In this document: piece after piece, positions 1 to 64,000 of the stretch | Layout: each line of letters starts with the position of its first letter | How positions within the stretch are numbered: position 1 is the stretch's first letter | NCBI GenBank assembly: GCA_937864535.1 | Contig: CALMJS010000020.1 | Coordinates: 1 to 64,000 of the forward strand | Length of the DNA stretch: 64,000 nucleotides | Direction of reading: 5' to 3' | Origin: an uncultured Paracoccaceae bacterium | GTDB lineage: Bacteria; Pseudomonadota; Alphaproteobacteria; Rhodobacterales; Rhodobacteraceae | The notes under the pieces: model-generated | Told to the model about the DNA's origin: nothing | Seen by the model: the letters and a program-made list of their open reading frames with translations, nothing else | Database searches by the model: none | Program-made: the position numbers and the translations under genes

Positions 1-270
1 CCGATCATGAAAGTCGAAGTGGTGACCCCGGAAGAATACACCGGCGGCATCATCGGCGACCTGACCTCGCGTCGGGGCATGGTTCAGGGTCAGGACACCC
101 GTGGCAACGCCAACGTGATCAACGCAATGGTGCCGCTGGCGAACATGTTCGGCTACATCAACACCCTGCGTTCGATGTCGTCGGGCCGCGCCCAGTTCAC
201 CATGCTGTTCGACCACTACGAGGCCGTTCCGCAGAACATCTCGGAAGAGATCCAGAAGAAGTTCGCCTAA
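1..270 (+). CDS. fusA: Elongation factor G, C-terminal fragment
   Basis: The window opens inside this gene, reading in frame from base 1 to the stop at 268-270. The visible 89 residues are the end of domain IV and domain V of EF-G, the GTPase that drives ribosomal translocation. Recognisable text is the [20 protein letters not shown] segment followed by the usual [20 protein letters not shown] stretch. It is truncated only by the window edge. Its position just before tuf is the classic str-operon order (rpsL-rpsG-fusA-tuf). Confidence 0.97.
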
Positions 271-357
271 TCGGCGCTCGGCAGGGTGGGGGCAACCTCT
301 CCCTGCCGCATCCATTCGACAGGTCCCACCTGTTCCGCCAATTTGAAGGAGGCCATT

Positions 358-1533
358 ATGGCTAAGGCAAAGTTTGAACGTAACAAGCCGCACGTAAACA
401 TCGGCACGATCGGCCACGTTGACCACGGCAAGACGACCCTGACCGCAGCGATCACCAAGTACTTTGGTGAATTCCGCGCTTACGACCAGATCGACGGCGC
501 ACCGGAAGAGAAAGCCCGCGGGATCACGATTTCGACCGCTCACGTCGAATACGAAACCGAAGCACGTCACTACGCCCACGTTGACTGCCCCGGCCACGCT
601 GACTACGTGAAGAACATGATCACCGGCGCTGCGCAGATGGACGGCGGCATTCTGGTTGTGAACGCAGCTGACGGCCCGATGCCGCAGACCCGCGAACACA
701 TCCTGCTGGCCCGTCAGGTTGGCGTTCCGGCTCTGGTCGTTTACATGAACAAGGTTGACCAGGTTGACGACGAAGAGCTGCTCGAGCTCGTCGAAATGGA
801 AATCCGCGAACTGCTGTCGACCTACGACTTCCCGGGCGACGATATTCCGATCGTCAAGGGCTCGGCTCTTGCCGCTATGGAAGGCCGTGACGAAGAGATC
901 GGCGAAAAGTCGATCCGCGCTCTGATGGCTGCTGTTGACGAATACATCCCGACGCCGCCGCGTGCGACCGACCAGCCGTTCCTGATGCCGATCGAAGACG
1001 TGTTCTCGATCTCGGGTCGTGGTACCGTTGTGACCGGCCGCGTCGAGCGTGGCGTGATCAACGTTGGCGACGCGATCGAAATCGTTGGTATCCGCGACAC
1101 CAAGACGACGACCTGTACCGGCGTTGAAATGTTCCGCAAGCTGCTGGACCGTGGTGAAGCTGGCGACAACATCGGCGCGCTGCTGCGCGGTGTTGACCGT
1201 GAAGGCGTCGAGCGTGGCCAGATCCTGTGTAAGCCGGGTTCGGTCAAGCCGCACACCAAGTTCGAAGCCGAGGTCTACATTCTGACCAAGGAAGAAGGCG
1301 GCCGTCACACTCCGTTCTTCGCGAACTACCGTCCGCAGTTCTACTTCCGCACCACCGACGTGACCGGCACCTGCATTCTGCCGGAAGGCACTGAAATGGT
1401 GATGCCGGGCGACAACCTGAAGCTGTCGGCAGAACTGATCGCTCCGATCGCCATGGAAGAAGGCCTGCGCTTTGCTATCCGTGAAGGCGGCCGTACCGTT
1501 GGTTCGGGCGTTGTCTCCAAGATCCTCGCCTAA
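358..1533 (+). CDS. tuf: Elongation factor Tu
   Basis: EF-Tu delivers aminoacyl-tRNA to the ribosome as a GTP complex. The protein is 391 aa, the usual length. The start at 358 follows a GAAGGAGG ribosome binding site; an in-frame codon at 286 would only add leader sequence. The GTP-binding motifs are visible: GHVDHGKT near residue 19, the switch I RGITIS segment, DCPGHADY, and NKVD near residue 136. Domains 2 and 3 follow, with the C-terminal [10 protein letters not shown] signature. Codon use is strongly biased, as expected for a highly expressed gene. Confidence 0.98.
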
Positions 1534-1558
1534 TCGAGGCTCCGATCGTCAGATCACA

Positions 1559-1590
1559 AAGGGTCGCCTAACGGCGGCCCTTTCGTTTTT
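1559..1590 (+). terminator. Rho-independent terminator after tuf
   Basis: A 9-bp stem (AGGGTCGCC with GGCGGCCCT, one G-U pair) closes a TAAC loop and is followed by TTTCGTTTTT. It separates the str operon from the S10 cluster. Confidence 0.85.
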
Positions 1591-1609
1591 AAGTCGCTCA
1601 TAAATACTC

Positions 1610-1638
1610 TTGTCACATAGGCGTCATGCCTGTATGTG
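1610..1638 (+). promoter_or_regulatory. Possible promoter for the S10 cluster
   Basis: TTGTCA (1610-1615) is followed after 17 nt by a weak -10 candidate TATGTG (1633-1638). It sits in the 170-bp gap after the tuf terminator, where a promoter for rpsJ is needed. The -10 match is poor, so this is only a candidate. Confidence 0.3.
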
Positions 1639-1763
1639 GCGCGGGTTCGTCTATGGGCGAACACCCGAGGGGGGATTCGTTCGCCCTCAAACTGGTTCGA
1701 TGTGGGGGCCGCAATCGTGCGATCTCGACCTCTCAACCTCACTAGCCGCGAAGGGCAATGTCT

Positions 1764-2075
1764 ATGGCACAAAGCCAAAACATCCGCATTCGGCTCAAGG
1801 CTTTCGATTACCGCGTTCTGGATGCCTCCACCGCCGAGATCGTAAGCACTGCGAAGCGTACCGGCGCATCCGTGCGTGGTCCGATTCCGCTGCCGAACAA
1901 AATTGAAAAGTTTACCGTTCTGCGTGGTCCGCACATCGACAAGAAGTCGCGCGACCAGTTCGAAATCCGCACTCACAAGCGTCTGCTTGATATCGTGGAT
2001 CCGACCCCGCAGACCGTTGACGCCCTGATGAAGCTCGACCTCGCCGCTGGCGTTGATGTCGAGATCAAAGTCTAA
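1764..2075 (+). CDS. rpsJ: 30S ribosomal protein S10
   Basis: S10 binds 16S rRNA in the 30S head and is also the NusE antitermination factor. From ATG 1764 the protein is 103 aa, exactly the usual length, beginning [15 protein letters not shown] and ending GVDVEIKV. An upstream in-frame ATG at 1758 is less likely because the GAAGG ribosome binding site (1750-1754) is only 3 nt away from it, against 9 nt from 1764. First gene of the S10 cluster. Confidence 0.96.
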
Positions 2076-2089
2076 GGAGGGCATCTGAC

Positions 2090-2815
2090 ATGCGCTCTGG
2101 CGTTATCGCAAAGAAAATCGGCATGACCCGCCTGTTCCTCGAAGACGGTAAGCAGGTTCCTGTGACCGTTCTTCAGTTGGACAACCTGCAGGTTGTTGCT
2201 ACTCGTACCACCGAAAAAGACGGCTACACCGCCGTTCAGCTGGGTGCTGGCACTGCCAAGGCCAAGCGGACCTCGAAGGCCATGCGTGGTCACTTCGCTG
2301 CCGCTCAGGTCGAACCCAAGCGTAAGGTTGCAGAATTCCGCGTTTCCGCTGAAAACCTGCTGCCGGTTGGTGCCGAGATCATCGCTGACCACTACTTCTC
2401 GGGTCAGTTCGTCGACGTATCGGGTATCTCGATCGGTAAAGGCTTTGCCGGTGTTATGAAGCGTCATAACTTCGGTGGTCTGCGTGCTTCGCACGGCGTG
2501 TCCGTTTCGCACCGTTCGCACGGTTCGGTCGGTCAGTGTCAGGATCCGGGCCGTATCTTCAAAGGTAAGAAGATGGCCGGTCACATGGGCGCTGCCCGTG
2601 TTACCACCCAGAACCTGCAGGTCGTTCGCACCGATGCCGACCGTGGTCTGATCATGGTTAAGGGCGCTGTTCCGGGTTCCAAGGGTGGCTGGGTCACTGT
2701 TAAGGACGCCGTGAAAAAGCCGACCCCGGACAACCTGGTTCTGCCCGCCGCGCTGAAGTCGAACGCTGCTCCGGCAGAGGTCGCTGTAGAAGGAGGCGAA
2801 AACAATGAAGGCTGA
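2090..2815 (+). CDS. rplC: 50S ribosomal protein L3
   Basis: L3 is an early-assembly protein of the large subunit that reaches toward the peptidyl transferase centre. The 241-aa protein shows the [15 protein letters not shown] start and the internal [16 protein letters not shown] loop, which contains the glutamine that is methylated in many bacteria. An AAGGAGGG ribosome binding site lies at 2074-2081. The C-terminus is a little extended relative to the E. coli protein. The last 11 nt overlap rplD, suggesting translational coupling. Confidence 0.97.
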
Positions 2816-3425
2816 GGCTATCAAGCTTGATGGTTCGGCTGCCGGCTCGGTAGAGCTGGACGACGCCATCTTCGGTCTGGAACCCCGCGCAGACATCCTG
2901 CACCGTGTGGTCCGTTGGCAGCGTGCCAAGGCCCAGCAGGGTACTCACAAGGTTCTGACCAAGTCGGAAGTAAGCTACTCGACCAAGAAAATCTACCGCC
3001 AGAAGGGCACCGGTGGCGCACGTCACGGTTCGAAGAAGGCCCCGATTTTCCGTCACGGTGGTATCTACAAGGGTCCGACCCCGCGTTCGCACGCACACGA
3101 CCTGACCAAGAAGTTCCGGGTCCTCGGCCTGCGCCACGCTCTGTCCGCCAAGGCCAAAGCTGGTGAACTGGTCATCGTGGACGTGGCTGATCTGAACGAA
3201 GCCAAGACCTCGATCCTGGCCAAGCAGGTCTCCAACCTCGGTTGGAAGCGCGCACTGGTCATCGACGGCGCTGCGGTGAACGAAAACTTCGCCAAGGCTG
3301 CTCGTAACCTCGAAAACCTGGACGTGCTGCCGTCGATCGGTGCCAACGTTTACGACATCCTGCGTCGTGACACTCTGGTCCTGACCAAGGCTGGCGTCGA
3401 AGCTCTGGAGGCTCGTCTGAAATGA
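2805..3425 (+). CDS. rplD: 50S ribosomal protein L4
   Basis: L4 binds 23S rRNA and lines the exit tunnel; in E. coli it also represses its own operon. The 206-aa protein carries the conserved tunnel loop with [19 protein letters not shown] around residues 60-80. Its start lies inside the end of rplC, with GGAGG at 2792-2796. The stop overlaps the rplW start by 4 nt. No leader structure was identified to say whether L4 autoregulation operates here. Confidence 0.97.
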
Positions 3426-3718
3426 GCGCTAAGGCAGAACACTACGACGTGATCCGCAAGCCGATCATCACCGAAAAGGCCACCATGGCGTCCGAAAACG
3501 GCGCTGTTGTGTTCGAAGTGGCGATCGACGCGAACAAGCCCCAGATCAAGGAAGCTGTCGAAGCTCTCTTTGGCGTCAAGGTTAAAGCGGTCAACACCGT
3601 TGTCACCAAAGGCAAGGTCAAGCGGTTCCGCGGCACCATCGGTACCCGCAACACCGTCAAGAAGGCCTATGTTACCCTCGCTGAAGGTAACACCATCGAC
3701 ATCTCGACCGGCCTGTAA
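3422..3718 (+). CDS. rplW: 50S ribosomal protein L23
   Basis: L23 sits at the tunnel exit and is the docking site for trigger factor and SRP. The 98-aa protein has the conserved start [14 protein letters not shown] and the basic loop [20 protein letters not shown]. The ATG overlaps the rplD stop (ATGA), so the two are translationally coupled. A perfect hairpin follows directly, which is unusual because rplB normally comes next in the operon. Confidence 0.97.
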
Positions 3719-3741
3719 TCTACAGCCGTCGTGAGACATTG

Positions 3742-3778
3742 ATCGCCAGCGCGGGAAACTGCGCTGGCGATTTTCGTT
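3742..3778 (+). terminator. Rho-independent terminator after rplW
   Basis: A perfect 11-bp stem (ATCGCCAGCGC, 3742-3752, pairing with 3761-3771) closes an 8-nt loop and is followed by a T-rich run. It would stop or attenuate transcription in the middle of the S10 cluster. Confidence 0.85.
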
Positions 3779-3818
3779 TGTCCGGTGCAATCTTGGATCA
3801 GGTTTGGGAGGGGATTGC

Positions 3819-4166
3819 ATGACGCATCGTATTTATTCTATGGCCTTTGGCAGCGTCTATCCGGCCTACGTCGCCAAGGTCGAGCGCAAGGGGCGTACCG
3901 TTGCGGAACTGCACGAGGTCATCGCCTGGCTGACGGGGTACGATGCCGAGCAATTGGCCGGAGCGATTGCCGATGGAACCGACATGCAGACGTTCTTCGA
4001 TCGCGCTCCGCAGATGAACCCCAATCGCGCTTTGATCACTGGCATAATCTGCGGAGTCAAACTGGCCGAGATTACGGATCCGGTCATGCGCGAAATTCGC
4101 TACCTCGATAAGCTGGTAGATGAGCTTGCCAAGGGGCGAAAGATGGATAAGATACTCCGTAGTTGA
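3819..4166 (+). CDS. DUF2200 domain-containing protein
   Basis: A 115-aa protein of the DUF2200 family, whose function is unknown to me. Family features visible are the start MTHRIYSMAFGSVYPAYVAK, the central WLTGYD, the APQMNPNRALITG segment, and the end REIRYLDKLVDELAKGRKMD. The ATG at 3819 follows GGGAGGGG; an in-frame TTG at 3804 is less convincing. It lies between rplW and rplB, splitting the S10 cluster, with a terminator before it and a hairpin after it. It was therefore probably inserted as its own transcription unit. Confidence 0.85.
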   Translation: MTHRIYSMAFGSVYPAYVAKVERKGRTVAELHEVIAWLTGYDAEQLAGAIADGTDMQTFFDRAPQMNPNRALITGIICGVKLAEITDPVMREIRYLDKLVDELAKGRKMDKILRS

Positions 4167-4230
4167 CGTGAAATCCGGTCGCGCCGCTTTCGGTGCTTGA
4201 CCATTCGACCTGCCTCCCTTATCAGGCCCC

Positions 4231-4266
4231 ATCCACCCATCCTGGGATTCGTTCCGGGAGGTGGAT
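4231..4266 (+). terminator. Hairpin after the DUF2200 gene
   Basis: ATCCACC pairs with GGTGGAT at the base, and TCCTGG with CCGGGA (one G-U) above a small bulge; the following bases are TCTGTTCGTTTA. It could terminate the DUF2200 transcript or be a leader structure for rplB. The T tract is weak. Confidence 0.5.
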
Positions 4267-4385
4267 TCTGTTCGTTTATAGATGCGCAGATTTCGACCGG
4301 CGGGTTCAGGCTCGCCAAACTCGGGGACCTTCGGGGCCCTAACCGACGGGACTAACCTCCCTCAAAGCAACGGAAGACAGAGAAC

Positions 4386-5225
4386 ATGGCACTCAAGTCG
4401 TATAAACCGACGACGCCAGGCCAGCGTGGGCTGGTACTGATCGACCGTTCGGAGCTTTGGAAAGGTCGCCCGGTCAAGGCCCTCACCGAGGGTCTGACTG
4501 GTAACGGCGGCCGGAACAACACCGGACGGATCACCATGCGTCGCCGCGGTGGTGGTGTAAAGCGCCTCTACCGTATCGTAGATTTCAAGCGGACCAAATT
4601 CGACGTGGCCGGCATTGTTGCCCGCATCGAATACGATCCCAACCGTACCGCATTCATCGCACTGATCCAGTACGAAGATGGCGAACAGGCTTACATCCTT
4701 GCTCCGCAGCGTCTGGCTATCGGTGACAAGGTGATCTCGGCTGCCAAGGCCGACATCAAGCCGGGTAACGCCATGCCGTTCTCGGGCATGCCGATCGGTA
4801 CGATCGTCCACAACGTGGAACTCAAGCCCGGCAAGGGCGGCCAGTTGGCCCGCGCCGCCGGCACCTACGCCCAGTTCGTTGGTCGTGACGGTGGCTACGC
4901 TCAGCTGCGTCTGTCGTCGGGCGAACTGCGTCTGGTACGTCAGGAATGCATGGCTACCGTTGGTGCCGTGTCGAACCCGGACAACAGCAACCAGAACTTC
5001 GGCAAAGCCGGTCGTATGCGCCTCAAGGGCATCCGTCCGTCCGTCCGCGGTGTTGCTATGAACCCGATCGACCACCCCCACGGTGGTGGTGAAGGCCGTA
5101 CCTCGGGTGGCCGTCACCCGGTTACCCCCTGGGGTAAACCGACCAAGGGTGCACGCACCCGCAACCGCAAGAAGGCTTCGTCGAAGCTCATCCTGCGTAC
5201 GCGTCACGCCAAGAAAGGACGCTAA
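4386..5225 (+). CDS. rplB: 50S ribosomal protein L2
   Basis: L2 is a primary 23S rRNA binding protein needed for subunit joining and peptidyl transferase activity. The 279-aa protein contains the characteristic [20 protein letters not shown] region, including the conserved histidine, followed by [13 protein letters not shown] 219-nt gap precedes it because of the DUF2200 insertion, so it may need its own promoter; none was clearly recognised. It is followed 3 nt later by rpsS. Confidence 0.97.
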
Positions 5226-5228
5226 GAC

Positions 5229-5507
5229 ATGGCTCGTTCTGTTTGGAAAGGTCCTTTCGTCGACGCTTACGTGCTTAAGAAAGCCGAAGCTGCGCGCGAA
5301 TCCGGCCGCAATGAAGTCATCAAGATCTGGTCCCGTCGCTCGACCATTCTGCCCCAATTCGTGGGTCTGACGTTCGGCGTGTACAACGGCCAGAAGCACA
5401 TCCCCGTGATGGTTACCGAAGACATGATCGGCCAGAAGTTCGGTGAATATTCGCCGACCCGTACCTACTACGGGCACGCTGCCGACAAGAAAGCGAAGCG
5501 GAAGTAA
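5229..5507 (+). CDS. rpsS: 30S ribosomal protein S19
   Basis: S19 forms a complex with S13 in the 30S head. The 92-aa length is exactly typical and the SVWKGPFVD start and the [21 protein letters not shown] end are conserved. The AAGGACG before the rplB stop supplies the ribosome binding site, consistent with tight coupling in the operon. Confidence 0.97.
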
Positions 5508-5510
5508 GTC

Positions 5511-5891
5511 ATGGGCAAGGCACAAAACCCCCGCCGCGTGGCAGACAACGAAGCAATGGCCAAGGCCAAGATGCTCCGTACCTCGCCGCAGAAACTTAAC
5601 CTGGTGGCTGCTATGATCCGCGGCAAGAAAGTCGAAAAGGCGCTGGCCGATTTGACGTTCTCGAACAAGCGGATTGCTCAGGACGTGAAGAAGTGTCTTC
5701 AGTCCGCGATCGCCAACGCCGAAAACAACCACAACCTGGACGTCGATGAACTGATCGTCGCCGAGGCCTATGTGGGCAAGAACCTGACCATGAAGCGCGG
5801 TCGTCCGCGTGCCCGTGGTCGTTTCGGCAAGATCATGAAGCCGTTTTCGGAACTGACCATCAAGGTGCGTCAGATTGAGGAGCAAGCCTAA
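5511..5891 (+). CDS. rplV: 50S ribosomal protein L22
   Basis: L22 lines the nascent chain tunnel; its beta hairpin affects macrolide sensitivity. The 126-aa protein ends in the conserved hairpin [20 protein letters not shown]. It starts 3 nt after rpsS and its stop overlaps the rpsC start as TAATG. Confidence 0.97.
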
Positions 5892-6604
5892 TGGGTAACA
5901 AAGTAAATCCCGTCGGTATGCGTCTTCAGGTCAACCGCACCTGGGACAGCCGCTGGTATGCCGACACCAAGGACTACGGTGATCTTCTGCTCGAAGACCT
6001 TAAGATCAAGGACTTCGTCAAGAAAGAGTGCAAGCAGGCCGGTATTGCTCGTGTGATCATCGAGCGCCCCCACAAGAAGTGCCGCGTGACCATTCACGCT
6101 GCTCGTCCGGGCGTGATCATCGGCAAAAAAGGCGCTGACATCGAGACCCTGCGCAAGAAACTGTCGGCTCTGACCGCCAGCGAACTGCACCTGAACATCG
6201 TCGAAGTCCGCAAGCCGGAACTCGATTCTGCTCTGGTTGGTGAATCGATCGCCCAGCAGCTCGAACGCCGCGTTTCGTTCCGTCGCGCTATGAAGCGTGC
6301 CGTACAGAACGCAATGCGTATGGGCGCCCTCGGCATCCGTGTGAACGTTTCGGGCCGTCTCGGCGGTGCTGAAATCGCTCGTACCGAATGGTACCGCGAA
6401 GGCCGCGTGCCGCTTCACACCCTGCGCGCCGACATCGACTATGCTCTGTCCGAAGCTTCGACCCCCTATGGCATCATCGGGATCAAGGTCTGGATCTTCA
6501 AGGGCGAGATCATGGAGCACGATCCGCAGGCGCGTGACCGTCGTGCAGCAGAAGCCCAGGACGTGCCCGCACCGCGCGGCGCCGACCGTGGCAACCGTCG
6601 CTGA
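5891..6604 (+). CDS. rpsC: 30S ribosomal protein S3
   Basis: S3 forms part of the mRNA entry channel. The 237-aa protein begins [20 protein letters not shown] and contains the KH-domain GXXG region [19 protein letters not shown] near residues 75-95. The C-terminus is basic. Overlapping start with rplV (TAATG), preceded by GAGGAGC. Confidence 0.97.
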
Positions 6605-6616
6605 GGAGTAGAGTAA

Positions 6617-7030
6617 ATGCTTCAACCCAAGCGTACAAAATTCCGCAAGATGCACAAAGGCCGTATCCACGGCGAAGCAAAAGGCGGTTCGGACCTGAAC
6701 TTCGGGACCTTTGGTCTCAAGGCAGTTGAACCCGAACGTGTGACCGCACGTCAGATCGAAGCCGCTCGTCGTGCTCTGACCCGTCACATGAAGCGTCAAG
6801 GCCGTGTCTGGATCCGTATTTTCCCGGATCTGCCGGTTACCGCAAAGCCCATCGAAGTTCGTATGGGTAAAGGTAAAGGTTCCGTGGACCGTTGGACCTG
6901 CAAGGTCAAGCCGGGCCGCATCATGTTCGAACTCGACGGCGTGTCCGAAGAGATCGCGCGTGAAGCTCTGCGCCTCGCAGCTATGAAGCTGCCGGTCAAG
7001 ACCCGCACCGTGGTTCGCGAAGACTGGTAA
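6617..7030 (+). CDS. rplP: 50S ribosomal protein L16
   Basis: L16 shapes the A-site and P-site region of the 50S subunit. The 137-aa protein has the usual [11 protein letters not shown] start and the conserved [10 protein letters not shown] loop. By my count the arginine in that loop is residue 82, equivalent to E. coli Arg81, which is hydroxylated by the 2OG oxygenase YcfD. Here the next gene, convergent on the other strand, encodes a 2OG oxygenase. rpmC normally follows directly but is displaced by about 930 nt. Confidence 0.97.
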
Positions 7031-7053
7031 TCCCAGTCCGACCTACCAAAAAG

Positions 7054-7083
7054 AAAGCCGCCCTTTTGGGCGGCTTTTTTGTT
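7054..7083 (+). terminator. Terminator after rplP
   Basis: A perfect 10-bp stem (AAAGCCGCCC with GGGCGGCTTT) closes a TTTT loop and is followed by TTTGTTT. It lies between convergent rplP and the oxygenase gene. The A-rich left flank also gives a T run on the other strand, so it may work in both directions. Confidence 0.9.
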
Positions 7084-7100
7084 TGGCGTTTGCGGGGCTG

Positions 7101-7721
7101 TTATTCCCACTTGTAGTTAAAGCTGACGCTGACCCGATCGAATTCGGATGTGTTGGCAGGGACTTCGTGCCGCAGCCAGCTCTCCCACAGGAGAACGTCA
7201 CCGTTGACGGGCTTCTGGTAGATAAAGGACTTCAGTTCCCGCCGCGCATCCTTGATCCGGGGCGGGGTGGCCATCATCATCGCATGGCGCGGGTCTTCTA
7301 GTTTCAGAGACGAGGTGCCATCAGGCATCGATACATAGGTGGTACCGGAGATCACCGAGTGCGGATGGATGTGGGACCCGTGGTTGCCGCCCTCTGGCAG
7401 GATGTTGATCCACAGATCCTCAAGCACCAGTTTGCGGCCATCGAGGTTGAACTCCAGATCCTCGGCAAAGGCGGCGACGTGTTTGTCCAGCGCCTCTTTG
7501 ACCGCGGCAAAGACCGGGGACCGCCACGGCAGATCGGTGAGCGAGGCATAGCTGGTGTAGCCGGGATAGCCGTTCTCCTCGCACCACTCCTGGCCCGCCT
7601 CGTCATCGTCCATGATCGCGTAGCAGCTGTCGTGCAGCTCTTCTTCGTCGATCTGGGTGCCGAATTCGCGCAGTTTGGCGCGGTAAAAGCGGGTGACAAA
7701 CAGAGATTCAATCTCAGCCAT
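7101..7721 (-). CDS. TIGR02466-type 2-oxoglutarate/Fe(II) oxygenase
   Basis: A 206-aa protein matching the TIGR02466 / 2OG-FeII_Oxy_5 type. Metal and cosubstrate residues are visible: the HIHPHSVISGTTYV segment (H117, H119, H121), the DPRHAM segment, a late histidine in WESWLRHEVP (H185) and the arginine in RVSVSFNY (R196). This suits an Fe(II) His-X-X...His site with Arg binding 2OG. The true substrate is unknown. It is antisense to, and inserted inside, the ribosomal cluster between rplP and rpmC. ATG 7721 is preceded by GGAGGTCC in its own direction, a good ribosome binding site. Confidence 0.8.
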   Translation of the reverse strand: MAEIESLFVTRFYRAKLREFGTQIDEEELHDSCYAIMDDDEAGQEWCEENGYPGYTSYASLTDLPWRSPVFAAVKEALDKHVAAFAEDLEFNLDGRKLVLEDLWINILPEGGNHGSHIHPHSVISGTTYVSMPDGTSSLKLEDPRHAMMMATPPRIKDARRELKSFIYQKPVNGDVLLWESWLRHEVPANTSEFDRVSVSFNYKWE

Positions 7722-7960
7722 GGGGACCTCCGGCGGGCTAGCGATGTTTGCGCCCCATGTACCACAGTCCGCTGCGGGTGCACCTGTGAAATATGGCGGA
7801 ATGGCTATTCTGTGCTTGCTCCGTGGTTGGGTCTCCCGTATACGGCGTCATCTCGCGATTCCCAGTCATGGGATTCGTGTGTTTTGATTTTCGCCCACCA
7901 GGCTCAGGGTCACCCGCCCAAACGCGGCGCCCTCTGGTGAACAGGACAAAGGACAAGGCT

Positions 7961-8167
7961 ATGAACGCCACCGAACTTCGCGCCAAGACCCCGGAACAGC
8001 TCCGGGATGATCTGGTTGCCCTGAAGAAAGAGCAGTTCAACCTGCGCTTCCAGCAGGCCACTGGTCAGCTCGAAAACACTGCTCGTATGCGTATCGTCAA
8101 GCGTGACGCTGCTCGCGTACTGACTATCCTGAACGAAAAGGCGGCTACCGCCGCTGCGGAGGCTTAA
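7961..8167 (+). CDS. rpmC: 50S ribosomal protein L29
   Basis: L29 lies beside L23 at the tunnel exit. From ATG 7961 the protein is 68 aa, beginning [18 protein letters not shown] and containing the [13 protein letters not shown] signature. The open frame extends upstream, but only this start gives the family length, and it follows AAAGGACAAGG. A 239-nt gap separates it from the antisense oxygenase start, so its own promoter is expected in that gap. Confidence 0.95.
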
Positions 8168-8170
8168 TAG

Positions 8171-8401
8171 ATGCCCAAGCGTATCCTTCAAGGTGTTGTC
8201 ACCTCGAACCAGAACGAACAGACCATCACCGTTCTGGTCGAACGCCGCTTCAAGCACCCGCTGCTGCAAAAGACCGTTCGTAAGTCGAAGAAATACCGTG
8301 CTCATGACGAGCACAACAAATTCAACGTCGGTGACGCCGTCCGTATCCAGGAATGTGCACCGAAGTCGAAGACCAAACGCTGGGAAGTCATCGACGCCTA
8401 A
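8171..8401 (+). CDS. rpsQ: 30S ribosomal protein S17
   Basis: S17 is an OB-fold 16S rRNA-binding protein needed early in assembly. The 76-aa protein has the [21 protein letters not shown] start and the conserved [10 protein letters not shown] segment. It starts 3 nt after rpmC. A 77-nt gap with no clear terminator precedes rplN. Confidence 0.96.
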
Positions 8402-8478
8402 TGGTGTCGATCTCAGTTAATCGAAACCCTGGGGATTAGGACATTACTGCAAGTCCCCCCAAAGGTCGGGAGTAACCC

Positions 8479-8847
8479 ATGATCCAGATGCAGACCAATC
8501 TGGATGTTGCTGACAACTCCGGCGCTCGCCGGGTTCAGTGCATCAAGGTTCTCGGCGGTTCGCACCGTCGTTATGCGTCGGTTGGTGACATCATCGTTGT
8601 TTCGGTGAAAGAAGCCATCCCGCGCGGTCGTGTTAAGAAAGGTGACGTCCGTAAGGCCGTCGTCGTTCGCACCGCCAAAGAAGTTCGTCGTGAAGACGGC
8701 ACCTCGATCCGTTTTGATCGTAACGCCGCCGTCATCCTCAACAACGCCGGTGAACCGGTCGGCACCCGTATCTTCGGGCCGGTCGTTCGTGAGCTGCGCG
8801 CCAAGAACTTCATGAAAATCATTTCGCTCGCTCCGGAGGTGCTGTAA
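8479..8847 (+). CDS. rplN: 50S ribosomal protein L14
   Basis: L14 sits at the subunit interface and is the docking site for RsfS. The 122-aa protein starts [18 protein letters not shown] and contains the conserved [16 protein letters not shown] and [10 protein letters not shown] segments. It overlaps rplX as TAATG. Confidence 0.97.
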
Positions 8848-9152
8848 TGGCTGCTAAGCTCCGTAAAGGTGATAAGGTCGTTGTCCTGACTGGTAAGGAC
8901 AAGGGCAAGACCGGTGAGATCACGTCTGTTGACCCCAAGGCTGGCAAGGCCGTGGTTGACGGTGTGAACATCGCCGTTCGTCACACCAAGCAGAGCCAGA
9001 CCTCGCAGGGTGGTCGTTTGCCCAAGGCAATGCCGATCGATCTGTCGAACCTGGCCATCGTTGACGCCAATGGTAAAGCAACCCGCGTCGGCTTCCGTAT
9101 GGAAGGCGAGCAGAAGGTTCGTTTCGCCAAGACCACCGGAGACGTGATCTGA
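8847..9152 (+). CDS. rplX: 50S ribosomal protein L24
   Basis: L24 initiates 50S assembly through its KOW motif. The 101-aa protein has the [20 protein letters not shown] start and the expected [16 protein letters not shown] region. Both ends overlap neighbours by one base (TAATG with rplN, TGATG with rplE), so translation is coupled. Confidence 0.96.
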
Positions 9153-9715
9153 TGTTGGACGCTGCGAAATACACTCCTCGTTTCAAGGCAATGTACATTG
9201 AAACGATCCGCGCCGCTCTGAAAGAAGAGTTCGGCTACAAGAACGACATGCAGATCCCGCGTCTGGACAAAATCGTCCTGAACATCGGCTGCGGCGCAGA
9301 AGCTGTCCGTGACAGCAAGAAAGCAAAGTCCGCTGTCGAAGATCTGACCATGATCGCCGGTCAAAAAGCTGTCACCACCAAGGCCAAGAAGTCCATCGCT
9401 GGCTTCCGCGTTCGTGAAGACATGCCGCTCGGCGCCAAGGTTACTCTGCGTGGCGATCGGATGTACGAATTCCTGGACCGCCTGATCACTGTGGCTATGC
9501 CGCGCATCCGCGACTTCCGCGGCGTGTCGGGCAAGTCCTTTGACGGCCGTGGCAACTATGCCACCGGTCTGAAGGAACACATCGTATTCCCGGAAATCAA
9601 CTTTGATAAAGTTGATGAAGTCTGGGGTATGGACATCGTCATCTGCACCACCGCGAACACCGACGCGGAAGCTAAGGCACTGTTGAAGCTCTTCAACATG
9701 CCCTTCAACAGCTGA
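9152..9715 (+). CDS. rplE: 50S ribosomal protein L5
   Basis: L5 carries 5S rRNA into the central protuberance. The 187-aa protein has conserved segments [35 protein letters not shown] and [16 protein letters not shown]. It is coupled to rplX by TGATG and followed by rpsN after a short gap with GGGGAGAG. Confidence 0.97.
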
Positions 9716-9734
9716 TCGCGGGGAGAGAGTATCA

Positions 9735-10040
9735 ATGGCTAAAAAATCCATGGTCGAACGCGAACTGAAGCGTCAGCGTCTGGTGGCACAGTATGCCGCC
9801 AAGCGCGCCGCGCTGAAGGAAATCGCGAACGACGAAACCAAGTCGATGGAAGAGCGCTTCAAGGCACGCCTGAAGCTCGCGGACCTGCCGCGCAACAGCT
9901 CTGCCACCCGTCTACACAACCGCTGCCAGCTGACCGGACGTCCGCATGCGTATTATCGCAAGCTGAAGATCAGCCGTATCATGCTCCGTGAACTGGGCTC
10001 GAACGGCGAGATCCCGGGTCTGGTCAAGTCCAGCTGGTAA
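9735..10040 (+). CDS. rpsN: 30S ribosomal protein S14
   Basis: S14 is a 30S head protein. At 101 aa and without CXXC pairs it is the long, zinc-independent form. The C-terminal [20 protein letters not shown] and GLVKSSW segments are conserved. It is followed by rpsH after 13 nt containing an AAGGAGGG site. Confidence 0.97.
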
Positions 10041-10053
10041 GGAGGGTTAGAAC

Positions 10054-10446
10054 ATGAACGATCCTATCGGTGATATGCTGACCCGTATCCGCAACGCTCA
10101 GATGCGTGGCAAGTCGACCGTGTCGACCCCCGCTTCCAAGCTGCGCGCCTGGGTTCTGGATGTGTTGGCTGACGAAGGCTACATCCGCGGCTATGAAACC
10201 AAAGCTGACGACAAGGGCCTGCCGGTCCTCGAAATCGGTCTGAAGTACTACGAAGGCACCCCCGTCATTCGCGAACTCAAGCGGGTTTCCAAGCCCGGCC
10301 GTCGCGTTTACCTGGGCGTCAAAGACCTCCCGTCCGTCCGTCAGGGCCTGGGTGTGTCGATTGTCTCCACCCCCAAGGGTGTGATGTCGGATGCAAATGC
10401 ACGTGCTGCCAACGTTGGTGGCGAAGTGCTCTGCACCGTCTTCTAA
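10054..10446 (+). CDS. rpsH: 30S ribosomal protein S8
   Basis: S8 binds the central domain of 16S rRNA, and in E. coli its spc mRNA target gives feedback control. The 130-aa protein starts [20 protein letters not shown] and ends with the conserved [26 protein letters not shown]-type motif (given here in part only as family recognition). It is followed at 10457 by rplF. Confidence 0.97.
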
Positions 10447-10456
10447 GGAGGGCAAG

Positions 10457-10990
10457 ATGTCTCGTATTGGTAAAAAACCGGTTCCGCTGCCGAATGGCGT
10501 TACCGCGACTGTTTCGGGCCAGACCCTCGAGGTCAAAGGTCCGAAGGGCGTCCGTACTTTTACGGCCACCGACGACGTGACCATCACTGTCGAAGACGCT
10601 GGCATCAAGGTCACCCCGCGTGGCCTGTCCAAGCGTGCTCGCCAGCAGTGGGGCATGTCCCGCTCGATGGCTGAAAACCTGGTCACCGGTGTGACCACCG
10701 GCTTCAAGAAAGAACTGGAAATCATCGGTGTGGGTTACCGCGCCGCTATCCAGGGCACCACTCTGAAGCTGGCTCTCGGTTATTCGCACGACGTGGATTT
10801 CGCGATCCCCGCCGGCGTGACCGTGACGTCGCCGAAGCAGACCGAAATCATTGTGGAAGGTATCGACCAACAGCTGGTGGGGCAGGTTGCTGCCAACATC
10901 CGCGAGTGGCGTTCGCCGGAGCCCTACAAGGGCAAGGGTATTCGCTACAAGGGCGAGTACGTCTTCCGCAAGGAAGGTAAGAAGAAGTAA
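10457..10990 (+). CDS. rplF: 50S ribosomal protein L6
   Basis: L6 lies near the sarcin-ricin loop and factor-binding site. From ATG 10457, which follows TAAGGAGGG, the protein is 177 aa, the normal length, starting [15 protein letters not shown]. The conserved [17 protein letters not shown] signature is near the C-terminus. An open frame upstream overlaps rpsH but is not needed. Confidence 0.97.
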
Positions 10991-11001
10991 GGAACGCGAA
11001 A

Positions 11002-11361
11002 ATGGCAAACAGCAAAAGAACCCTGTTTCTGAAGCGCCGCCTGCGCGTCCGGAACAAACTGCGCACGGTGAACGCTGGTCGCGTTCGCCTGTCGGTGCAC
11101 CGCTCGAACAAGAACATCAGCGTTCAGCTGATCGACGACGTTCAGGGGACCACCTTGGCGGCCGCCTCGACCCTCGAAAAGGATCTGGGCCTGGTCGGCA
11201 AGAACAACATCGAAGCCGCGACCAAAATCGGTCAGGTTATTGCAGAGCGTGCCAAGGCCGCTGGCGTGACCGAAGCCTATTTCGACCGTGGTGGCTTCCT
11301 GTTCCACGGCAAAGTGAAGGCCCTGGCCGACGCTGCGCGTGAAGCTGGTCTGAAGATCTAA
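11002..11361 (+). CDS. rplR: 50S ribosomal protein L18
   Basis: L18 binds 5S rRNA together with L5. The 119-aa protein has [22 protein letters not shown] near the start and the terminal [20 protein letters not shown] segment. Closely spaced between rplF and rpsE. Confidence 0.97.
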
Positions 11362-11372
11362 GGAGACGATAA

Positions 11373-11927
11373 ATGGCAGAACGTGAGAACCGCCGGGACC
11401 GTCGCGAACGCGAAGAAGCCCCGGAATTCGCCGATCGTCTCGTGGCGATCAACCGTGTGTCGAAGACCGTCAAGGGTGGTAAGCGCTTTGGCTTCGCTGC
11501 TCTGGTAGTCGTCGGCGACCAGAAGGGCCGCGTCGGCTTTGGCAAAGGTAAAGCCAAAGAAGTTCCCGAAGCGATCCGCAAGGCCACTGAACAGGCCAAG
11601 CGCTCGATGGTCCGCGTGCCGCTGCGCGACGGCCGTACCCTGCACCACGACATCGAAGGTCGTCATGGTGCTGGCCGCGTCGTGATGCGTCAGGCGCCGG
11701 AAGGCACCGGTATCATCGCCGGTGGTCCGATGCGTGCGGTGTTCGAGATGCTCGGCGTCAAGGACGTGGTGTCCAAGTCGCTGGGTTCGCAGAACCCCTA
11801 CAACATGATCCGCGCCACCATCGACGGTCTGAAGCAGGAAGCTTCGCCCCGTTCCGTGGCCCAGCGACGTGGCAAGAAGGTAGCGGACATCCTCCGCAAG
11901 CCGGAAGCCGCCGAAGCTGAAGCGTAA
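11373..11927 (+). CDS. rpsE: 30S ribosomal protein S5
   Basis: S5 acts at the mRNA entry site and in fidelity. The 184-aa protein contains the double-stranded-RNA-binding-like N-terminal domain ([20 protein letters not shown]) and the C-terminal domain with [25 protein letters not shown] precedes the start at 11373. Confidence 0.97.
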
Positions 11928-11939
11928 GGAGACCGGACC

Positions 11940-12128
11940 ATGGCAAAAACCATCGTTGTAAAGCAGATCGGTTCGCCGATCCGCCGCCCGGACGTTCAGC
12001 GCGCGACCCTCATCGGTCTGGGCCTGAACAAGATGCACAAGACCCGTGAACTTGAAGATACCCCTTCGGTCCGTGGCATGGTCAACAGCATCCCGCACCT
12101 GGTGGAAATCATCGAAGAGCGCGGCTAA
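11940..12128 (+). CDS. rpmD: 50S ribosomal protein L30
   Basis: The 62-aa protein contains the conserved [20 protein letters not shown] core and the [20 protein letters not shown] segment. It starts after GGAGACC, 12 nt after rpsE. A strong terminator follows, and rplO does not come next as it would in a canonical spc operon. Confidence 0.96.
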
Positions 12129-12150
12129 TCGCCCCGCAAGAAGATCAGAG

Positions 12151-12180
12151 CGCCCCGCAAGAAATTGCGGGGCGTTTTTC
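12151..12180 (+). terminator. Terminator after rpmD
   Basis: A perfect 10-bp stem (CGCCCCGCAA with TTGCGGGGCG) closes a GAAA tetraloop and is followed by TTTTTC. The left arm GCCCCGCAAGAA is also present as a direct copy at 12131-12142, so an alternative pairing is possible. Confidence 0.93.
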
Positions 12181-12358
12181 TTTGCGTATAGTCCTTATGC
12201 GCTAACGCCGCAGTGCAGCGATATGCGGTTCCTGCATGGCGGGCTTCTCCAATCGTCGATTGTTCGACTCCTCGTGCCCGCCTATTTTGACCTTACACAA
12301 GGGTGAAACACAGACGCACAGGGCAAGCGGCACTGACCTCTCCTGAAAGGACATCATC

Positions 12359-12574
12359 ATGGCATATGTAGCTTCGCACGCCACGCAGGACCTGAACCTC
12401 TTGGCCCTGATCAAGGCACCGATTGCCGCGCTGCGGGATTTTTCGGTTCGTCGCGCCGAATTCGTGCGCGTCAAGCATGAGCTGAACGAGATGTCCGACC
12501 GTGACCTCGCTGACATCGGCATCACTCGCTTTAAGATCGACGACGTAGCCCATCAGGCCGCTGATCGCATCTAA
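12359..12574 (+). CDS. DUF1127 (YjiS-like) small protein
   Basis: A 71-aa protein whose C-terminal part is the short arginine-rich DUF1127 motif: a run of basic and hydrophobic residues, then LNEMSDRDLADIGITRFKID. In alphaproteobacteria such proteins have been linked to small-RNA and phosphate or C1 metabolism, but no function can be assigned here. It has a ribosome binding site GAAAGG at 12345-12350. Hairpin terminators on both sides make it a single-gene unit between rpmD and rplO. A possible -35 TTGACC is at 12287, without a clear -10. Confidence 0.85.
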   Translation: MAYVASHATQDLNLLALIKAPIAALRDFSVRRAEFVRVKHELNEMSDRDLADIGITRFKIDDVAHQAADRI

Positions 12575-12600
12575 GGCGACGGCACGTTTGGTGTGAGTAG

Positions 12601-12630
12601 GCCCCGCAGGCTCTGCGGGGCTTTTGTTTT
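12601..12630 (+). terminator. Terminator after the DUF1127 gene
   Basis: A perfect 9-bp stem (GCCCCGCAG with CTGCGGGGC) closes a 3-nt loop and is followed by TTTTGTTTT. Confidence 0.92.
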
Positions 12631-12639
12631 TGGCTGGGC

Positions 12640-12669
12640 TTGCATTTCGGGTGCAATGCCCGCTATAGG
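12640..12669 (+). promoter_or_regulatory. Likely promoter for rplO-secY-adk
   Basis: TTGCAT (12640-12645), an 18-nt spacer, then TATAGG (12664-12669). It lies immediately after the DUF1127 terminator and about 90 nt before rplO, where a promoter is needed because the operon is interrupted upstream. Confidence 0.5.
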
Positions 12670-12761
12670 CACCCGGTGGCCAATCGTGGCCACAAGAATC
12701 ATTTGCACGCCGTGTTTGTCCGCTCCGTCGCTGGAGGGCAGTTCCGGCAAGGAGAAGCGAC

Positions 12762-13226
12762 ATGAAACTGCACGAACTTCACGACAATCCCGGTTCTTCC
12801 CCCAAGCGCAAGCGCGTTGGCCGTGGTCCGGGTTCCGGCGTCGGTAAGACCGGTGGCCGTGGTATCAAAGGTCAGAAGTCCCGCTCGGGCGTTGCTCTGA
12901 ACGCCTACGAAGGCGGCCAGATGCCCCTCTACCAGCGTCTGCCGAAGCGCGGCTTTAACAAGCCGAACGCCAAGCACTACGCTATCGTGAACCTGGGTCT
13001 GATCCAGAAGTTCATCGAAGCCGGCAAGCTCGACGCTGCCAACGTGACCGAAGACGCTCTGGTTGCTTCGGGCCTCGTCCGTCGCAAGCTGGACGGCGTT
13101 CGCGTTCTGGCCAAGGGCGAGATCACCGCTGCTGCAACCATCACTGTCACCGGCGCCTCCAAGGGTGCTGTTGAGGCAGTTGAAAAGGCCGGCGGCAAGC
13201 TGACCGTCGCTGCTGCGGCGGAATAA
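12762..13226 (+). CDS. rplO: 50S ribosomal protein L15
   Basis: L15 is a late-assembly 50S protein. The 154-aa protein starts [20 protein letters not shown] and contains the glycine-rich [12 protein letters not shown] segment. The AAGGAGAAG site precedes ATG 12762. It is followed by a hairpin and then secY, so secY levels may be set by partial termination. Confidence 0.97.
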
Positions 13227-13275
13227 GGGTTGTGAGCGTCTCGTCTGACGCTTACTTGTCCTAAAAGTTTCCTTG

Positions 13276-13309
13276 CGCCGCCGTCCGGGGAACCGGTCGG
13301 CGGCGTTTT
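13276..13309 (+). terminator. Hairpin between rplO and secY
   Basis: CGCCGCCG (13276-13283) pairs with CGGCGGCG (13298-13305), with a further CCGG-GGAA-CCGG top after one T-T mismatch, followed by TTTTC. It is probably an attenuator that lowers secY expression relative to rplO. Confidence 0.7.
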
Positions 13310-13331
13310 CGATGAAAAGAGATCCTGAATT

Positions 13332-14693
13332 ATGGCTTCAGCAGCAGAGCAGATGGCCGCGAACCTCGACTGGTCTACCTTTGGGAAGGCCAAGGAGCTG
13401 CGCCAGCGCATCCTATTCACCATTGCCGTTCTGGTGGTTTATCGTCTGGGTACCTACATCCCTGTGCCGGGCATCGATATCGACGCCCTGACCAACTTCT
13501 TTGAGTCCCGCAACACTGGCATTGGTGGGATGCTCGCCATGTTTACCGGTGGCGCGCTGTCGCGGATGGGGATTTTTGCCCTCGGCATCATGCCCTATAT
13601 CTCTGCCTCGATCATCGTGCAGCTGATGGGGTCGATGTACGAACCGTGGAAGCAGCTCAAGAAAGAGGGTGAACAGGGCCGTAAAAAGCTGAACCAGTAC
13701 ACCCGCTACGGCACTGTGGTTCTGGCACTGTTCCAGGCCTATGGTCTGGCTGTGAGCCTCGAGACGGGGAATATGGCGCATGATCCGGGCCTGTTCTTCC
13801 GCGCGACGACGATGATCACGATCGTCGGTGGTACGATGTTCCTGTTGTGGCTGGGCGAACAAATCACGAGCCGCGGGATCGGCAACGGGATTTCGTTGAT
13901 CATCTTTGTCGGCATCGTTGCTGAACTTCCGGCGGCGGCTGGCCAGTTCCTGTCGACCGCGCAGCAAACCAGCAACTGGCTGATGGTGCTGGGCGTAACT
14001 GCAATGCTGGTGATCGTGCTGGCCTTTGTCGTGTTCATGGAACGCAGCCTGCGCAAAATCCACATCCAGTATCCCCGCCAACAGCGCGGGATGAAGGTTT
14101 ACGATGGTGGCTCGTCCCACCTTCCGATCAAAGTGAACCCGGCTGGTGTGATTCCCGCGATTTTCGCGTCTGCCCTTCTGCTGCTGCCGACGACGATTGC
14201 GACCTTTACCCATCAGACCACCAATCCGGTGCTGTCGTGGCTCTTGGCCAACTTTGGTCCGGGTCAGTGGCTGTATCTGGTGTTCTTCACCGCGATGATC
14301 GTGTTCTTTACCTACTTCTACACCAAAGAAGTGGCGTTCAAGACCGATGAAGTGGCTGAGAACCTGAAGAATCAGAACGGTTTTGTTCCGGGCATCCGTC
14401 CGGGCAAGCGCACGGCGGAGTATTTCGACTATGTCGTGACCCGCGTGCTGGTTCTGGGTTCGGGCTATCTTGCGCTAGTTTGTCTCATGCCCGAAATTTT
14501 GCGTTCCTTCTCCGGTTTCACCTTCTATTTTGGCGGCACATCGGTGCTCATTATTGTGTCTGTCGGGATGGATACCATCCAGCAGATCCAATCGCACCTT
14601 TTGGCCCACCAATACGAAGGGCTGATTGAAAAATCGCAGCTGCGTGGCAAACGTAGCGCTAAGAAACGGACTAGGGGACCTGCACGTCGATGA
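13332..14693 (+). CDS. secY: Protein translocase subunit SecY
   Basis: SecY is the channel of the SecYEG translocon in the inner membrane. The 453-aa protein has the ten-helix pattern, with the conserved [23 protein letters not shown] first helix and plug region and the cytoplasmic loops around [20 protein letters not shown]. The basic C-terminal tail is typical. Its stop overlaps the adk start by 4 nt (ATGA). rpmJ, often found next in other bacteria, is absent. Confidence 0.97.
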
Positions 14694-15265
14694 ACATCAT
14701 TCTTCTCGGACCGCCCGGCGCGGGCAAAGGCACACAGGCAAAAAAGCTTGTTGATGAACGCAACATGGTTCAGCTGTCCACTGGCGACATGCTGCGCGAG
14801 GCTCGCACAAGCGGGACCGAGATGGGTAAGAAGGTTGCGGCCGTCATGGACGCTGGCAACCTCGTCACCGACGAGATCGTCATTGGCCTGATCCGCGAAA
14901 AGCTGGAGCAAGGTGCCGCTGGCGGGTTCATTTTCGACGGTTTCCCCCGGACTTTGGCTCAGGCCGACGCGCTGGGTGATCTGTTGGCTGAAATGGGCCA
15001 GACCCTAGATGCTGCCATCGAACTTCGTGTGGACGACGAAGTGCTGGTTGGTCGTATCGTTGGGCGCGCTGCCGAGGCTGCCGCCGCAGGTCAGCCGGTT
15101 CGCGCCGACGATAACGAAGATGCACTGCGTGTGCGTCTGGCGGCCTACTATAAGCAGACCAGCCCGCTGATCGGCTATTACCACGCCAAGGGCCAGTTGA
15201 CCTCGGTCGATGGTCTGGCCAGCATGCAGGACGTCGCCGCCAGTATTAACAAGATTCTGGGTTGA
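14690..15265 (+). CDS. adk: Adenylate kinase (short form)
   Basis: Catalyses ATP + AMP to 2 ADP. The 191-aa protein has the P-loop [10 protein letters not shown] (residues 8-17), the NMP-binding LSTGDMLR, and the FDGFPRT motif. Its length and the short lid segment between the VGRIVGR and [12 protein letters not shown] regions mark it as the short-lid form without a zinc finger. It overlaps secY and ends the spc cluster with a hairpin. Confidence 0.96.
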
Positions 15266-15272
15266 ATTGCCT

Positions 15273-15300
15273 AGGGCAGGGTTCTCCTGCCCTTTGCGTT
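15273..15300 (+). terminator. Terminator-like hairpin after adk
   Basis: A perfect 8-bp stem (AGGGCAGG with CCTGCCCT) closes a 5-nt loop, followed by TTGCGTT. The T tract is weak. Confidence 0.65.
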
Positions 15301-15309
15301 ATTGGGGGC

Positions 15310-15337
15310 TTGACCAATTGGAAATGCGCCCATAAAC
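15310..15337 (+). promoter_or_regulatory. Likely promoter for rpsM-rpsK-rpoA-rplQ
   Basis: TTGACC (15310-15315), a 16-nt spacer, then ATAAAC (15332-15337), in the 227-bp gap between adk and rpsM just after a terminator-like hairpin. The long 5' leader (about 150 nt) leaves room for regulation, but no specific structure was recognised. Confidence 0.5.
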
Positions 15338-15492
15338 AGCCCCATCCCATCCGTGGGAATCATCCGTGTTTTCCGATTCTTCGGTTCACATGATCACCTC
15401 ATTAACTGTTGCCCGCTGGTTTTACCGCCTTCGGGCTTCCGTTGTGAAAAAAGGTTCCGGTATTACGGAATCGCAACGAAAGGAAATATAAC

Positions 15493-15861
15493 GTGGCACG
15501 TATCGCCGGCGTGAACATCCCGACTGCAAAGCGGGTTCCGATCGCCCTGACCTATATCACCGGCATTGGCCATTTCACCGCCAAGCAGATCTGCGAAGCT
15601 TGCAACATCGACGTAACCCGTCGTGTGAACGATCTGTCTGACGCTGAAGTTCTGGCAATCCGCGAATACATCGACGCTAACCTGACTGTTGAAGGTGACC
15701 TGCGTCGTGAAGTCACCATGAACATCAAGCGCCTGATGGACCTCGGCTGCTACCGCGGCCTGCGTCATCGTCGTAACCTGCCCGTTCGCGGTCAGCGTAC
15801 CCACACCAACGCTCGCACCCGCAAAGGCCCCGCAAAGGCCATCGCTGGTAAGAAGAAGTAA
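15493..15861 (+). CDS. rpsM: 30S ribosomal protein S13
   Basis: S13 bridges the subunits and contacts P-site tRNA. The 122-aa protein starts [20 protein letters not shown] and ends with the basic [14 protein letters not shown] tail. The start codon is GTG? no: the sequence reads gtggca at 15493, so the start is GTG at 15493, preceded by GAAAGGAAA. First gene of the alpha operon. Confidence 0.97.
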
Positions 15862-15876
15862 GGGAGGGCATAGACA

Positions 15877-16269
15877 ATGGCTCGTGATACCCGTCGTGGT
15901 GGCAAGAAGAAGGTTTCCAAGAACATCGCCGCTGGCGTTGCTCATGTGAACTCCACCTTTAACAACACCAAAATCCTGATCTCTGACGTGCAGGGCAACG
16001 CCATTTCGTGGTCGTCCGCTGGCACCATGGGCTTCAAGGGCTCGCGTAAGTCGACCCCTTATGCCGCTCAGATGGCTGCAGAAGATGCTGGCCGCAAGGC
16101 TCAGGAACATGGCGTTAAGACGCTCGAAGTAGAAGTTCAGGGCCCGGGTTCGGGTCGTGAATCGGCTCTGCGTGCTCTGGCTGCTGTGGGCTTTAACATC
16201 ACGTCGATCCGTGACGTGACTCCGCTCGCACACAACGGCTGCCGTCCGCCGAAGCGTCGTCGCGTCTGA
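15877..16269 (+). CDS. rpsK: 30S ribosomal protein S11
   Basis: S11 forms the platform near the 3' end of 16S rRNA. The 130-aa protein contains [15 protein letters not shown] and the C-terminal [20 protein letters not shown]. It starts 15 nt after rpsM with a GGGAGGG ribosome binding site. Confidence 0.97.
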
Positions 16270-16282
16270 TCTAGACTATTCC

Positions 16283-16313
16283 ATTGGGGCTGTGGTTTTG
16301 CCACGGCCCCAAT
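16283..16313 (+). terminator. Hairpin between rpsK and rpoA
   Basis: ATTGGGGC plus TGTGG pairs with CCACG plus GCCCCAAT, a stem of about 12 bp with one G-U pair and a TTTTG loop, followed by TCGTCATTTT. It is probably an attenuator that adjusts rpoA relative to the ribosomal genes. rpsD, which often lies here in other bacteria, is absent. Confidence 0.6.
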
Positions 16314-16380
16314 TCGTCATTTTGAAACCTCGGGCGTCTGCCTTTTGGGACATGGAAGGTAGACAAGTATGGAGGGACGC

Positions 16381-17397
16381 ATGATCCATAAGAATTGGGC
16401 GGAACTGATCAAGCCGACCCAGCTGGAAGTGAAGCCGGGTAATGACCCGCAGCGTCAGGCAACTGTTGTTGCCGAACCGCTGGAGCGTGGCTTTGGTCTG
16501 ACCCTTGGCAACGCGCTGCGCCGCATCCTGCTGTCGTCGCTGCAAGGTGCCGCTATTACGGCCGTTCACATCGACAACGTTCTGCACGAGTTCTCCTCGA
16601 TTGCAGGCGTTCGTGAAGACGTGACCGACGTCGTTCTGAACCTCAAGGGCGTTGCCCTGAAGATGGAAGTCGAAGGTCCGAAGCGTCTGACCGTTCAGGC
16701 CAAGGGCCCGGGCATCGTGACCGCAGGCGACATCTCGGAATCGGCTGGCATCGAAGTGCTCAACAAAGAGCACGTGATTTGTCACCTCGACGATGGTGCC
16801 GACCTCTACATGGAACTGACCGTCAACACCGGTAAAGGCTATGTGTCGGCTGACAAGAACAAGCCCGAAGACGCGCCGATCGGTCTGATTGCTATCGATG
16901 CGATCTATTCGCCGGTCAAGAAAGTGTCGTACGACGTGCAGCCGACCCGTGAAGGTCAGGTCCTGGACTATGACAAGCTGATGATGAAGATCGAAACCGA
17001 CGGTTCGGTGACCCCGGAGGATGCGGTTGCCTATGCAGCGCGTATCCTGCAGGACCAGCTGTCGATCTTCGTCAACTTCGATGAACCGGAATCGGCTTCG
17101 GCCGGTGCTGACGACGATGGTCTGGAGTTCAACCCGCTTCTGTTGAAGAAGGTTGACGAGCTGGAACTGTCTGTCCGTTCGGCCAACTGCCTGAAGAACG
17201 ACAACATCGTCTACATCGGCGACCTGATCCAGAAAACCGAAGCCGAGATGCTCCGCACTCCGAACTTTGGCCGCAAGTCGCTGAACGAGATCAAGGAAGT
17301 GCTGTCCGGCATGGGTCTGCACCTCGGCATGGATGTCGAGGATTGGCCGCCCGACAACATCGAAGAGCTCGCCAAGAAATACGAAGACCAGTTCTAA
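16381..17397 (+). CDS. rpoA: RNA polymerase alpha subunit
   Basis: Alpha dimerises to start RNA polymerase assembly, and its C-terminal domain contacts UP elements and activators. From ATG 16381 the protein is 338 aa, the standard alphaproteobacterial length, beginning [23 protein letters not shown] at 16371-16376 is the ribosome binding site; the ATG at 16369 is upstream of it. The N-terminal domain has [18 protein letters not shown], and the C-terminal domain has [15 protein letters not shown] and [13 protein letters not shown]. Confidence 0.97.
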
Positions 17398-17410
17398 GAC
17401 TGGCTTCTGG

Positions 17411-17434
17411 GGCAGGGCGAAGAGCCCTGCCTTT
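17411..17434 (+). terminator. Hairpin between rpoA and rplQ
   Basis: A perfect 8-bp stem (GGCAGGGC with GCCCTGCC) closes a GAAGA loop and is followed by TTTCG. It is likely a weak attenuator or RNA-processing site. Confidence 0.5.
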
Positions 17435-17511
17435 CGGGCAATCCCGCCCCAAGGAGAGCGGTCAATACGCATAGACCGCCTGACAAAGTATAAAACACTA
17501 GGAGACACAAA

Positions 17512-17937
17512 ATGCGTCACGCTCGCGGATACCGCCGCCTGAACCGTACCCACGAACACCGCAAGGCGCTGTTCGCCAACATGGCCGGTTCGCTGATCGA
17601 ACACGAACAGATCAAGACCACTCTGCCGAAAGCCAAGGAACTCAAGCGCGTCATCGACAAGCTGATCACCCTGGGCAAGCGCGGTGATCTGCACGCCCGT
17701 CGTCAGGCTGCTGCCCAGCTCAAGCAGGACATCCACGTTGCCAAGCTGTTCGAGATCCTCGGGCCGCGCTACCAGGAACGTAACGGTGGCTACTGCCGCG
17801 TTCTGAAGGCTGGCTTCCGTTATGGTGACATGGCTCCGATGGCGATCATCGAGCTGGTAGACCGTGATCCGGCTGCAAAAGGCGCTGCTGACAAGGCCCG
17901 CCTTGAAGCCGAACTCGAGTTGGTCGACGAAGAATAA
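17512..17937 (+). CDS. rplQ: 50S ribosomal protein L17
   Basis: The 141-aa protein starts [20 protein letters not shown] and contains the conserved [20 protein letters not shown] segment. The C-terminal acidic extension is common in alphaproteobacteria. Last gene of the alpha operon, closed by a strong terminator. Confidence 0.97.
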
Positions 17938-17963
17938 GATCAGACTGATAGCAGTTTGATGGG

Positions 17964-17996
17964 CCCCGCTCGTGAAAACGAGCGGGGTTTTCTTTT
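17964..17996 (+). terminator. Terminator after rplQ
   Basis: A perfect 10-bp stem (CCCCGCTCGT with ACGAGCGGGG) closes a GAAA tetraloop and is followed by TTTTCTTTT. Ends the ribosomal locus. Confidence 0.95.
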
Positions 17997-17997
17997 G

Positions 17998-18531
17998 GCC
18001 AGTCAAACACGCCAAAGTTAAGAACAATTTCTATAATACAATCTTAGGTTGACAGGCGCCGGAACATATTGGCATTGTTACCGAGGGGCCAAGCTGGTGT
18101 TCGAACCAGTCGAAGACGAGCAAAGCCCCCTCTGGGGTCCGGTTTCAACGAAGGCAGACGCGTTTTCTGTACAGGGACGGGTTTCGGGGTTGCGTTCACC
18201 GGCTGTGTCGACGCGGACGGTGTTCTGAGGGATGTAACGGGGCGGATGTCGATTAAGTTGTTGGTGTGCAGAGTTTGCAAAGTGCTGTCGCACCGCCCGG
18301 ACAAGAGGCGAAAGCCGTATTGAAAATGCCTTGTGTTGGCATGGGGACTTGGAAGCGGCACGACAGTATTGTCGCGCATCTTGAACTCTGACGGTGTGTG
18401 ACGCCTTGAACATGTCGATGCAGATCGAACGGGCGTCGACCAAGTCAGATGGCAAAGGCGCGGATAACTGACAAACGGCTAAGATGCCCATGGTGCAGGG
18501 TAGAGCGGAACCAAATTTTGCGGAGGCGCTG
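17998..18531 (+). other. Long non-coding stretch upstream of luxI
   Basis: About 530 nt with no convincing gene on either strand: the short open frames here match no family I recognise and have no good ribosome binding site. I found no tRNA. One imperfect 20-bp palindrome (8+4+8) lies at 18358-18377, with the core CGACAGTATTGTCG. It could be a regulator site for the synthase gene, but it does not clearly match a lux box. A luxR gene would be expected near here and none was seen. Confidence 0.5.
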
Positions 18532-19122
18532 ATGCACAGCACCGTTTTGTCATTCGCCAATATGCACAACCATGGCGAATTGTTTGCAAATGTCCTACGT
18601 GCGCGCAGGGACTCGTTCATTGTCAAACGGGCCTGGGACCTGCCGGAAACCATGGGGATGGAGTATGACCAATACGACACACCTCAGTCGCGCTGGGTGG
18701 CGGTTCATGATGACGCCGGACATGTTCTGGCCGGTGCGCGTTTAACGCCCAGCACGGCGCGTTGCGGGATCTACAGCTATATGATCCGCGATGCCCAGCG
18801 GGGCCTGCTGGATTCGATCCCTCAGGATTTGCTCTATGACGAGGCTCCGGTAGACCACGGCATTTGGGAGGTCACGCGGGGCTTTATCGGACACGATATC
18901 TCGAACGACATCCGCTTGCGGGTCCGGCTGCTGTTGACTGGCCAAATTGTCCGCGCCGGAGGCGAGTTGGGCGCGCGCCGGATGGTGGCCCTGTTGCCAT
19001 CGAACTGGACCCGTTGGTCCAAGCGGGCCAAGCTCGATATTACGCCCGCTGGCCGTGTGATGGATATGGGCGGGGTCGAATATCAGGCTGTTTGGTTCAA
19101 CCTGCTGGATAAACTGCACTGA
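18532..19122 (+). CDS. Acyl-homoserine-lactone synthase (LuxI family)
   Basis: Makes N-acyl-homoserine lactone signals from S-adenosylmethionine and an acyl carrier. From ATG 18532, five bases after GGAGG, the protein is 196 aa. The LuxI invariant set is complete by eye: R25/R26, F29, W35, E44, D46, D49, R70, E113 and R116 (the last two in IWEVTRGF). An ATG at 18484 would add 16 residues without a ribosome binding site. No luxR lies next to it. It sits between rplQ and rarA and ends 39 nt before rarA, so it may be co-transcribed with that gene. Confidence 0.9.
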   Translation: MHSTVLSFANMHNHGELFANVLRARRDSFIVKRAWDLPETMGMEYDQYDTPQSRWVAVHDDAGHVLAGARLTPSTARCGIYSYMIRDAQRGLLDSIPQDLLYDEAPVDHGIWEVTRGFIGHDISNDIRLRVRLLLTGQIVRAGGELGARRMVALLPSNWTRWSKRAKLDITPAGRVMDMGGVEYQAVWFNLLDKLH

Positions 19123-19161
19123 GGCTTTGCCAAAGGCCGGGTAGGGGCATAAGTTGCGCCC

Positions 19162-20478
19162 ATGCCCGATCTTTTCCACACAGAAGAGGCGCCGGTTCGG
19201 ACCGGACCTCGCCCCTTGGCGGATCGCTTGCGACCGCAGTCGCTGTCCGAGGTGATCGGGCAGCAACAGGTTCTGGGTCCTGATGCTCCGCTGGGGGTTA
19301 TGCTGGCCTCAGGAGCGCTTTCGTCTCTGATCCTCTGGGGACCGCCGGGCGTCGGCAAAACGACGATAGCTCGCCTGCTGGCGCATGAAACAGAGCTGCA
19401 TTTCGAACAGGTGAGTGCAATTTTCACCGGCGTGCCGGATCTGCGCAAAGTGTTCGACGCCGCCAAATTGCGCCACAAACAGGGGCGCGGGACGCTGTTG
19501 TTCGTTGACGAAATCCACCGCTTTAACAAGGCGCAGCAGGACAGTTTCCTGCCGCATATGGAGGACGGCACCATCGTTCTGGTCGGGGCGACCACGGAAA
19601 ACCCGTCCTTCGAACTGAACGCGGCTATTCTGTCCCGTGCGCAGGTTCTGGTTCTCACGCGTCTGACCGAGGCCGACCTCGCGGCGCTGTGTGTGCGGGC
19701 CGAACAGGAAATGGGGCGCACCCTGCCGCTGACCGAAGCGGCGCGACTCGCGCTGATCGAGATGGCGGACGGGGACGGCAGAACGATGCTGAACCTGATC
19801 GAACAGGTTCTGGCGTGGCGCGTTGCGACCCCGCTGGACACGGATGCGCTGACGACCCGGCTCATGCGACGCGCGTCCAAGTATGACAAATCCGGCGATG
19901 AACATTACAACCTGATCTCGGCCCTGCATAAGTCGGTGCGGGGGTCCGATCCCGATGCTGCGCTCTATTGGTATGGCCGGATGCTGGAGGGGGGCGAAGA
20001 TCCGCGGTATCTGGCCCGCCGCTTGGTGCGGATGGCGGTCGAGGATATCGGATTGGCCGATCCGCAGGCGCAGAGCTTTTGTCTGCACGCGTGGGAAACC
20101 TACGAACGGATTGGCAGCCCGGAGGGGGAACTGGCGCTGGCGCAGGCGGTGATCTATCTGGCCTTGGCCCCGAAAACCAAGGCCGGCTATGTCGCCTATA
20201 AGGCGGCGCGCGAATTGGCCCGGAAATCTGGCAGCTTGCCGCCGCCCAAACATATTCTGAACGCGCCGACCAAATTGATGAAGGATCAAGGGTATGGCGA
20301 AGGCTATGCCTATGACCATGATGCCGAAGACGGGTTTTCCGGTCAGAATTACTTTCCAGATGGCATGGCGCGTCCGAAATTTTATGATCCCGTCGAAAGA
20401 GGTTTTGAACGCGATCTGAAGAAGCGTGTAGATTATTTCGCAGGCCTTCGCGCCAAACGTCAGTCTGGGCGCGAATGA
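19162..20478 (+). CDS. rarA: Replication-associated recombination protein A (AAA+ ATPase)
   Basis: RarA (MgsA) acts at stalled replication forks. The 438-aa protein has the Walker A GPPGVGKTTIA near residue 60, a Walker B and sensor region with LLFVDEIHRFNKAQQD, and the C-terminal MgsA domain with GSDPDAALYWYGRMLEGGEDP. The N-terminal PLADRLRPQSLSEVIGQ segment is typical. crcB follows 43 nt later. Confidence 0.95.
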   Translation: MPDLFHTEEAPVRTGPRPLADRLRPQSLSEVIGQQQVLGPDAPLGVMLASGALSSLILWGPPGVGKTTIARLLAHETELHFEQVSAIFTGVPDLRKVFDAAKLRHKQGRGTLLFVDEIHRFNKAQQDSFLPHMEDGTIVLVGATTENPSFELNAAILSRAQVLVLTRLTEADLAALCVRAEQEMGRTLPLTEAARLALIEMADGDGRTMLNLIEQVLAWRVATPLDTDALTTRLMRRASKYDKSGDEHYNLISALHKSVRGSDPDAALYWYGRMLEGGEDPRYLARRLVRMAVEDIGLADPQAQSFCLHAWETYERIGSPEGELALAQAVIYLALAPKTKAGYVAYKAARELARKSGSLPPPKHILNAPTKLMKDQGYGEGYAYDHDAEDGFSGQNYFPDGMARPKFYDPVERGFERDLKKRVDYFAGLRAKRQSGRE

Positions 20479-20521
20479 GACCGCGATTGACTCTTGCCAA
20501 CCAAAGGGCCAAAGACCGCCG

Positions 20522-20899
20522 ATGATCTGGAATACACTCTTTGTTGCAGCGGGCGGCGCGATCGGCGCGGCGCTGCGGTATTTGTCCAACGTCGGCTTTA
20601 TGCGCTGGGTTGGACCGGGATTTCCCTTTGGTACGGTCTTTGTGAACGTGCTGGGGTCGTTTTTGATGGGCGTTCTGTTTGTGGCGCTGGCCTACAAGGG
20701 CGGTAACAAGTTTGCGCCGTTCCTGATGACCGGCCTGCTGGGCGGATTTACGACCTTTTCGGCCTATTCACTGGATGCGGTCGCGCTGTATGAACGCGGG
20801 GCTCTGCTATTGGCGGGAATTTATGTCGTCGGAACGGTGATCGTTTCAATCGCGGCGCTGGCCGCAGGGGCAACAGTTGCGCGGATGGTGTTGACATGA
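20522..20899 (+). CDS. crcB: Fluoride ion exporter CrcB/Fluc
   Basis: CrcB forms a dual-topology fluoride channel in the inner membrane. The 125-aa protein has four hydrophobic segments. The family motifs GTVFVNVLGSFLMG (polar-track Asn) and GGFTTFSAYSLDA (Phe box and central TTFS) are visible. No fluoride riboswitch was seen in the short gap upstream. Its stop overlaps the next gene's start by 4 nt (ATGA). Confidence 0.95.
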   Translation: MIWNTLFVAAGGAIGAALRYLSNVGFMRWVGPGFPFGTVFVNVLGSFLMGVLFVALAYKGGNKFAPFLMTGLLGGFTTFSAYSLDAVALYERGALLLAGIYVVGTVIVSIAALAAGATVARMVLT

Positions 20900-21948
20900 G
20901 TGACGTTCAGCTAAAAACGATCTCTCCGGACGAAGCAGAGCTGCGGCTGGACCGTTGGCTGCGCAAGCAGTTTCCGCATTTGACCCAAGGCCGCATCGAA
21001 AAGATGTGTCGCAAGGGGGAATTGCGTGTCGATGGGGGTCGGGTGAAATCGAACCACCGGCTCGAACATGGCCAAAAGGTTCGCATTCCGCCGCTGAATG
21101 AGGCGGACGGGCAGCCCGCACCGCGGCAGATCCGCAAAATTCACCGCTCTGACGCGGAAATGATCCAGGACTGCGTTCTGTGGAAGGACGAGCATATCAT
21201 CGCCCTGAACAAACCGGCGGGATTGCCCTCGCAGGGGGGCTCTGGTCAGGGGGACCGTCACGTGGACGGCCTGACCGAAGCCCTGAAATTCGGGTTCAAG
21301 GATCGCCCCAAGCTGGTGCATCGTCTGGACAAGGATACCTCTGGCCTGTTGTTGCTGGCTCGGACCGACCGGGTCGCCCGCGCTCTGAGCGAGGCGCTGC
21401 GCCACCGCAATGTGCGCAAAATCTATTGGGCCGCCGTTGCCGGTCAGCCCAATCCCAAGGCCGGGTCGATCAAATATGGCCTGATCAAGGCCGCTGGCCG
21501 TGGTCGCGGCGGCGAGGGCGAAAAGATGGTCTGTATCCATCCCCGTGCCGTTGCCGAGACCGAAGGCGCCAAGCGGGCCCATACCGACTATGCGCTGCAA
21601 GATACCGCCGGCACCCGCCTGAGCTGGATGGCGCTGGTTCCGATCACCGGCCGGACGCACCAGCTTCGGGCGCACATGGCTGAAATCGGTCATCCGATCA
21701 TCGGGGACGGGAAATATGGTGGCTCTTCGACGGAAAATCAGGGAGATGGCTGGGGCGCAGGCGTTGGCGGCGACCTGAGCCGCAAACTGCACCTGCATGC
21801 GCGAACTTTGATCATCGAACATCCGATTACCAAGGAAATGCTCACCCTGTCGGCGCCGTTACCGGAACACATGCAGCGGACTTGGGATTACGTGGGTTGG
21901 AACGTCAATCACGCACCGCTTGATCCGTTCAACATGGACAATGAGTGA
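20896..21948 (+). CDS. RluA-family 23S rRNA pseudouridine synthase (RluC-like)
   Basis: Converts specific uridines of 23S rRNA to pseudouridine. The 350-aa protein has an N-terminal S4 domain (LDRWLRKQFPHLTQGRIEKM, then CRKGELRVDGGRVK) and the catalytic motif HRLDKDTSGLLLLART with the nucleophilic Asp near residue 148. The GRTHQLRAHMAEIGHPIIGD segment is also typical. RluC-like by domain order; the exact target uridines cannot be read from sequence. Overlaps crcB and the following HAD gene. Confidence 0.92.
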   Translation: MSDVQLKTISPDEAELRLDRWLRKQFPHLTQGRIEKMCRKGELRVDGGRVKSNHRLEHGQKVRIPPLNEADGQPAPRQIRKIHRSDAEMIQDCVLWKDEHIIALNKPAGLPSQGGSGQGDRHVDGLTEALKFGFKDRPKLVHRLDKDTSGLLLLARTDRVARALSEALRHRNVRKIYWAAVAGQPNPKAGSIKYGLIKAAGRGRGGEGEKMVCIHPRAVAETEGAKRAHTDYALQDTAGTRLSWMALVPITGRTHQLRAHMAEIGHPIIGDGKYGGSSTENQGDGWGAGVGGDLSRKLHLHARTLIIEHPITKEMLTLSAPLPEHMQRTWDYVGWNVNHAPLDPFNMDNE

Positions 21949-22615
21949 CCTTGGCCTGATCATCTGGGACGTAGACGGCACATTGGTGGACAGTCAGGCC
22001 ACCATTATTGCCGCCATGTCCCAAGCCTTTGACGCGGTGGGTCTGGCGGTCCCGACGGATCGGGACATCCGGTCAATCGTCGGGCTCTCGCTCGAACGCG
22101 GGTTCGAGCGTCTCTTGCCCGCTGCCGACCAACACGCCATATCGGCTTTGGCCGATGCCTATCGGCGCGCTTATTTTGAACGGCGCGAACGTCTGGGCAC
22201 GCCCGGAACCAGTCCGTTTTATCCCGGTATCCGTCCGTTGCTGGATCGGCTGCACGCGATGGATAGGGTTTTGATGGCGATTGCGACGGGTAAATCCCGA
22301 CGCGGGGTCGATTTGCTGGTGCAGGGCCACGGGCTCGAGGGGTATTTTATCTGCCGCGAGACGGCTGATACCCATCCGTCCAAGCCACACCCCTCGATGA
22401 TCCTGGATATTCTGGATCAAACCGGCCTGTCGCCCGAGGCAGCCGTCATGGTTGGCGACACGAGCTTTGATATGGATATGGCGCGGGCAGCCGGGGTTCG
22501 CTCGATTGGTGTGACATGGGGCTATCATCGTCGGGATGACCTGATGGCCGATCAGATCGTCGAGGATATCCCGGATCTGACGCAGGCTCTGATGACGTTT
22601 TTGGAGGCAAAATGA
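21941..22615 (+). CDS. HAD-IA family hydrolase
   Basis: A 224-aa haloacid-dehalogenase superfamily phosphatase. Motif I is DVDGTLVD near residue 9, motif III is the lysine in the THPSKPHP region, and motif IV is GDTSFDMDMARAAG. The helical cap follows motif I, as in phosphoglycolate-phosphatase-like members. The ATG at 21941 overlaps the pseudouridine synthase stop; an upstream TTG at 21920 is less likely. It ends overlapping the ATP12 start (ATGA). Substrate unknown. Confidence 0.9.
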   Translation: MSDLGLIIWDVDGTLVDSQATIIAAMSQAFDAVGLAVPTDRDIRSIVGLSLERGFERLLPAADQHAISALADAYRRAYFERRERLGTPGTSPFYPGIRPLLDRLHAMDRVLMAIATGKSRRGVDLLVQGHGLEGYFICRETADTHPSKPHPSMILDILDQTGLSPEAAVMVGDTSFDMDMARAAGVRSIGVTWGYHRRDDLMADQIVEDIPDLTQALMTFLEAK

Positions 22616-23328
22616 GCGGTTGGAAAGCAAAGCGGTTCTGGACCGAAGCCAAGGCGGTAGCAGTCGATGGCGGTTGGCAGATCGAATTGGACGGCCGTTT
22701 GGTGCGGTCTCCGGCCAAAACGCCGGTGATCGTGCCGACGCAGGCTGTTGCGGTTGCGATTGCAGCCGAGTGGAACGCACAAACCGGCGAAGTGCGGCCC
22801 GAGACCATGCCTGTCACCCGGTTTGCCAATTCCGCGCTGGACAAGGTCATGCCGCAGTTTGAAGAGGTGTGCGATATGCTGGCCGCCTATGGTGGCAGCG
22901 ATCTGCTGTGCTATCGCGCCGACGCGCCGCAGGAATTGCAGCAACGCCAGGCCGAGGCCTGGGACCCGATTCTGGACTGGCTGCATGGCGCGACGGGCGT
23001 TCGTTTGGCCGTCACGAAGGGCGTTATGCCGATCGCACAGGCCAGCGACGGTCAGGCGGTCTTGCGCGGCCATGTCGGCAGATTGACGGCGTTCGAGATT
23101 GCGGCCTTCCATGATTTGGTGACGATTTCCGGCTCGCTCGCGATCGCCCTTGCCGTCTCCGAACGGCATCTGGCCGCGGAACAGGCGTGGCTCAAGTCCC
23201 GCGTGGATGAGGTGTGGCAAGAGGAACAGTGGGGCCCCGACGAAGAGGCCACAGAGATCGCTGACCTCAAAAAGCAGGCTTTCCTGACGGCGGCACAGAT
23301 TCTCGCTGATCTCAGAACTGATAGCTGA
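22612..23328 (+). CDS. ATP12-family F1-ATPase assembly chaperone
   Basis: ATP12 proteins bind the F1 alpha subunit during ATP synthase assembly in mitochondria and alphaproteobacteria. The 238-aa protein has the family start GWKAKRFWTEAKAV, the VRSPAKTPVIVPT segment, and the EWNAQTGEVRPETMPVTRFANSALDKV signature. Last gene of a tightly overlapping crcB-rluC-HAD-ATP12 unit. It presumably serves the main H+ ATP synthase, which is not in this window; a role with the N-ATPase here is unproven. Confidence 0.93.
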   Translation: MSGWKAKRFWTEAKAVAVDGGWQIELDGRLVRSPAKTPVIVPTQAVAVAIAAEWNAQTGEVRPETMPVTRFANSALDKVMPQFEEVCDMLAAYGGSDLLCYRADAPQELQQRQAEAWDPILDWLHGATGVRLAVTKGVMPIAQASDGQAVLRGHVGRLTAFEIAAFHDLVTISGSLAIALAVSERHLAAEQAWLKSRVDEVWQEEQWGPDEEATEIADLKKQAFLTAAQILADLRTDS

Positions 23329-23340
23329 CAGGACATTTGT

Positions 23341-23360
23341 CGGGCTTTCGCCCGGTTTTT
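23341..23360 (+). terminator. Terminator after the ATP12 gene
   Basis: A 5-bp stem (CGGGC with GCCCG) closes a TTTC loop and is followed by GTTTTTG. Short but well placed. Confidence 0.7.
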
Positions 23361-23405
23361 GATCATTTGTTCTGCCATTGCCCGCATAATGGGTAGAGCA
23401 CCCTC

Positions 23406-23436
23406 TTGACCTGTTGCTCAAATTTCGACCTACTTA
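23406..23436 (+). promoter_or_regulatory. Possible aapJ promoter
   Basis: TTGACC (23406-23411) with a -10-like CCTACTTA stretch at 23429-23436. It lies about 100 nt upstream of aapJ; a small CCGGCA/TGCCGG hairpin follows in the leader at 23498-23512. The -10 choice is uncertain. Confidence 0.35.
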
Positions 23437-23532
23437 GGGCATCGCTGCGGCTCAATCGCAGCGGGCGATCACTTCGTCGCCATCAAAACCAAAAACGCCG
23501 GCACTCTGCCGGTAGCTCAGGAAGAGGTAATC

Positions 23533-24552
23533 ATGAAGAAATCCGTATTGCTTGGTGCTGTTGCAGTTGTCGGCCTGACCGCCGCCGCTGCCTCGGCCGC
23601 CACGCTAGACGACGTTAAGGCACGTGGTAAACTGAACTGCGGCGTCTCCTCCGGTCTGACTGGCTTCTCGCAGCCGGACAGCAACGGGGTATGGCAGGGG
23701 TTTGACGTTGCTGTTTGCCGCGCGATTGCTGCTGCTGTTCTGGGTGACCCGGCTGCCGTTGAATTCATTCCGCTGACCACGCAGGTGCGTTTCACCGCAC
23801 TGGCCTCGGGCGAGATCGACATTCTGGCCCGTAACACCACCTGGACCTTCTCGCGCGATACCGACCTCAAGTTTGATTTCATCGGCGTGAACTACTACGA
23901 CGGTCAGGGCTTTATGGTCCCGAAATCGCTCGGCGTGACCTCGGCCAAGGATCTGGACGGCGCGACCGTTTGTATCCAGACCGGCACCACCACCGAACTG
24001 AACCTGTCGGACTTCTTCCGCGCGAACAACATCAGCTACCAGCCGGTGCCGATCGAAACCAACGCCGAAGCCCAGCAGCAGTATCTGGCTGGCGCTTGTG
24101 ACGTGTACACCACCGACGCATCGGGCTTGGCCGCTACCCGCGCCACGTTCGAGGCACCGGGCGACCACGTCCTGCTGCCGGAAATCATCTCCAAAGAGCC
24201 GCTGGGCCCGGTTGTTCGCCACGGCGACAACGAATGGGGTGATATCGCCATGTGGACGCTGAATGCTCTGATCTCTGCCGAAGAGATGGGCATTACCTCG
24301 GCCAACGTTCAGGAACTGGCTGCCGCTCCGACCAACAACCCCGAAGTGAACCGTATCCTCGGCACCGAAGGTGAACTGGGCGCGATGATCGGTCTGGACA
24401 ACCAGTGGGCCGTTCGTGCAATCGCCGCTGGCGGTAACTACGGCGAAATCTTTGAGCGCAATATCGGTGAAAACACTCCGATTGGTCTGGCCCGTGGCCT
24501 GAACGCCCAGTGGACCGAAGGCGGCCTGCTGTACTCGCCGCCCTTCCGCTAA
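23533..24552 (+). CDS. aapJ: General L-amino acid ABC transporter, substrate-binding protein
   Basis: Periplasmic binding protein of the broad-range AapJQMP/BztABCD amino acid importer. The 339-aa precursor has a signal peptide (MKKSVLLGAVAVVGL... ending ASA, cleavage near residue 22). The mature start is TLDDVKARGKLNCGVSSGLTG, a typical AapJ sequence. The TTQVRFTALASGEIDILARNTTW and LGPVVRHGDNEWGDI segments are characteristic. A strong hairpin between it and aapQ fits the excess of binding protein over permease. Confidence 0.96.
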   Translation: MKKSVLLGAVAVVGLTAAAASAATLDDVKARGKLNCGVSSGLTGFSQPDSNGVWQGFDVAVCRAIAAAVLGDPAAVEFIPLTTQVRFTALASGEIDILARNTTWTFSRDTDLKFDFIGVNYYDGQGFMVPKSLGVTSAKDLDGATVCIQTGTTTELNLSDFFRANNISYQPVPIETNAEAQQQYLAGACDVYTTDASGLAATRATFEAPGDHVLLPEIISKEPLGPVVRHGDNEWGDIAMWTLNALISAEEMGITSANVQELAAAPTNNPEVNRILGTEGELGAMIGLDNQWAVRAIAAGGNYGEIFERNIGENTPIGLARGLNAQWTEGGLLYSPPFR

Positions 24553-24565
24553 GATCCTAGACTGG

Positions 24566-24597
24566 AAAGGGCGCGGGAGAACCGCGCCCTTTTTCCC
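24566..24597 (+). terminator. Hairpin between aapJ and aapQ
   Basis: A perfect 11-bp stem (AAAGGGCGCGG with CCGCGCCCTTT) closes a GAGAA loop and ends in a T run. Partial termination or 3'-end protection here would raise AapJ over AapQMP. Confidence 0.85.
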
Positions 24598-24682
24598 AAT
24601 AAGACCAAGAACAGCCCCCCACTGACGGATAATGACAGCCGAAAATCGGCGCAGCACGTGGGCGGGAGCCGGGGAGATTCAG

Positions 24683-26131
24683 ATGACGACCCACACCGAG
24701 CCGCCAAAAGCGGGCTTTCGGCTGAGCCAACTTATCTACGACACACGCTATCGTTCGATCACCATTCAGGTTGTCGCCGTGCTATTGCTCGGCGGGGCCT
24801 TTTACTGGTTGATGGGCAATACCGTGGAAAACCTGCGGGTGCAGGGCAAGTCCTTTGATCTGGGCTTCCTGTCGAACAGGGCAGGCTATGATATCAACCA
24901 ACGCCTGATCGACTATGACTCGAACGCGACACATGGACGTGCAGCTTTGGTTGGCATCCTGAACACGCTTTTGGTCGCTGTCTTGGGCTGCATTCTGGCC
25001 ACCGTTCTGGGCGTGATTTTCGGCGTGTTGCGCCTGTCGAAAAACTGGATCGTTGCAAAACTTGCGACTGTCTACGTCGAAGGGTTCCGCAACGTTCCGC
25101 TGCTGCTGTGGATCATTGCGATTTTCGCGATCCTGACCGAGAGCACCCCCGAGCCGCGTGATTTCCGCGAGGATGGCCCAGCCTCGATGAGTCTGTTCGG
25201 CACGATCGCAATCACGACCCGCGGGATCTACGTCCCGCGCCCGATTTTCGGCGATGGTGCCCCTACGCTGCTGGCGGTTTTTGTCCTGTCTGTCGGTGCA
25301 GCCATCTTTCTTCGTCGGCAATCCGTCGCGCGTCAGGCTGAAACCGGCCGTCCGCCGATGCCGGTTTGGCAGTCGATCCTGCTGGTGATCGCTGTGACCG
25401 GCCTGTTTTTCTGTTTGCAGGGCGGGGTTTCCGCGACCCTGTTCGGGCTGGTGCAGATCGGCGCTGTGGTATCGGTCGCGCTGGTGGCGTTTGGTCTGCA
25501 AAAACCGGCGACAGCGGCCCTGGGTCTGGACGGCGCAGTTGCGTGGACTGTCGGCGGTCTGTTTGCGATTGCGGCTGCCGCAGCATGGCAGTTTGGGATC
25601 GCAGGGACCGTCTGGCCCGCGGCACAATCTGCCTTGGCGATTGATACGGCCTTTGCTCCCTCGGTCGCTTGGGAATTCCCGACCATGGGACGCTTTAACT
25701 TTGAAGGCGGCGTCCAGCTGGGTAACCCGCTGATCGCGCTTTGGATTGCGCTCTCGCTCTATACCGGGGCCTTTATCGCGGAAATCGTACGGGGCGGTAT
25801 TCTGGCCGTGTCCAAGGGCCAGTCCGAGGCTGCCTTTGCACTTGGCCTGCGTCCGAGCCGGACCATGAGTTTGGTGATCCTGCCGCAGGCATTGCGGGTG
25901 ATCATCCCGCCGCTGATTTCACAGTTCCTGAACCTGACCAAAAACTCTTCGTTGGCGATTGCCATTGGGTACATGGATGTCCGTTCGACCTTGGGCGGGA
26001 TCACCGTGAACCAAACCGGGCGAGAGCTGGAAGGTATCGTTCTGGTCGGCCTATTCTACCTCACGATCAGCCTGTTGATCGCATCGAGCATGAATTTCTT
26101 TAACAACCGCGTCAAACTGAAGGAGCGCTGA
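24683..26131 (+). CDS. aapQ: General L-amino acid ABC transporter, permease AapQ
   Basis: One of two membrane subunits of the Aap importer. From ATG 24683 (GGGGAG six bases upstream) it is 482 aa. It has an N-terminal helix near residue 30, a central hydrophobic segment and the C-terminal permease domain. The EAA loop is IVRGGILAVSKGQSEAAFALGL followed by the LVILPQALRVIIPPL helix. It is somewhat longer than the roughly 400-aa AapQ of rhizobia, because of extra hydrophobic sequence in the middle (about residues 190-310). One base separates it from aapM. Confidence 0.93.
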   Translation: MTTHTEPPKAGFRLSQLIYDTRYRSITIQVVAVLLLGGAFYWLMGNTVENLRVQGKSFDLGFLSNRAGYDINQRLIDYDSNATHGRAALVGILNTLLVAVLGCILATVLGVIFGVLRLSKNWIVAKLATVYVEGFRNVPLLLWIIAIFAILTESTPEPRDFREDGPASMSLFGTIAITTRGIYVPRPIFGDGAPTLLAVFVLSVGAAIFLRRQSVARQAETGRPPMPVWQSILLVIAVTGLFFCLQGGVSATLFGLVQIGAVVSVALVAFGLQKPATAALGLDGAVAWTVGGLFAIAAAAAWQFGIAGTVWPAAQSALAIDTAFAPSVAWEFPTMGRFNFEGGVQLGNPLIALWIALSLYTGAFIAEIVRGGILAVSKGQSEAAFALGLRPSRTMSLVILPQALRVIIPPLISQFLNLTKNSSLAIAIGYMDVRSTLGGITVNQTGRELEGIVLVGLFYLTISLLIASSMNFFNNRVKLKER

Positions 26132-26132
26132 G

Positions 26133-28250
26133 ATGTCAGATACACATGCGCGCACTATCAGCTATGTCCGCAGTTCGATGATCGCCCCCTCGGCGCCCCC
26201 GACGGCGCAAACAGGTGTGGTCAAATGGATGCGGGAGAACCTGTTTTCAAGCGCCCTGAATGCCATCCTGTCGGTCGCCGCGCTCTACCTGATCTGGACT
26301 GTGGTCTCCGGATTGGTGCCATGGCTCTACCATTCTGTCTGGATCGCCGGGTCTCTGACCGAGTGCCGCGAAGTGCTGTCGGTGGTCGCCCCACTGGCAG
26401 AGCATGGTGGCGGATGTTTCGCCGTGATTTCCGAACGTTGGATGCAGCTCCTGTTCGGGTTCTATCGCTATGACCTCTACTGGCGGCCGATTTCGGTTTT
26501 CGTCCTTATGTTTGTAGCGGTTGCCCCGATCCTTTTTGCTGACCGTCTGCCGCGTCAGATGCTCTGGTTTAGCGCGCTTTATCCCTTCCTCGCGACGTGG
26601 TTGCTCTGGGGTGGGTCCTTCTGGCTGCCGATCCTTGCAATCTTGGGGTTTGTGGTCGGCGCGATTGCCGCCCGTTTGGCCGGGTCTGTCGCCGGCATGG
26701 CGGGCGCTGTCGCCGCAGGTGTGATCGCCGCTGTCGGCTGGTGGATTTACGCCACACCGATGATCAGCGACTCGCTGCATCGAATGGTCGCTGCCAGCAA
26801 TATGGCGGAGCAGCAGGAGGCTGCCGCAGCCACCATTAACACCGCAACCGACGCTATCGCCGCTATAGAGGCGCAACAGGCCGAAGTTCAGGAACGGATC
26901 TCGGACCTCGAGGTGCGCAAGAATGAACTGCTCGCCACCTTGCAGGTGGCCGAGGGTGAACAGGTGAACGTCAGCCCCGAGCAGAAGGACGAGTTTGAAC
27001 ATGCGGTAGCCTCGCTGCAGGGCGCCCGCTTTGGTCTGAATGCGCTGAACCGCGACGTATTCTTGCTGCAAAAACAGGTCACAGAGGCGCGTTCGCTCCT
27101 GTCCAGCATTGATAGCCTGCCCACGTGGGAGGCCGATCTGCCCAAGTTGCAGGCTGATATCCTTGCGGCGCGGGCCGCGCTGCCGGACTCGGTTCGCAAC
27201 ATGGTTGCCGTCGAAGAGGTCGATCCCGGCACCCCGGCTGACGTGATCCGTGCGTTGTCACTGGTGATTGACGCTGAACAAAAGGCCGCTCAGGCCCGGG
27301 CTGCGCTGCCGGACGACCTTTTGGCTCTTGAGAGCGCGGATGATGCGCCCTTGGGGACCGATAACGATGCCGTCGAAGCACTTGAAACGGTGATCGCCGC
27401 CGAAGCCGCTGCGCGTCAGGCGCGGGCCGAATTGCCCGAACTGGTCCGCAACATGATGTCTGTGGACGAGGTTGATCGTGGCACGCCCGCCGCGGACGTT
27501 TCCGCCCTGTCGGCGGTTCTGGCGCAGGAAACGGCTGCTGTTTCGCTGCAACAGAACATCGATGCCGCCTATCAGCAGATCGGCCGAATGGGTCTGGAAC
27601 CGGTCGGGAGCCGTGATTTTGGCGGCTTTATGCTGGCACTGATCATCGGGATTTCGGGGATTGTGCTATCGCTGCCGTTGGGGGTTCTGCTCGCGCTGGC
27701 GCGTCAGTCCGATCTGCCGGTGGTAAAATATGCCGCCGTGGCCTTTATCGAAGTGATCCGCGGTGTGCCGCTGATCGTCTGGCTGTTCACGGCCTCGCTG
27801 CTGCTCAAGTATTTCTTGCCCAAGGGCACTAATATGGACCTCGTGCTGCGCGTGGTCGTGATGGTGACGTTGTTCTCTGCGGCCTATATCGCAGAGGTGG
27901 TGCGCGGTGGTTTGGCGGCCTTGCCCAAGGGGCAATATGAGGCGGCCGATTCGCTGGGTCTTGATTACTGGAAATCGATGCGGCTGATCATTCTGCCGCA
28001 GGCGCTCAAAATCTCGATCCCTGGGATCGTGAACACCTTTATCGGGCTGTTCAAGGATACCACTCTGGTCGGGATTATCGGCCTCTTGGACCCCTTGGGT
28101 CTGGCCAGCGCTATTCGGGCGTCGACCGAATGGAACGGCGTCTATTGGGAACTCTTCATCTTTATCGGCGTGGTGTTCTTTGTGTTCTGTTTCAGCATGG
28201 GGCGCTATTCGCTCTGGTTGGAACACAAACTCGCACGTGGCCACCGCTAA
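26133..28250 (+). CDS. aapM: General L-amino acid ABC transporter, permease AapM, with large coiled-coil insertion
   Basis: Second permease of the Aap importer. At 705 aa it is far longer than typical AapM/BztC (about 380-430 aa). The C-terminal permease domain is normal (residues about 495-700), with EVIRGVPLIVWLF and the EAA loop VVRGGLAALPKGQYEAADSLGL. The N-terminal part has membrane segments to about residue 210. Residues about 215-485 form a long, charged, alanine-rich coiled-coil insertion. It includes three degenerate repeats of about 43 aa (345-387, 388-429, 430-474), each beginning ARAALP or close to it. The frame is open throughout, so this is not a frameshift. Confidence 0.92.
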   Translation: MSDTHARTISYVRSSMIAPSAPPTAQTGVVKWMRENLFSSALNAILSVAALYLIWTVVSGLVPWLYHSVWIAGSLTECREVLSVVAPLAEHGGGCFAVISERWMQLLFGFYRYDLYWRPISVFVLMFVAVAPILFADRLPRQMLWFSALYPFLATWLLWGGSFWLPILAILGFVVGAIAARLAGSVAGMAGAVAAGVIAAVGWWIYATPMISDSLHRMVAASNMAEQQEAAAATINTATDAIAAIEAQQAEVQERISDLEVRKNELLATLQVAEGEQVNVSPEQKDEFEHAVASLQGARFGLNALNRDVFLLQKQVTEARSLLSSIDSLPTWEADLPKLQADILAARAALPDSVRNMVAVEEVDPGTPADVIRALSLVIDAEQKAAQARAALPDDLLALESADDAPLGTDNDAVEALETVIAAEAAARQARAELPELVRNMMSVDEVDRGTPAADVSALSAVLAQETAAVSLQQNIDAAYQQIGRMGLEPVGSRDFGGFMLALIIGISGIVLSLPLGVLLALARQSDLPVVKYAAVAFIEVIRGVPLIVWLFTASLLLKYFLPKGTNMDLVLRVVVMVTLFSAAYIAEVVRGGLAALPKGQYEAADSLGLDYWKSMRLIILPQALKISIPGIVNTFIGLFKDTTLVGIIGLLDPLGLASAIRASTEWNGVYWELFIFIGVVFFVFCFSMGRYSLWLEHKLARGHR
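27165..27554 (+). repeat. Three tandem degenerate repeats inside aapM
   Basis: Three in-frame units of about 43 codons encode ARAALP..VRNM.-EEVD.GTP-type blocks. Units 1 and 3 are the most alike (LPDSVRNMVAVEEVDPGTPAD and LPELVRNMMSVDEVDRGTPAA); unit 2 is diverged. They lie within the coiled-coil insertion. Confidence 0.75.
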
Positions 28251-28262
28251 GGAGACCGAACA

Positions 28263-29054
28263 ATGTCTGAACTTGCTATCGACCGTGCCATTGACCGGAG
28301 CCAGATGAAGGTCTCCAGCGAGGTGGCAATCCAAATCACCAAGATGAACAAGTGGTACGGCCAGTTCCACGTGCTGCGCGATGTAGATCTGACGGTGCAG
28401 CGCGGCGAACGTATCGTGATCTGCGGGCCTTCCGGTTCTGGGAAATCGACGCTGATCCGCTGCATCAACAGACTCGAGGAACATCAGGCCGGCCAGATTA
28501 TCGTGGATGGGACTGAACTGACCTCGGATCTGAAAAACATCGACAAGATCCGGTCGGAAGTCGGGATGTGTTTCCAGCATTTCAACCTGTTTCCGCATCT
28601 GACGATTCTGGAAAACTGCACTCTGGCCCCGATCTGGGTGCGCAAGGTTCCGCGCCGTGAAGCCGAGGAAACCGCGATGCACTATCTGGAAAAGGTGAAA
28701 ATCCCCGATCAGGCGCATAAGTACCCCGGCCAATTGTCCGGCGGCCAGCAGCAGCGCGTGGCGATTGCCCGGTCGCTGTGTATGAAGCCGCGCATCATGC
28801 TGTTCGACGAACCGACCTCGGCTCTCGATCCGGAGATGATCAAAGAAGTTCTGGATACGATGATCGAATTGGCCGAAGAAGGTATGACCATGCTGTGCGT
28901 GACACACGAAATGGGGTTTGCGCAGGCGGTGGCGAACCGCGTGATCTTTATGGATCAGGGGCAGATCATCGAACAGAACGAACCCAAAGAGTTCTTTAAC
29001 AACCCGCAATCGGACCGAACCAAATTGTTCCTGTCGCAGATTTTGGGTCATTAA
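28263..29054 (+). CDS. aapP: General L-amino acid ABC transporter, ATP-binding protein
   Basis: Energises the AapJQMP importer. The 263-aa protein has Walker [10 protein letters not shown] (about residue 58), the signature [15 protein letters not shown] and Walker [16 protein letters not shown], then an H-loop in CVTHEMGFA. The [18 protein letters not shown] start is typical of polar amino acid ATPases. AAGGAG lies at 28249-28254, overlapping the aapM stop. Confidence 0.96.
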
Positions 29055-29090
29055 GCCGCCTGCGGCGGCTGCCTCCGGCGGAGGTATTTG
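29054..29090 (+). terminator. Double hairpin after aapP
   Basis: AGCCGCC-TGC-GGCGGCT (29054-29070) is followed by a second small stem CCTCC-GGC-GGAGG and TATTTGGGG. From memory this CCTCCGGCGGAGG-TATTTGG block resembles an intergenic sequence that is frequent in Rhodobacteraceae genomes; that recollection was not checked. Confidence 0.6.
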
Positions 29091-29125
29091 GGGAAAGATG
29101 AAAGGGGTGGGTGCGAGCCTGCCCC

Positions 29126-29647
29126 TTAGTCGTTTTCGGGATCGAAGGTGAGCAAGTCGCGTGGCACGACAAAGTCCACGCAAACGCCAGACGCTGCTGC
29201 GACCTCTGGCCAGGTGTCGTGCGGGAAGTCGATGATCGTCGTTGCGCAAGTTGGGTAGGCGGTAAAGCGGGGATGCGCGGGGCGGGTATGCAAAAGGCCT
29301 GCTGCGAGGCTGCCGATGCCGGGATTGTGGCCGATGATCGCGACTGTTTTGGCGGTGGCGCGGTGCAGGTCGTTCAGCATGGCGTGAGCGGTGGCCAGAT
29401 AGAGCGAGGGCAGGAAGCTGACTTGGGGCGTGTCCCAATAGGGGGCGATCAGGGACAGCGTTTCGCGGGTGCGGACCGCATCCGAACAGAGCACCTGATC
29501 AGGCAGATAGGACCGGTTTTTTAACCATTCGCCGATCGCGGGCGCAGAGCGGCGGCCGCGTTCATTCAGCGTGCGTTCATGATCCAGGGCATTGAGGTCG
29601 CCCCAGCTCGATTTTGCGTGGCGAATAAGAATGAGGCGAAGGGTCAT
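29126..29647 (-). CDS. SixA-type histidine phosphatase
   Basis: A 173-aa histidine phosphatase superfamily member of the small SixA kind. The catalytic motif is LILIRHAKSSWGD (RHA at residues 8-10) and the second histidine lies in IIGHNPGIG. The DHERTLNERGRR and VLCSDAVRTRET segments are typical. ATG 29647 overlaps the ferredoxin-like gene stop (ATGA), so the longer frame upstream is not used. Last gene of the rpmH run. Substrate unknown; SixA acts on phosphohistidine of phosphotransfer proteins in E. coli. Confidence 0.88.
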   Translation of the reverse strand: MTLRLILIRHAKSSWGDLNALDHERTLNERGRRSAPAIGEWLKNRSYLPDQVLCSDAVRTRETLSLIAPYWDTPQVSFLPSLYLATAHAMLNDLHRATAKTVAIIGHNPGIGSLAAGLLHTRPAHPRFTAYPTCATTIIDFPHDTWPEVAAASGVCVDFVVPRDLLTFDPEND

Positions 29648-30282
29648 TTGTGAAATTGCCGCATGAAATAGGAAGACTGTTGTTCGGGGCGATTGGCGGC
29701 GCCGACCGGGCATGTGCGACGGACCAAGCATCCGCCAGCGAGGCAGGTTTCACCGTTTGGTGTGTCGAGCCAGCGATGGCAGGCTGGGACGTTATAGCCG
29801 TCTTGGTTCAAGGCTGAGGCCAGGCAGGCGGTGGTACAGGGCCTGTCAATGCAAGTGTTGCAGGGGGGCGGGGGGAGCGACGTTTGGACGTCATCGGGGA
29901 GCGCCAACGCGCCGCGAAAGGAAACAAAGAGCCCCGCCGTTCCATCGACGAGAAGGGAAACCGGAGAGGCTGCTACGCTGCCGGAACGCAGTGCCCAGCT
30001 GTAGAAAGGCCGGTGGGGCGGGCCGCCGAAAGGAAAGTAGGCCTTGCCACCTAGGTCACAGGCCAATGAGCCGATCACGCGTCGCGACCACCGATCAACG
30101 GGGTCGGGGGCACCGTCCAAGGCTTCGTTTGAGGCAGAGAAAATGTCCCAAAAAGCAGGTTCGGACGGGCTGATCAAAACGAGGGTTTTGAAACGTTCGG
30201 CCAGACCATCTGCGGGTTCGGGTGTCAAGACACCCGAAACGCGCAGGCCGTTTTTCGACAGTCTGGCTGAGAGGTCGATCAC
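29644..30282 (-). CDS. Ferredoxin-like iron-sulfur protein
   Basis: A 212-aa protein with a C-terminal region carrying two cysteine clusters: [13 protein letters not shown] and a second set in [17 protein letters not shown]. This resembles the two 4Fe-4S sites at the end of QueG-like proteins. The N-terminal half has no motif I can name. The start is taken as GTG 30282, which overlaps the argB stop (GTGA). An ATG at 30360 would overlap argB by about 80 nt and is less likely. Function unknown. Confidence 0.75.
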
Positions 30283-31154
30283 TGACGTGGCTTTACCCGT
30301 GGTTCGGTGGAGCGGATCATCGATCCGGCACCATGTTCGGTGAACAGTTCCAACAGGCAAGCGTTTGAGACGCGCCCGTCCATGATCACGACGCCGCGGA
30401 CGCCGTCCTCGACGGCCTTGAGCGCGGTTTCGGTTTTCGGGATCATGCCGCCGGCGATGGTGCCATCAGCGATCATCGCGCGGACCTCGTCCGGGGTCAT
30501 CTGGGTAGCGACCTCGCCCTCTTTGTTTTTGACGCCGGACACGTCGGTCAGCAACAACAGGCGATCGGCCTTGAGCGCGCCAGCAATCGCACCAGCGGCG
30601 GTATCACCGTTCACGTTAAAGGTCTCATTCGGGTTCATGCCGGTGGCAACCGGTGCGATGACCGGAATGATGCCGGCGGCAAACAGATCGCGCAGCACCT
30701 GCACGTTCATCTCTACCGGCTTGCCGACAAAGCCCAGTTCGGGATCGTCCGCTTCGCAGACCATGAGGTCGTCATCTTTGCCCGAGAGGCCAACAGCGCG
30801 GCCGCCTTCGTCCATGATCGCCTGCACGATACGTTTGTTGACGAGGCCGGTGAGGACCATTTCGACGACTTCGACTGTCGCCTTGTCCGTCACACGTTTG
30901 CCGCGGACGAATTCCGACTTGATCCCCAAGCGGTTCAACAGGTCGTTGATCATCGGGCCACCGCCATGGACGACAACCGGATTCACGCCGACCTGACGCA
31001 TCAAAACGATGTCCCGGGCGAATTCGGCCATGGCCTCTTCGTCGCCCATCGCGTTGCCGCCAAATTTCACGACAACGATAGCCCCCGAATAGCGCTGCAA
31101 ATAGGGCAGTGCCTCGGAGAGGGTCCGTGCGGTGGCGATCCAATCTCGGTTCAT
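30279..31154 (-). CDS. argB: Acetylglutamate kinase
   Basis: Phosphorylates N-acetylglutamate in arginine biosynthesis. The 291-aa protein has the amino acid kinase fold motifs: [12 protein letters not shown] (residues about 28-39), [12 protein letters not shown], and the C-terminal [21 protein letters not shown] 31154 gives the start [12 protein letters not shown] and follows GAGGAAGC; an upstream ATG at 31187 is less likely. Located downstream of engB on the same strand. Confidence 0.96.
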
Positions 31155-31193
31155 CTCTTGCTTCCTCAAGTCCGGTCCCCTTTCCAAACAGGG

Positions 31194-31844
31194 TTATGCG
31201 ATATTGGCGATGATTGCGCGCAGGGTGCTAATGCCATCGCCCTTTTCCGAAGAGGTCATGACGATCTCTGGAAAGGCGGCGGGGTGACGCGCGAGCGCGG
31301 CTTTGGTGATCTCCAGGCTCTCGGCCAGTTGTTTCTGACCGATCTTGTCGGTTTTCGTCATGACGACCTGAAAGGTCACCGCAGATTTGTCCAACAGGGT
31401 CATGATCTCTTCGTCGACCTTTTTGGCGCCGTGGCGCGCATCGATCAGAACAAAGACTCGGCGAAGGGTTTGCCGACCGGAGAGGTACTGTTTCAGCAGT
31501 TCCTGCCATTTCGCCACGACAGCAAGCGGCGCATTCGCAAAGCCGTACCCGGGCAAATCGACGATGTAATTGTCGTCGCCGACAGTGAAAAAGTTGATTT
31601 CCTGGGTGCGACCGGGCGTGTTCGAGGCACGGGCGAGGTTTTTGCGTCCCGTCAAGGCATTGATAAGGCTGGATTTGCCGACGTTTGAGCGCCCCGCAAA
31701 GCAGACCTCCATCCGGTCGGCTGGCGGTAAGCCGTTCATCGCCACGACGCCCTTGAGAAAATCGACGTTGCCTGCAAACAGAAGGCGACCCTTCTCGGCA
31801 GAAAACTGATCCGGCTCGTCTGCCAAGGTGAATTGCATTTGCAT
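31194..31844 (-). CDS. engB: Ribosome biogenesis GTP-binding protein YihA/EngB
   Basis: An essential GTPase needed for 50S assembly. The 216-aa protein has G1 GRSNVGKSSLIN, switch segment NTPGRTQEINFF, G3 DLPGYGFA, G4 TKTD and G5 SSEKGDG. The start ATG 31844 overlaps the stop of the MOSC gene. Confidence 0.96.
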   Translation of the reverse strand: MQMQFTLADEPDQFSAEKGRLLFAGNVDFLKGVVAMNGLPPADRMEVCFAGRSNVGKSSLINALTGRKNLARASNTPGRTQEINFFTVGDDNYIVDLPGYGFANAPLAVVAKWQELLKQYLSGRQTLRRVFVLIDARHGAKKVDEEIMTLLDKSAVTFQVVMTKTDKIGQKQLAESLEITKAALARHPAAFPEIVMTSSEKGDGISTLRAIIANIA

Positions 31845-32605
31845 CAGAGTACCTCTACTTCGTCGCCGCGGTGGATGACGCCATCCTCTACCACTTTGCA
31901 GAAAATTCCAAAATTCCGTGTCTGATACCGTGTGTCCAGTTCACGCAACATATCAATATCACGCTGGCCGGACAGGGGATTTGTGTCTGTCGCACGGCAG
32001 CGTTCGATCGGCCTATCGACCATTAGGATCGCAGTTCCGATCCTGATCCTCTTACCGACCATAGTGGTCTCATGGAACGCGGGCCAGCCGTCGATCCACA
32101 GGTTTCCGCGAAACCGCTCGGGCTCGACGACTTGGCCGAGTTTTTCGGACAGGTCTGTGAGACTGGCCCTGTTCAGGACCGCCACATAGGGCGTGTCTTC
32201 GTCTGTGAGCGGGCGGTCAGGTTGGCGGACGACAACGGTCGGCGCGGGCAGATCCCGCCAGAACTGTTGCACCCAATCCAACAGCAACCCGGCATCGTTT
32301 TCAGGCTGCACAGTTATCGTAGCAGCCCTTGGATGGGAGAGGGTAAGTGTTCCGGTAGCTTCGTCCAACTGGGCAGTGATGCACATCAGTTCCGGTGCGC
32401 TGCGGCCAATGACAAAGTTGATCTTTTTGCCCCACGAACTGACGGTGCCGTCGGGCATCCGCGAGAGTGGGGATTTTTCTGTCAGTATCGCCCAATGGCG
32501 ATCAAAAGGGAGAGCGCGCCCCTTGGATAGGGGCGCGCTTTCGAGAGGTTCCAGTCCGATCGATTTGATCGGATGCCGGATGATTGCATCCAGCCGGGCG
32601 ATCAT
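31844..32605 (-). CDS. MOSC domain-containing protein
   Basis: A 253-aa protein of the MOSC (molybdenum cofactor sulfurase C-terminal) superfamily. The N-terminal beta-barrel part is recognised by IIRHPIKSIGLEPLESAPL and GRALPFDRHWAI. The MOSC core includes RFRGNLWIDGW and ending segments such as GIFCKVVEDGVIHRGDEVEV. The conserved MOSC cysteine appears as C in MVDRPIERCRATDTNP. Such proteins may act on sulfur or molybdenum cofactors; the role here is unknown. Overlaps yidC at its start (4 nt). Confidence 0.9.
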   Translation of the reverse strand: MIARLDAIIRHPIKSIGLEPLESAPLSKGRALPFDRHWAILTEKSPLSRMPDGTVSSWGKKINFVIGRSAPELMCITAQLDEATGTLTLSHPRAATITVQPENDAGLLLDWVQQFWRDLPAPTVVVRQPDRPLTDEDTPYVAVLNRASLTDLSEKLGQVVEPERFRGNLWIDGWPAFHETTMVGKRIRIGTAILMVDRPIERCRATDTNPLSGQRDIDMLRELDTRYQTRNFGIFCKVVEDGVIHRGDEVEVL

Positions 32606-34386
32606 TTCGCAGCTTTGGCTTTCGATTTGCGGCTAAAGATATTGCCCAAAATATCCGGGCGATGTCCGTGGCTGCGCATGATTGCGTACTGCTGCAGGAA
32701 GGTGATCGTGTTGTTGGTAATCCAGTACAGCACCAGACCGGATGCAAACCCGCCCAGCATGAACATGAAGATCCACGGCATGAAGGCAAAGATCATCTTT
32801 TGCGACGGATCCGTCGGGGCCGGGTTCAGTTTCTGCTGCAGCCACATCGAAATCCCCAGAATGATCGGCAGAACGCCGAGCGAGAGGATAAAGAACATGC
32901 TGCCCGGTTCCGGCGTTGCATACGGCAACAGGCCAAACAGGTTCAGGATCGACGACGGATCGGGTGCCGACAGGTCACGAATCCAGCCCAGCCACGGCGC
33001 CTGACGCAGTTCGAGCGTGACAAAAATCACCTTGTAGAGCGAGAAGAAGATCGGGATCTGGATCAACATCGGCAAACAGCCGGAGGCCGGGTTTACCTTG
33101 TTGTCGCGATAGAGCTTCATCATACCCTGCTGAAGTTTCGCGCGGTCATCGCCGGCTGCTTCCTTCAGCTTTTCCATTTCCGGCTGAAGTTCCTTCATCT
33201 TTGCCATGGAGACGTAGGATTTGTAGGCCAGCGGCAGCACCAGCGCCTTGAGCACAAGGGTCAGCGCCATGATTGACCAGCCCATGTTCCCGATCAGGGC
33301 ATGGATGTTGTGGAGCAGCCAGAAGATCGGCTTGGTCAGGAAGAAGAACCAACCCCAGTCGATGGTGTTGATGAACCCGTGGACGTTGTTGTCGTTCTGA
33401 TAGGCACGAATGGTTTCCCATTCTTTTGCGCCGACAAACAGACGGCTGCTGACCTGCGCGGTTGCACCCGCAGCGACAAGCTCTTGGCCGAGGATCGCGT
33501 CAGCTTCGTAAACGTCGGTGGTGAAATAGCGCGACACAGCCTGGAACGGTTTGTCCTGATCGGGGATCAGGGTCGTCATCCAGTAGTGGTCGGTGTAGCC
33601 GATCCAGCCGCCTGCGGTCACATCCTCGGAGTTGGTGCCAGAGTTTTCTTCGCGGATGTCTTTGTAGGAAATCTGGTCCAGGCTGCCGTTGTTCATCCGA
33701 ACGAGCCCTTCGAAGAGGACGAAAAACCGTTTCAGCCCATCGGGTTCGGTGTAGCGCCGTATCAAACCGTACGGGGTGACAGTGACCTCTTGGCCAGAGT
33801 TGTTTTCGACAGTCTGCTCGACCGAAATCATGAATTTTTCGTCGATAGAATAGGTGGTCCGGAACACCAGTCCAGCCCCATTGTCCCACTTGAGCGTGAC
33901 GGGGGTGGTCGGCGTCAGCGTTTCGCCGGCGTCTAGGGTCCAGATGGTGTCGGGGCCCGGTACAGCATTGGCCGCGACACCGACGTTGCCGATCCAGCCA
34001 AAGCCGGCGAAGTAGGCGTCATTTTCGCCGTAGGGGCGCAGCAATCGCACGGTCGGGGAATCTTCCTCGATCGTTTCGCGATAGCCCGATAGATAGACGT
34101 CGTCGATACGGCCGCCACGCAGGTTGATCGAACCCGTCAGTTCCGGCGAGTCGATCGTGATCCGGCCAACTTCTGCCTCTGTGGACAGTGTCGGTGACGC
34201 TGTGGTTGTGCCATCCGTCGCAACGGACTCTGCGGTCGGTGCGGTAGTCGCCGCTGTTTGCTCTGCTACGGTTGGTTCTGTTGCCGTGGTCGCGAGCTCT
34301 TCTGGTGGGAACAAGAAGAACCAAACCGCAATCACAACAAAGCTGAGTACCGTAGCGAGAATAAGGTTCTTATTCTGGTCGTCCAT
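32602..34386 (-). CDS. yidC: Membrane protein insertase YidC
   Basis: YidC inserts inner-membrane proteins with or without SecYEG. The 594-aa protein has the N-terminal signal-anchor (MDDQNKNLILATVLSFVVIAVWFFLF) and a low-complexity Thr/Ala linker. The large periplasmic beta domain follows, then the five-helix core with FLTKPIFWLLHNIHALIGN, the VLPLAYKSYVSMAKMKELQPEM coiled-coil loop and GCLPMLIQIPIFFSLYKV. Typical gram-negative length. Normally next to yidD; here ttcA and an EAL gene come between. Confidence 0.96.
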   Translation of the reverse strand: MDDQNKNLILATVLSFVVIAVWFFLFPPEELATTATEPTVAEQTAATTAPTAESVATDGTTTASPTLSTEAEVGRITIDSPELTGSINLRGGRIDDVYLSGYRETIEEDSPTVRLLRPYGENDAYFAGFGWIGNVGVAANAVPGPDTIWTLDAGETLTPTTPVTLKWDNGAGLVFRTTYSIDEKFMISVEQTVENNSGQEVTVTPYGLIRRYTEPDGLKRFFVLFEGLVRMNNGSLDQISYKDIREENSGTNSEDVTAGGWIGYTDHYWMTTLIPDQDKPFQAVSRYFTTDVYEADAILGQELVAAGATAQVSSRLFVGAKEWETIRAYQNDNNVHGFINTIDWGWFFFLTKPIFWLLHNIHALIGNMGWSIMALTLVLKALVLPLAYKSYVSMAKMKELQPEMEKLKEAAGDDRAKLQQGMMKLYRDNKVNPASGCLPMLIQIPIFFSLYKVIFVTLELRQAPWLGWIRDLSAPDPSSILNLFGLLPYATPEPGSMFFILSLGVLPIILGISMWLQQKLNPAPTDPSQKMIFAFMPWIFMFMLGGFASGLVLYWITNNTITFLQQYAIMRSHGHRPDILGNIFSRKSKAKAAK

Positions 34387-34496
34387 CTATACCGCCTATG
34401 TCGCCCATTTTTGGTCAAGGCGGTTCAACAGGTCACGGATGCAAAGGTCAAGCGGTTTCCTGTTGTTTTGTGGTGTTTCGGCGGGATCAGACACGT

Positions 34497-36014
34497 CTAA
34501 CCGACCCTTCGCCGAAACGGGCGCTGGTTGATGACAATGGCGCGATAGCCCTTGATCCACTGGTCCACGTCTTCTGGTGGCAGGGGACGTGCGATTCCAT
34601 ATCCCTGAACGTGACCGCAACCGAGTTGCGCCAGCATTTCACGCTCGGCAGCGGTTTCGACACCCTCTGCCAGCGTATCGAGCCCCAAACGTTCCGCCAT
34701 CGTCAAAATGGCCGAGACCATTTTCTGCTGCTCCTGGTCGGCATCTATACGGGTTACGAACGACCTGTCGATCTTGATCCGTTCGACAGCATAGCGACGA
34801 ATGGACGTGATAGAGGCATGGCCGGTTCCAAAATCGTCCAGATCCAGACTACAGCCCAAGCGGGCCAAACCGGACAGGTTTCGGATCACGATGTCGTCCG
34901 CATGGTCTGCGACGACGGTTTCGAGGACCTCGACGGCCAATCGTTCCGGTGAGAGGCAGAACTGCTCGAGCTGGAGAGAGATTCGGTCAACCAGCTCTGG
35001 GTCCCGCAATTCATCGTTTGAAAAATTGACGCCAACGCGCGGTACATCCAACCCGGCAGCATCCCAGCGCGAAAGGGCGGACAGGGCGTCGTTGACCATA
35101 ACCTCGCCGAGCCGATGCATGAGACCAACCTGCGCAAGTGCGGGTAGAAATTCGATAGGCGGAATGAGCCCGCGTTGCGGGTGCTGCCACCGCGCAAGCG
35201 TTTCAAAGCCGGTGATCCTGCCGGTTCGTGTCGAAATCTGCGGCTGGAAGAACGCTCGGATCTGACCCTTTTCCAATGCGCGGCTGACCTGCTGCGAGAG
35301 CTCGTTGCAGTTCGCAATTCGACTGCGCATGGCGGGCGAGTAATTGCGGATCGCCGATGGGGCATGGCGCTGCGCCTCGATCAGCGCATTCGTTGCGGCC
35401 TGCAACAGTTCACTGGAATCAACGCCTTCGATGCGGTCGGACAAGCAAAAGCCGATGGAGACCGAGCAATAGACATTCAGGCCATCGATCTTTATCGGTT
35501 CGGCCATGCTGTGCTGAATCCGCGTGGCCAATTGGATCGCGGCCTCGAGGTCCAGGCTGGCCGCGGGGGCGAGGGTGACGGCAAAAGTCGGCCCATCGAG
35601 GCGGGCGATGGCATCCGACGCGCGCAAGGACAGCGCGAGCCGGGTGGTGATTGCCCGCAACAGGGTTTCGATACCCGAGCGATTATTGCGTTCTTCCAAG
35701 AGCTTGAACCGATCGACCTCGAGCACGAAAATGGCGGTATTTGACCGGGTCCGGCGGGCCTGAATCAGGTTTCGATCTGCATTCGCCAGAAAGGGCTCGC
35801 GCAGCAGCGTCGATGTTACCGGATCGCGGCCAGCAGGGGCGGGGGCCAGCATAGCAATTGCGAGCGGCATAACCACCGCCGTAATTGTCGTCCCGATCTG
35901 GCCTGCGGCATACCAGCCAAGAAACGAAACGATGGGCACCACGAACAAAAAATGCCAGCGGCGCCAGCCGATGCGGAGTCTACGTTGCAAAACACCCGTT
36001 GTAACCAGCAGCAT
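34497..36014 (-). CDS. GGDEF/EAL protein with degenerate GGDEF site
   Basis: A 505-aa membrane-anchored cyclic-di-GMP protein. Hydrophobic segments lie at about residues 22-58. The GGDEF domain (about 85-215) has LDGPTF (139-144) in place of GGDEF, so cyclase activity is unlikely. The EAL domain (about 245-490) has ETL at 271-273, N330, E362, DDFGTG at 393-398, K414 and AEGVET at 449-454, so the usual metal and catalytic residues look present. Probably a phosphodiesterase. It is inserted between ttcA and yidC in an otherwise housekeeping run. Confidence 0.88.
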   Translation of the reverse strand: MLLVTTGVLQRRLRIGWRRWHFLFVVPIVSFLGWYAAGQIGTTITAVVMPLAIAMLAPAPAGRDPVTSTLLREPFLANADRNLIQARRTRSNTAIFVLEVDRFKLLEERNNRSGIETLLRAITTRLALSLRASDAIARLDGPTFAVTLAPAASLDLEAAIQLATRIQHSMAEPIKIDGLNVYCSVSIGFCLSDRIEGVDSSELLQAATNALIEAQRHAPSAIRNYSPAMRSRIANCNELSQQVSRALEKGQIRAFFQPQISTRTGRITGFETLARWQHPQRGLIPPIEFLPALAQVGLMHRLGEVMVNDALSALSRWDAAGLDVPRVGVNFSNDELRDPELVDRISLQLEQFCLSPERLAVEVLETVVADHADDIVIRNLSGLARLGCSLDLDDFGTGHASITSIRRYAVERIKIDRSFVTRIDADQEQQKMVSAILTMAERLGLDTLAEGVETAAEREMLAQLGCGHVQGYGIARPLPPEDVDQWIKGYRAIVINQRPFRRRVG

Positions 36015-36094
36015 CTATTGTTCCCTAGTCTGACGTCCCTTGCCCGTATCGGGCATCTTGGTGTCAGGCTAAGGTCACAGTCCTGTCCGATGTG

Positions 36095-36961
36095 TTAACG
36101 CAGGTTCGGGATATCCGGAAAATTGTTCTCTTTGTGTTCACCGGTCGAAAGGGATTTAAAGTCAAAAATTGCCGGATCGAGCAGGTGAGAGGGGCGCGTA
36201 TTCATCAGCGCACGGAACATTTTTTGCCGCCGTCCGGGGGCATTTTTTTCCCAACCGTCCAGCATGGCTTTGACTTGCATCCGCTGCAAACCGTCCTGAG
36301 AACCACACAGATCACAGGGAATAATGGGATAATTCATGGACTTGGCGAATTTTTCGCAATCCGCCTCTGAGACATAGGCCAGAGGGCGATAGACGTAAAG
36401 GTCGCCTTCTTCGTTCACGAGTTTCGGCGGCATCGTTGCCAAACGGGACCCGTGAAACAGATTCATAAAGAACGTTTCAAGAATGTCGTCGCGGTGATGA
36501 CCCAGCACAACGGCACTGCAGCCTTCCTCGCGGGCGATGCGGTACAGGTTTCCGCGACGCAGGCGGGAACAGAGCGCGCAATAGGTGCGCCCTTGGGGGA
36601 CCTTGTCGACGACGATCGAATAGGTGTCTTGATATTCGATTCGATGGGGAACCCCCATCTTTTCCAGAAACGCCGGCAGGACGGTCGAAGGGAAGCCGGG
36701 CTGTCCCTGGTCAAGGTTGCAGGCCAGCAGATCAACCGGCAAAAGACCGCGCCATTTCAGTTCGTAGAGAACCGCCAGCAAGGTATAACTGTCCTTGCCC
36801 CCAGACAGGCAGACCAGCCAGCGCGCATCGCGTTCGATCATCCCGAAATCATCGGTGGCTTCACGGACGCTCTGGACGATGCGTTTGCGCAGTTTCTTGA
36901 ATTCGGTTGTTTTGGGGGCGCCATGAAACAGCGGATGAATATCGTCCAGATCGTCAAGCAT
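36095..36961 (-). CDS. ttcA: tRNA 2-thiocytidine biosynthesis protein TtcA
   Basis: Adds sulfur to C32 of certain tRNAs, using ATP and an iron-sulfur cluster. The 288-aa protein has the PP-loop [12 protein letters not shown] (residues 51-62), CXXC at C128 and C131 ([12 protein letters not shown]), and a third conserved Cys pair region [16 protein letters not shown]32-type substrates include tRNA-Arg(ACG), a copy of which is encoded in this window (known substrate in E. coli). Confidence 0.94.
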
Positions 36962-36975
36962 GTGGTGCCCTTTGG

Positions 36976-37197
36976 TCAGTCAGGAACGTTGTCGATGCCC
37001 GATCCACCCCATGGATGGCACCGCAGCAGCCGATGAATCGTGAGGTATGTGCCCTTGATCCCGCCGTGTTTTTCAAGCGCTTCGAGAGCGTAGACGCTGC
37101 ACGTCGGCTGGAAACGGCACCCGTGTCCGACCCACGGCGACAGGACCGCCCGATAGGCGCGAACCGGCAACGAAACGACCCAGGCCAGCGGGGTCAT
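36976..37197 (-). CDS. yidD: Membrane protein insertion efficiency factor YidD
   Basis: Small protein that aids YidC-dependent insertion. The 73-aa protein has the family core [30 protein letters not shown] and [12 protein letters not shown]. Overlaps the rnpA stop by 4 nt (ATGA), the usual arrangement. Confidence 0.95.
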
Positions 37198-37586
37198 TTG
37201 TGCACCCGTTTGAGGGCCCAGATCAGGTCTTTTTGCATCTGCGCAAAATCATGCGTTGCGGTCACGTCTTTGCGCCCGATGAGGACATAATCCCAACCGG
37301 GTCGGCCGTGCGTATGCATCACGAGCCGGGCAATTTCCCGCAGACGCCGCTTGGCGCGGTTCCGTTCAACCGAATTTCCGACCTTTTTCGAACAGGTGTA
37401 CCCGACCCGCATGGGGCCTTGGTCATCGCGATCCCGCGCCTGCAGATGAAAGCCGGTCGTCCCCTGCCGCAAAGCAGAAGCGGCGCGCAGGAAATCTGCG
37501 CGCTTTTGTACGATGGTCGGGCGAACGAAAACCGCCGTAGGGGACACCTCGGCGGCTTGCGTCGTCATGGGCTGATGCGGTGTCAT
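37194..37586 (-). CDS. rnpA: Ribonuclease P protein component
   Basis: Protein subunit of RNase P, which matures tRNA 5' ends. The 130-aa protein has a KRADFLRAA start segment after a short N-terminal extension, and the basic helix signature KKVGNSVERNRAKRRLRE. Met1 at 37586 or Met7 at 37568 are both possible starts. Confidence 0.94.
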   Translation of the reverse strand: MTPHQPMTTQAAEVSPTAVFVRPTIVQKRADFLRAASALRQGTTGFHLQARDRDDQGPMRVGYTCSKKVGNSVERNRAKRRLREIARLVMHTHGRPGWDYVLIGRKDVTATHDFAQMQKDLIWALKRVHK

Positions 37587-37605
37587 GCCGACCCCGCGTA
37601 CGCTA

Positions 37606-37740
37606 TTACGCGCTCAGCTTTTTCCGGCCGCGTGCACGGCGGGCGTTGAGGACCTTGCGGCCGCCCTTGGTCGCCATACGGGCGCGGAAGCCGTGACGGT
37701 TCTTGCGAACCCGGTTCGAGGGTTGGAACGTGCGCTTCAT
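37606..37740 (-). CDS. rpmH: 50S ribosomal protein L34
   Basis: The 44-aa protein reads [20 protein letters not shown] and ends KLSA, an exact family match in length and sequence. It is too short to be caught by a 60-residue ORF cut-off. The first gene of the rpmH-rnpA-yidD run, with a strong promoter about 70 nt upstream. Confidence 0.97.
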
Positions 37741-37809
37741 CGCGTTCTCTCCGGTCAGGTATGGCCAAACCCATAATGGATTCGAGGCCGTTTCTCATTC
37801 GAAGTCAGT

Positions 37810-37838
37810 CCAATAGAGACGACCTGCCAATCTGTCAA
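37810..37838 (-). promoter_or_regulatory. Promoter for rpmH
   Basis: On the minus strand, TTGACA (37838-37833), exactly 17 nt, then TATTGG (37815-37810). It is the best sigma-70 match in the window and lies 70 nt before the rpmH start. Confidence 0.75.
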
Positions 37839-37854
37839 CGCGATTGCCGTCATG

Positions 37855-37875
37855 TTTTTGCAACATTGGCAAAAA
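37855..37875. promoter_or_regulatory. Inverted repeat between divergent rpmH and VTT genes
   Basis: Perfect 7-bp arms TTTTTGC and GCAAAAA around a 7-nt centre. It lies just upstream of the rpmH -35 element. It may be a protein-binding site; the partner is unknown. Confidence 0.35.
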
Positions 37876-37996
37876 TGCAGGGGATAAAGGCCGTCGACCC
37901 CAGTTGGGTCAAATATTTCTGCCGGATCACGTGGTTATTATGTGTCTGGTGGCTACATTTGCCACAATACTGGGCACCCAGACAGGAGAATCGTTT

Positions 37997-38704
37997 GTGA
38001 TTATTGATCGGCCATGGCTCCGGCGTGTTCCAATGATTCTCGTTCTGGCCGGCGCGATGGTCGGGCTTTGGTTGTTTCGTGACTGGCTCAGTTATGATGC
38101 GCTCCGCGATAACCGTCTTCTGTTGATCGAATTCCGCGAAGCGAATCCTGCGCTGTCGATGATGGTGTTTGTCGCGGTCTATATCGCGATAGTGTCCTTT
38201 TCGCTGCCCGGCGCGACGGTGGCCACGTTGACGGGCGGGTTTCTGTTCGGCGTGTTTCCGGGGGTATTTTTGAATCTCGCCGGGGCGACGATTGGCGCGA
38301 CGGGGCTTTTCCTCGCCGCGAGGATCGGGCTAGGGGACTGGTTGGCGGCGCGGATGCAGGATTCGGATGGCCGGATTGGGCAGCTGAAAAAATCGCTGGA
38401 TCAGAACCAGTGGACGATGCTGTTTTTGTTGCGCTTTGCCCCTGTTGTTCCGTTCTTTGTGGCAAATCTGGTGCCAGCTCTGGTGGCGGTTCCCCTGCAC
38501 AGGTTCGTGATTTCGACCGCGCTCGGGATCATCCCGGGGGCCTTTATCCTGACCTCGATCGGATCGGGGCTGGGCGAGGTGTTCGATCGCGGAACGCTGC
38601 CGGATTTATCCATTTTCAAAGAGCCGAAATTCGTTTGGCCGATTCTGGGGCTGTGTGGTCTGTCGCTCCTGCCTGTTTGGCTGGGCAAACGGCGAAAAAC
38701 ATGA
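37997..38704 (+). CDS. TVP38/TMEM64-family (VTT domain) membrane protein
   Basis: A 235-aa inner-membrane protein of the VTT/DedA-like superfamily. The core motif is seen as SLPGATVATLTGGFLFG with the following GATIGATGLFLAARIGLGDW, and FLLRFAPVVPFFVANLVPAL toward the C-terminus. The start is taken as GTG 37997, eight bases after AGGAG; the frame is open upstream but without a good site. It overlaps the next gene (ATGA). In other bacteria this family is often beside a mercuric-reductase-like flavoprotein, as here. Confidence 0.85.
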   Translation: MIIDRPWLRRVPMILVLAGAMVGLWLFRDWLSYDALRDNRLLLIEFREANPALSMMVFVAVYIAIVSFSLPGATVATLTGGFLFGVFPGVFLNLAGATIGATGLFLAARIGLGDWLAARMQDSDGRIGQLKKSLDQNQWTMLFLLRFAPVVPFFVANLVPALVAVPLHRFVISTALGIIPGAFILTSIGSGLGEVFDRGTLPDLSIFKEPKFVWPILGLCGLSLLPVWLGKRRKT

Positions 38705-40068
38705 GGGCGGGCATGATAGAAACAGATGTGTGCGTGATTGGTGCCGGTTCGGGCGGTCTGTCGGTGGCCGCCGGTGCGGTCCAGATGGGCGCCCGCGTGG
38801 TGCTGATCGAGGGGCACAAAATGGGCGGGGATTGCCTGAACTATGGCTGCGTTCCGTCCAAGGCGCTGCTGGCGGCGGGCCGTGCGGGCATGTCCTACCC
38901 GCAGGCGCAGGCGCATGTGCAGGCCGCGATTGAACAAATCGCGCCGCATGATAGTCAGGACAGGTTCGAGGCGCTGGGCTGTACGGTCATTCGGGGCTGG
39001 GCGCGATTCGTGGCACCCGATCGCGTGGCGGTCGAGGACCAGATCATCAAGTCCCGCCGTTTCGTCATCGCCACGGGTGCGCGGGCGGTGGTCCCGCCGA
39101 TCCCGGGGCTTGATCCGGCTCGGGTGCTCACAAACGAGACGGTTTTTACTGCGGAGCGCCCAGATCATCTGGTGATCCTCGGCGGTGGTCCGATCGGGGT
39201 TGAAATGGCGCTGGCGCATCGGCGTCTGGGATGCCGTGTGACCTTGGTCGATGCCGGTCCGATCCTCGCCAAGGAAGACCCGGAAGCAGCTGACATTGTG
39301 CTGGCGCGGTTGCGATCCTTGGGGGTTGATATCATCGCGAACGCAGCGGTCGAGGCCGTCGAACATCGTGACGGCGTCACGCTGCGGTTGGCTGGGCAGA
39401 TCGTGCGTGGATCGCATCTTTTGGTGGCTGCGGGGCGGCGTGCGTCAGTGGACCGGCTGGATTTGCCCGCGGGCGGCGTTGCCTGCAATGCTGCGGGCGT
39501 TGCGGTCGATAGTGGCCTCAGGTCCGTGTCAAACCGGCGCGTCTATGCGATTGGCGACGCTGCTGGCGGTTTACAATTTACTCATGTCGCGGGGTATCAG
39601 GCCGGCGTTATCCTCCGCTCGATGCTGTTTGGGCTACGGGCGCGTGCGGCGTCCCATCATATTCCGCGCGTCACCTATTGCGAGCCTGAATTGGCACAGA
39701 TCGGCCTGACCGAGGCCGAGGCGCGCCGCACCTATGGCAGCGCGCTGACCGTCGTGCGCCAAGAGTTTGCCGGCAATGACCGCGCTATCGCGCAGGCCAC
39801 GACCGATGGTTTTGCCAAGCTCATGATTCACAAGGGGCGCCCCGTTGGCGTCACGATTGTGGGCCCCAATGCGGGGGAATTGATCGCGACTTGGGCCCTG
39901 GTTATGGCGAATGGGCACAAACTTTCGACCATAACGGCGATGGTTTTGCCCTATCCGACCCTGAGTGAGATTAACAAACGCCTTGTGGGTGCCTATTTTA
40001 GTCCAAAGTTATTCGACAGCCCGCTGGTCAAGCGGGTCGTGGGGCTGGTTCAGCGCTGGGTCCCGTGA
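38701..40068 (+). CDS. Mercuric-reductase-like FAD-dependent disulfide oxidoreductase
   Basis: A pyridine nucleotide-disulfide oxidoreductase of 455 aa from ATG 38701 (451 aa from ATG 38713). Visible are the FAD GAGSGGLSVAAG, the redox pair CLNYGCVPSK, NAD-binding GGGPIGVEMALAH, the second FAD motif YAIGDAAG and the dimerisation domain from about residue 325. It has no N-terminal HMA domain and no vicinal C-terminal cysteines, so true Hg(II) reduction is unlikely. Probably works with the VTT membrane protein encoded just upstream; the substrate is unknown. Confidence 0.88.
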   Translation: MRAGMIETDVCVIGAGSGGLSVAAGAVQMGARVVLIEGHKMGGDCLNYGCVPSKALLAAGRAGMSYPQAQAHVQAAIEQIAPHDSQDRFEALGCTVIRGWARFVAPDRVAVEDQIIKSRRFVIATGARAVVPPIPGLDPARVLTNETVFTAERPDHLVILGGGPIGVEMALAHRRLGCRVTLVDAGPILAKEDPEAADIVLARLRSLGVDIIANAAVEAVEHRDGVTLRLAGQIVRGSHLLVAAGRRASVDRLDLPAGGVACNAAGVAVDSGLRSVSNRRVYAIGDAAGGLQFTHVAGYQAGVILRSMLFGLRARAASHHIPRVTYCEPELAQIGLTEAEARRTYGSALTVVRQEFAGNDRAIAQATTDGFAKLMIHKGRPVGVTIVGPNAGELIATWALVMANGHKLSTITAMVLPYPTLSEINKRLVGAYFSPKLFDSPLVKRVVGLVQRWVP

Positions 40069-40082
40069 AAGGCCGTTGACGG

Positions 40083-41474
40083 ATGTTTAAGACCCTATCG
40101 GGGCGGTTTTTAGTTCTGACGCTGATCTTTGTCATCTTGGCAGAGGTCTTTATTCTGGTGCCGTCGCTGGCCCGCTACCGTCAGGACTATCTGTTGCTGC
40201 GTCTGGAACGGGCGCAGATCGCGTCGCTGGCTCTCTTGGCTGACGATATGATCTCGGACGAGCTTGAGGCCGAGCTGTTGGACAATGCGGGCGTGTTTAA
40301 CGTGGTTTTGCGCCGGGACGAGGTTCGCCAGTTGGCCCTGTCCTCGCCGATTCCCGCGCCGATCGAGGCGACCTACGATATGCGCGCACCGGGGTCCTGG
40401 GCGTTGATCCGCGATGCGCTGATGGTGATGGTCGATTCGACCGATCCGATCATCCGGGTGATCGGCAATCCTGTGCAGGACGGCGGTCTGTTGATCGAAG
40501 TGACGATGGAACAGGGCCCCCTGCGGATGGAGATGTTCGAATACGGGTGGAACGTTCTGTTCATGTCGGCTGCAATCTCGGTCATCACGGCGTTTTTGCT
40601 GTTCGTGGCGGTGCGGCGGTTCCTGCTCTTGCCGATCAAGGCCGTCGTGCGCCACATGACCTATTATGCCGAGGCCCCGCAGGATGCGCGGCGGGTCATC
40701 GACCCACATGCGCGATTGGCTGAACTGCGCGAGGCCGAAGAGGCGCTGCGTAGCGTGCAGACACAGCTAACGGCGGCATTAAAGCAAAAGGACAGGCTGG
40801 CCCAGCTTGGCGAAGGGGTGGCCAAAGTCAGCCACGATCTGCGCAATATCCTGACCTCGGCGCAATTGTTTACGGATCGAATCGAAATCTCCGAGGACCC
40901 TGCGGTCCAGCGTCTGGCGCCGAAGCTGGTGAATTCTATCACCCGCGCGGTGCATCTTTGTGAAAATACTCTGGCGTTCGGTCGTGCCGAAGAGGCGCCG
41001 CCGAATCTCACCCGCTTTCAGTTGTCCGAAATTGTATCCGATGTGATTGATAGCGAACGGTTGGCGGCAGGCGACTATGACCTGTCGTTCTCGGAGGACG
41101 TTCCTGCCGGGCTGACCCTGCGCGCGGACAGTGAACAGATTTACCGGGTTCTCTCGAATCTGGTGCGCAATGCGCGACAAGCCATCGTGGCCACCGGCAA
41201 ATCCGGCGAAATCTGCATCCATGCCGCTGAGACTGAGACGGATTGGGAAATTTCCGTCACCGATACCGGTCCGGGATTGCCGCCGCGCGCCAAAGAACAC
41301 CTGTTTCAGGCCTTCCATGGGGGGGCAACCAAGGGCGGTTCGGGCCTGGGACTGGTCATCGCGGCGGAACTGGTGCGCGGTCATGGCGGCACGCTGTCGC
41401 TGGGCCAGACGGGGCCTGAGGGGACCAGCTTTATGATTTTGTTGCCAAAAGCAGAAATTCTGACCCAAGACTGA
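40083..41474 (+). CDS. Sensor histidine kinase (orphan)
   Basis: A 463-aa membrane histidine kinase. TM helices lie at about residues 10-30 and 157-178, flanking a 125-residue periplasmic domain. A short linker leads to the dimerisation H-box KVSHDLRN (H251), N-box NLVRNARQA, G1 DTGPGLP and G2 GGSGLGL. No response regulator is encoded nearby. The phosphoacceptor is followed by LRN rather than LRTPL, as in HPK4-like kinases. Confidence 0.9.
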   Translation: MFKTLSGRFLVLTLIFVILAEVFILVPSLARYRQDYLLLRLERAQIASLALLADDMISDELEAELLDNAGVFNVVLRRDEVRQLALSSPIPAPIEATYDMRAPGSWALIRDALMVMVDSTDPIIRVIGNPVQDGGLLIEVTMEQGPLRMEMFEYGWNVLFMSAAISVITAFLLFVAVRRFLLLPIKAVVRHMTYYAEAPQDARRVIDPHARLAELREAEEALRSVQTQLTAALKQKDRLAQLGEGVAKVSHDLRNILTSAQLFTDRIEISEDPAVQRLAPKLVNSITRAVHLCENTLAFGRAEEAPPNLTRFQLSEIVSDVIDSERLAAGDYDLSFSEDVPAGLTLRADSEQIYRVLSNLVRNARQAIVATGKSGEICIHAAETETDWEISVTDTGPGLPPRAKEHLFQAFHGGATKGGSGLGLVIAAELVRGHGGTLSLGQTGPEGTSFMILLPKAEILTQD

Positions 41475-41493
41475 AAAAAGTTGTTTTTAGCTC

Positions 41494-41522
41494 TTGCGCT
41501 CCCCACAGCGTAGGGATACATC
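41494..41522 (+). promoter_or_regulatory. Likely promoter of tRNA-Arg
   Basis: TTGCGC (41494-41499), 17 nt, then TACATC (41517-41522), 16 nt upstream of the mature tRNA 5' end. Confidence 0.5.
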
Positions 41523-41537
41523 GCCCCCACTCACCGC

Positions 41538-41614
41538 GGACTGGTAGCTCAGTTGGATAGAGTACTTGACTACGAATCAAGGGGTCGGGGGTTCGAATCC
41601 TCCCCAGTCCGCCA
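41538..41614 (+). tRNA. tRNA-Arg (anticodon ACG)
   Basis: A 77-nt cloverleaf. The acceptor stem GGACTGG pairs with CCAGTCC. The D-loop GCTCAGTTGGATAGAGT, the anticodon stem CTTGA/TCAAG with loop CTACGAA, and the T-arm GGGGGTTCGAATCCTCCCC are all regular. The discriminator is G and CCA is encoded. Anticodon ACG (A34 normally becomes inosine) reads CGN-type Arg codons. Confidence 0.97.
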
Positions 41615-41619
41615 CTTAC

Positions 41620-41656
41620 TCCCAAAAATAGAAAACAAATCAAACGCTTAGGCGTT
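41620..41656 (-). terminator. Terminator of the N-ATPase operon
   Basis: On the minus strand AACGC-CTAA-GCGTT, whose loop contains the atpG stop codon, is followed by TGATTTGTTTTCTATTTTTG. It lies between the convergent tRNA-Arg and atpG. Confidence 0.6.
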
Positions 41657-42460
41657 AACTTGTTCTGTTTTTGGTCGCGTTGACGCGAGTTCGATAACTT
41701 CGGTCGTCATGGCGTCCTGACGGACTTGGCGGAGCCGCTGTTCGATTTCCGCCCTTCGGGATTTCAGGTTGTTTTGTGCGCGGGACATCGCTTCGTTGCG
41801 GGCGCGGTTTTCGATATAGAGCCCTTCGCAAATGGCACGGGCTACTTGGACAAACAGCACCTCTCCCAGCAGATCGACGATCAGGCTCTCGGCGGGAATT
41901 GTTGTCAGACAAGAGGCGGGGCCTGCGGAATCGGGTAGATCGAGCGGCCAGATTTGCCGCAAGCGAATAGGCAGGCCGGTTTCATTGCGGCCAGAGAGCA
42001 CGCGGATGGGGCCGGGCCGCGACAGACTCAGGTTCAGGCATTGGTCAGTGACTGCGCTGGCCAGACTGGGAACAAACCGGGCGGCGGCTGGTAGATCGGC
42101 TGACCAGTCGGGGGCGCGGCCCGCGTCGGCCATCATCTGGATCGTGCGTTTGCCAATGACGATCAGGCCCCCATCGACCGTATCCCGGGCCGCCTGTGCA
42201 ACGCGGGCAGGATATCCGCCGCAAAATCCCTGCGAGGCCCCGATCACGATGGTTGTCCCTGGTCCGGTCATCGGGTTCACCGTTCCGCCGACCCGCGAAA
42301 CCGCAGCGATGATCTGCGCTTCGTATCGTGTAATGGCGTCCAGAGCCGTCCGCGCCTCATGCATATGGCCCGAGGCGATGGCACGCAACGCACCGACCAC
42401 ATCGCCGATGTCATTGACGACCTGTTGGTGGCGCTGAACATCCTCCAGCCGGTCGGTCAT
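41648..42460 (-). CDS. atpG: N-ATPase gamma subunit
   Basis: Central stalk subunit. The 270-aa protein has the gamma ends: an N-terminal coiled coil beginning MTDRLEDVQRHQQVVNDIGDVV and a C-terminal NEAMSRAQNNLKSRRAEIEQRLRQVRQDAMTTEV region. It is divergent from ordinary AtpG and lacks the usual first-helix signature MxSLKxIKxRI, as expected for the N-type. Last gene of the operon, overlapping atpA by 4 nt. Confidence 0.88.
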   Translation of the reverse strand: MTDRLEDVQRHQQVVNDIGDVVGALRAIASGHMHEARTALDAITRYEAQIIAAVSRVGGTVNPMTGPGTTIVIGASQGFCGGYPARVAQAARDTVDGGLIVIGKRTIQMMADAGRAPDWSADLPAAARFVPSLASAVTDQCLNLSLSRPGPIRVLSGRNETGLPIRLRQIWPLDLPDSAGPASCLTTIPAESLIVDLLGEVLFVQVARAICEGLYIENRARNEAMSRAQNNLKSRRAEIEQRLRQVRQDAMTTEVIELASTRPKTEQVNA

Positions 42461-43929
42461 AGCGTTTCAGCCGCTTGGGCGACGAGTTGCGCGCATAGGT
42501 TGCGAATTTCGTCCGTCAGCGGGGCGTCCAGATCGGCAAGGTACGGGTCATTGTCCACACGGGTGGCCACCAGTGTTTTCAGCGCGTTGATCTGCCGAGG
42601 TGTGATCCTATCCAGCACGCCGGCCTCCAGTCCCGCCAAGAGGGCGATCTGTGTCCATGTCGACAGGTGCAGCAGGCGATCCTGAATAAACAGGGCGGCG
42701 ATTCTCTCGCCTCGGATCATGCGGTCGGCCTGTGCCGCGTCGCCAAATCCGCCAAAGCGGGCGAACATCTTCATTTCCAGATACTGCGCATAGTCGAGCC
42801 TGAGGCGGCCAGCGACGGATTTCAGCGCCTTGGACTGGGCTTTGCCGCCGACCCGACTGACCGAGAGACCAACATCCACGGCAGGTCGCTGGTTGGCAGC
42901 AAACAGAGAGGCAGAGGTCACGATCTGCCCGTCCGAGATCGAAATCAGGTTGGTCGGGATATAGGCCGACAGGTTGCCCGCCTCGATTTCCGCGATAGGC
43001 AGGGCGGTGATCGAGCCACCGTTGCGCACCTTGCCTGACCGTTCCAGCAGGCGGGCGTGCAGGTAGAAGATGTCGCCCGGATAGGCCTCGCGTCCCGGAG
43101 GCTGCTGCGCCAACAGCGCCAGTTCCCGGTGCACTGCGGCGTGTTTCGTGAGGTCATCATAGACGATCAGCACGTCTTCGCCCTGATCGCGGAACCATTC
43201 GGCCAGACTGGTCGCGGCAAAGGGGGCCAGCCACCGCAATCCCGGCTCGCCTGCCGGGTCGGCGACCATGACAATCGTCCGGTCCATTGCATTCTGGCTG
43301 CGCAGGGTTTCGATGACGCGGGTTACGGCGGCACTTCGCTGGCCAATCGCTACGTAGATGGTGATCACCGGGCCGCCGCGTTGGGCGAGCATCGCATCCA
43401 CCGCCAGAGAGGTTTTCCCGGTCTGGCGTTCGCCGATGATCAGTTCCCGCTGGCCGCGCCCGATGGCAAACAGGGCGTCGATCACCAGAATGCCGGTCTC
43501 TAGCGGTTTGCTGACAAAGTCGCGTTCGATGATTGTCGGCGCCGGGCGTTCGGCAGGCAGTGTCAGCGAGGTGACCGGATCGGGCAGGCCATCCAATGCC
43601 CGCCCCAAGGGGTCAATCACACGTCCCAGCATTTCGGGCCCGACGGGCACGGACAGGAGGTGTCCTAGTCGCCGGACCGTACAGCCGGCTGCGATGGCAT
43701 CAGATCGGTCGAGAAACGCCGCTTTGATTTCGGCCTCTTCTATCGTCATGACAAAGCCGCGAACGCCGCCGTCAAATTCCAGAACTTCGTTCAGCCCGGC
43801 GCCTCTTAGGCCGGACAGCGAGGCGAGACCATCTGCGATGGCGGTGACGATGCCTCTTTCTTCGATAACTGCGCCAAGCTGGGCCTGTTCCAATCGTTCT
43901 GTCAGCGATGTGACGTCATAGTCAGTCAT
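42457..43929 (-). CDS. atpA: N-ATPase alpha subunit
   Basis: Non-catalytic nucleotide-binding F1 subunit. The 490-aa protein has the P-loop GERQTGKTSLAVDA near residue 170, the VYVAIGQRSAAVTRVIETL segment, DDLTKHA and the PAVDVGLSVSRVGGKAQ signature region. It overlaps atpF by 8 nt at its start. Confidence 0.95.
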   Translation of the reverse strand: MTDYDVTSLTERLEQAQLGAVIEERGIVTAIADGLASLSGLRGAGLNEVLEFDGGVRGFVMTIEEAEIKAAFLDRSDAIAAGCTVRRLGHLLSVPVGPEMLGRVIDPLGRALDGLPDPVTSLTLPAERPAPTIIERDFVSKPLETGILVIDALFAIGRGQRELIIGERQTGKTSLAVDAMLAQRGGPVITIYVAIGQRSAAVTRVIETLRSQNAMDRTIVMVADPAGEPGLRWLAPFAATSLAEWFRDQGEDVLIVYDDLTKHAAVHRELALLAQQPPGREAYPGDIFYLHARLLERSGKVRNGGSITALPIAEIEAGNLSAYIPTNLISISDGQIVTSASLFAANQRPAVDVGLSVSRVGGKAQSKALKSVAGRLRLDYAQYLEMKMFARFGGFGDAAQADRMIRGERIAALFIQDRLLHLSTWTQIALLAGLEAGVLDRITPRQINALKTLVATRVDNDPYLADLDAPLTDEIRNLCAQLVAQAAETL

Positions 43930-44629
43930 TGTTCATCGCCTTGCTCAGTTGGTTCAGGTCATCGGCCAGCGAATTTCGCAAAATGCCGTTATCCGACAGG
44001 ATGTTGATCCCCATGATCAGGGTCGGATCGATCTCGACAGGCGCGGCGATCCCCAAATGCCGGTTGAGCGTCTGGACCTGATCGTCTGACAGGTCGGTGG
44101 CCGAGATGATCCGCAGATTTCCGCCACCCAACAGGGCCTGCCGGTCCGGCTGGTCCATCGTGGCCAGTATTTGCGCGATCCGGTCAACATAGCCATCGAC
44201 ATGACCGGGCTGCGCAGACAGGGCCTTGGTGCTGATCGCGGTGGCGAGTTGGCAAAGCGTAGCCTGTGCCTCGGCGGTGTGGGTCTGCGCCTCTTGGCGA
44301 CGCCGACTGCGTCCGTCTTCGATGATGGTCGCGGCCTCTTGTCTGGCTTGGTCCAATAGCGCCGCGCGTTCGGCCTGTGCCTGTGTGCGGGCCTCGTTCA
44401 GGATCTCGATCCGGGCCTTGCTGGTGGCCAGCGTGGCTGCCTCGGCCTGTTTGCGCGCCTCATCGGCGGCGCGTTCCGCAGCCGTCGCCTGATCCAACAG
44501 GTGCTGGCTCCGGGCCTGACGGGCAGCGATCATCGCGGCCACTGGTCGGAACAGGAAATGCCGCAACAGCGCGACCAAAATGATCGCATTCGCCAGTTGC
44601 AGGGCAAAGGTCGTCCAATCAAACGTCAT
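43922..44629 (-). CDS. atpF: N-ATPase b subunit with delta-like C-terminus
   Basis: Peripheral-stalk subunit. From ATG 44629 (overlapping the atpE stop as ATGA) it is 235 aa, longer than ordinary b (about 156-180). It has one N-terminal TM helix (residues about 7-26), an alanine-rich coiled coil to about 140, and a globular C-terminus. Residues 200-233 ([18 protein letters not shown]...[12 protein letters not shown]) closely resemble the end of the delta/OSCP subunit. There is no atpH in the operon, which fits a b-delta fusion. Confidence 0.85.
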
Positions 44630-44871
44630 GACACAAACGGGTTCGCGAACAGCAGCAACAGGGCGATAACCAGACAATAAATTGCGGTCGTTTCGATCAT
44701 CGCCAACCCGACAAAGAGCGTGCGGGAAATGGTCCCAGCCGCCTCTGGCTGGCGGGCGATCGCCTCGAGCGCGGCGGCAACGGCGCGTCCTTCGGCCAGC
44801 GCGGGACCGATGGCGCCAAGCCCCACAGCCAAGGCTGCTGCAATGATGCTCACGATTTCAATGTATTCCAT
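44626..44871 (-). CDS. atpE: N-ATPase c subunit (Na+-type signature)
   Basis: Forms the membrane rotor ring. The 81-aa hairpin protein has helix 1 with [19 protein letters not shown], the polar loop ARQPEA (conserved RQP), and helix 2 with the ion carboxylate E60 in MIETTAIY. By alignment with Na+-type rings, E27, E60, T61 and Y65 occupy the ligand positions (Q32, E65, S66, Y70 in Ilyobacter). That suggests Na+ coupling, which still needs experiment. Its start overlaps the atpB stop by one base. Confidence 0.92.
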
Positions 44872-45560
44872 TAATCGGGGTCCTTTTGCGATGTGGTTTC
44901 ACTCTCTTCGCTGACCGCAGAGCCGATAAAGACCAAGGCGAGGGTGGCGAAAATATAGGCTTGGACAGCGCCGGTCAGCAGATCGAGCGCCATAAACGGG
45001 ATCGGCACCAGCAGGCCGGCCAGCGACAGAACAATCCCGATGACAAAAACGCCGCTCATCACATTGCCGAACAGGCGGACCATCAGCGAAAAATGGCGCG
45101 TGATCTGTTCCAGCAGGTTCAGAGGGATCATCACCCACGACGGTTTGGCAAAGCCGGACAGCCAGCCCCACAGCCCCTTGGCGCGGATGCCCCATGTGAC
45201 GCTGGCGCCAAACACCAGCACAGCCAGCGCCGCGTCGGTTTCCAGATGGGCGGTTGGCGGTTCGACCCCCGGGATCAGCGATGACCAATTCGCGGTCAGC
45301 ACGAACAGCAGCAGGGTTCCGATCAGCGCGCGGAACCGCGCCGGATCACCAACGATGGTCGAGGTGATTTCACTGTCGAGCGTTTCGACCAGCATTTCGA
45401 GGATCGCTTGGGCCCGGCCTGGACCCATGGTCAATCGCCTGGTGATCAGGTGGCTGAGCAACGCCAATGCCGCCATGATCCCCCAAGTCGTCACCACAGA
45501 CCAATGGATCGCCAGTGGACCGATGGTGAACGCAACCGTGGACGTCAGGGGGCTATCCAT
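44871..45560 (-). CDS. atpB: N-ATPase a subunit
   Basis: Stator channel of the membrane sector. The 229-aa protein has about five to six TM helices. The essential arginine lies in [15 protein letters not shown], and the final helix has [17 protein letters not shown]. It ends before atpE with a one-base overlap and its start overlaps atpR. Confidence 0.93.
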
Positions 45561-45826
45561 TACCGTGCCCGCCGCAGTGCAACGATGCGCCCGATCCCGA
45601 TACCCGCAGCCGCGCCAAGCAGGGGGCCGCTGCCGACTAGGGCGCAGCCGATTAGAAAACCACTCAGAACCGCAAGCCGTCCCATTTGTAGGCCGACGCC
45701 GATCAAACGTCCCGTGACCAGCAGGTCGGTGACCCGCGACAGGGTGGAAAAATGGACCCAGCCCAGCAAAATCCCGAACAGGGTAGCCAGAAGTGTGAGG
45801 ATATAGATCATTGATTTCGCATCCAT
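45560..45826 (-). CDS. atpR: N-ATPase AtpR small membrane protein
   Basis: An 88-aa hydrophobic protein with two to three predicted TM helices (residues about 8-25, 50-70 and 68-82). Its position between AtpQ and the a subunit defines AtpR of N-ATPase operons. An arginine-rich C-terminal tail follows. Its role is thought to be assembly or ion access; nothing in the sequence proves that. It overlaps atpQ by 19 nt. Confidence 0.8.
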   Translation of the reverse strand: MDAKSMIYILTLLATLFGILLGWVHFSTLSRVTDLLVTGRLIGVGLQMGRLAVLSGFLIGCALVGSGPLLGAAAGIGIGRIVALRRAR

Positions 45827-46073
45827 TTTAACGCGACCCAGAACCCGAAGGCCACGCCCGCGACTAGGCCTGCTGCGGCAAAGGTGATCCCTGTGCCCAT
45901 TCGCGCGTCGAGCCAGTTGCCGACATAGGCCCCTGCCAATGTCGGCAAAACGATCATCCAGCCCAGAACGCCGATCTGTCCGAACCGTTTGGCCAGCGAC
46001 GGTTCTGGATCTGCCTTGCGAACACGGTCGAGCGCCTCGGCGCGGCGGGCGGCTTCTTCGGTTGGGTCATCGG

Positions 46074-46077
<4 letters not shown>
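45808..46077 (-). CDS. atpQ: N-ATPase AtpQ (AtpI-like) protein
   Basis: An 89-aa protein with a charged N-terminus (about 30 residues) and two TM helices, with the AtpI-like core FGQIGVLGWMIVLPTLAGAYVGNWLD and a second glycine-rich helix GITFAAAGLVAGVAFGFWVAL. AtpI-type proteins help assemble the c ring. Overlaps atpC by 4 nt. Confidence 0.85.
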
Positions 46078-48047
<1,970 letters not shown>

Positions 48048-48090
48048 CACAGTTGGCGCGATCCGGTCACAAGTCTGTAATGCGCTGAGA

Positions 48091-48114
48091 TATCGCGTGA
48101 ATTTTCACGCGATA
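48091..48114. terminator. Perfect inverted repeat downstream of lacI 1
   Basis: TATCGCGTGAA and TTCACGCGATA (11-bp arms) flank TT. It lies in the lacI 1 to atpD gap, 26 nt after the lacI stop. There is no T run. It could be a stem-loop 3' end for the lacI transcript or a DNA-binding palindrome. Confidence 0.5.
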
Positions 48115-48139
48115 GCATTAGCCTGCCAGTGGCATCAGG

Positions 48140-49168
48140 CTAGATATTTTCAGGCGTAAAGATGTCGAACGGCAGGGTTGTGCGCTGGGTTCCTGCGCCC
48201 TCTCCGCCGTCAATCGCGCGGATCATCGCCTGAATCAGGGTCTGGGCCAGACGTGGGATCGGGTGCGAAATCACCAGATCCAGCGTCCCGTCCAAGAGCG
48301 CGGGTCGGGTCGGTGCGATCAATTCATAGCCAACGACCACCAGATCCTTGGGCTTGCCCGCTTCGCGGATGGCGGCCAGCGCCCCGGTGATACCGCCGCC
48401 GGAAATGAACAACCCCGCGAGGTCGCTATGGCTGGCCAGCAACTCTTGGATCAGGTCGCGCGCCACGGTCGACGATTCAAAGGTCGTCTGCGCTTCGAGC
48501 AGGGTCATGTCGGATTTGTGTTCGCGAAAATAGGACCGGAAGCCGCTCTCGTTCTGGTCCTGGTTCTTGAACCGGTGGTGGCCGACCAGCGTCGCGATTT
48601 TGCCGGGCCGCCGACACAGCCGGTCAAAGGTCCAGGCGGCGGTGCGGCCTACCTTCCAGTTGTCGATCCCGACATAGCCCACATTGCCGTTCGACAGGAT
48701 CGGTGACACGAGCGCAATAACCGGAATCCCCGCGTCGGTCACTTCGTTGATGGCATCGACAATGGTGGGATGCTCTGGCACGACCAGCGCGATGGCCTGA
48801 CAGGATTGTGCCATTTTGCGAATCTGCTCGGCGACCGTTTCGGGCAACAGGTCGCGCATGAACTGCAAATCGAGTTGAACCACAGGTTCAGATTGGTTCA
48901 AACATTCGCGGCTGATGGCCTGCCCCAGATCGTCATAGAACACCCGCCCTTTTTGTTGCAGCAGCACGCCAACCCTGACGGTGGCACGGGCGTTTATAAC
49001 GGCGCTCTTGATCGTTCCAAGTCCATAAAATCCAATTTTTTCAGCAGCTTCATGAACGCGATCCAGCGTTGGCTTGCGCACGTCGCCTGCACCGCGCAAC
49101 ACGCGGTTCACGGTCGAGATTGAGACATCTGCCGCCTCTGCGAGGTCTTTGATCGTGGGTCGCGCCAT
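48140..49168 (-). CDS. LacI-family transcriptional regulator (1)
   Basis: A 342-aa repressor-type protein. The HTH is at the N-terminus (PTIKDLAEAADVSISTVNRVLRG), the hinge helix follows, and the rest is a periplasmic-binding-protein-like sensor domain (GVLLQQKGRVFYDDLGQA...). It is divergent from the hydroxylase/ABC/dehydrogenase operon starting at 49330. By its position it probably controls that operon in response to an imported sugar-like compound or metabolite. Confidence 0.92.
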   Translation of the reverse strand: MARPTIKDLAEAADVSISTVNRVLRGAGDVRKPTLDRVHEAAEKIGFYGLGTIKSAVINARATVRVGVLLQQKGRVFYDDLGQAISRECLNQSEPVVQLDLQFMRDLLPETVAEQIRKMAQSCQAIALVVPEHPTIVDAINEVTDAGIPVIALVSPILSNGNVGYVGIDNWKVGRTAAWTFDRLCRRPGKIATLVGHHRFKNQDQNESGFRSYFREHKSDMTLLEAQTTFESSTVARDLIQELLASHSDLAGLFISGGGITGALAAIREAGKPKDLVVVGYELIAPTRPALLDGTLDLVISHPIPRLAQTLIQAMIRAIDGGEGAGTQRTTLPFDIFTPENI

Positions 49169-49187
49169 TTCAATTTAATGCCAAAAA

Positions 49188-49215
49188 GTTTCAGAAACCG
49201 GAATCAATTTGAAAC
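49188..49215. promoter_or_regulatory. Candidate operator for LacI 1
   Basis: The gap between the divergent genes has a short palindrome GTTTCAGAAAC (49188-49198) and a second TGAAAC at 49210-49215 facing the first GTTTCA. LacI-type repressors bind such inverted repeats. A separate TTGATC-N7-GATCAA repeat lies at 49252-49270. Confidence 0.45.
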
Positions 49216-49329
49216 GGAAGATACGAAATAGCAAGCAGAGTTTGTCTCTTATTGATCTGTGATGGATCAAAATGGTTCATCCACCTCAGCAGAAGTTCGG
49301 GCAGGGATCTGCCTGTAGGAGGGGACACA

Positions 49330-50349
49330 ATGGACGATCTGAAATTCGGCACCCGCGACAAGCGAGGGAATTGGACGCCGAACGATCATTTGGACATTGC
49401 GCCATTTTGGCGGGGCAAATTCAGTGAACTGGGCAAATTTGCCCTCGGCTATGTCTGGCCGTGGAATGCGTTCCACATGGCGACGGCTGTGCTCTATTGG
49501 ATCTTTATCGTTCCGGACATGGAGACGATGAAAACCCTGTCGTGGGGCTGGGCCCTGTGGCTATTCGCGGCCAACGCGGTTGGCGTGTTCCTGTTGTTTG
49601 GCGGCATCGAGTTTTTCTATTACGTCAAACGCAAGCAAGAGACGCGGTTCAAATACAACGGCAAATTCCCGTCGGAGCACCCTTCTGACGTGTTTTGGTT
49701 CAAGAGTCAGAACCTCGACAACTTCCTTCGGACATATATCTTTTCGGTGCCGCTGTGGACCCTTTGGGAGGTCGGTGCGCTCTGGGCCTTTGCCAACGGC
49801 TGGGCGGAATGGCTGAACTGGGAGGACAACTGGCTCTATCTGTCGATGCTGGTCCTGTTGGTGCCGGCGATCCACGAGATCCACTTTTTCGTCATCCATC
49901 GGCTGATCCACACCGGGTTTTTGTACAAATACGTCCATTCGGTGCACCACAATTCGATCAACCCCAGCCCGTGGTCGTCGCTGTCCATGCATCCGGTCGA
50001 AGGCTTTCTCTACTTTAGCGAAATCCTGTGGTTCATGTTGATCCCGACCAACCCGATCGTGATGCTGTTCAACCTGCATTCCACCGGCTTTGGCGCGATC
50101 AACGGTCACATCGGCTTCGACCAGCTGGAACTGACCGAAGAGACCACGATGCCCAGCCACGCCTATGCCCACTATCTGCACCACAAGTACTTCGAGGTGA
50201 ACTACGGCGGCGACGGTCTGATCCCGCTCGATAAGTGGTTTGGCTATTGGCACGACGGCTCGAAAGAGGCCGACGAGCAGATGAAAGAACGTTTCCGCAA
50301 GAAAAAGGCAAAGCTGGCCGCCAAGAAGGCGCCCACGCCTGCGGAATAA
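49330..50349 (+). CDS. Sterol desaturase/fatty acid hydroxylase-family membrane oxygenase
   Basis: A 339-aa membrane di-iron protein of the FA-hydroxylase superfamily. From ATG 49330 (AGGAGGGG upstream) it has several TM segments and three histidine boxes: H190-R-L-I-H194 within HEIHFFVIHRLIH, HSVHH (203-207) and HYLHH (281-285). Such enzymes hydroxylate or desaturate using O2 and an electron donor. It is the first gene of the operon with the ABC importer and a Rieske ferredoxin, so a small polar substrate or a lipid-linked one cannot be separated by sequence alone. Confidence 0.85.
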   Translation: MDDLKFGTRDKRGNWTPNDHLDIAPFWRGKFSELGKFALGYVWPWNAFHMATAVLYWIFIVPDMETMKTLSWGWALWLFAANAVGVFLLFGGIEFFYYVKRKQETRFKYNGKFPSEHPSDVFWFKSQNLDNFLRTYIFSVPLWTLWEVGALWAFANGWAEWLNWEDNWLYLSMLVLLVPAIHEIHFFVIHRLIHTGFLYKYVHSVHHNSINPSPWSSLSMHPVEGFLYFSEILWFMLIPTNPIVMLFNLHSTGFGAINGHIGFDQLELTEETTMPSHAYAHYLHHKYFEVNYGGDGLIPLDKWFGYWHDGSKEADEQMKERFRKKKAKLAAKKAPTPAE

Positions 50350-50357
50350 GGGCTGCC

Positions 50358-50384
50358 TGACCCGCGACCGAGGATCGCGGGTCA
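50358..50384 (+). terminator. Hairpin after the hydroxylase gene
   Basis: A perfect 10-bp stem (TGACCCGCGA with TCGCGGGTCA) closes a 7-nt loop; there is no T run. Probably an attenuator or processing site before the binding-protein gene. Confidence 0.5.
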
Positions 50385-50429
50385 TCAGAAAACCATGCGC
50401 ATGACGCGCAAAAATTGGGAGGAAATCAA

Positions 50430-51398
50430 ATGAAACTGTTCAATATCCTCGCGACCACCGCTCTGGTCGCGGCTATGGGGTCGATGGCTGCTGCCGAAGG
50501 CGCAAACATCTTTGTTATCGGCGGCAAGCCCGACGACCCGTTCTGGTCCCGCGTCAAGATGGGTGCCGAAGACGCAGGCAAAGTCGCCGAAGCCCAGGGT
50601 GGTTCGGTCACCTGGCTTGGCCCGCAGAACTACGACAACCTCGGCCCCGACGCTGCCGAACTGATCCGTCAGGCGATCGATCAGGGTGCAGACGCCATCG
50701 TCGGTCCGGACTGGGTTCCCGAAGCTATGGACCCCGCCTTTGAGGCCGTCGTCGCCGCCGGCATCCCGCTGGTCATCTATAACGCAGGCGGTCTGGATGC
50801 TGCCGACCGTCTGGGCGCGATGAACTACGTCGGTGCCGTTGATTACAAGTCGGGCTATGCCGCTGGTGAATACCTCGCCAACGCTGGCCACAAGAACGGC
50901 GCTTGCGTCAACACCCTGCCGGGTGCTGCCAACATCGAAGCCTTCTGTGCTGGCTTTAACGAAGGCATGACCGCTGCTGGCGGCGCCGGTTCGGTTCTCC
51001 AGCTGCCCGCCACCGCGTTCGGTGATGCGACCGCTGTTGCTCAGGCTGTGCGCGCGCACCTGCTGCAGAACCCGGACATCGACGCGATGTTCGCAATCGG
51101 TGACGCAGACACCAACGCAACCGTTTCGGGCATCCAGCAGGCTGGCAAAACCGGTTCGGTCCACGTGTGCGGCATGAACTTTAACGACTCGATCCTCGCC
51201 AACATTCAGGCGGGTACGCAGGCTTGTGCCATTGACCAGCAGGGCTATCAGCAGGGCTTCTTTGCCGTGTCGATCCTGAACAACTTTGTCAATTACGGCG
51301 CCACCATCCCGACCCGTGAAATCCTGACCGGCCCGGGCGTCATCGATGCCTCCAACGTCGAACTGGTGATCGCTGGCGTTCAGGCTGGCGCTCGCTAA
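50430..51398 (+). CDS. Sugar-type ABC transporter, substrate-binding protein
   Basis: A 322-aa periplasmic binding protein of the ribose/inositol group (Peripla_BP_4). The signal peptide is MKLFNILATTALVAAMGSMA... ending at AAA-E. The mature start has ANIFVIGGKPDDPFWSRVKMGAEDA, the usual KxxDPFW motif. ATG 50430 follows GGGAGGAA; the longer frame from 50415 is less likely. MocB and IbpA are comparable family members. Confidence 0.92.
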   Translation: MKLFNILATTALVAAMGSMAAAEGANIFVIGGKPDDPFWSRVKMGAEDAGKVAEAQGGSVTWLGPQNYDNLGPDAAELIRQAIDQGADAIVGPDWVPEAMDPAFEAVVAAGIPLVIYNAGGLDAADRLGAMNYVGAVDYKSGYAAGEYLANAGHKNGACVNTLPGAANIEAFCAGFNEGMTAAGGAGSVLQLPATAFGDATAVAQAVRAHLLQNPDIDAMFAIGDADTNATVSGIQQAGKTGSVHVCGMNFNDSILANIQAGTQACAIDQQGYQQGFFAVSILNNFVNYGATIPTREILTGPGVIDASNVELVIAGVQAGAR

Positions 51399-51420
51399 TC
51401 GCGACATCCCTGAAATCAAG

Positions 51421-51449
51421 AGGCCGACCGTCACGCACGGTCGGCCTTA
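51421..51449 (+). terminator. Hairpin between binding-protein and permease genes
   Basis: A perfect 11-bp stem (AGGCCGACCGT with ACGGTCGGCCT) closes a CACGC loop, followed by TAT. Typical of operons that make excess binding protein. Confidence 0.75.
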
Positions 51450-51500
51450 TCCGCAAACTCGTAGGGGACGGGTGCGGTCACACACGGACGGATAGACGAT

Positions 51501-52511
51501 ATGCAAACGGCAAGAGGCGAGGCCGGGTTCTCACTCGGTACGCTGATCCGCAGGCCTGAGACCGGGTCGTTGATTGGATTTGTGGCGGTTTACCTTTTCT
51601 TTGCGGCCCTCGGGGGGGCTGTGTTCATTGGCGCGCCCGGTTGGTCGAGCTGGCTGAACATCGCGGCAGAGGTCGGTATCATCGCGCTGCCGGTCGGACT
51701 GTTGATGATTTCGGGCGAATTCGACATGTCGGTCGGGTCTATCGTTCCGGCGTCGTCGATGACGGCGGCGATCCTGTGCGGCTACTTTGGGTTTGCCGCG
51801 CCAGTCGGCATCGTTGCGGCCCTGTGTGTTGGTCTGGCCATTGGCTATGTGAACGGCATTCTGGTCACGCGCACGACCATTCCCTCGTTGATCGTCACCA
51901 TCGGTATGATGTTCGCGGTGATGGGGTTGACGCTGGGTTTTGCTGTGCTGATCAAGGGGTCGACCAGCGTTTCCTATGTCCCCGATCCGCTGACCAAATC
52001 GCTGCTGGGCCATTTCATCAACGGCATGTTCAACGTGTCGATCATCTGGTGGATCGGCTTTGTGGCGGTGTTTTACTTCCTTCTCCACATTTCCCCGCTT
52101 GGAAACTGGATCTATGCGCTGGGCGGTGACCGCGAGAGCGCCCGCAGCGCTGGCATCCCCACGGATAAGTTGACCATCGCGCTGTTCATGCTGTCCGGCT
52201 TTAACGCCGCCTTTGTCGGCGTCGCGCAGGTCATGACCTACCAGAGCGCGCAGGTCGCTGGCGGCCAGTCGTTTATCTTTAACTCGATCATGTGCGTGGT
52301 GATCGGCGGCGTGCTGCTGACCGGCGGTGCAGGCTCGGTGATCGGGATCGTTCTGGGCACCATGACCTTTGCGGTCGTGAACCAGGGCATTTTCTTTGCC
52401 GCGCTCGACCCCAACATCGGGTCGATCATCATCGGTGCGCTGCTGCTGCTGGCTGTTTTGTCGAACGACAAATTCCGCGCGCTCGCCATGTCTTATTCCA
52501 AAAAGAAGTGA
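51501..52511 (+). CDS. Sugar-type ABC transporter, permease (1)
   Basis: A 336-aa BPD_transp_2 (ribose/xylose-type) permease with about eight to ten TM helices. The family signature EFDMSVGSIVPASSMTAAIL and GYVNGILVTRTTIPSLIVTIGM are visible, as is the C-terminal GGVLLTGGAGSVIGIVLG. The 11-nt gap to the second permease contains an AGGGCAGGGAC region. Confidence 0.93.
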   Translation: MQTARGEAGFSLGTLIRRPETGSLIGFVAVYLFFAALGGAVFIGAPGWSSWLNIAAEVGIIALPVGLLMISGEFDMSVGSIVPASSMTAAILCGYFGFAAPVGIVAALCVGLAIGYVNGILVTRTTIPSLIVTIGMMFAVMGLTLGFAVLIKGSTSVSYVPDPLTKSLLGHFINGMFNVSIIWWIGFVAVFYFLLHISPLGNWIYALGGDRESARSAGIPTDKLTIALFMLSGFNAAFVGVAQVMTYQSAQVAGGQSFIFNSIMCVVIGGVLLTGGAGSVIGIVLGTMTFAVVNQGIFFAALDPNIGSIIIGALLLLAVLSNDKFRALAMSYSKKK

Positions 52512-52521
52512 GGGCAGGGAC

Positions 52522-53511
52522 ATGCTAAACAACCTCCTCAGCCGTCCCGCCGCCGCCTCCATCCTGAGCCTGATCGGCGTGCTGGCCTTCTATGTCATCT
52601 TTGGCGGCGTCGATCTGGCCAAGCTGTTCGGCGCAGCGAGCTGGATGAATTACGCCGCCCGTATCGGCATCGTGGCGCTGCCCGTGGGCCTGCTGATGAT
52701 CGCGGGCGAGATCGACATCTCCATCGGGGCGATGATCCCTGCGGGTGCGATGACCACGGCGATTATCTCGGGCTACTATGGTCTGCCGATTGGTTTTGGC
52801 ATTCTGGGTGCGCTGACCGTGGGTGTTCTGGTCGGCCTGTTCAACGGCATTCTGGCGGTGAAAACCAGCGTGCCGACGCTGATCATCACGCTGGGCACGC
52901 TGGTGGGGATGCAGGGGATCGTTCTGGCTGGCTCCAAATTGCTGACCGGGAACGCATCTGTCCCGCTGTCCGCGCCAGACTGGGCCAAGGGGATCTTTGG
53001 CGAATTGATGTTCGGCGGCAATCATCAGAACCTGATCCTCTGGTGGCTGGGTTTGACCGTCGTATTCTGGTTCGTCATGCACCAGAGCAAGTACGGAAAC
53101 TGGATCTATGCCCTTGGCGGCGACAAGGTCAGCGCCCGCAATGCCGGTATCCCCGTTGATGCCATCACGATCCGCCTGTTCGTTCTGACCGCGACATCGG
53201 CGTCTTTTGTCGGGATGTGTCACGCGATGTTGTTCAACTCGGCCCAAGTGTCGGGCGGTATGAGCGACATTTTCAACATCATCGTCAGTGTGGTTGTGGG
53301 CGGGGTGCTATTGACGGGTGGCTTTGGCTCTATCGCTGGGGTTTTCATCGGCACCATCACCTTTGCCATCGTGATCAAGGGTATCGATTTCACCGACATC
53401 GACCGCAACTGGGCGAACCTCATCATCGGTCTGACGCTGCTTCTGGCCGTCGGCATGAACGAGAGCTTCCGCAAATTCGCCATGCGCGCCACCAAACGTA
53501 AACCCGCCTGA
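52522..53511 (+). CDS. Sugar-type ABC transporter, permease (2)
   Basis: A 329-aa paralogue of the first permease, with EIDISIGAMIPAGAMTTAII and GLFNGILAVKTSVPTLIITLGT in matching positions. ATG 52522 is taken as start; the frame is open upstream into the first permease but without need. Two distinct permeases suggest a heterodimeric channel. Confidence 0.93.
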   Translation: MLNNLLSRPAAASILSLIGVLAFYVIFGGVDLAKLFGAASWMNYAARIGIVALPVGLLMIAGEIDISIGAMIPAGAMTTAIISGYYGLPIGFGILGALTVGVLVGLFNGILAVKTSVPTLIITLGTLVGMQGIVLAGSKLLTGNASVPLSAPDWAKGIFGELMFGGNHQNLILWWLGLTVVFWFVMHQSKYGNWIYALGGDKVSARNAGIPVDAITIRLFVLTATSASFVGMCHAMLFNSAQVSGGMSDIFNIIVSVVVGGVLLTGGFGSIAGVFIGTITFAIVIKGIDFTDIDRNWANLIIGLTLLLAVGMNESFRKFAMRATKRKPA

Positions 53512-53529
53512 ACGCGGAAAGGATAGACT

Positions 53530-54318
53530 ATGACCGCTCCGGTTCTTGAACTCCGCAACATCGATAAATCCTTCGGGCCGATCGACGTCCTGCACAACAT
53601 CACTCTTCAGGTCAAAGCGGGCGAAGTGCTCTGCCTCTTGGGCGACAACGGTGCGGGCAAATCGACCCTCATCAAGACGCTCGCCGGTGTGCACCAGCCG
53701 ACGCGCGGCGACATCCTGATGGATGGTCAGCCCGTCCAGTTCAGCGGCCCGCGCGATGCGGCAGGGCGGGGGATTGCCACCGTGCACCAGTTCGGCGGGA
53801 CCTTTCCACTGATGTCGATCGGCCGCTCCTTCTTTGTCGGTGTCGAACCGACCAAAGGCTGGGGCCCGTTCAAGCGGTTCGACCGCAAGACCGCCAACCG
53901 TATCGCCGTCGAGGCCGTGCAGAACTTTGGCATCACCCGTATCGACGATGGCGACCGTCTGGTCGGCGGTCTGTCGGGCGGTGAACGCCAGTCGCTGGCG
54001 ATTGCCCGCGCTGTGCACTTTGGCGCGCGTGTGCTGATCCTGGACGAACCGACCGCTGCGCTCGGCGTCAAACAGGCGGCTCACGTGTTGCGCATCGTCA
54101 ACGAAGCGAAACGTCGTGGGCTGGCCGTGGTGTTCATCACCCATCAGGTCATGCATGCAATGGCCGTCGGCGACCACTTTGCCGTGCTGATCCGCGGCGC
54201 AATCGCGGCAGATTTCCACAAGGGTGAAAAGACCCGTGAAGAAATCAGCGACCTCATGGCTGGCGGCGAATCCATGGCCGACCTCGAAGCCCAGCTCGGC
54301 ACCAACGCCACTGTTTAA
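53530..54318 (+). CDS. Sugar-type ABC transporter, ATP-binding protein
   Basis: A 262-aa single-domain ATPase. Walker A LLGDNGAGKSTLIK, signature LSGGERQSLAIARAV and Walker B VLILDEPTAALG are present. Ribose-type ATPases usually have two fused domains (about 500 aa), so this is the half-length form seen in some inositol or rhizopine systems. It is coupled in one operon with the two permeases. Confidence 0.94.
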   Translation: MTAPVLELRNIDKSFGPIDVLHNITLQVKAGEVLCLLGDNGAGKSTLIKTLAGVHQPTRGDILMDGQPVQFSGPRDAAGRGIATVHQFGGTFPLMSIGRSFFVGVEPTKGWGPFKRFDRKTANRIAVEAVQNFGITRIDDGDRLVGGLSGGERQSLAIARAVHFGARVLILDEPTAALGVKQAAHVLRIVNEAKRRGLAVVFITHQVMHAMAVGDHFAVLIRGAIAADFHKGEKTREEISDLMAGGESMADLEAQLGTNATV

Positions 54319-54331
54319 TTAGGACTAAGAT

Positions 54332-55336
54332 ATGTCACTGCGAATTGCCGTTATCGGCGCAGGTCTGATGGGCGCCGACCACGCCAAAATCGTTGCAAAT
54401 GATCTGCCGGGCGCGACGCTACAGGTCATCTGCGATATGGACACCAACCGCGCCCGCGCGGTGGCCGATGCGACCGGCGCACTGGATGTCGCCAATGATC
54501 CGCAGGCGGTCATCGCCCGCGCCGATATCGACGCCGTGATCGTGGCCAGCCCCGATTTCACCCACGCGCCCTTGTCGCTGGCCTGTATCGCCGCGCAAAA
54601 GCCGGTGATGTGTGAAAAGCCGCTGTCGCAGAAGGTAGAGGAATGCGAACAGGTCATGCAGGCCGAGATCGCATCGGGCCGCAAGTGGGTCCAACTGGGC
54701 TTTATGCGCCGTTACGATCAGGCCTATGTCGAAATGCGCCGCGCGCTGACCGATGGCACTATCGGCCGCGCGCTGATGATGCACAACTTCCACCGCAATG
54801 TGGAAACGCCTGCTTCGGACTTTACCGGCGCGATGGCGATCACCAACTCGGCCCCCCATGAATTCGACGTGATCCGCTATGTGCTGGGCACCGAATTCGC
54901 CAGCATCTCCGCGTGGCAGCCGAAACGCTCGGACGCGGTTGTGGCCCCTGTCGTCATGGTTCTGGAAACCGCCGACGGCCAGATCGTCAACATCGAAGTG
55001 AACAACAACGCCGCCTATGGCTATGACGTTCGCGCCGAACTGGTGGGCGAAAAGGGCGCGATTGCCATGAACAACGTGGCCTATACCCGCACCGACATCA
55101 AACTGGCCAGCTCGACCGCATATGATGCCGATTGGCGCACCCGCTATTACGAGGCCTACCGCCGCCAGAACACCGCGTTCCTCAAGTTCGCCCAGACCGG
55201 CGTGTTCCCGGAAATCGGCTCGTCCGCTTGGGACGGCTACTGCGCGGCTGTGGTCGCCAATACCGGCGCGCGCGCCCTGACCGAGGGCACAAAGCTGCCC
55301 GTTACAATGATGGCCAAACCGGAGTTCTACGCATGA
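54332..55336 (+). CDS. Gfo/Idh/MocA-family oxidoreductase (1)
   Basis: A 334-aa NAD(P)-dependent dehydrogenase. The Rossmann motif GAGLMGADHAKIVAN is at the N-terminus, followed by the EKP motif CEKPLSQKV and the catalytic H/D-containing GAMAITNSAPHEFDVIRYV segment. Most like inositol 2-dehydrogenases (IolG) in layout. The stop overlaps the next gene's start (ATGA). Confidence 0.9.
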   Translation: MSLRIAVIGAGLMGADHAKIVANDLPGATLQVICDMDTNRARAVADATGALDVANDPQAVIARADIDAVIVASPDFTHAPLSLACIAAQKPVMCEKPLSQKVEECEQVMQAEIASGRKWVQLGFMRRYDQAYVEMRRALTDGTIGRALMMHNFHRNVETPASDFTGAMAITNSAPHEFDVIRYVLGTEFASISAWQPKRSDAVVAPVVMVLETADGQIVNIEVNNNAAYGYDVRAELVGEKGAIAMNNVAYTRTDIKLASSTAYDADWRTRYYEAYRRQNTAFLKFAQTGVFPEIGSSAWDGYCAAVVANTGARALTEGTKLPVTMMAKPEFYA

Positions 55337-56292
55337 AACTGGGATTTGTTTCCGACAGCCTTGGCGGTATGTCGTTTGAAGACGTGCTGAACCACGCCCA
55401 GCGGATGGGCGTATCGGGCATCGAAGTGAACACCTGTGGCTGGTCCACCGCGCCGCATTTCGACCTCAAGGGGATGCTGGGCAATGCCAAGGCGCAGCGT
55501 GATTTCAAGGATGCGTTCATCGACCGCGGTCTGGAGATCATCAGCCTGAACGCCAACGGCAACCCGCTGCACCCGACCGATCCGGCGCAGGGCGAAGGCC
55601 TCAAGAACACCATCCGCGTCGCGGGCGAAATGGGGATCAAAACCGTTTGCACTATGTCCGGTCTGCCCGCAGGGTCGGCCAACGACCTGATGCCGAACTG
55701 GGTCGTGTCGTCGTGGCCGCCGGAAACGCAGGAAATCCTGCGCTATCAGTGGCAGGAAAAGCTGATCCCGTTCTGGACCGAGATTGTCGCGCTGGCCAAG
55801 GAATGCGGCGTTGAAAAGATCGCGCTGGAACTGCACGGCAACCAGTGCGTCTATAACGTCCCGTCGCTGTTCAAACTGCGCGAAGCGGTCGGTCCGGTTA
55901 TCGGTGCCAACCTTGATCCCAGCCACCTGTTCTGGATGGGTGCCGATCCCCTGATCGCCGCCGAGGCGCTGGGCAAGGCTGTCTACCACGTCCACGCCAA
56001 GGATACCTTCCTGAACGCGCCCAAGCAGGCCACCACCAGCCTTCTGGAAAACGGCAGCCTGATGGATATCTCGTCGCGCAGCTGGTCCTACATCACGCTT
56101 GGTTTCGGCCACGGCGAAGAGTGGTGGCGCCAGTTCTGCGACCGCCTGAAGATGGGCGGCTACGATGGCTGGCTGTCGATCGAACACGAGGACGTGCTGC
56201 TGAACTCGCTGGAAGGGCTGGAGAAATCCGTGACCCTGCTGCAGGGCGTGATGCCTTCGGCTCCGGCTGACTACAAACCCCAAGACATCTAA
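55333..56292 (+). CDS. TIM-barrel sugar isomerase/epimerase (IolE/MocC-like)
   Basis: A 319-aa AP-endonuclease-2 fold protein. Metal-ligand positions are visible as ALELHG (Glu), NLDPSH (Asp), HVHAKD (His) and SIEHED (Glu). Members include inosose dehydratase IolE and MocC, which act just after the inositol dehydrogenase step. ATG 55333 overlaps the preceding stop. The substrate is inferred from context only. Confidence 0.85.
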   Translation: MKLGFVSDSLGGMSFEDVLNHAQRMGVSGIEVNTCGWSTAPHFDLKGMLGNAKAQRDFKDAFIDRGLEIISLNANGNPLHPTDPAQGEGLKNTIRVAGEMGIKTVCTMSGLPAGSANDLMPNWVVSSWPPETQEILRYQWQEKLIPFWTEIVALAKECGVEKIALELHGNQCVYNVPSLFKLREAVGPVIGANLDPSHLFWMGADPLIAAEALGKAVYHVHAKDTFLNAPKQATTSLLENGSLMDISSRSWSYITLGFGHGEEWWRQFCDRLKMGGYDGWLSIEHEDVLLNSLEGLEKSVTLLQGVMPSAPADYKPQDI

Positions 56293-56303
56293 GAGGCCCC
56301 AGA

Positions 56304-56615
56304 ATGGCACAGTGGATTGATGCCTGCGCGGCAGACGACATCGACGAAGAAGACGTGATCCGTTTCGACCACAACGGTCGGACCTTTGCGATCATCCGCG
56401 ATCACGAAGACAACTACTACTGCACCGACGGTCTGTGCACCCACGAAGACGTGCACCTGTCGGACGGTATGGTTGTCGAAGCCACCATCGAATGTCCCAA
56501 GCATTCGTCGATCTTCAACTGCAAGAACGGCGAAGTGGAAACTCCGCCCGCTTGCGAGAACCTGCACACCTACGCCGTCAAGGTCGAAGGTGGTCGCGTT
56601 CTGATCGAGATCTGA
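56304..56615 (+). CDS. Rieske-type 2Fe-2S ferredoxin (MocE-like, 1)
   Basis: A 103-aa Rieske ferredoxin with ligands CTH (C48-T-H) and CPKH, i.e. the C-X-H ... C-X2-H pattern. It is about 64% identical by hand count (65 of 101 aligned) to the second copy at 63503. In rhizobia MocE passes electrons to the MocD oxygenase in rhizopine breakdown. Here it could serve the hydroxylase at 49330 or the downstream desaturase. Confidence 0.9.
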   Translation: MAQWIDACAADDIDEEDVIRFDHNGRTFAIIRDHEDNYYCTDGLCTHEDVHLSDGMVVEATIECPKHSSIFNCKNGEVETPPACENLHTYAVKVEGGRVLIEI

Positions 56616-56617
56616 GA

Positions 56618-57403
56618 ATGGCCTTCACCTTCCCCCTTGCTGCCTGCGCTGAAATGCTCTGGCAGGACCGACCCATCGAATGGCGGGCTGCCCGCCTGAC
56701 CGAGATGGGTTTCGGCGTTGGCCTGTGGAACTGGCCGAACCACGACCTCGATAAACTCGAAAAGGTCGGGGCGCATTACACGATCATGAACGGCTATCTG
56801 GTCGGGCGTCTGTCCGACAAGGAAGGCGCGGATATGCTGCTGGCCTCGGCCCGCGAAACCGCGCTGGTCGGCAAACGTCTGGGCGTGGATCGTCTGAACC
56901 TGCACGGCACGGGGCTGGGCGACTTCGGTCTGCCGATCCCGCAGCTCTCGGCCTTCGCGCCGGGGATGGAGCTGCGCGCCCGCGACACGCTCCATCGCAT
57001 CTGTGACATGGCCGAGGAACTGGGCGTGGTCTTTACGCTTGAGAACCTCAACCCCGTCGATCACCCGGGCTGTCCGTTCGGATCGACTGCTGACGTTCTG
57101 TCGCTGGTGTCTGCGGTGAACCGTCCGCAGCTGCGCATCAATCTGGATTTGTACCACACCCAGATCGGCGAAGGGGACGTGATCCGCTGGGCCGAAGCCT
57201 GCATGCCGTGGGTCGGTGAATATCAGGTTGCCGACAATCCGGGCCGGTTCGAGCCGGGTACGGGCGAGATGCATTACCCCAACATCGCCCGCGCCATCTA
57301 CGACATGGGCTATCGCGGCCCCGTCGGTATGGAAGCCTTTGCCAAAGGCGACCCCGAGGCCGCTCTGGCCGCTTTCCGCAACGCATTTACGATCGAGGTC
57401 TGA
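56618..57403 (+). CDS. TIM-barrel isomerase (hydroxypyruvate isomerase-like)
   Basis: A 261-aa sugar isomerase of the AP-endonuclease-2 superfamily. Ligand-bearing segments are FTLENLN (Glu), INLDLYHTQ (Asp/His), YQVADNPGR (the HVAD-type position, here Q-V-A-D) and MEAFAKG (Glu). The GNPHxP region of Hyi is matched by NPGRFEPGTGEMHYPNI. It is three bases after the Rieske stop. The open frame extends upstream, but this ATG fits the family. Confidence 0.85.
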   Translation: MAFTFPLAACAEMLWQDRPIEWRAARLTEMGFGVGLWNWPNHDLDKLEKVGAHYTIMNGYLVGRLSDKEGADMLLASARETALVGKRLGVDRLNLHGTGLGDFGLPIPQLSAFAPGMELRARDTLHRICDMAEELGVVFTLENLNPVDHPGCPFGSTADVLSLVSAVNRPQLRINLDLYHTQIGEGDVIRWAEACMPWVGEYQVADNPGRFEPGTGEMHYPNIARAIYDMGYRGPVGMEAFAKGDPEAALAAFRNAFTIEV

Positions 57404-57406
57404 CCC

Positions 57407-58228
57407 ATGGGTATGTACCACAACCGTCCGCACGTCGAAGACCTGCGCAAGATGAAAAAGAATGGAGAGAAGATCTCCATGCTCTACGTCACCACGCTGG
57501 AAGAGGCCGCCGCTGCCGCTGCTGCCGGCATCCACATGCTGTCGATCGAAGGCCGGTTCTTTGACAACGATATGCGCGAAGCTGCCGGTGACTGTTTTGT
57601 TCAGGTCGGCCTGCCGTTCGGCGGCTGGGGCAGCTTTAACGGTCGCCCGCTCGCCACTGCCGAAGATTACCTGCGCGCCGCGTTCCATTACGCCGCGATG
57701 GGGGGCGATGCCTACTACTGCTCGGCCTCCTATGACATCCAGAAGGTCCTTTGCGATAACTACCTGCCGGTCATCGGCCACATTGGCCTGATCCCGTCCT
57801 ACATCACCTGGACCGGCTGGCGCGCCGTCGGCAAGACCGCAAACGAGGCCGAGGCCCTGTGGCGTCACACCCAGATGCTCGAACAGATCGGCGTCTTCGG
57901 TGCCGAGCTTGAAGTCGTGCCGGATCGCGTCGCCAAGTACCTGACCGAGAATTCGTCCCTGCTGATGCTGGGTATGGGCGCTGGCAAATACGCCGATGCG
58001 CAGTACCTCTTTACCGAGGACGTCTGCGGCTATGGCGTGAACCACAAGCCACGCCACGGCAAGGTCTACGCCGACATGGGCCCCAAGATGAAGGCCCTGC
58101 AGGAAGAGCGTATCGCCGCGTTCAAGGCGTTCCGCGCCGATGTGGACAACGGCGGATATCCGGCAGCCGAACATTCGGTCGCCATCAAGGATGACGAATA
58201 CGAAGCCTTCCTCAAGGCGGTGCAGTAA
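57407..58228 (+). CDS. Divergent PanB-like protein (ketopantoate hydroxymethyltransferase family)
   Basis: A 273-aa protein clearly related to PanB by the GHIGLIPSYITWTGW, LEVVP, LGMGAGKYADAQYLFTEDVCG and YPAAEHS segments. The catalytic Glu in LEVVP is kept. The Mg2+ and substrate positions of E. coli PanB are changed by eye: D45 to Glu, D84 to Gly, K112 to Tyr and E114 to Ser. It is therefore unlikely to be an ordinary PanB. It lies inside the catabolic operon between the isomerase and dehydrogenases. Starts 4 nt after the isomerase. Confidence 0.75.
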   Translation: MGMYHNRPHVEDLRKMKKNGEKISMLYVTTLEEAAAAAAAGIHMLSIEGRFFDNDMREAAGDCFVQVGLPFGGWGSFNGRPLATAEDYLRAAFHYAAMGGDAYYCSASYDIQKVLCDNYLPVIGHIGLIPSYITWTGWRAVGKTANEAEALWRHTQMLEQIGVFGAELEVVPDRVAKYLTENSSLLMLGMGAGKYADAQYLFTEDVCGYGVNHKPRHGKVYADMGPKMKALQEERIAAFKAFRADVDNGGYPAAEHSVAIKDDEYEAFLKAVQ

Positions 58229-59256
58229 TGTTGCGGGTGGGGGTTGTCGGTTACGGTACAGGTGGTCAGCATTTCCACACGCCGTTCATCGCGGCGGCGG
58301 AAGGCTGCGCATTGGCGGGCATTGTTGCCCGTGCTCCTGAAACCATCGCAAAGGTGCGCGCGGGCTGGCCGGATGTGCCGGTTTTCGCGAGCCTGACCGA
58401 TATGATCGCCGCAGGTGTCTGCGATGCCGTTACGGTGACAACCCCGCCGCAAACCCGTCGCGCCCTCGTCCTCGAGGCGATCGAGGCGGGCCTGCATGTG
58501 ATTGCCGATAAACCCTTCGCGCCCGATTATCAGGGCGCGATGGACCTCGATGCCGCGGCCAAGGCCAAGGGCGTCACGCTGTGCGTCTACCAGAACCGCC
58601 GTTTCGACGCGGATTTGCAGACCCTGCGCAAGCTGGTGCTGGACGACCGTCTGGGCACTGTCTGGAGCCTGCATTCCCGCATGGACCAGAACGGCGCGCA
58701 TACGTTGGAACCCGGCCCCACCGGTGGCCTGCTGCGCGATCTGGGCAGCCACGTTGTGGACCAGATGATCTATGTCCTTGGCCCTGTGGCGGCTGTCGAT
58801 TGCCAGATGGACTATGTCGATTTGCCCGAGGGTCAGACCGACTGTGCGTTCAACATCACGCTGCGGCATGAGAACGGCGCGCACAGCCATCTGTCGGCCA
58901 GCAAGCTGAACTACAACGACCAGCGCGAGTTGCGTGTCTACGGGTCCAAGGGGTTCTACCAGTCGATGACCTCGGACATTCAGGCGCAGGATATCTTTGC
59001 GGGCAAGCGTCCGGTGGATGATCTGGGCGCGTGGGGCTACGAGCCCGAAACCTGCTGGGGCACCCTGAAAACCGCCGCTGGGACCGAGGTGATCCCGTCC
59101 GAACAGGGCCGCTATCACGACTACTACGCCGCCTTTGCCCGCGCGATTGCCGACGGCACGCCGCCGCCGGTGACGGCCGCGCAGGCCGCAAAAACCATCG
59201 CCGTTCTGGATGCTGCACGAACCAGCGCCAGCACGGGAAAAACCGTTATTCTCTAA
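58228..59256 (+). CDS. Gfo/Idh/MocA-family oxidoreductase (2)
   Basis: A 342-aa dehydrogenase with GVVGYGTGGQHFHTPFIAA, ADKPFAPDYQGAMDL (the EKP position is DKP) and GGLLRDLGSHVVDQMIYVLG. It is less like IolG than the other two and resembles YdgJ/YhhX-type members with GGQ instead of GxMG. Start overlaps the PanB-like stop by one base. Confidence 0.88.
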   Translation: MLRVGVVGYGTGGQHFHTPFIAAAEGCALAGIVARAPETIAKVRAGWPDVPVFASLTDMIAAGVCDAVTVTTPPQTRRALVLEAIEAGLHVIADKPFAPDYQGAMDLDAAAKAKGVTLCVYQNRRFDADLQTLRKLVLDDRLGTVWSLHSRMDQNGAHTLEPGPTGGLLRDLGSHVVDQMIYVLGPVAAVDCQMDYVDLPEGQTDCAFNITLRHENGAHSHLSASKLNYNDQRELRVYGSKGFYQSMTSDIQAQDIFAGKRPVDDLGAWGYEPETCWGTLKTAAGTEVIPSEQGRYHDYYAAFARAIADGTPPPVTAAQAAKTIAVLDAARTSASTGKTVIL

Positions 59257-59274
59257 CCCCTAAGGAAAAGCATT

Positions 59275-60264
59275 ATGCTCAGAGTGGGTCTTCTTGGCGC
59301 GGGCCGCATTGCCGGTGTCCACGCAACCGCCATCTCGTCGAACCCCGGTTCTACCCTCGTCGCCGTGTCGGACAAGTTCCCCGAAGCCGCAGCCAAGCTG
59401 GCCGCGCAATATGGCTGCGAAGCCCGCGACACCGATGCGATCCTGAACGACCCGACCATTGACGCCGTTCTGATTGCCACCTCTACCGACACCCACTCGG
59501 ACCTGATCGAGCGCGCTACCGCTGCCGGTAAATCTGTGCTCTGTGAAAAGCCTGTGGATCTGTCGCTGGAACGCGCCCGCGTGTGCCAAAAGAATGCCGC
59601 GGGCAAGACGGTGATGATCGGTTTCAACCGTCGTTTCGACCCGAACTTTGGCGCGCTCAAGGCCGCCGTCGACGCGGGCGAGATTGGCAAGCCCGAGCTG
59701 CTGTCGATCACCTCGTTCGATCCGGCCCCGCCGCCGGTCGCCTATATCAAGGTCTCGGGCGGGTTGTTCCGGGACATGATGATCCACGATTTCGACATGG
59801 CCAACTTTATCATGGGCGAGGCTCCGGTTTCCGTCTATGCCGCTGGTTCGTCGATTGTTGACCCGGAAATTGGGGCTGCTGGCGATGTGGATACGGCGAT
59901 CGTCACGCTGACCTACGCCGATGGCCGCGTTGCAGTGATCAAGAACTCGCGCCGTGCTGTTTACGGCTATGACCAGCGTGTCGAACTGCTGGGGTCGACC
60001 GGTCTGTTACAGGCCCAGAACATGCTGGAAAACACCGTGGTCAAATCGACCACCGCTGGCGTGACCGGAGCCAAGCCGACCTACTTCTTCCTCGAACGCT
60101 ACATGCCGGCCTATGCCGCTGAATGGGCAGCCTTTGTCAATGCCGTCAACGGTGGCACCGCGCTGCCGGTGACGCTGGATGACGGCGTCGCCGCGCTGGC
60201 GATGGCAGAGGCCGCGACGCGGTCCGCCAAAGAGGGGCGACCGATCCTCTTGTCAGAGGTCTGA
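59275..60264 (+). CDS. Gfo/Idh/MocA-family oxidoreductase (3), inositol-dehydrogenase-like
   Basis: A 329-aa dehydrogenase with GLLGAGRIAGVHATAISSN, CEKPVDLSLERARVC and the catalytic HDFDMANFIMGE. These match bacterial myo-/scyllo-inositol 2-dehydrogenases (IolG). Last gene of the 49330 operon before a hairpin. The three dehydrogenases probably act on successive or stereoisomeric intermediates (inference). Confidence 0.9.
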   Translation: MLRVGLLGAGRIAGVHATAISSNPGSTLVAVSDKFPEAAAKLAAQYGCEARDTDAILNDPTIDAVLIATSTDTHSDLIERATAAGKSVLCEKPVDLSLERARVCQKNAAGKTVMIGFNRRFDPNFGALKAAVDAGEIGKPELLSITSFDPAPPPVAYIKVSGGLFRDMMIHDFDMANFIMGEAPVSVYAAGSSIVDPEIGAAGDVDTAIVTLTYADGRVAVIKNSRRAVYGYDQRVELLGSTGLLQAQNMLENTVVKSTTAGVTGAKPTYFFLERYMPAYAAEWAAFVNAVNGGTALPVTLDDGVAALAMAEAATRSAKEGRPILLSEV

Positions 60265-60272
60265 TACCCAGG

Positions 60273-60297
60273 ACGGGCGCCTTCGGGCGCCCGTTTC
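60273..60297 (+). terminator. Hairpin after the third dehydrogenase
   Basis: A perfect 9-bp stem (ACGGGCGCC with GGCGCCCGT) closes a TTCG tetraloop, followed by TTCG without a T run. Marks the end of the main operon. Confidence 0.7.
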
Positions 60298-60340
60298 GCG
60301 TCATGGCTTGACCAACCGGGGCAAAATCCCCTTGATGCGA

Positions 60341-60350
60341 TGGTATACCA
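60341..60350. promoter_or_regulatory. TGGTATACCA palindrome upstream of the SDR gene
   Basis: A perfect 10-bp palindrome, 16 nt before the SDR start. This core is typical of GntR/FadR-subfamily regulators such as the UxuR/ExuR type, which control sugar-acid genes. No GntR-family gene is in the window, so the regulator would be encoded elsewhere. Confidence 0.5.
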
Positions 60351-60365
60351 AAGTGGAGGGGCGAG

Positions 60366-61178
60366 ATGAATCGCATCGACGGAAAAATTGCAGTCATCAC
60401 CGGCGCGACCCAGGGGCTGGGTGCCGCTATCGCCCGTCAGTTCGCCGCCGCAGGGGCCGCCGGTTTGGTTCTGGTCGGGCGTGATCTGGCCAAGGGGCAG
60501 GCGGTCGCCGACAGCATCACAGCCGACACCGGCGTTCCGGTCCATGTGATCGCCGCGGATCTGGCCGATATCGACGCCGTGCGCGGTATCATCGCCCGCG
60601 CAGATGCCGAGTTTGGCCGTGTCGATGTTCTGGTGAACTCGGCCGGGTTTACCGATCGCGGCACCATCCTCAACACCACGCCCGAGTTTTTTGATAAAAT
60701 GATGGCGGTGAACGTGCGTGCGCCGTTTTTCCTGATCCAGGACGCGGCCAAGGTTATGATCCGCCAAGGCATCGAGGGCCGGATCATCAATATCGGCTCT
60801 ATGTCGTCGCTGGCCGGGCAGCCGTTTCTGACGCCCTATTCCACGTCCAAGGGGGCGCTGGCGACCCTGACCCGCAATACCGCCTACGCGCTGATGCGCA
60901 ACCGCATCCACGTCAATCAGCTGGACATTGGCTGGATGAATTCGGACCACGAACGGCGGTTGATCGCCTCGGAAACCGGTGATCCGACCTTTATTGACCG
61001 CGCGGCGGCGGCCAAGCCCTTTGGCCGGATTCTGGACCCTGTCGAGGTCGCCAAGGCGGTCCTTTGGATGGCCTCGGACGACAACGGTATGATGACCGGT
61101 GCAGTGATCCCGTTCGATCAGTCGGTGTTCGGCGGGTATGAATCCGCGCCTGTTCCCGAAACCGCGTTCGAGGTCTAG
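60366..61178 (+). CDS. SDR-family oxidoreductase
   Basis: A 270-aa short-chain dehydrogenase. The cofactor motif is GATQGLGAAIARQF, the active-site Ser is in NIGSMSSLAG and the YXXXK is YSTSK. The short 3-oxoacyl-reductase-like length and the sugar context fit an alcohol/ketone step on a polyol. ATG 60366 follows GGAGGGG. Ends in a convergent hairpin with LacI 2. Confidence 0.92.
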   Translation: MNRIDGKIAVITGATQGLGAAIARQFAAAGAAGLVLVGRDLAKGQAVADSITADTGVPVHVIAADLADIDAVRGIIARADAEFGRVDVLVNSAGFTDRGTILNTTPEFFDKMMAVNVRAPFFLIQDAAKVMIRQGIEGRIINIGSMSSLAGQPFLTPYSTSKGALATLTRNTAYALMRNRIHVNQLDIGWMNSDHERRLIASETGDPTFIDRAAAAKPFGRILDPVEVAKAVLWMASDDNGMMTGAVIPFDQSVFGGYESAPVPETAFEV

Positions 61179-61207
61179 CCTGTCGTCGCGATGAGCTACC
61201 CACCCGT

Positions 61208-61238
61208 CACGGCCTGGTGTCATGGCCACCGGGCCGTG
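61208..61238. terminator. Bidirectional terminator between SDR and LacI 2
   Basis: A 12-bp stem (CACGGCCTGGTG with CACCGGGCCGTG, one G-U) closes a 7-nt loop. It lies between convergent genes and has no T runs. Confidence 0.65.
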
Positions 61239-61243
61239 TGATG

Positions 61244-62275
61244 TCATACGGATTCCGGCAGGTATAGTCGCGGTTCTAGGAAATGTTGGCCGCCCGACAG
61301 GGTCGGGTCGTGTTGCACGGCCCGGATCATCGTTTCGATCAGGTCGCGGCAGAGTTCCCGTAGCGGCGTCGAAATCACCATCGTGACATACCCGTCGGCC
61401 AGGGCAGCGCGGCGATCATCGGTCATTTCATTGGCGATCAGGCTGATTTTTCCCGGCGGACGGCGTTCGCGCACGGCGGAAATCGCGCCTTCGACGCCGC
61501 CGCCGGCGACATAGATTCCCCGCAAATCCGTATGCCGATCCAGCAGGTCGAGGGTCGCCTCGTAGGTGACCTGCCGCGTGTCGAGGTTCACAAAGGTATC
61601 CAGCACCTCGAACTGGGGTGCATGTTCGCGCAGATAACTGACAAATCCGGTCTCGCGCAGGACATGGCCGTGCCAGCGGCTGCCGCCAACGAAAATCGCG
61701 ACCTTGCCGGGGTGGCGGACCTCTTTGGCAATCATCCATGCGGCGATGCGGCCGACCTTGATATTGTCCATGCCGTAATAGCTATGCCGCACATTCTGGG
61801 CGATATCGTTCAGCAGGGCAAAAAACGGCGTGCCGTCGCGCGCAAGGTCCGAGACGACCTGGGTCACGCTCTGATGGTTGACGGCGGCACTGCCGACGGC
61901 ATGGCTGCGGCGGGCGACCTCGCGGATCGCGGTGCCAAAGTCTTCGGGGGTCGTCGCGGGGACAAAACGGATCAGCGCGGTGCCACGAATGTCGCGCCGT
62001 TCGGCCACCGCCGCCGTCAAAGCCTGGGCGAAGTTCTGATAGAAACTCTGGCGCTCTTTGGACAGGACAAAGCCAAAGGTCATCGCGGGCAGCCCTGCGT
62101 CGATCCGGGCGCGGATCAGGCCGCGGGCGTGATATCCCAGCCTCTCGGCCGCGTCGGCGACGCGCTGGGCGGTGGCGGGTTTGACGGTGGCCCGACCGTT
62201 CAGAACGCGGTCCACGGTGGCGACGCCCACGCCAGCCTCTGCGGCGATGTCGGTCAGGGTCGGGCGTTTTGCCAT
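61244..62275 (-). CDS. LacI-family transcriptional regulator (2)
   Basis: A 343-aa repressor-type protein with the HTH PTLTDIAAEAGVGVATVDRV and hinge LNGRATVKPATAQRV, and a sugar-binding-protein-like core. It is divergent from the MocD-like operon at 62402, with a clear inverted repeat in the gap. It is a distant paralogue of LacI 1 in this window. Confidence 0.92.
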   Translation of the reverse strand: MAKRPTLTDIAAEAGVGVATVDRVLNGRATVKPATAQRVADAAERLGYHARGLIRARIDAGLPAMTFGFVLSKERQSFYQNFAQALTAAVAERRDIRGTALIRFVPATTPEDFGTAIREVARRSHAVGSAAVNHQSVTQVVSDLARDGTPFFALLNDIAQNVRHSYYGMDNIKVGRIAAWMIAKEVRHPGKVAIFVGGSRWHGHVLRETGFVSYLREHAPQFEVLDTFVNLDTRQVTYEATLDLLDRHTDLRGIYVAGGGVEGAISAVRERRPPGKISLIANEMTDDRRAALADGYVTMVISTPLRELCRDLIETMIRAVQHDPTLSGGQHFLEPRLYLPESV

Positions 62276-62284
62276 GATAATATC

Positions 62285-62322
62285 CTATCAAATGTTGCCC
62301 GAATTTTGATAGATTCTGATAG
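62285..62322. promoter_or_regulatory. Candidate operator for LacI 2
   Basis: CTATCAAA (62285-62292) and TTTGATAG (62305-62312) form perfect 8-bp arms 12 nt apart. A third half-site TCTGATAG follows at 62315-62322. It lies within the first 50 bp upstream of lacI 2, a usual autoregulatory position. Confidence 0.6.
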
Positions 62323-62401
62323 AAATGCAAGCCCCCTGACTCGGCCCTCTGTCGGCGTGCCGCTACAGTCGCCGCTATCCGTTCATCCGAGGGAGTGCAG
62401 C

Positions 62402-63478
62402 ATGGGCAAGCGTGATTATTCGATGTTGGGGGCAGATGCCAAACGGGCGGTCGAAACCGGCCTTGCCGCGGCCGAGTGGTATCACACCGACATCCCGCGC
62501 AAGGAAATGAAGGAACTGATGCAGCGCGCCGATGGTCCGGCCATCCGCGATACCGTCATCCTCTTTGGCGCAATGGCGGTCTTTGCCGGACTCGGGATTG
62601 CTCTGTGGCCGACCGTTTGGTCGGTGCCGTTCTGGCTGGCCTATGGTGTGCTCTATGGGTCGGCGATGGACAGCCGCTGGCACGAATGTTCGCACGGCAC
62701 CGCGTTCAAGACACGCTGGATGAATGATGTTATCTATCAGATCGCTTCATTCTGTATGATCAGAAATCCGCATACGTGGCGTTGGAGCCATGCGCGGCAC
62801 CACACGGATACAGTCATCGTCGGGCGGGACCCTGAAATTGCGGTGATGCGGCCCGTTGTCTTTGCAAAGGTCGTCCTTAACCTTTTCGGGGTGCTGGACA
62901 CCATCGACGGTGTGACCCGAATGGTCAAGAATGCCCTTGGTCAGGTCGGCGCAGAAGAAGCCACCTGGATTCCGGTGTCTGAACAGCCCAAAGTTATTCG
63001 GGTCGCCCGGATCTGGGTTCTGATCTATGCTGCAACCGCCGCTGTCGCCGTCTATACGCAATCGATCCTGCCGTTCATGGTGATCGGATTGCCGCGCCTC
63101 TATGGTGCATGGCATATGGTCATGTGTGGTCTTTTGCAGCACTGCGGGTTGGCGGATAACGTCACTGACCACCGTTTGAACAGCCGCACCGTCTATATGA
63201 ACCCGATCAGCCGGTTCATTTACTGGAACATGAATTACCATGTTGAACACCACATGTTCCCGATGATCCCATACCACCAACTGCCCAAGGCGCATGAGCG
63301 TTTCAAACACGATTTGCCTGCGCCGAGCCTGTCTATTGCAGCGGGCTATGCAGAGATCCTGCCCGCTATGTGGCGGCAAATGAAGAACGAAGACTATTTC
63401 CTGCGCCGGGACCTGCCCGCAACGGCCAAGCCCTACCGCGAGGAATTTCACACTGCCGCCATGCCTGCGGCCGAATAA
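62402..63478 (+). CDS. MocD-like membrane di-iron oxygenase/desaturase
   Basis: A 358-aa membrane fatty-acid-desaturase-superfamily protein. From ATG 62402 (GAGGGAG upstream) it has histidine boxes HECSH (94-98), HARHH (130-134) and, near the C-terminus, HVEHH in NMNYHVEHHMF. MocD of rhizobia is of this kind and, with MocE and MocF, removes the O-methyl group of rhizopine. The frame is open far upstream but over LacI 2 on the other strand. It is followed by a Rieske ferredoxin and a reductase. Confidence 0.85.
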   Translation: MGKRDYSMLGADAKRAVETGLAAAEWYHTDIPRKEMKELMQRADGPAIRDTVILFGAMAVFAGLGIALWPTVWSVPFWLAYGVLYGSAMDSRWHECSHGTAFKTRWMNDVIYQIASFCMIRNPHTWRWSHARHHTDTVIVGRDPEIAVMRPVVFAKVVLNLFGVLDTIDGVTRMVKNALGQVGAEEATWIPVSEQPKVIRVARIWVLIYAATAAVAVYTQSILPFMVIGLPRLYGAWHMVMCGLLQHCGLADNVTDHRLNSRTVYMNPISRFIYWNMNYHVEHHMFPMIPYHQLPKAHERFKHDLPAPSLSIAAGYAEILPAMWRQMKNEDYFLRRDLPATAKPYREEFHTAAMPAAE

Positions 63479-63502
63479 CTGACCAACAAAGAGGAAGTGA
63501 CC

Positions 63503-63811
63503 ATGCCTTGGGTAGATGCCTGCGGAACCGATGATATCGACGCCGAAGACCTGATCCGTTTCGATCACGGGGGTCGGACCTATGCGATCTATCGCTCTTC
63601 GGACGACGACTACTTCTGTACGGATGGCAAATGCACCCATGAGGACGTCCACCTGGAGGACGGTCTGGTCATGGCGTACGAAATCGAGTGCCCCAAACAC
63701 AACGCGACCTTTGATTATCGCACCGGAGAGGCGCTGCGCGCGCCGGCATGCGTCAACCTGAACACCTACAAGGTCAAGGTCGAGGCGGGTCGGGTTCTGA
63801 TCGAGATCTGA
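63503..63811 (+). CDS. Rieske-type 2Fe-2S ferredoxin (MocE-like, 2)
   Basis: A 102-aa protein with CTHEDVHL and CPKHNATF ligands, directly after the MocD-like gene and before the reductase gene. ATG 63503, seven bases after GAGGA, is preferred to the GTG at 63497. About 64% identical by hand count to the first copy. Confidence 0.92.
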   Translation: MPWVDACGTDDIDAEDLIRFDHGGRTYAIYRSSDDDYFCTDGKCTHEDVHLEDGLVMAYEIECPKHNATFDYRTGEALRAPACVNLNTYKVKVEAGRVLIEI

Positions 63812-63812
63812 G

Positions 63813-64000
63813 ATGGCCGGGATCGTCATTGTCGGCGCTGGCGAATGCGGCACCCGCGCGGCCTTTGCGGCGCGGGATGCTGGCTATGATGGCGCGATCT
63901 TGCTGATCGCGGGCGAAGCCGGTCTGCCCTATGATCGCACCAAGCTGACAAAACCGATTGTGCCGGGCGAGGCCCCTTTTGGCGGCCTGTCCGCGCTGCG
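63813..64000 (+). CDS. FAD-dependent ferredoxin reductase (MocF-like), 5' part
   Basis: Only 62 codons are in the window. The start MAGIVIVGAGECGTRAAFAA is the FAD-binding Rossmann motif, followed by GLPYDRTKLTKPIV, a segment shared by BphA4-type NAD(P)H:ferredoxin reductases. It follows the Rieske stop by one base. Position makes it the electron source for MocE/MocD. Truncated by the window edge. Confidence 0.8.
   Translation, partial: MAGIVIVGAGECGTRAAFAARDAGYDGAILLIAGEAGLPYDRTKLTKPIVPGEAPFGGLSAL

Follow-up and report, generated by a model that had tools for sequence, protein, structure and literature searches.

LigM and DesA are tetrahydrofolate (THF)-dependent O-demethylases, which transfer the methyl group directly and without oxygen. 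A THF-dependent dicamba demethylase is also on record (PMC9404685). MocDEF belongs to rhizopine catabolism, its genes lying in the moc loci of two rhizobia, Sinorhizobium meliloti L5-30 and Rhizobium leguminosarum (described by Bahar et al. 1998, cited via PMC10107442 and PMC5789663), and in the consulted parts of these two papers no PanB-like partner is mentioned for the moc loci. PanB itself uses a metal and takes methylene-THF as hydroxymethyl donor (PMC7770189).

We have analysed a putative catabolic locus in a window (the whole stretch of DNA that was studied, 64,000 nucleotides in length) which shares features with these systems. Its second arm holds the MocDEF-type gene set, with a desaturase-type oxygenase, a MocE ferredoxin and a ferredoxin reductase in one unit (62402-65036), and an inositol pathway would likewise stand downstream. 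However, the locus has two arms, the first of which carries an FA-hydroxylase-type oxygenase, LacI-family regulators stand in place of MocR, and the binding protein scores under the rhizopine cut-off. We regard this two-arm form with PanB-like partners as a new variant of the known MocDEF systems. The proposed arms would resemble LigM and DesA in that the methyl carbon also ends on THF, with formate as a likely end product, but they would oxidise first.

Results

Gene content, protein families, linkage, recurrence and the loss of PanB-specific residues were established with computational tools. Arm 1 was found to consist of 13 co-directional genes (49330-61178, + strand) with a widest intergenic gap of 102 bases, and a LacI-family regulator (48140-49168, - strand; PF00356 44.9 bits, and PF13407) is divergent from its first gene, which encodes the FA-hydroxylase-type membrane di-iron oxygenase (49330-50349; PF04116 61.6 bits, cut-off 31). 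A ribose-type importer follows, made up of a substrate-binding protein (50415-51398), two ABC permeases (51501-52511 and 52522-53511, both PF02653) and an ABC ATPase (53530-54318, PF00005); the best NCBIfam model of the binding protein is the rhizopine model NF052284, with a score of 154.7 against a cut-off of 420. Three Gfo/Idh/MocA dehydrogenases belong to the same run: dehydrogenase A (54332-55336), whose best model is NF052679 (bifunctional inositol / D-chiro-inositol dehydrogenase; 271.6, cut-off 540), dehydrogenase B (58228-59256; PF01408 82.7) and a clear IolG, inositol 2-dehydrogenase (59275-60264), which passed the TIGR04380 cut-off of 355 with 422.6 where the other two failed. The run closes with an SDR dehydrogenase (60366-61178; PF13561 165.7; NF004847 376 vs 240).

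The importer, the three Gfo proteins and the SDR had been named in a previous sequence-only reading of this DNA, and all were confirmed, as were both oxygenases (49330 and 62402) and both MocE ferredoxins (56304 and 63503). The IolE-like and Hyi-like isomerases of that reading are present as TIM barrels (55333-56292, PF01261 95.8; and 56618-57403), both under the curated cut-offs (TIGR04379 26.9 vs 290; TIGR03234 99.3 vs 353.45). Each oxygenase had also been placed in an operon with its own ferredoxin; the genes are indeed co-directional, but the MocE-family Rieske ferredoxin of arm 1 (56304-56615; TIGR02377 153.9, above the cut-off of 136.15) is not adjacent to its oxygenase, six genes lying between them within the 13-gene run. 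No ferredoxin reductase belonging to arm 1 was found in the run 49330-61178. A PanB-like protein (57407-58228; PF02548 118.1 bits) is encoded between the Hyi-like protein and dehydrogenase B.

Arm 2 (+ strand) also has a divergent LacI-family regulator (61244-62275, - strand; PF00356 51.2), and an operator-like inverted repeat (62285-62312; 8-nt arms 12 nt apart) is situated between this gene and that of the MocD-like, FA-desaturase-type membrane di-iron oxygenase (62402-63478; PF00487 121.9 bits). The MocE-family Rieske ferredoxin (63503-63811; TIGR02377 170.7, passing the same cut-off) is 65% identical to that of arm 1. The MocF-like ferredoxin reductase (PF07992 and PF14759), the start of which had been recognized after the second ferredoxin, begins at 63813, runs in the window to 64000 and continues on the contig, where it is complete, as far as 65036. 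It is followed just past the window by a second PanB-like gene (65064-65864; PF02548 130.2 bits) and then, also outside, by a SLAC1-type channel (65930-66895; PF03595 175.5). The PanB-like gene in each arm, the two divergent LacI regulators and the channel were absent from the sequence-only reading.

A similar inverted repeat with longer arms occupies the same place in Marivivens (L127), and nothing beyond this pair stood out when conserved operators were sought across the oxygenase promoters; the arm 2 palindrome was looked for in the arm 1 promoter and did not turn up there. The His motifs are invariant in alignments of 32 FA-hydroxylase-type and of 23 FA-desaturase-type oxygenases (the window's own included in each). 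The model of the FA-hydroxylase protein is of fair confidence, with a mean pLDDT of 84, and its comparison with solved folds gave no meaningful PDB match.

The two PanB-like proteins are 59% identical and share fold and sequence family with PanB (PF02548, TIGR00222), but both failed the two NCBIfam cut-offs, 207.55 for TIGR00222 (81.5 in arm 1, 98.8 in arm 2) and 272 for PRK00311 (108 and 117.6), whereas the separate true PanB of the same genome (G000:C26) reached 312.2 and 362. A PanC-like gene, identified by reading, lies beside this true PanB. The metal and keto-acid ligands of PanB, which we take to be Asp45, Asp84, Lys112 and Glu114, are replaced in the PanB-like proteins according to profile and pairwise alignments, which are weak N-terminally and place Lys112 and Glu114 differently, neither method finding them. 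The His136 and Glu181 positions are kept. The first 28 Foldseek matches of the PanB-like fold were PanB chains (best E 4.3e-17, TM 0.67) with superpositions of 5.5 to 15.5 Å rmsd, mostly 13-15 Å; methylisocitrate lyases and a phosphonomutase came next. Judged by their sequences, the PanB-like proteins are not PanBs, and if the metal and keto-acid ligands are gone, the chemistry of PanB is not simply transferable to them. A spare pantothenate gene was also considered, and this reading was rejected because the true PanB is present on C26 and the PanB-like copies travel with the oxygenases.

This association recurs elsewhere. Among 55 related PanB-like loci with full flanks, 53 had one of the two oxygenase types, 52 an oxygenase together with MocE, 48 LacI and 33 IolG, while MocE (53/55) and the sugar-binding protein (50/55) were met across genera; in L064, one of the two loci without oxygenase in the stretch, an FA-hydroxylase gene lies about 3 kb before it. 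The 198 family genomes examined, that of the window among them, have 77 PanB-like places, of which 24 were at most 12 kb from an FA-hydroxylase-type gene, with about 0.8 expected if genomes of 4 Mb are assumed, and a desaturase was present in 20 of the 22 examined places that had no FA-hydroxylase neighbour. The PanB-like gene accompanies oxygenases also in loci that lack a sugar importer or have other neighbours, and distant PanB-like/oxygenase pairs stand in non-inositol contexts, beside glycine-betaine-oxygenase-like, choline-dehydrogenase-like and trimethylamine-methyltransferase-like genes. Twenty stretches, picked for this property and some of them ending at contig ends, have a close FA-hydroxylase but no PanB-like gene, thus the PanB-like protein may be dispensable for the chemistry as such.

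The link to inositol-type genes that the sequence-only reading had suggested was borne out in other genomes: besides IolG, iol genes were found in 7 of 36 family stretches around PanB-like matches, and on a Marivivens plasmid LacI-desaturase-MocE-PanB-like is separated by LacI, TIM-barrel and importer genes from the iolG-iolC-iolD-iolE that follows. The source genome has its own iolG-iolC-iolD-iolE (C13).

One-carbon genes were observed near the PanB-like gene in part of the loci. PurU (formyl-THF deformylase) was present in 12 of the 55 full-flank loci (15 with a looser cut; rough expectation 0.1 from family density) and FolD in 6 (7 with the looser cut); the other 43, and the window locus as well, have no clear PurU, and in even genome samples PurU lay within 10 kb in 3 of about 99 PanB-like places (G034, G161, G314). 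In two annotated loci THF genes directly follow the PanB-like gene: the consecutive MocE-TIM-reductase-PanB-like-folD-purU-iolG of Neotabrizicola, and mocR-desaturase-MocE-reductase-PanB-like-PurU of Rhizobium lentis (L128), where MocR scores 740.1 against the cut-off of 650 of the NCBI rhizopine model. Two MocE loci without PanB-like gene end with a hydroxymethyl-glutathione dehydrogenase gene, and the source genome has an FrmA equivalog (C30; 598.7, cut-off 543.95). Strict mutual exclusion of PanB-like and FrmA was unsupported: where PanB-like is missing, FrmA was present in 2 of the 8 plasmid loci and in 0 of the 20 stretches.

Two oxygenases, of both types or two of one, were present in 8 of 80 loci within the stretches examined, and L049 became the ninth after the search was extended along its contig; there about 8 kb separates the two types, which lie on one strand in a co-directional stretch where a single ferredoxin was seen. 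In L048, L055 and L063 both types are encoded in a single co-directional run, together with one gene each for a ferredoxin and a PanB-like protein. On the tree of PanB-like proteins 2 switches of partner type are needed (74 rows, full flanks, single type), a count that was 6 at first and became 2 with full flanks only and L049 left out. A replacement of FA-hydroxylase by desaturase in otherwise alike operons was withdrawn when the FA-hydroxylase of L049 was found 1.8 kb before its stretch.

Discussion

The window may contain a locus for the catabolism of O-methylated cyclitols, in which two arms under separate regulation act as oxidative demethylases and a PanB-like protein passes the C1 unit to THF; for this reading as a whole we see an even chance. 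The two demethylase arms are well supported by the context, demethylation being presumed by analogy with MocDEF, the C1/THF role of the PanB-like protein is hypothetical, and the substrates would be of the O-methyl-inositol type, such as pinitol or its kin. In each arm electrons would pass from NADH through ferredoxin reductase and MocE ferredoxin to the membrane di-iron oxygenase, which would hydroxylate the O-methyl group of the cyclitol. The hemiacetal would break down to the free cyclitol and a C1 unit at the level of formaldehyde, which the PanB-like protein would move onto THF; the resulting methylene-THF may be converted to formate via FolD and, in some species, the neighbouring PurU. 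IolG and the other dehydrogenases would oxidise the free cyclitol, which would then enter the iol pathway, whose genes lie elsewhere in the genome.

An ordinary catabolic locus for rhizopine (O-methyl-scyllo-inosamine) could explain the MocDEF-like genes, the Gfo proteins, the IolE-like protein and the rhizopine model as best match of the binding protein, but that match falls far below its curated cut-off, the regulators are LacI proteins, and a profile search of the locus gave no match to MocR; we rejected this very improbable reading on the curated cut-offs. Still less credible is that lipid or sterol modification genes lie by chance near sugar genes, as the family names FA_hydroxylase and FA_desaturase might suggest. 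The sequence-only reading had named clustering of the FA-hydroxylase with lipid genes in relatives as evidence against itself, but no lipid genes were seen among the recurrent neighbours, judged by reading, and the sugar-binding protein and MocE accompany these oxygenases in nearly all PanB-like loci; this alternative was rejected, the neighbours being sugar genes. An unlikely role for the PanB-like protein is that of a C-C lyase or aldolase acting on a ring-derived keto intermediate, while the housekeeping glutathione-dependent route would oxidise the formaldehyde. Methylisocitrate lyase and PEP mutase are fold relatives and such enzymes came next after PanB among the fold matches, FrmA is available in the genome, and several oxygenase loci have no visible PanB-like gene; on the other hand, PanB-like stays with the oxygenases even without a sugar importer or amid different neighbours, THF genes stand immediately downstream of it in two loci, and the metal ligands of PanB appear lost.

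Whether the arms serve two substituents or two substrates had been left open by the sequence-only reading. Two related substrates seem to us slightly more probable than the successive removal of two groups, because the arms have separate LacI regulators and the search of the arm 1 promoter did not reveal the palindrome of arm 2; many loci also have a desaturase-type unit with no FA-hydroxylase gene in the stretch examined. This argument is not strong, since L048, L049, L055 and L063 unite both types in one co-directional stretch with one ferredoxin. It is rather doubtful that the oxygenases take two substituents in turn off one substrate, or that one demethylates and the other hydroxylates or deaminates, a reading for which the distance of 12 kb between the window's two oxygenases on the same strand and the nearly stable partner type on the PanB-like tree also speak.

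Beyond the demethylase locus itself, we tentatively suggest, at somewhat less than even likelihood, that the PanB-like family is a new enzyme, a dedicated THF-dependent acceptor for the formaldehyde-level C1 unit that membrane di-iron demethylases make; MocDEF-type systems, those of rhizopine loci included, would then have a fourth component that has been overlooked, and it would be used beyond inositols as well. L128, with its curated rhizopine MocR, has the PanB-like gene next to a MocDEF-type set. We know of no dedicated enzyme for loading formaldehyde onto THF, and with the PanB-like protein as candidate this question is therefore directly testable. In searches of literature available without subscription, none of the matches listed dealt with PanB-like genes in the demethylation of inositols or in moc systems, and the sole match to 'rhizopine' with 'hydroxymethyltransferase', as far as its accessible part goes, concerns serine hydroxymethyltransferase. 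If the suggestion is true, many genes that annotations now assign to vitamin B5 synthesis in fact serve demethylation and one-carbon metabolism. The pathway may be of importance around plant roots, because pinitol is the most concentrated compound in the table of Mimosa root exudate given in PMC5789663. The arm 1 PanB-like protein is matched by 634 plasmid records, 293 of them over at least 80% of its length, a share of true PanBs being included.

Organization of the two arms

Both arms of the locus are MocDEF-like, that is, they resemble the known rhizopine demethylase (desaturase-type oxygenase, MocE ferredoxin and reductase), and each of them carries a gene for a PanB-like protein, a PF02548 relative of the vitamin B5 enzyme PanB (ketopantoate hydroxymethyltransferase). 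The window covers bases 1-64000 of a contig of 211,662 bases, and the continuation of the contig past 64000 was analysed too. Arm 1 is a run of 13 co-directional genes on the forward strand (49330 to 61178, intergenic gaps of at most 102 bases) in the order FA-hydroxylase-type oxygenase, sugar-binding protein, two permeases, ATPase, Gfo A, IolE-like, MocE ferredoxin, Hyi-like, PanB-like, Gfo B, IolG and SDR, with a divergent LacI gene (48140-49168) in front of it. Arm 2 has its own LacI gene (61244-62275), divergent from a unit composed of the desaturase (from 62402), the MocE ferredoxin (from 63503), the ferredoxin reductase (63813-65036) and, past the window, the PanB-like gene (65064-65864), directly 3' of which lies a SLAC1-type channel gene (65930-66895; 2931-3896 of the fetched continuation, L005).

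The gene content of both arms confirmed the two oxygenases and two MocE-like ferredoxins among catabolic genes that the sequence-only reading had described, and the reductase start it had seen after the second ferredoxin belongs to a complete gene. Its interpretation, two arms removing two substituents in turn or serving two related substrates, was partly supported and is extended here: the likeness to MocDEF stands, and the pairing with PanB-like genes is an addition.

ATP-synthase-like genes, recognized by reading of translations, lie on the minus strand just before the arm 1 locus (43922-47899). Downstream of arm 2 there are IclR and GntR regulators and then an apparently separate catabolic cluster (L005:5558-15156), in which Pfam identifies a DUF3500 protein and an aldehyde dehydrogenase; reading alone also points to a FAH-type hydrolase, an aldolase and a dioxygenase.

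Linkage of PanB-like genes to membrane oxygenases

Named genomes were scanned with the PanB-like alignment, and the best 80 of at least 534 confirmed matches were annotated with profiles made from the window locus and annotated relatives; 55 of these 80 loci had at least 8 kb on both flanks. Among these 55, an oxygenase of either type was found in 53 (FA-hydroxylase type in 51, desaturase type in 7), MocE in 53, both oxygenase and MocE in 52, and the reductase in 17. The same 55 of the best 80 loci contained the ATPase (53), the sugar-binding protein (50), Hyi-like (49), LacI (48) and IolG (33) genes. The two loci in whose fetched stretch no oxygenase was found were L064 and L117, and on the L064 contig the FA-hydroxylase gene sits about 3 kb ahead of that stretch.

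Since the best 80 loci are the closest relatives, an even family sample was added, in which 77 PanB-like places (three fragment rows left out) occurred in 50 of 198 genomes; 24 of them were within 12 kb of a FA-hydroxylase-type gene, against about 0.8 expected for assumed 4-Mb genomes. Thirty-six places were fetched, all from other genomes and 14 of them picked for a FA-hydroxylase-type neighbour, and these held an oxygenase in 34 cases, MocE in 23, iol genes in 7 and PurU in 1; the desaturase was present in 20 of the 22 that had not been so picked.

On a Rhizobium lentis plasmid MocR scored above the NCBI rhizopine model (740.1 vs 650) and is followed by desaturase, MocE, reductase, PanB-like and PurU, the last also above its own cut-off (333.1 vs 285.95); the periplasmic binding protein beside MocR reached 38.4 against a rhizopine cut-off of 420. 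This gene order recurs in a second MocR locus, found in R. leguminosarum, where several genes are split between two frames. In loci with a MocR, the PanB-like gene therefore comes after mocDEF. The pairing of PanB-like genes with MocDEF-like arms is a new point, well supported as a linkage and weakly as a mechanism.

In the plasmid moc locus of R. leguminosarum RCAM2802 (L188), MocR, PanB-like and PurU are each read in two frames, being either broken or affected by sequencing errors. On plasmids of R. johnstonii and R. etli (L044, L189) a desaturase-MocE-reductase-PanB-like unit lies between cobalamin and nadABC genes, and no sugar importer is annotated beside it. Plasmid p42e of R. etli CFN 42 is one carrier of this four-gene unit.

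PanB-like proteins and one-carbon genes

Both PanB-like proteins failed two PanB models widely (81.5 and 98.8 vs a cut-off of 207.55; 108 and 117.6 vs 272), and a third PF02548 copy in the window's genome, on contig C26 next to a PanC-like gene, passed both (312.2 and 362). In alignments with solved PanBs, Asp45, Asp84, Lys112 and Glu114 (E. coli numbering), which we take to be the metal and keto-acid ligands, are replaced, and His136 and Glu181 are kept. Residues invariant within the PanB-like family (alignments of 28 and 30 sequences) include Arg57, Asp101, His125, Glu167, Glu169, Asp205, His217 and Arg235. An AlphaFold2 model (mean pLDDT 89.9) had PanB chains as its first 28 structure matches, with a best TM of about 0.67 and mostly large rmsd.

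In an arm 1-like locus of Neotabrizicola shimadae the PanB-like gene, folD and purU are consecutive. Among the 55 full-flank loci of the best 80 of at least 534 matches, PurU was found in 12 (15 when the cut was relaxed), FolD in 6 (7) and FrmA above the cut in none. PurU is sparse: 63 were counted across 198 genomes of the family and 92 across 385 of the class. At such a density 55 stretches of 20 kb should together contain about 0.1, and 12 were seen; this family and class background may differ from that of Rhizobiaceae, where most PurU-bearing loci sit. Only a minority of PanB-like genes show the link: in the evenly drawn samples PurU was within 10 kb of a PanB-like gene at 3 of about 99 places (genomes G034, G161, G314), and in the window's genome PurU stands alone on contig C14 and FrmA is on C30. 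Hydroxymethyl-glutathione dehydrogenase is the last gene of the run in two FA-hydroxylase/MocE loci without PanB-like; six other such loci had neither gene, and FrmA was above the cut in none of 20 family stretches picked for absence of PanB-like. The SLAC1-type anion channel might be a formate exit route; a profile built from one sequence found it in none of the best 80 of at least 534 loci.

Distant PanB-like/oxygenase pairs (about 30% identity) neighbour a GbcA-like Rieske oxygenase, a BetA-like dehydrogenase and a trimethylamine-methyltransferase-like protein, all under the cut-offs of their models; aldehyde dehydrogenases were also recognized there by reading. The PanB-like family may thus be a partner of methyl-oxidising membrane enzymes in general. 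Among the distant PanB-like/FA-hydroxylase pairs of the loci L149-L155, some adjoin glycine-betaine-oxygenase-like, choline-dehydrogenase-like and trimethylamine-methyltransferase-like genes, and perhaps serve N-demethylation.

Substrate and relation of the two arms

IolG is certain by its model, and Gfo A leans to D-chiro-inositol dehydrogenases in model comparison. In the window's genome, contig C13 carries an iolG-iolC-iolD-iolE set and C19 another iolD, and in Marivivens the arm 2 unit is near a full iol set. Inositol methyl ethers would fit as substrate, and pinitol is plausible because it is a plant compound; at 145 µM it tops one table for Mimosa exudate-treated medium (PMC5789663).

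The histidine boxes are kept in both oxygenase families. In a tree built from 130 PanB-like rows, proteins with the same type of partner oxygenase group strongly together (none of 500 shuffles gave so low a value), and two switches suffice for 74 rows (full flanks only, L049 left out). Oxygenase type is therefore conserved within each PanB-like lineage; the window's two proteins belong to different groups. A perfect 8-nt inverted repeat is present in the arm 2 promoter, and its Marivivens counterpart has longer arms; the arm 1 promoter shows only a different 6-nt repeat. We take the arms to be independently controlled, and they probably serve related substrates.

That both oxygenases act sequentially on one substrate we consider less likely, though the occurrence of both types within a single run adds to its probability. 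Two oxygenases were present in 8 of the best 80 of at least 534 loci (L048, L055, L059, L063, L080, L084, L085, L113), both types in five of them; L049 became a ninth when its contig was searched beyond the fetched stretch, and the family sample added L149, L156 and L157, L156 resembling the window in that both of its arms include a MocE and a PanB-like gene. A replacement of one oxygenase type by the other is not supported, as the L049 contig carries both and only two switches are needed for 74 rows; sequential action was given more weight for this reason, with the weights of the other readings unchanged.

A second FA-hydroxylase-type oxygenase (55% identical) lies on contig C19 of the window's genome (G000:C19:151210-152223) with a sugar-binding protein, ATPase and LacI; a PanB-like gene was not found in this 20-kb stretch (L164), which is a third membrane oxygenase locus of such kind in the genome.
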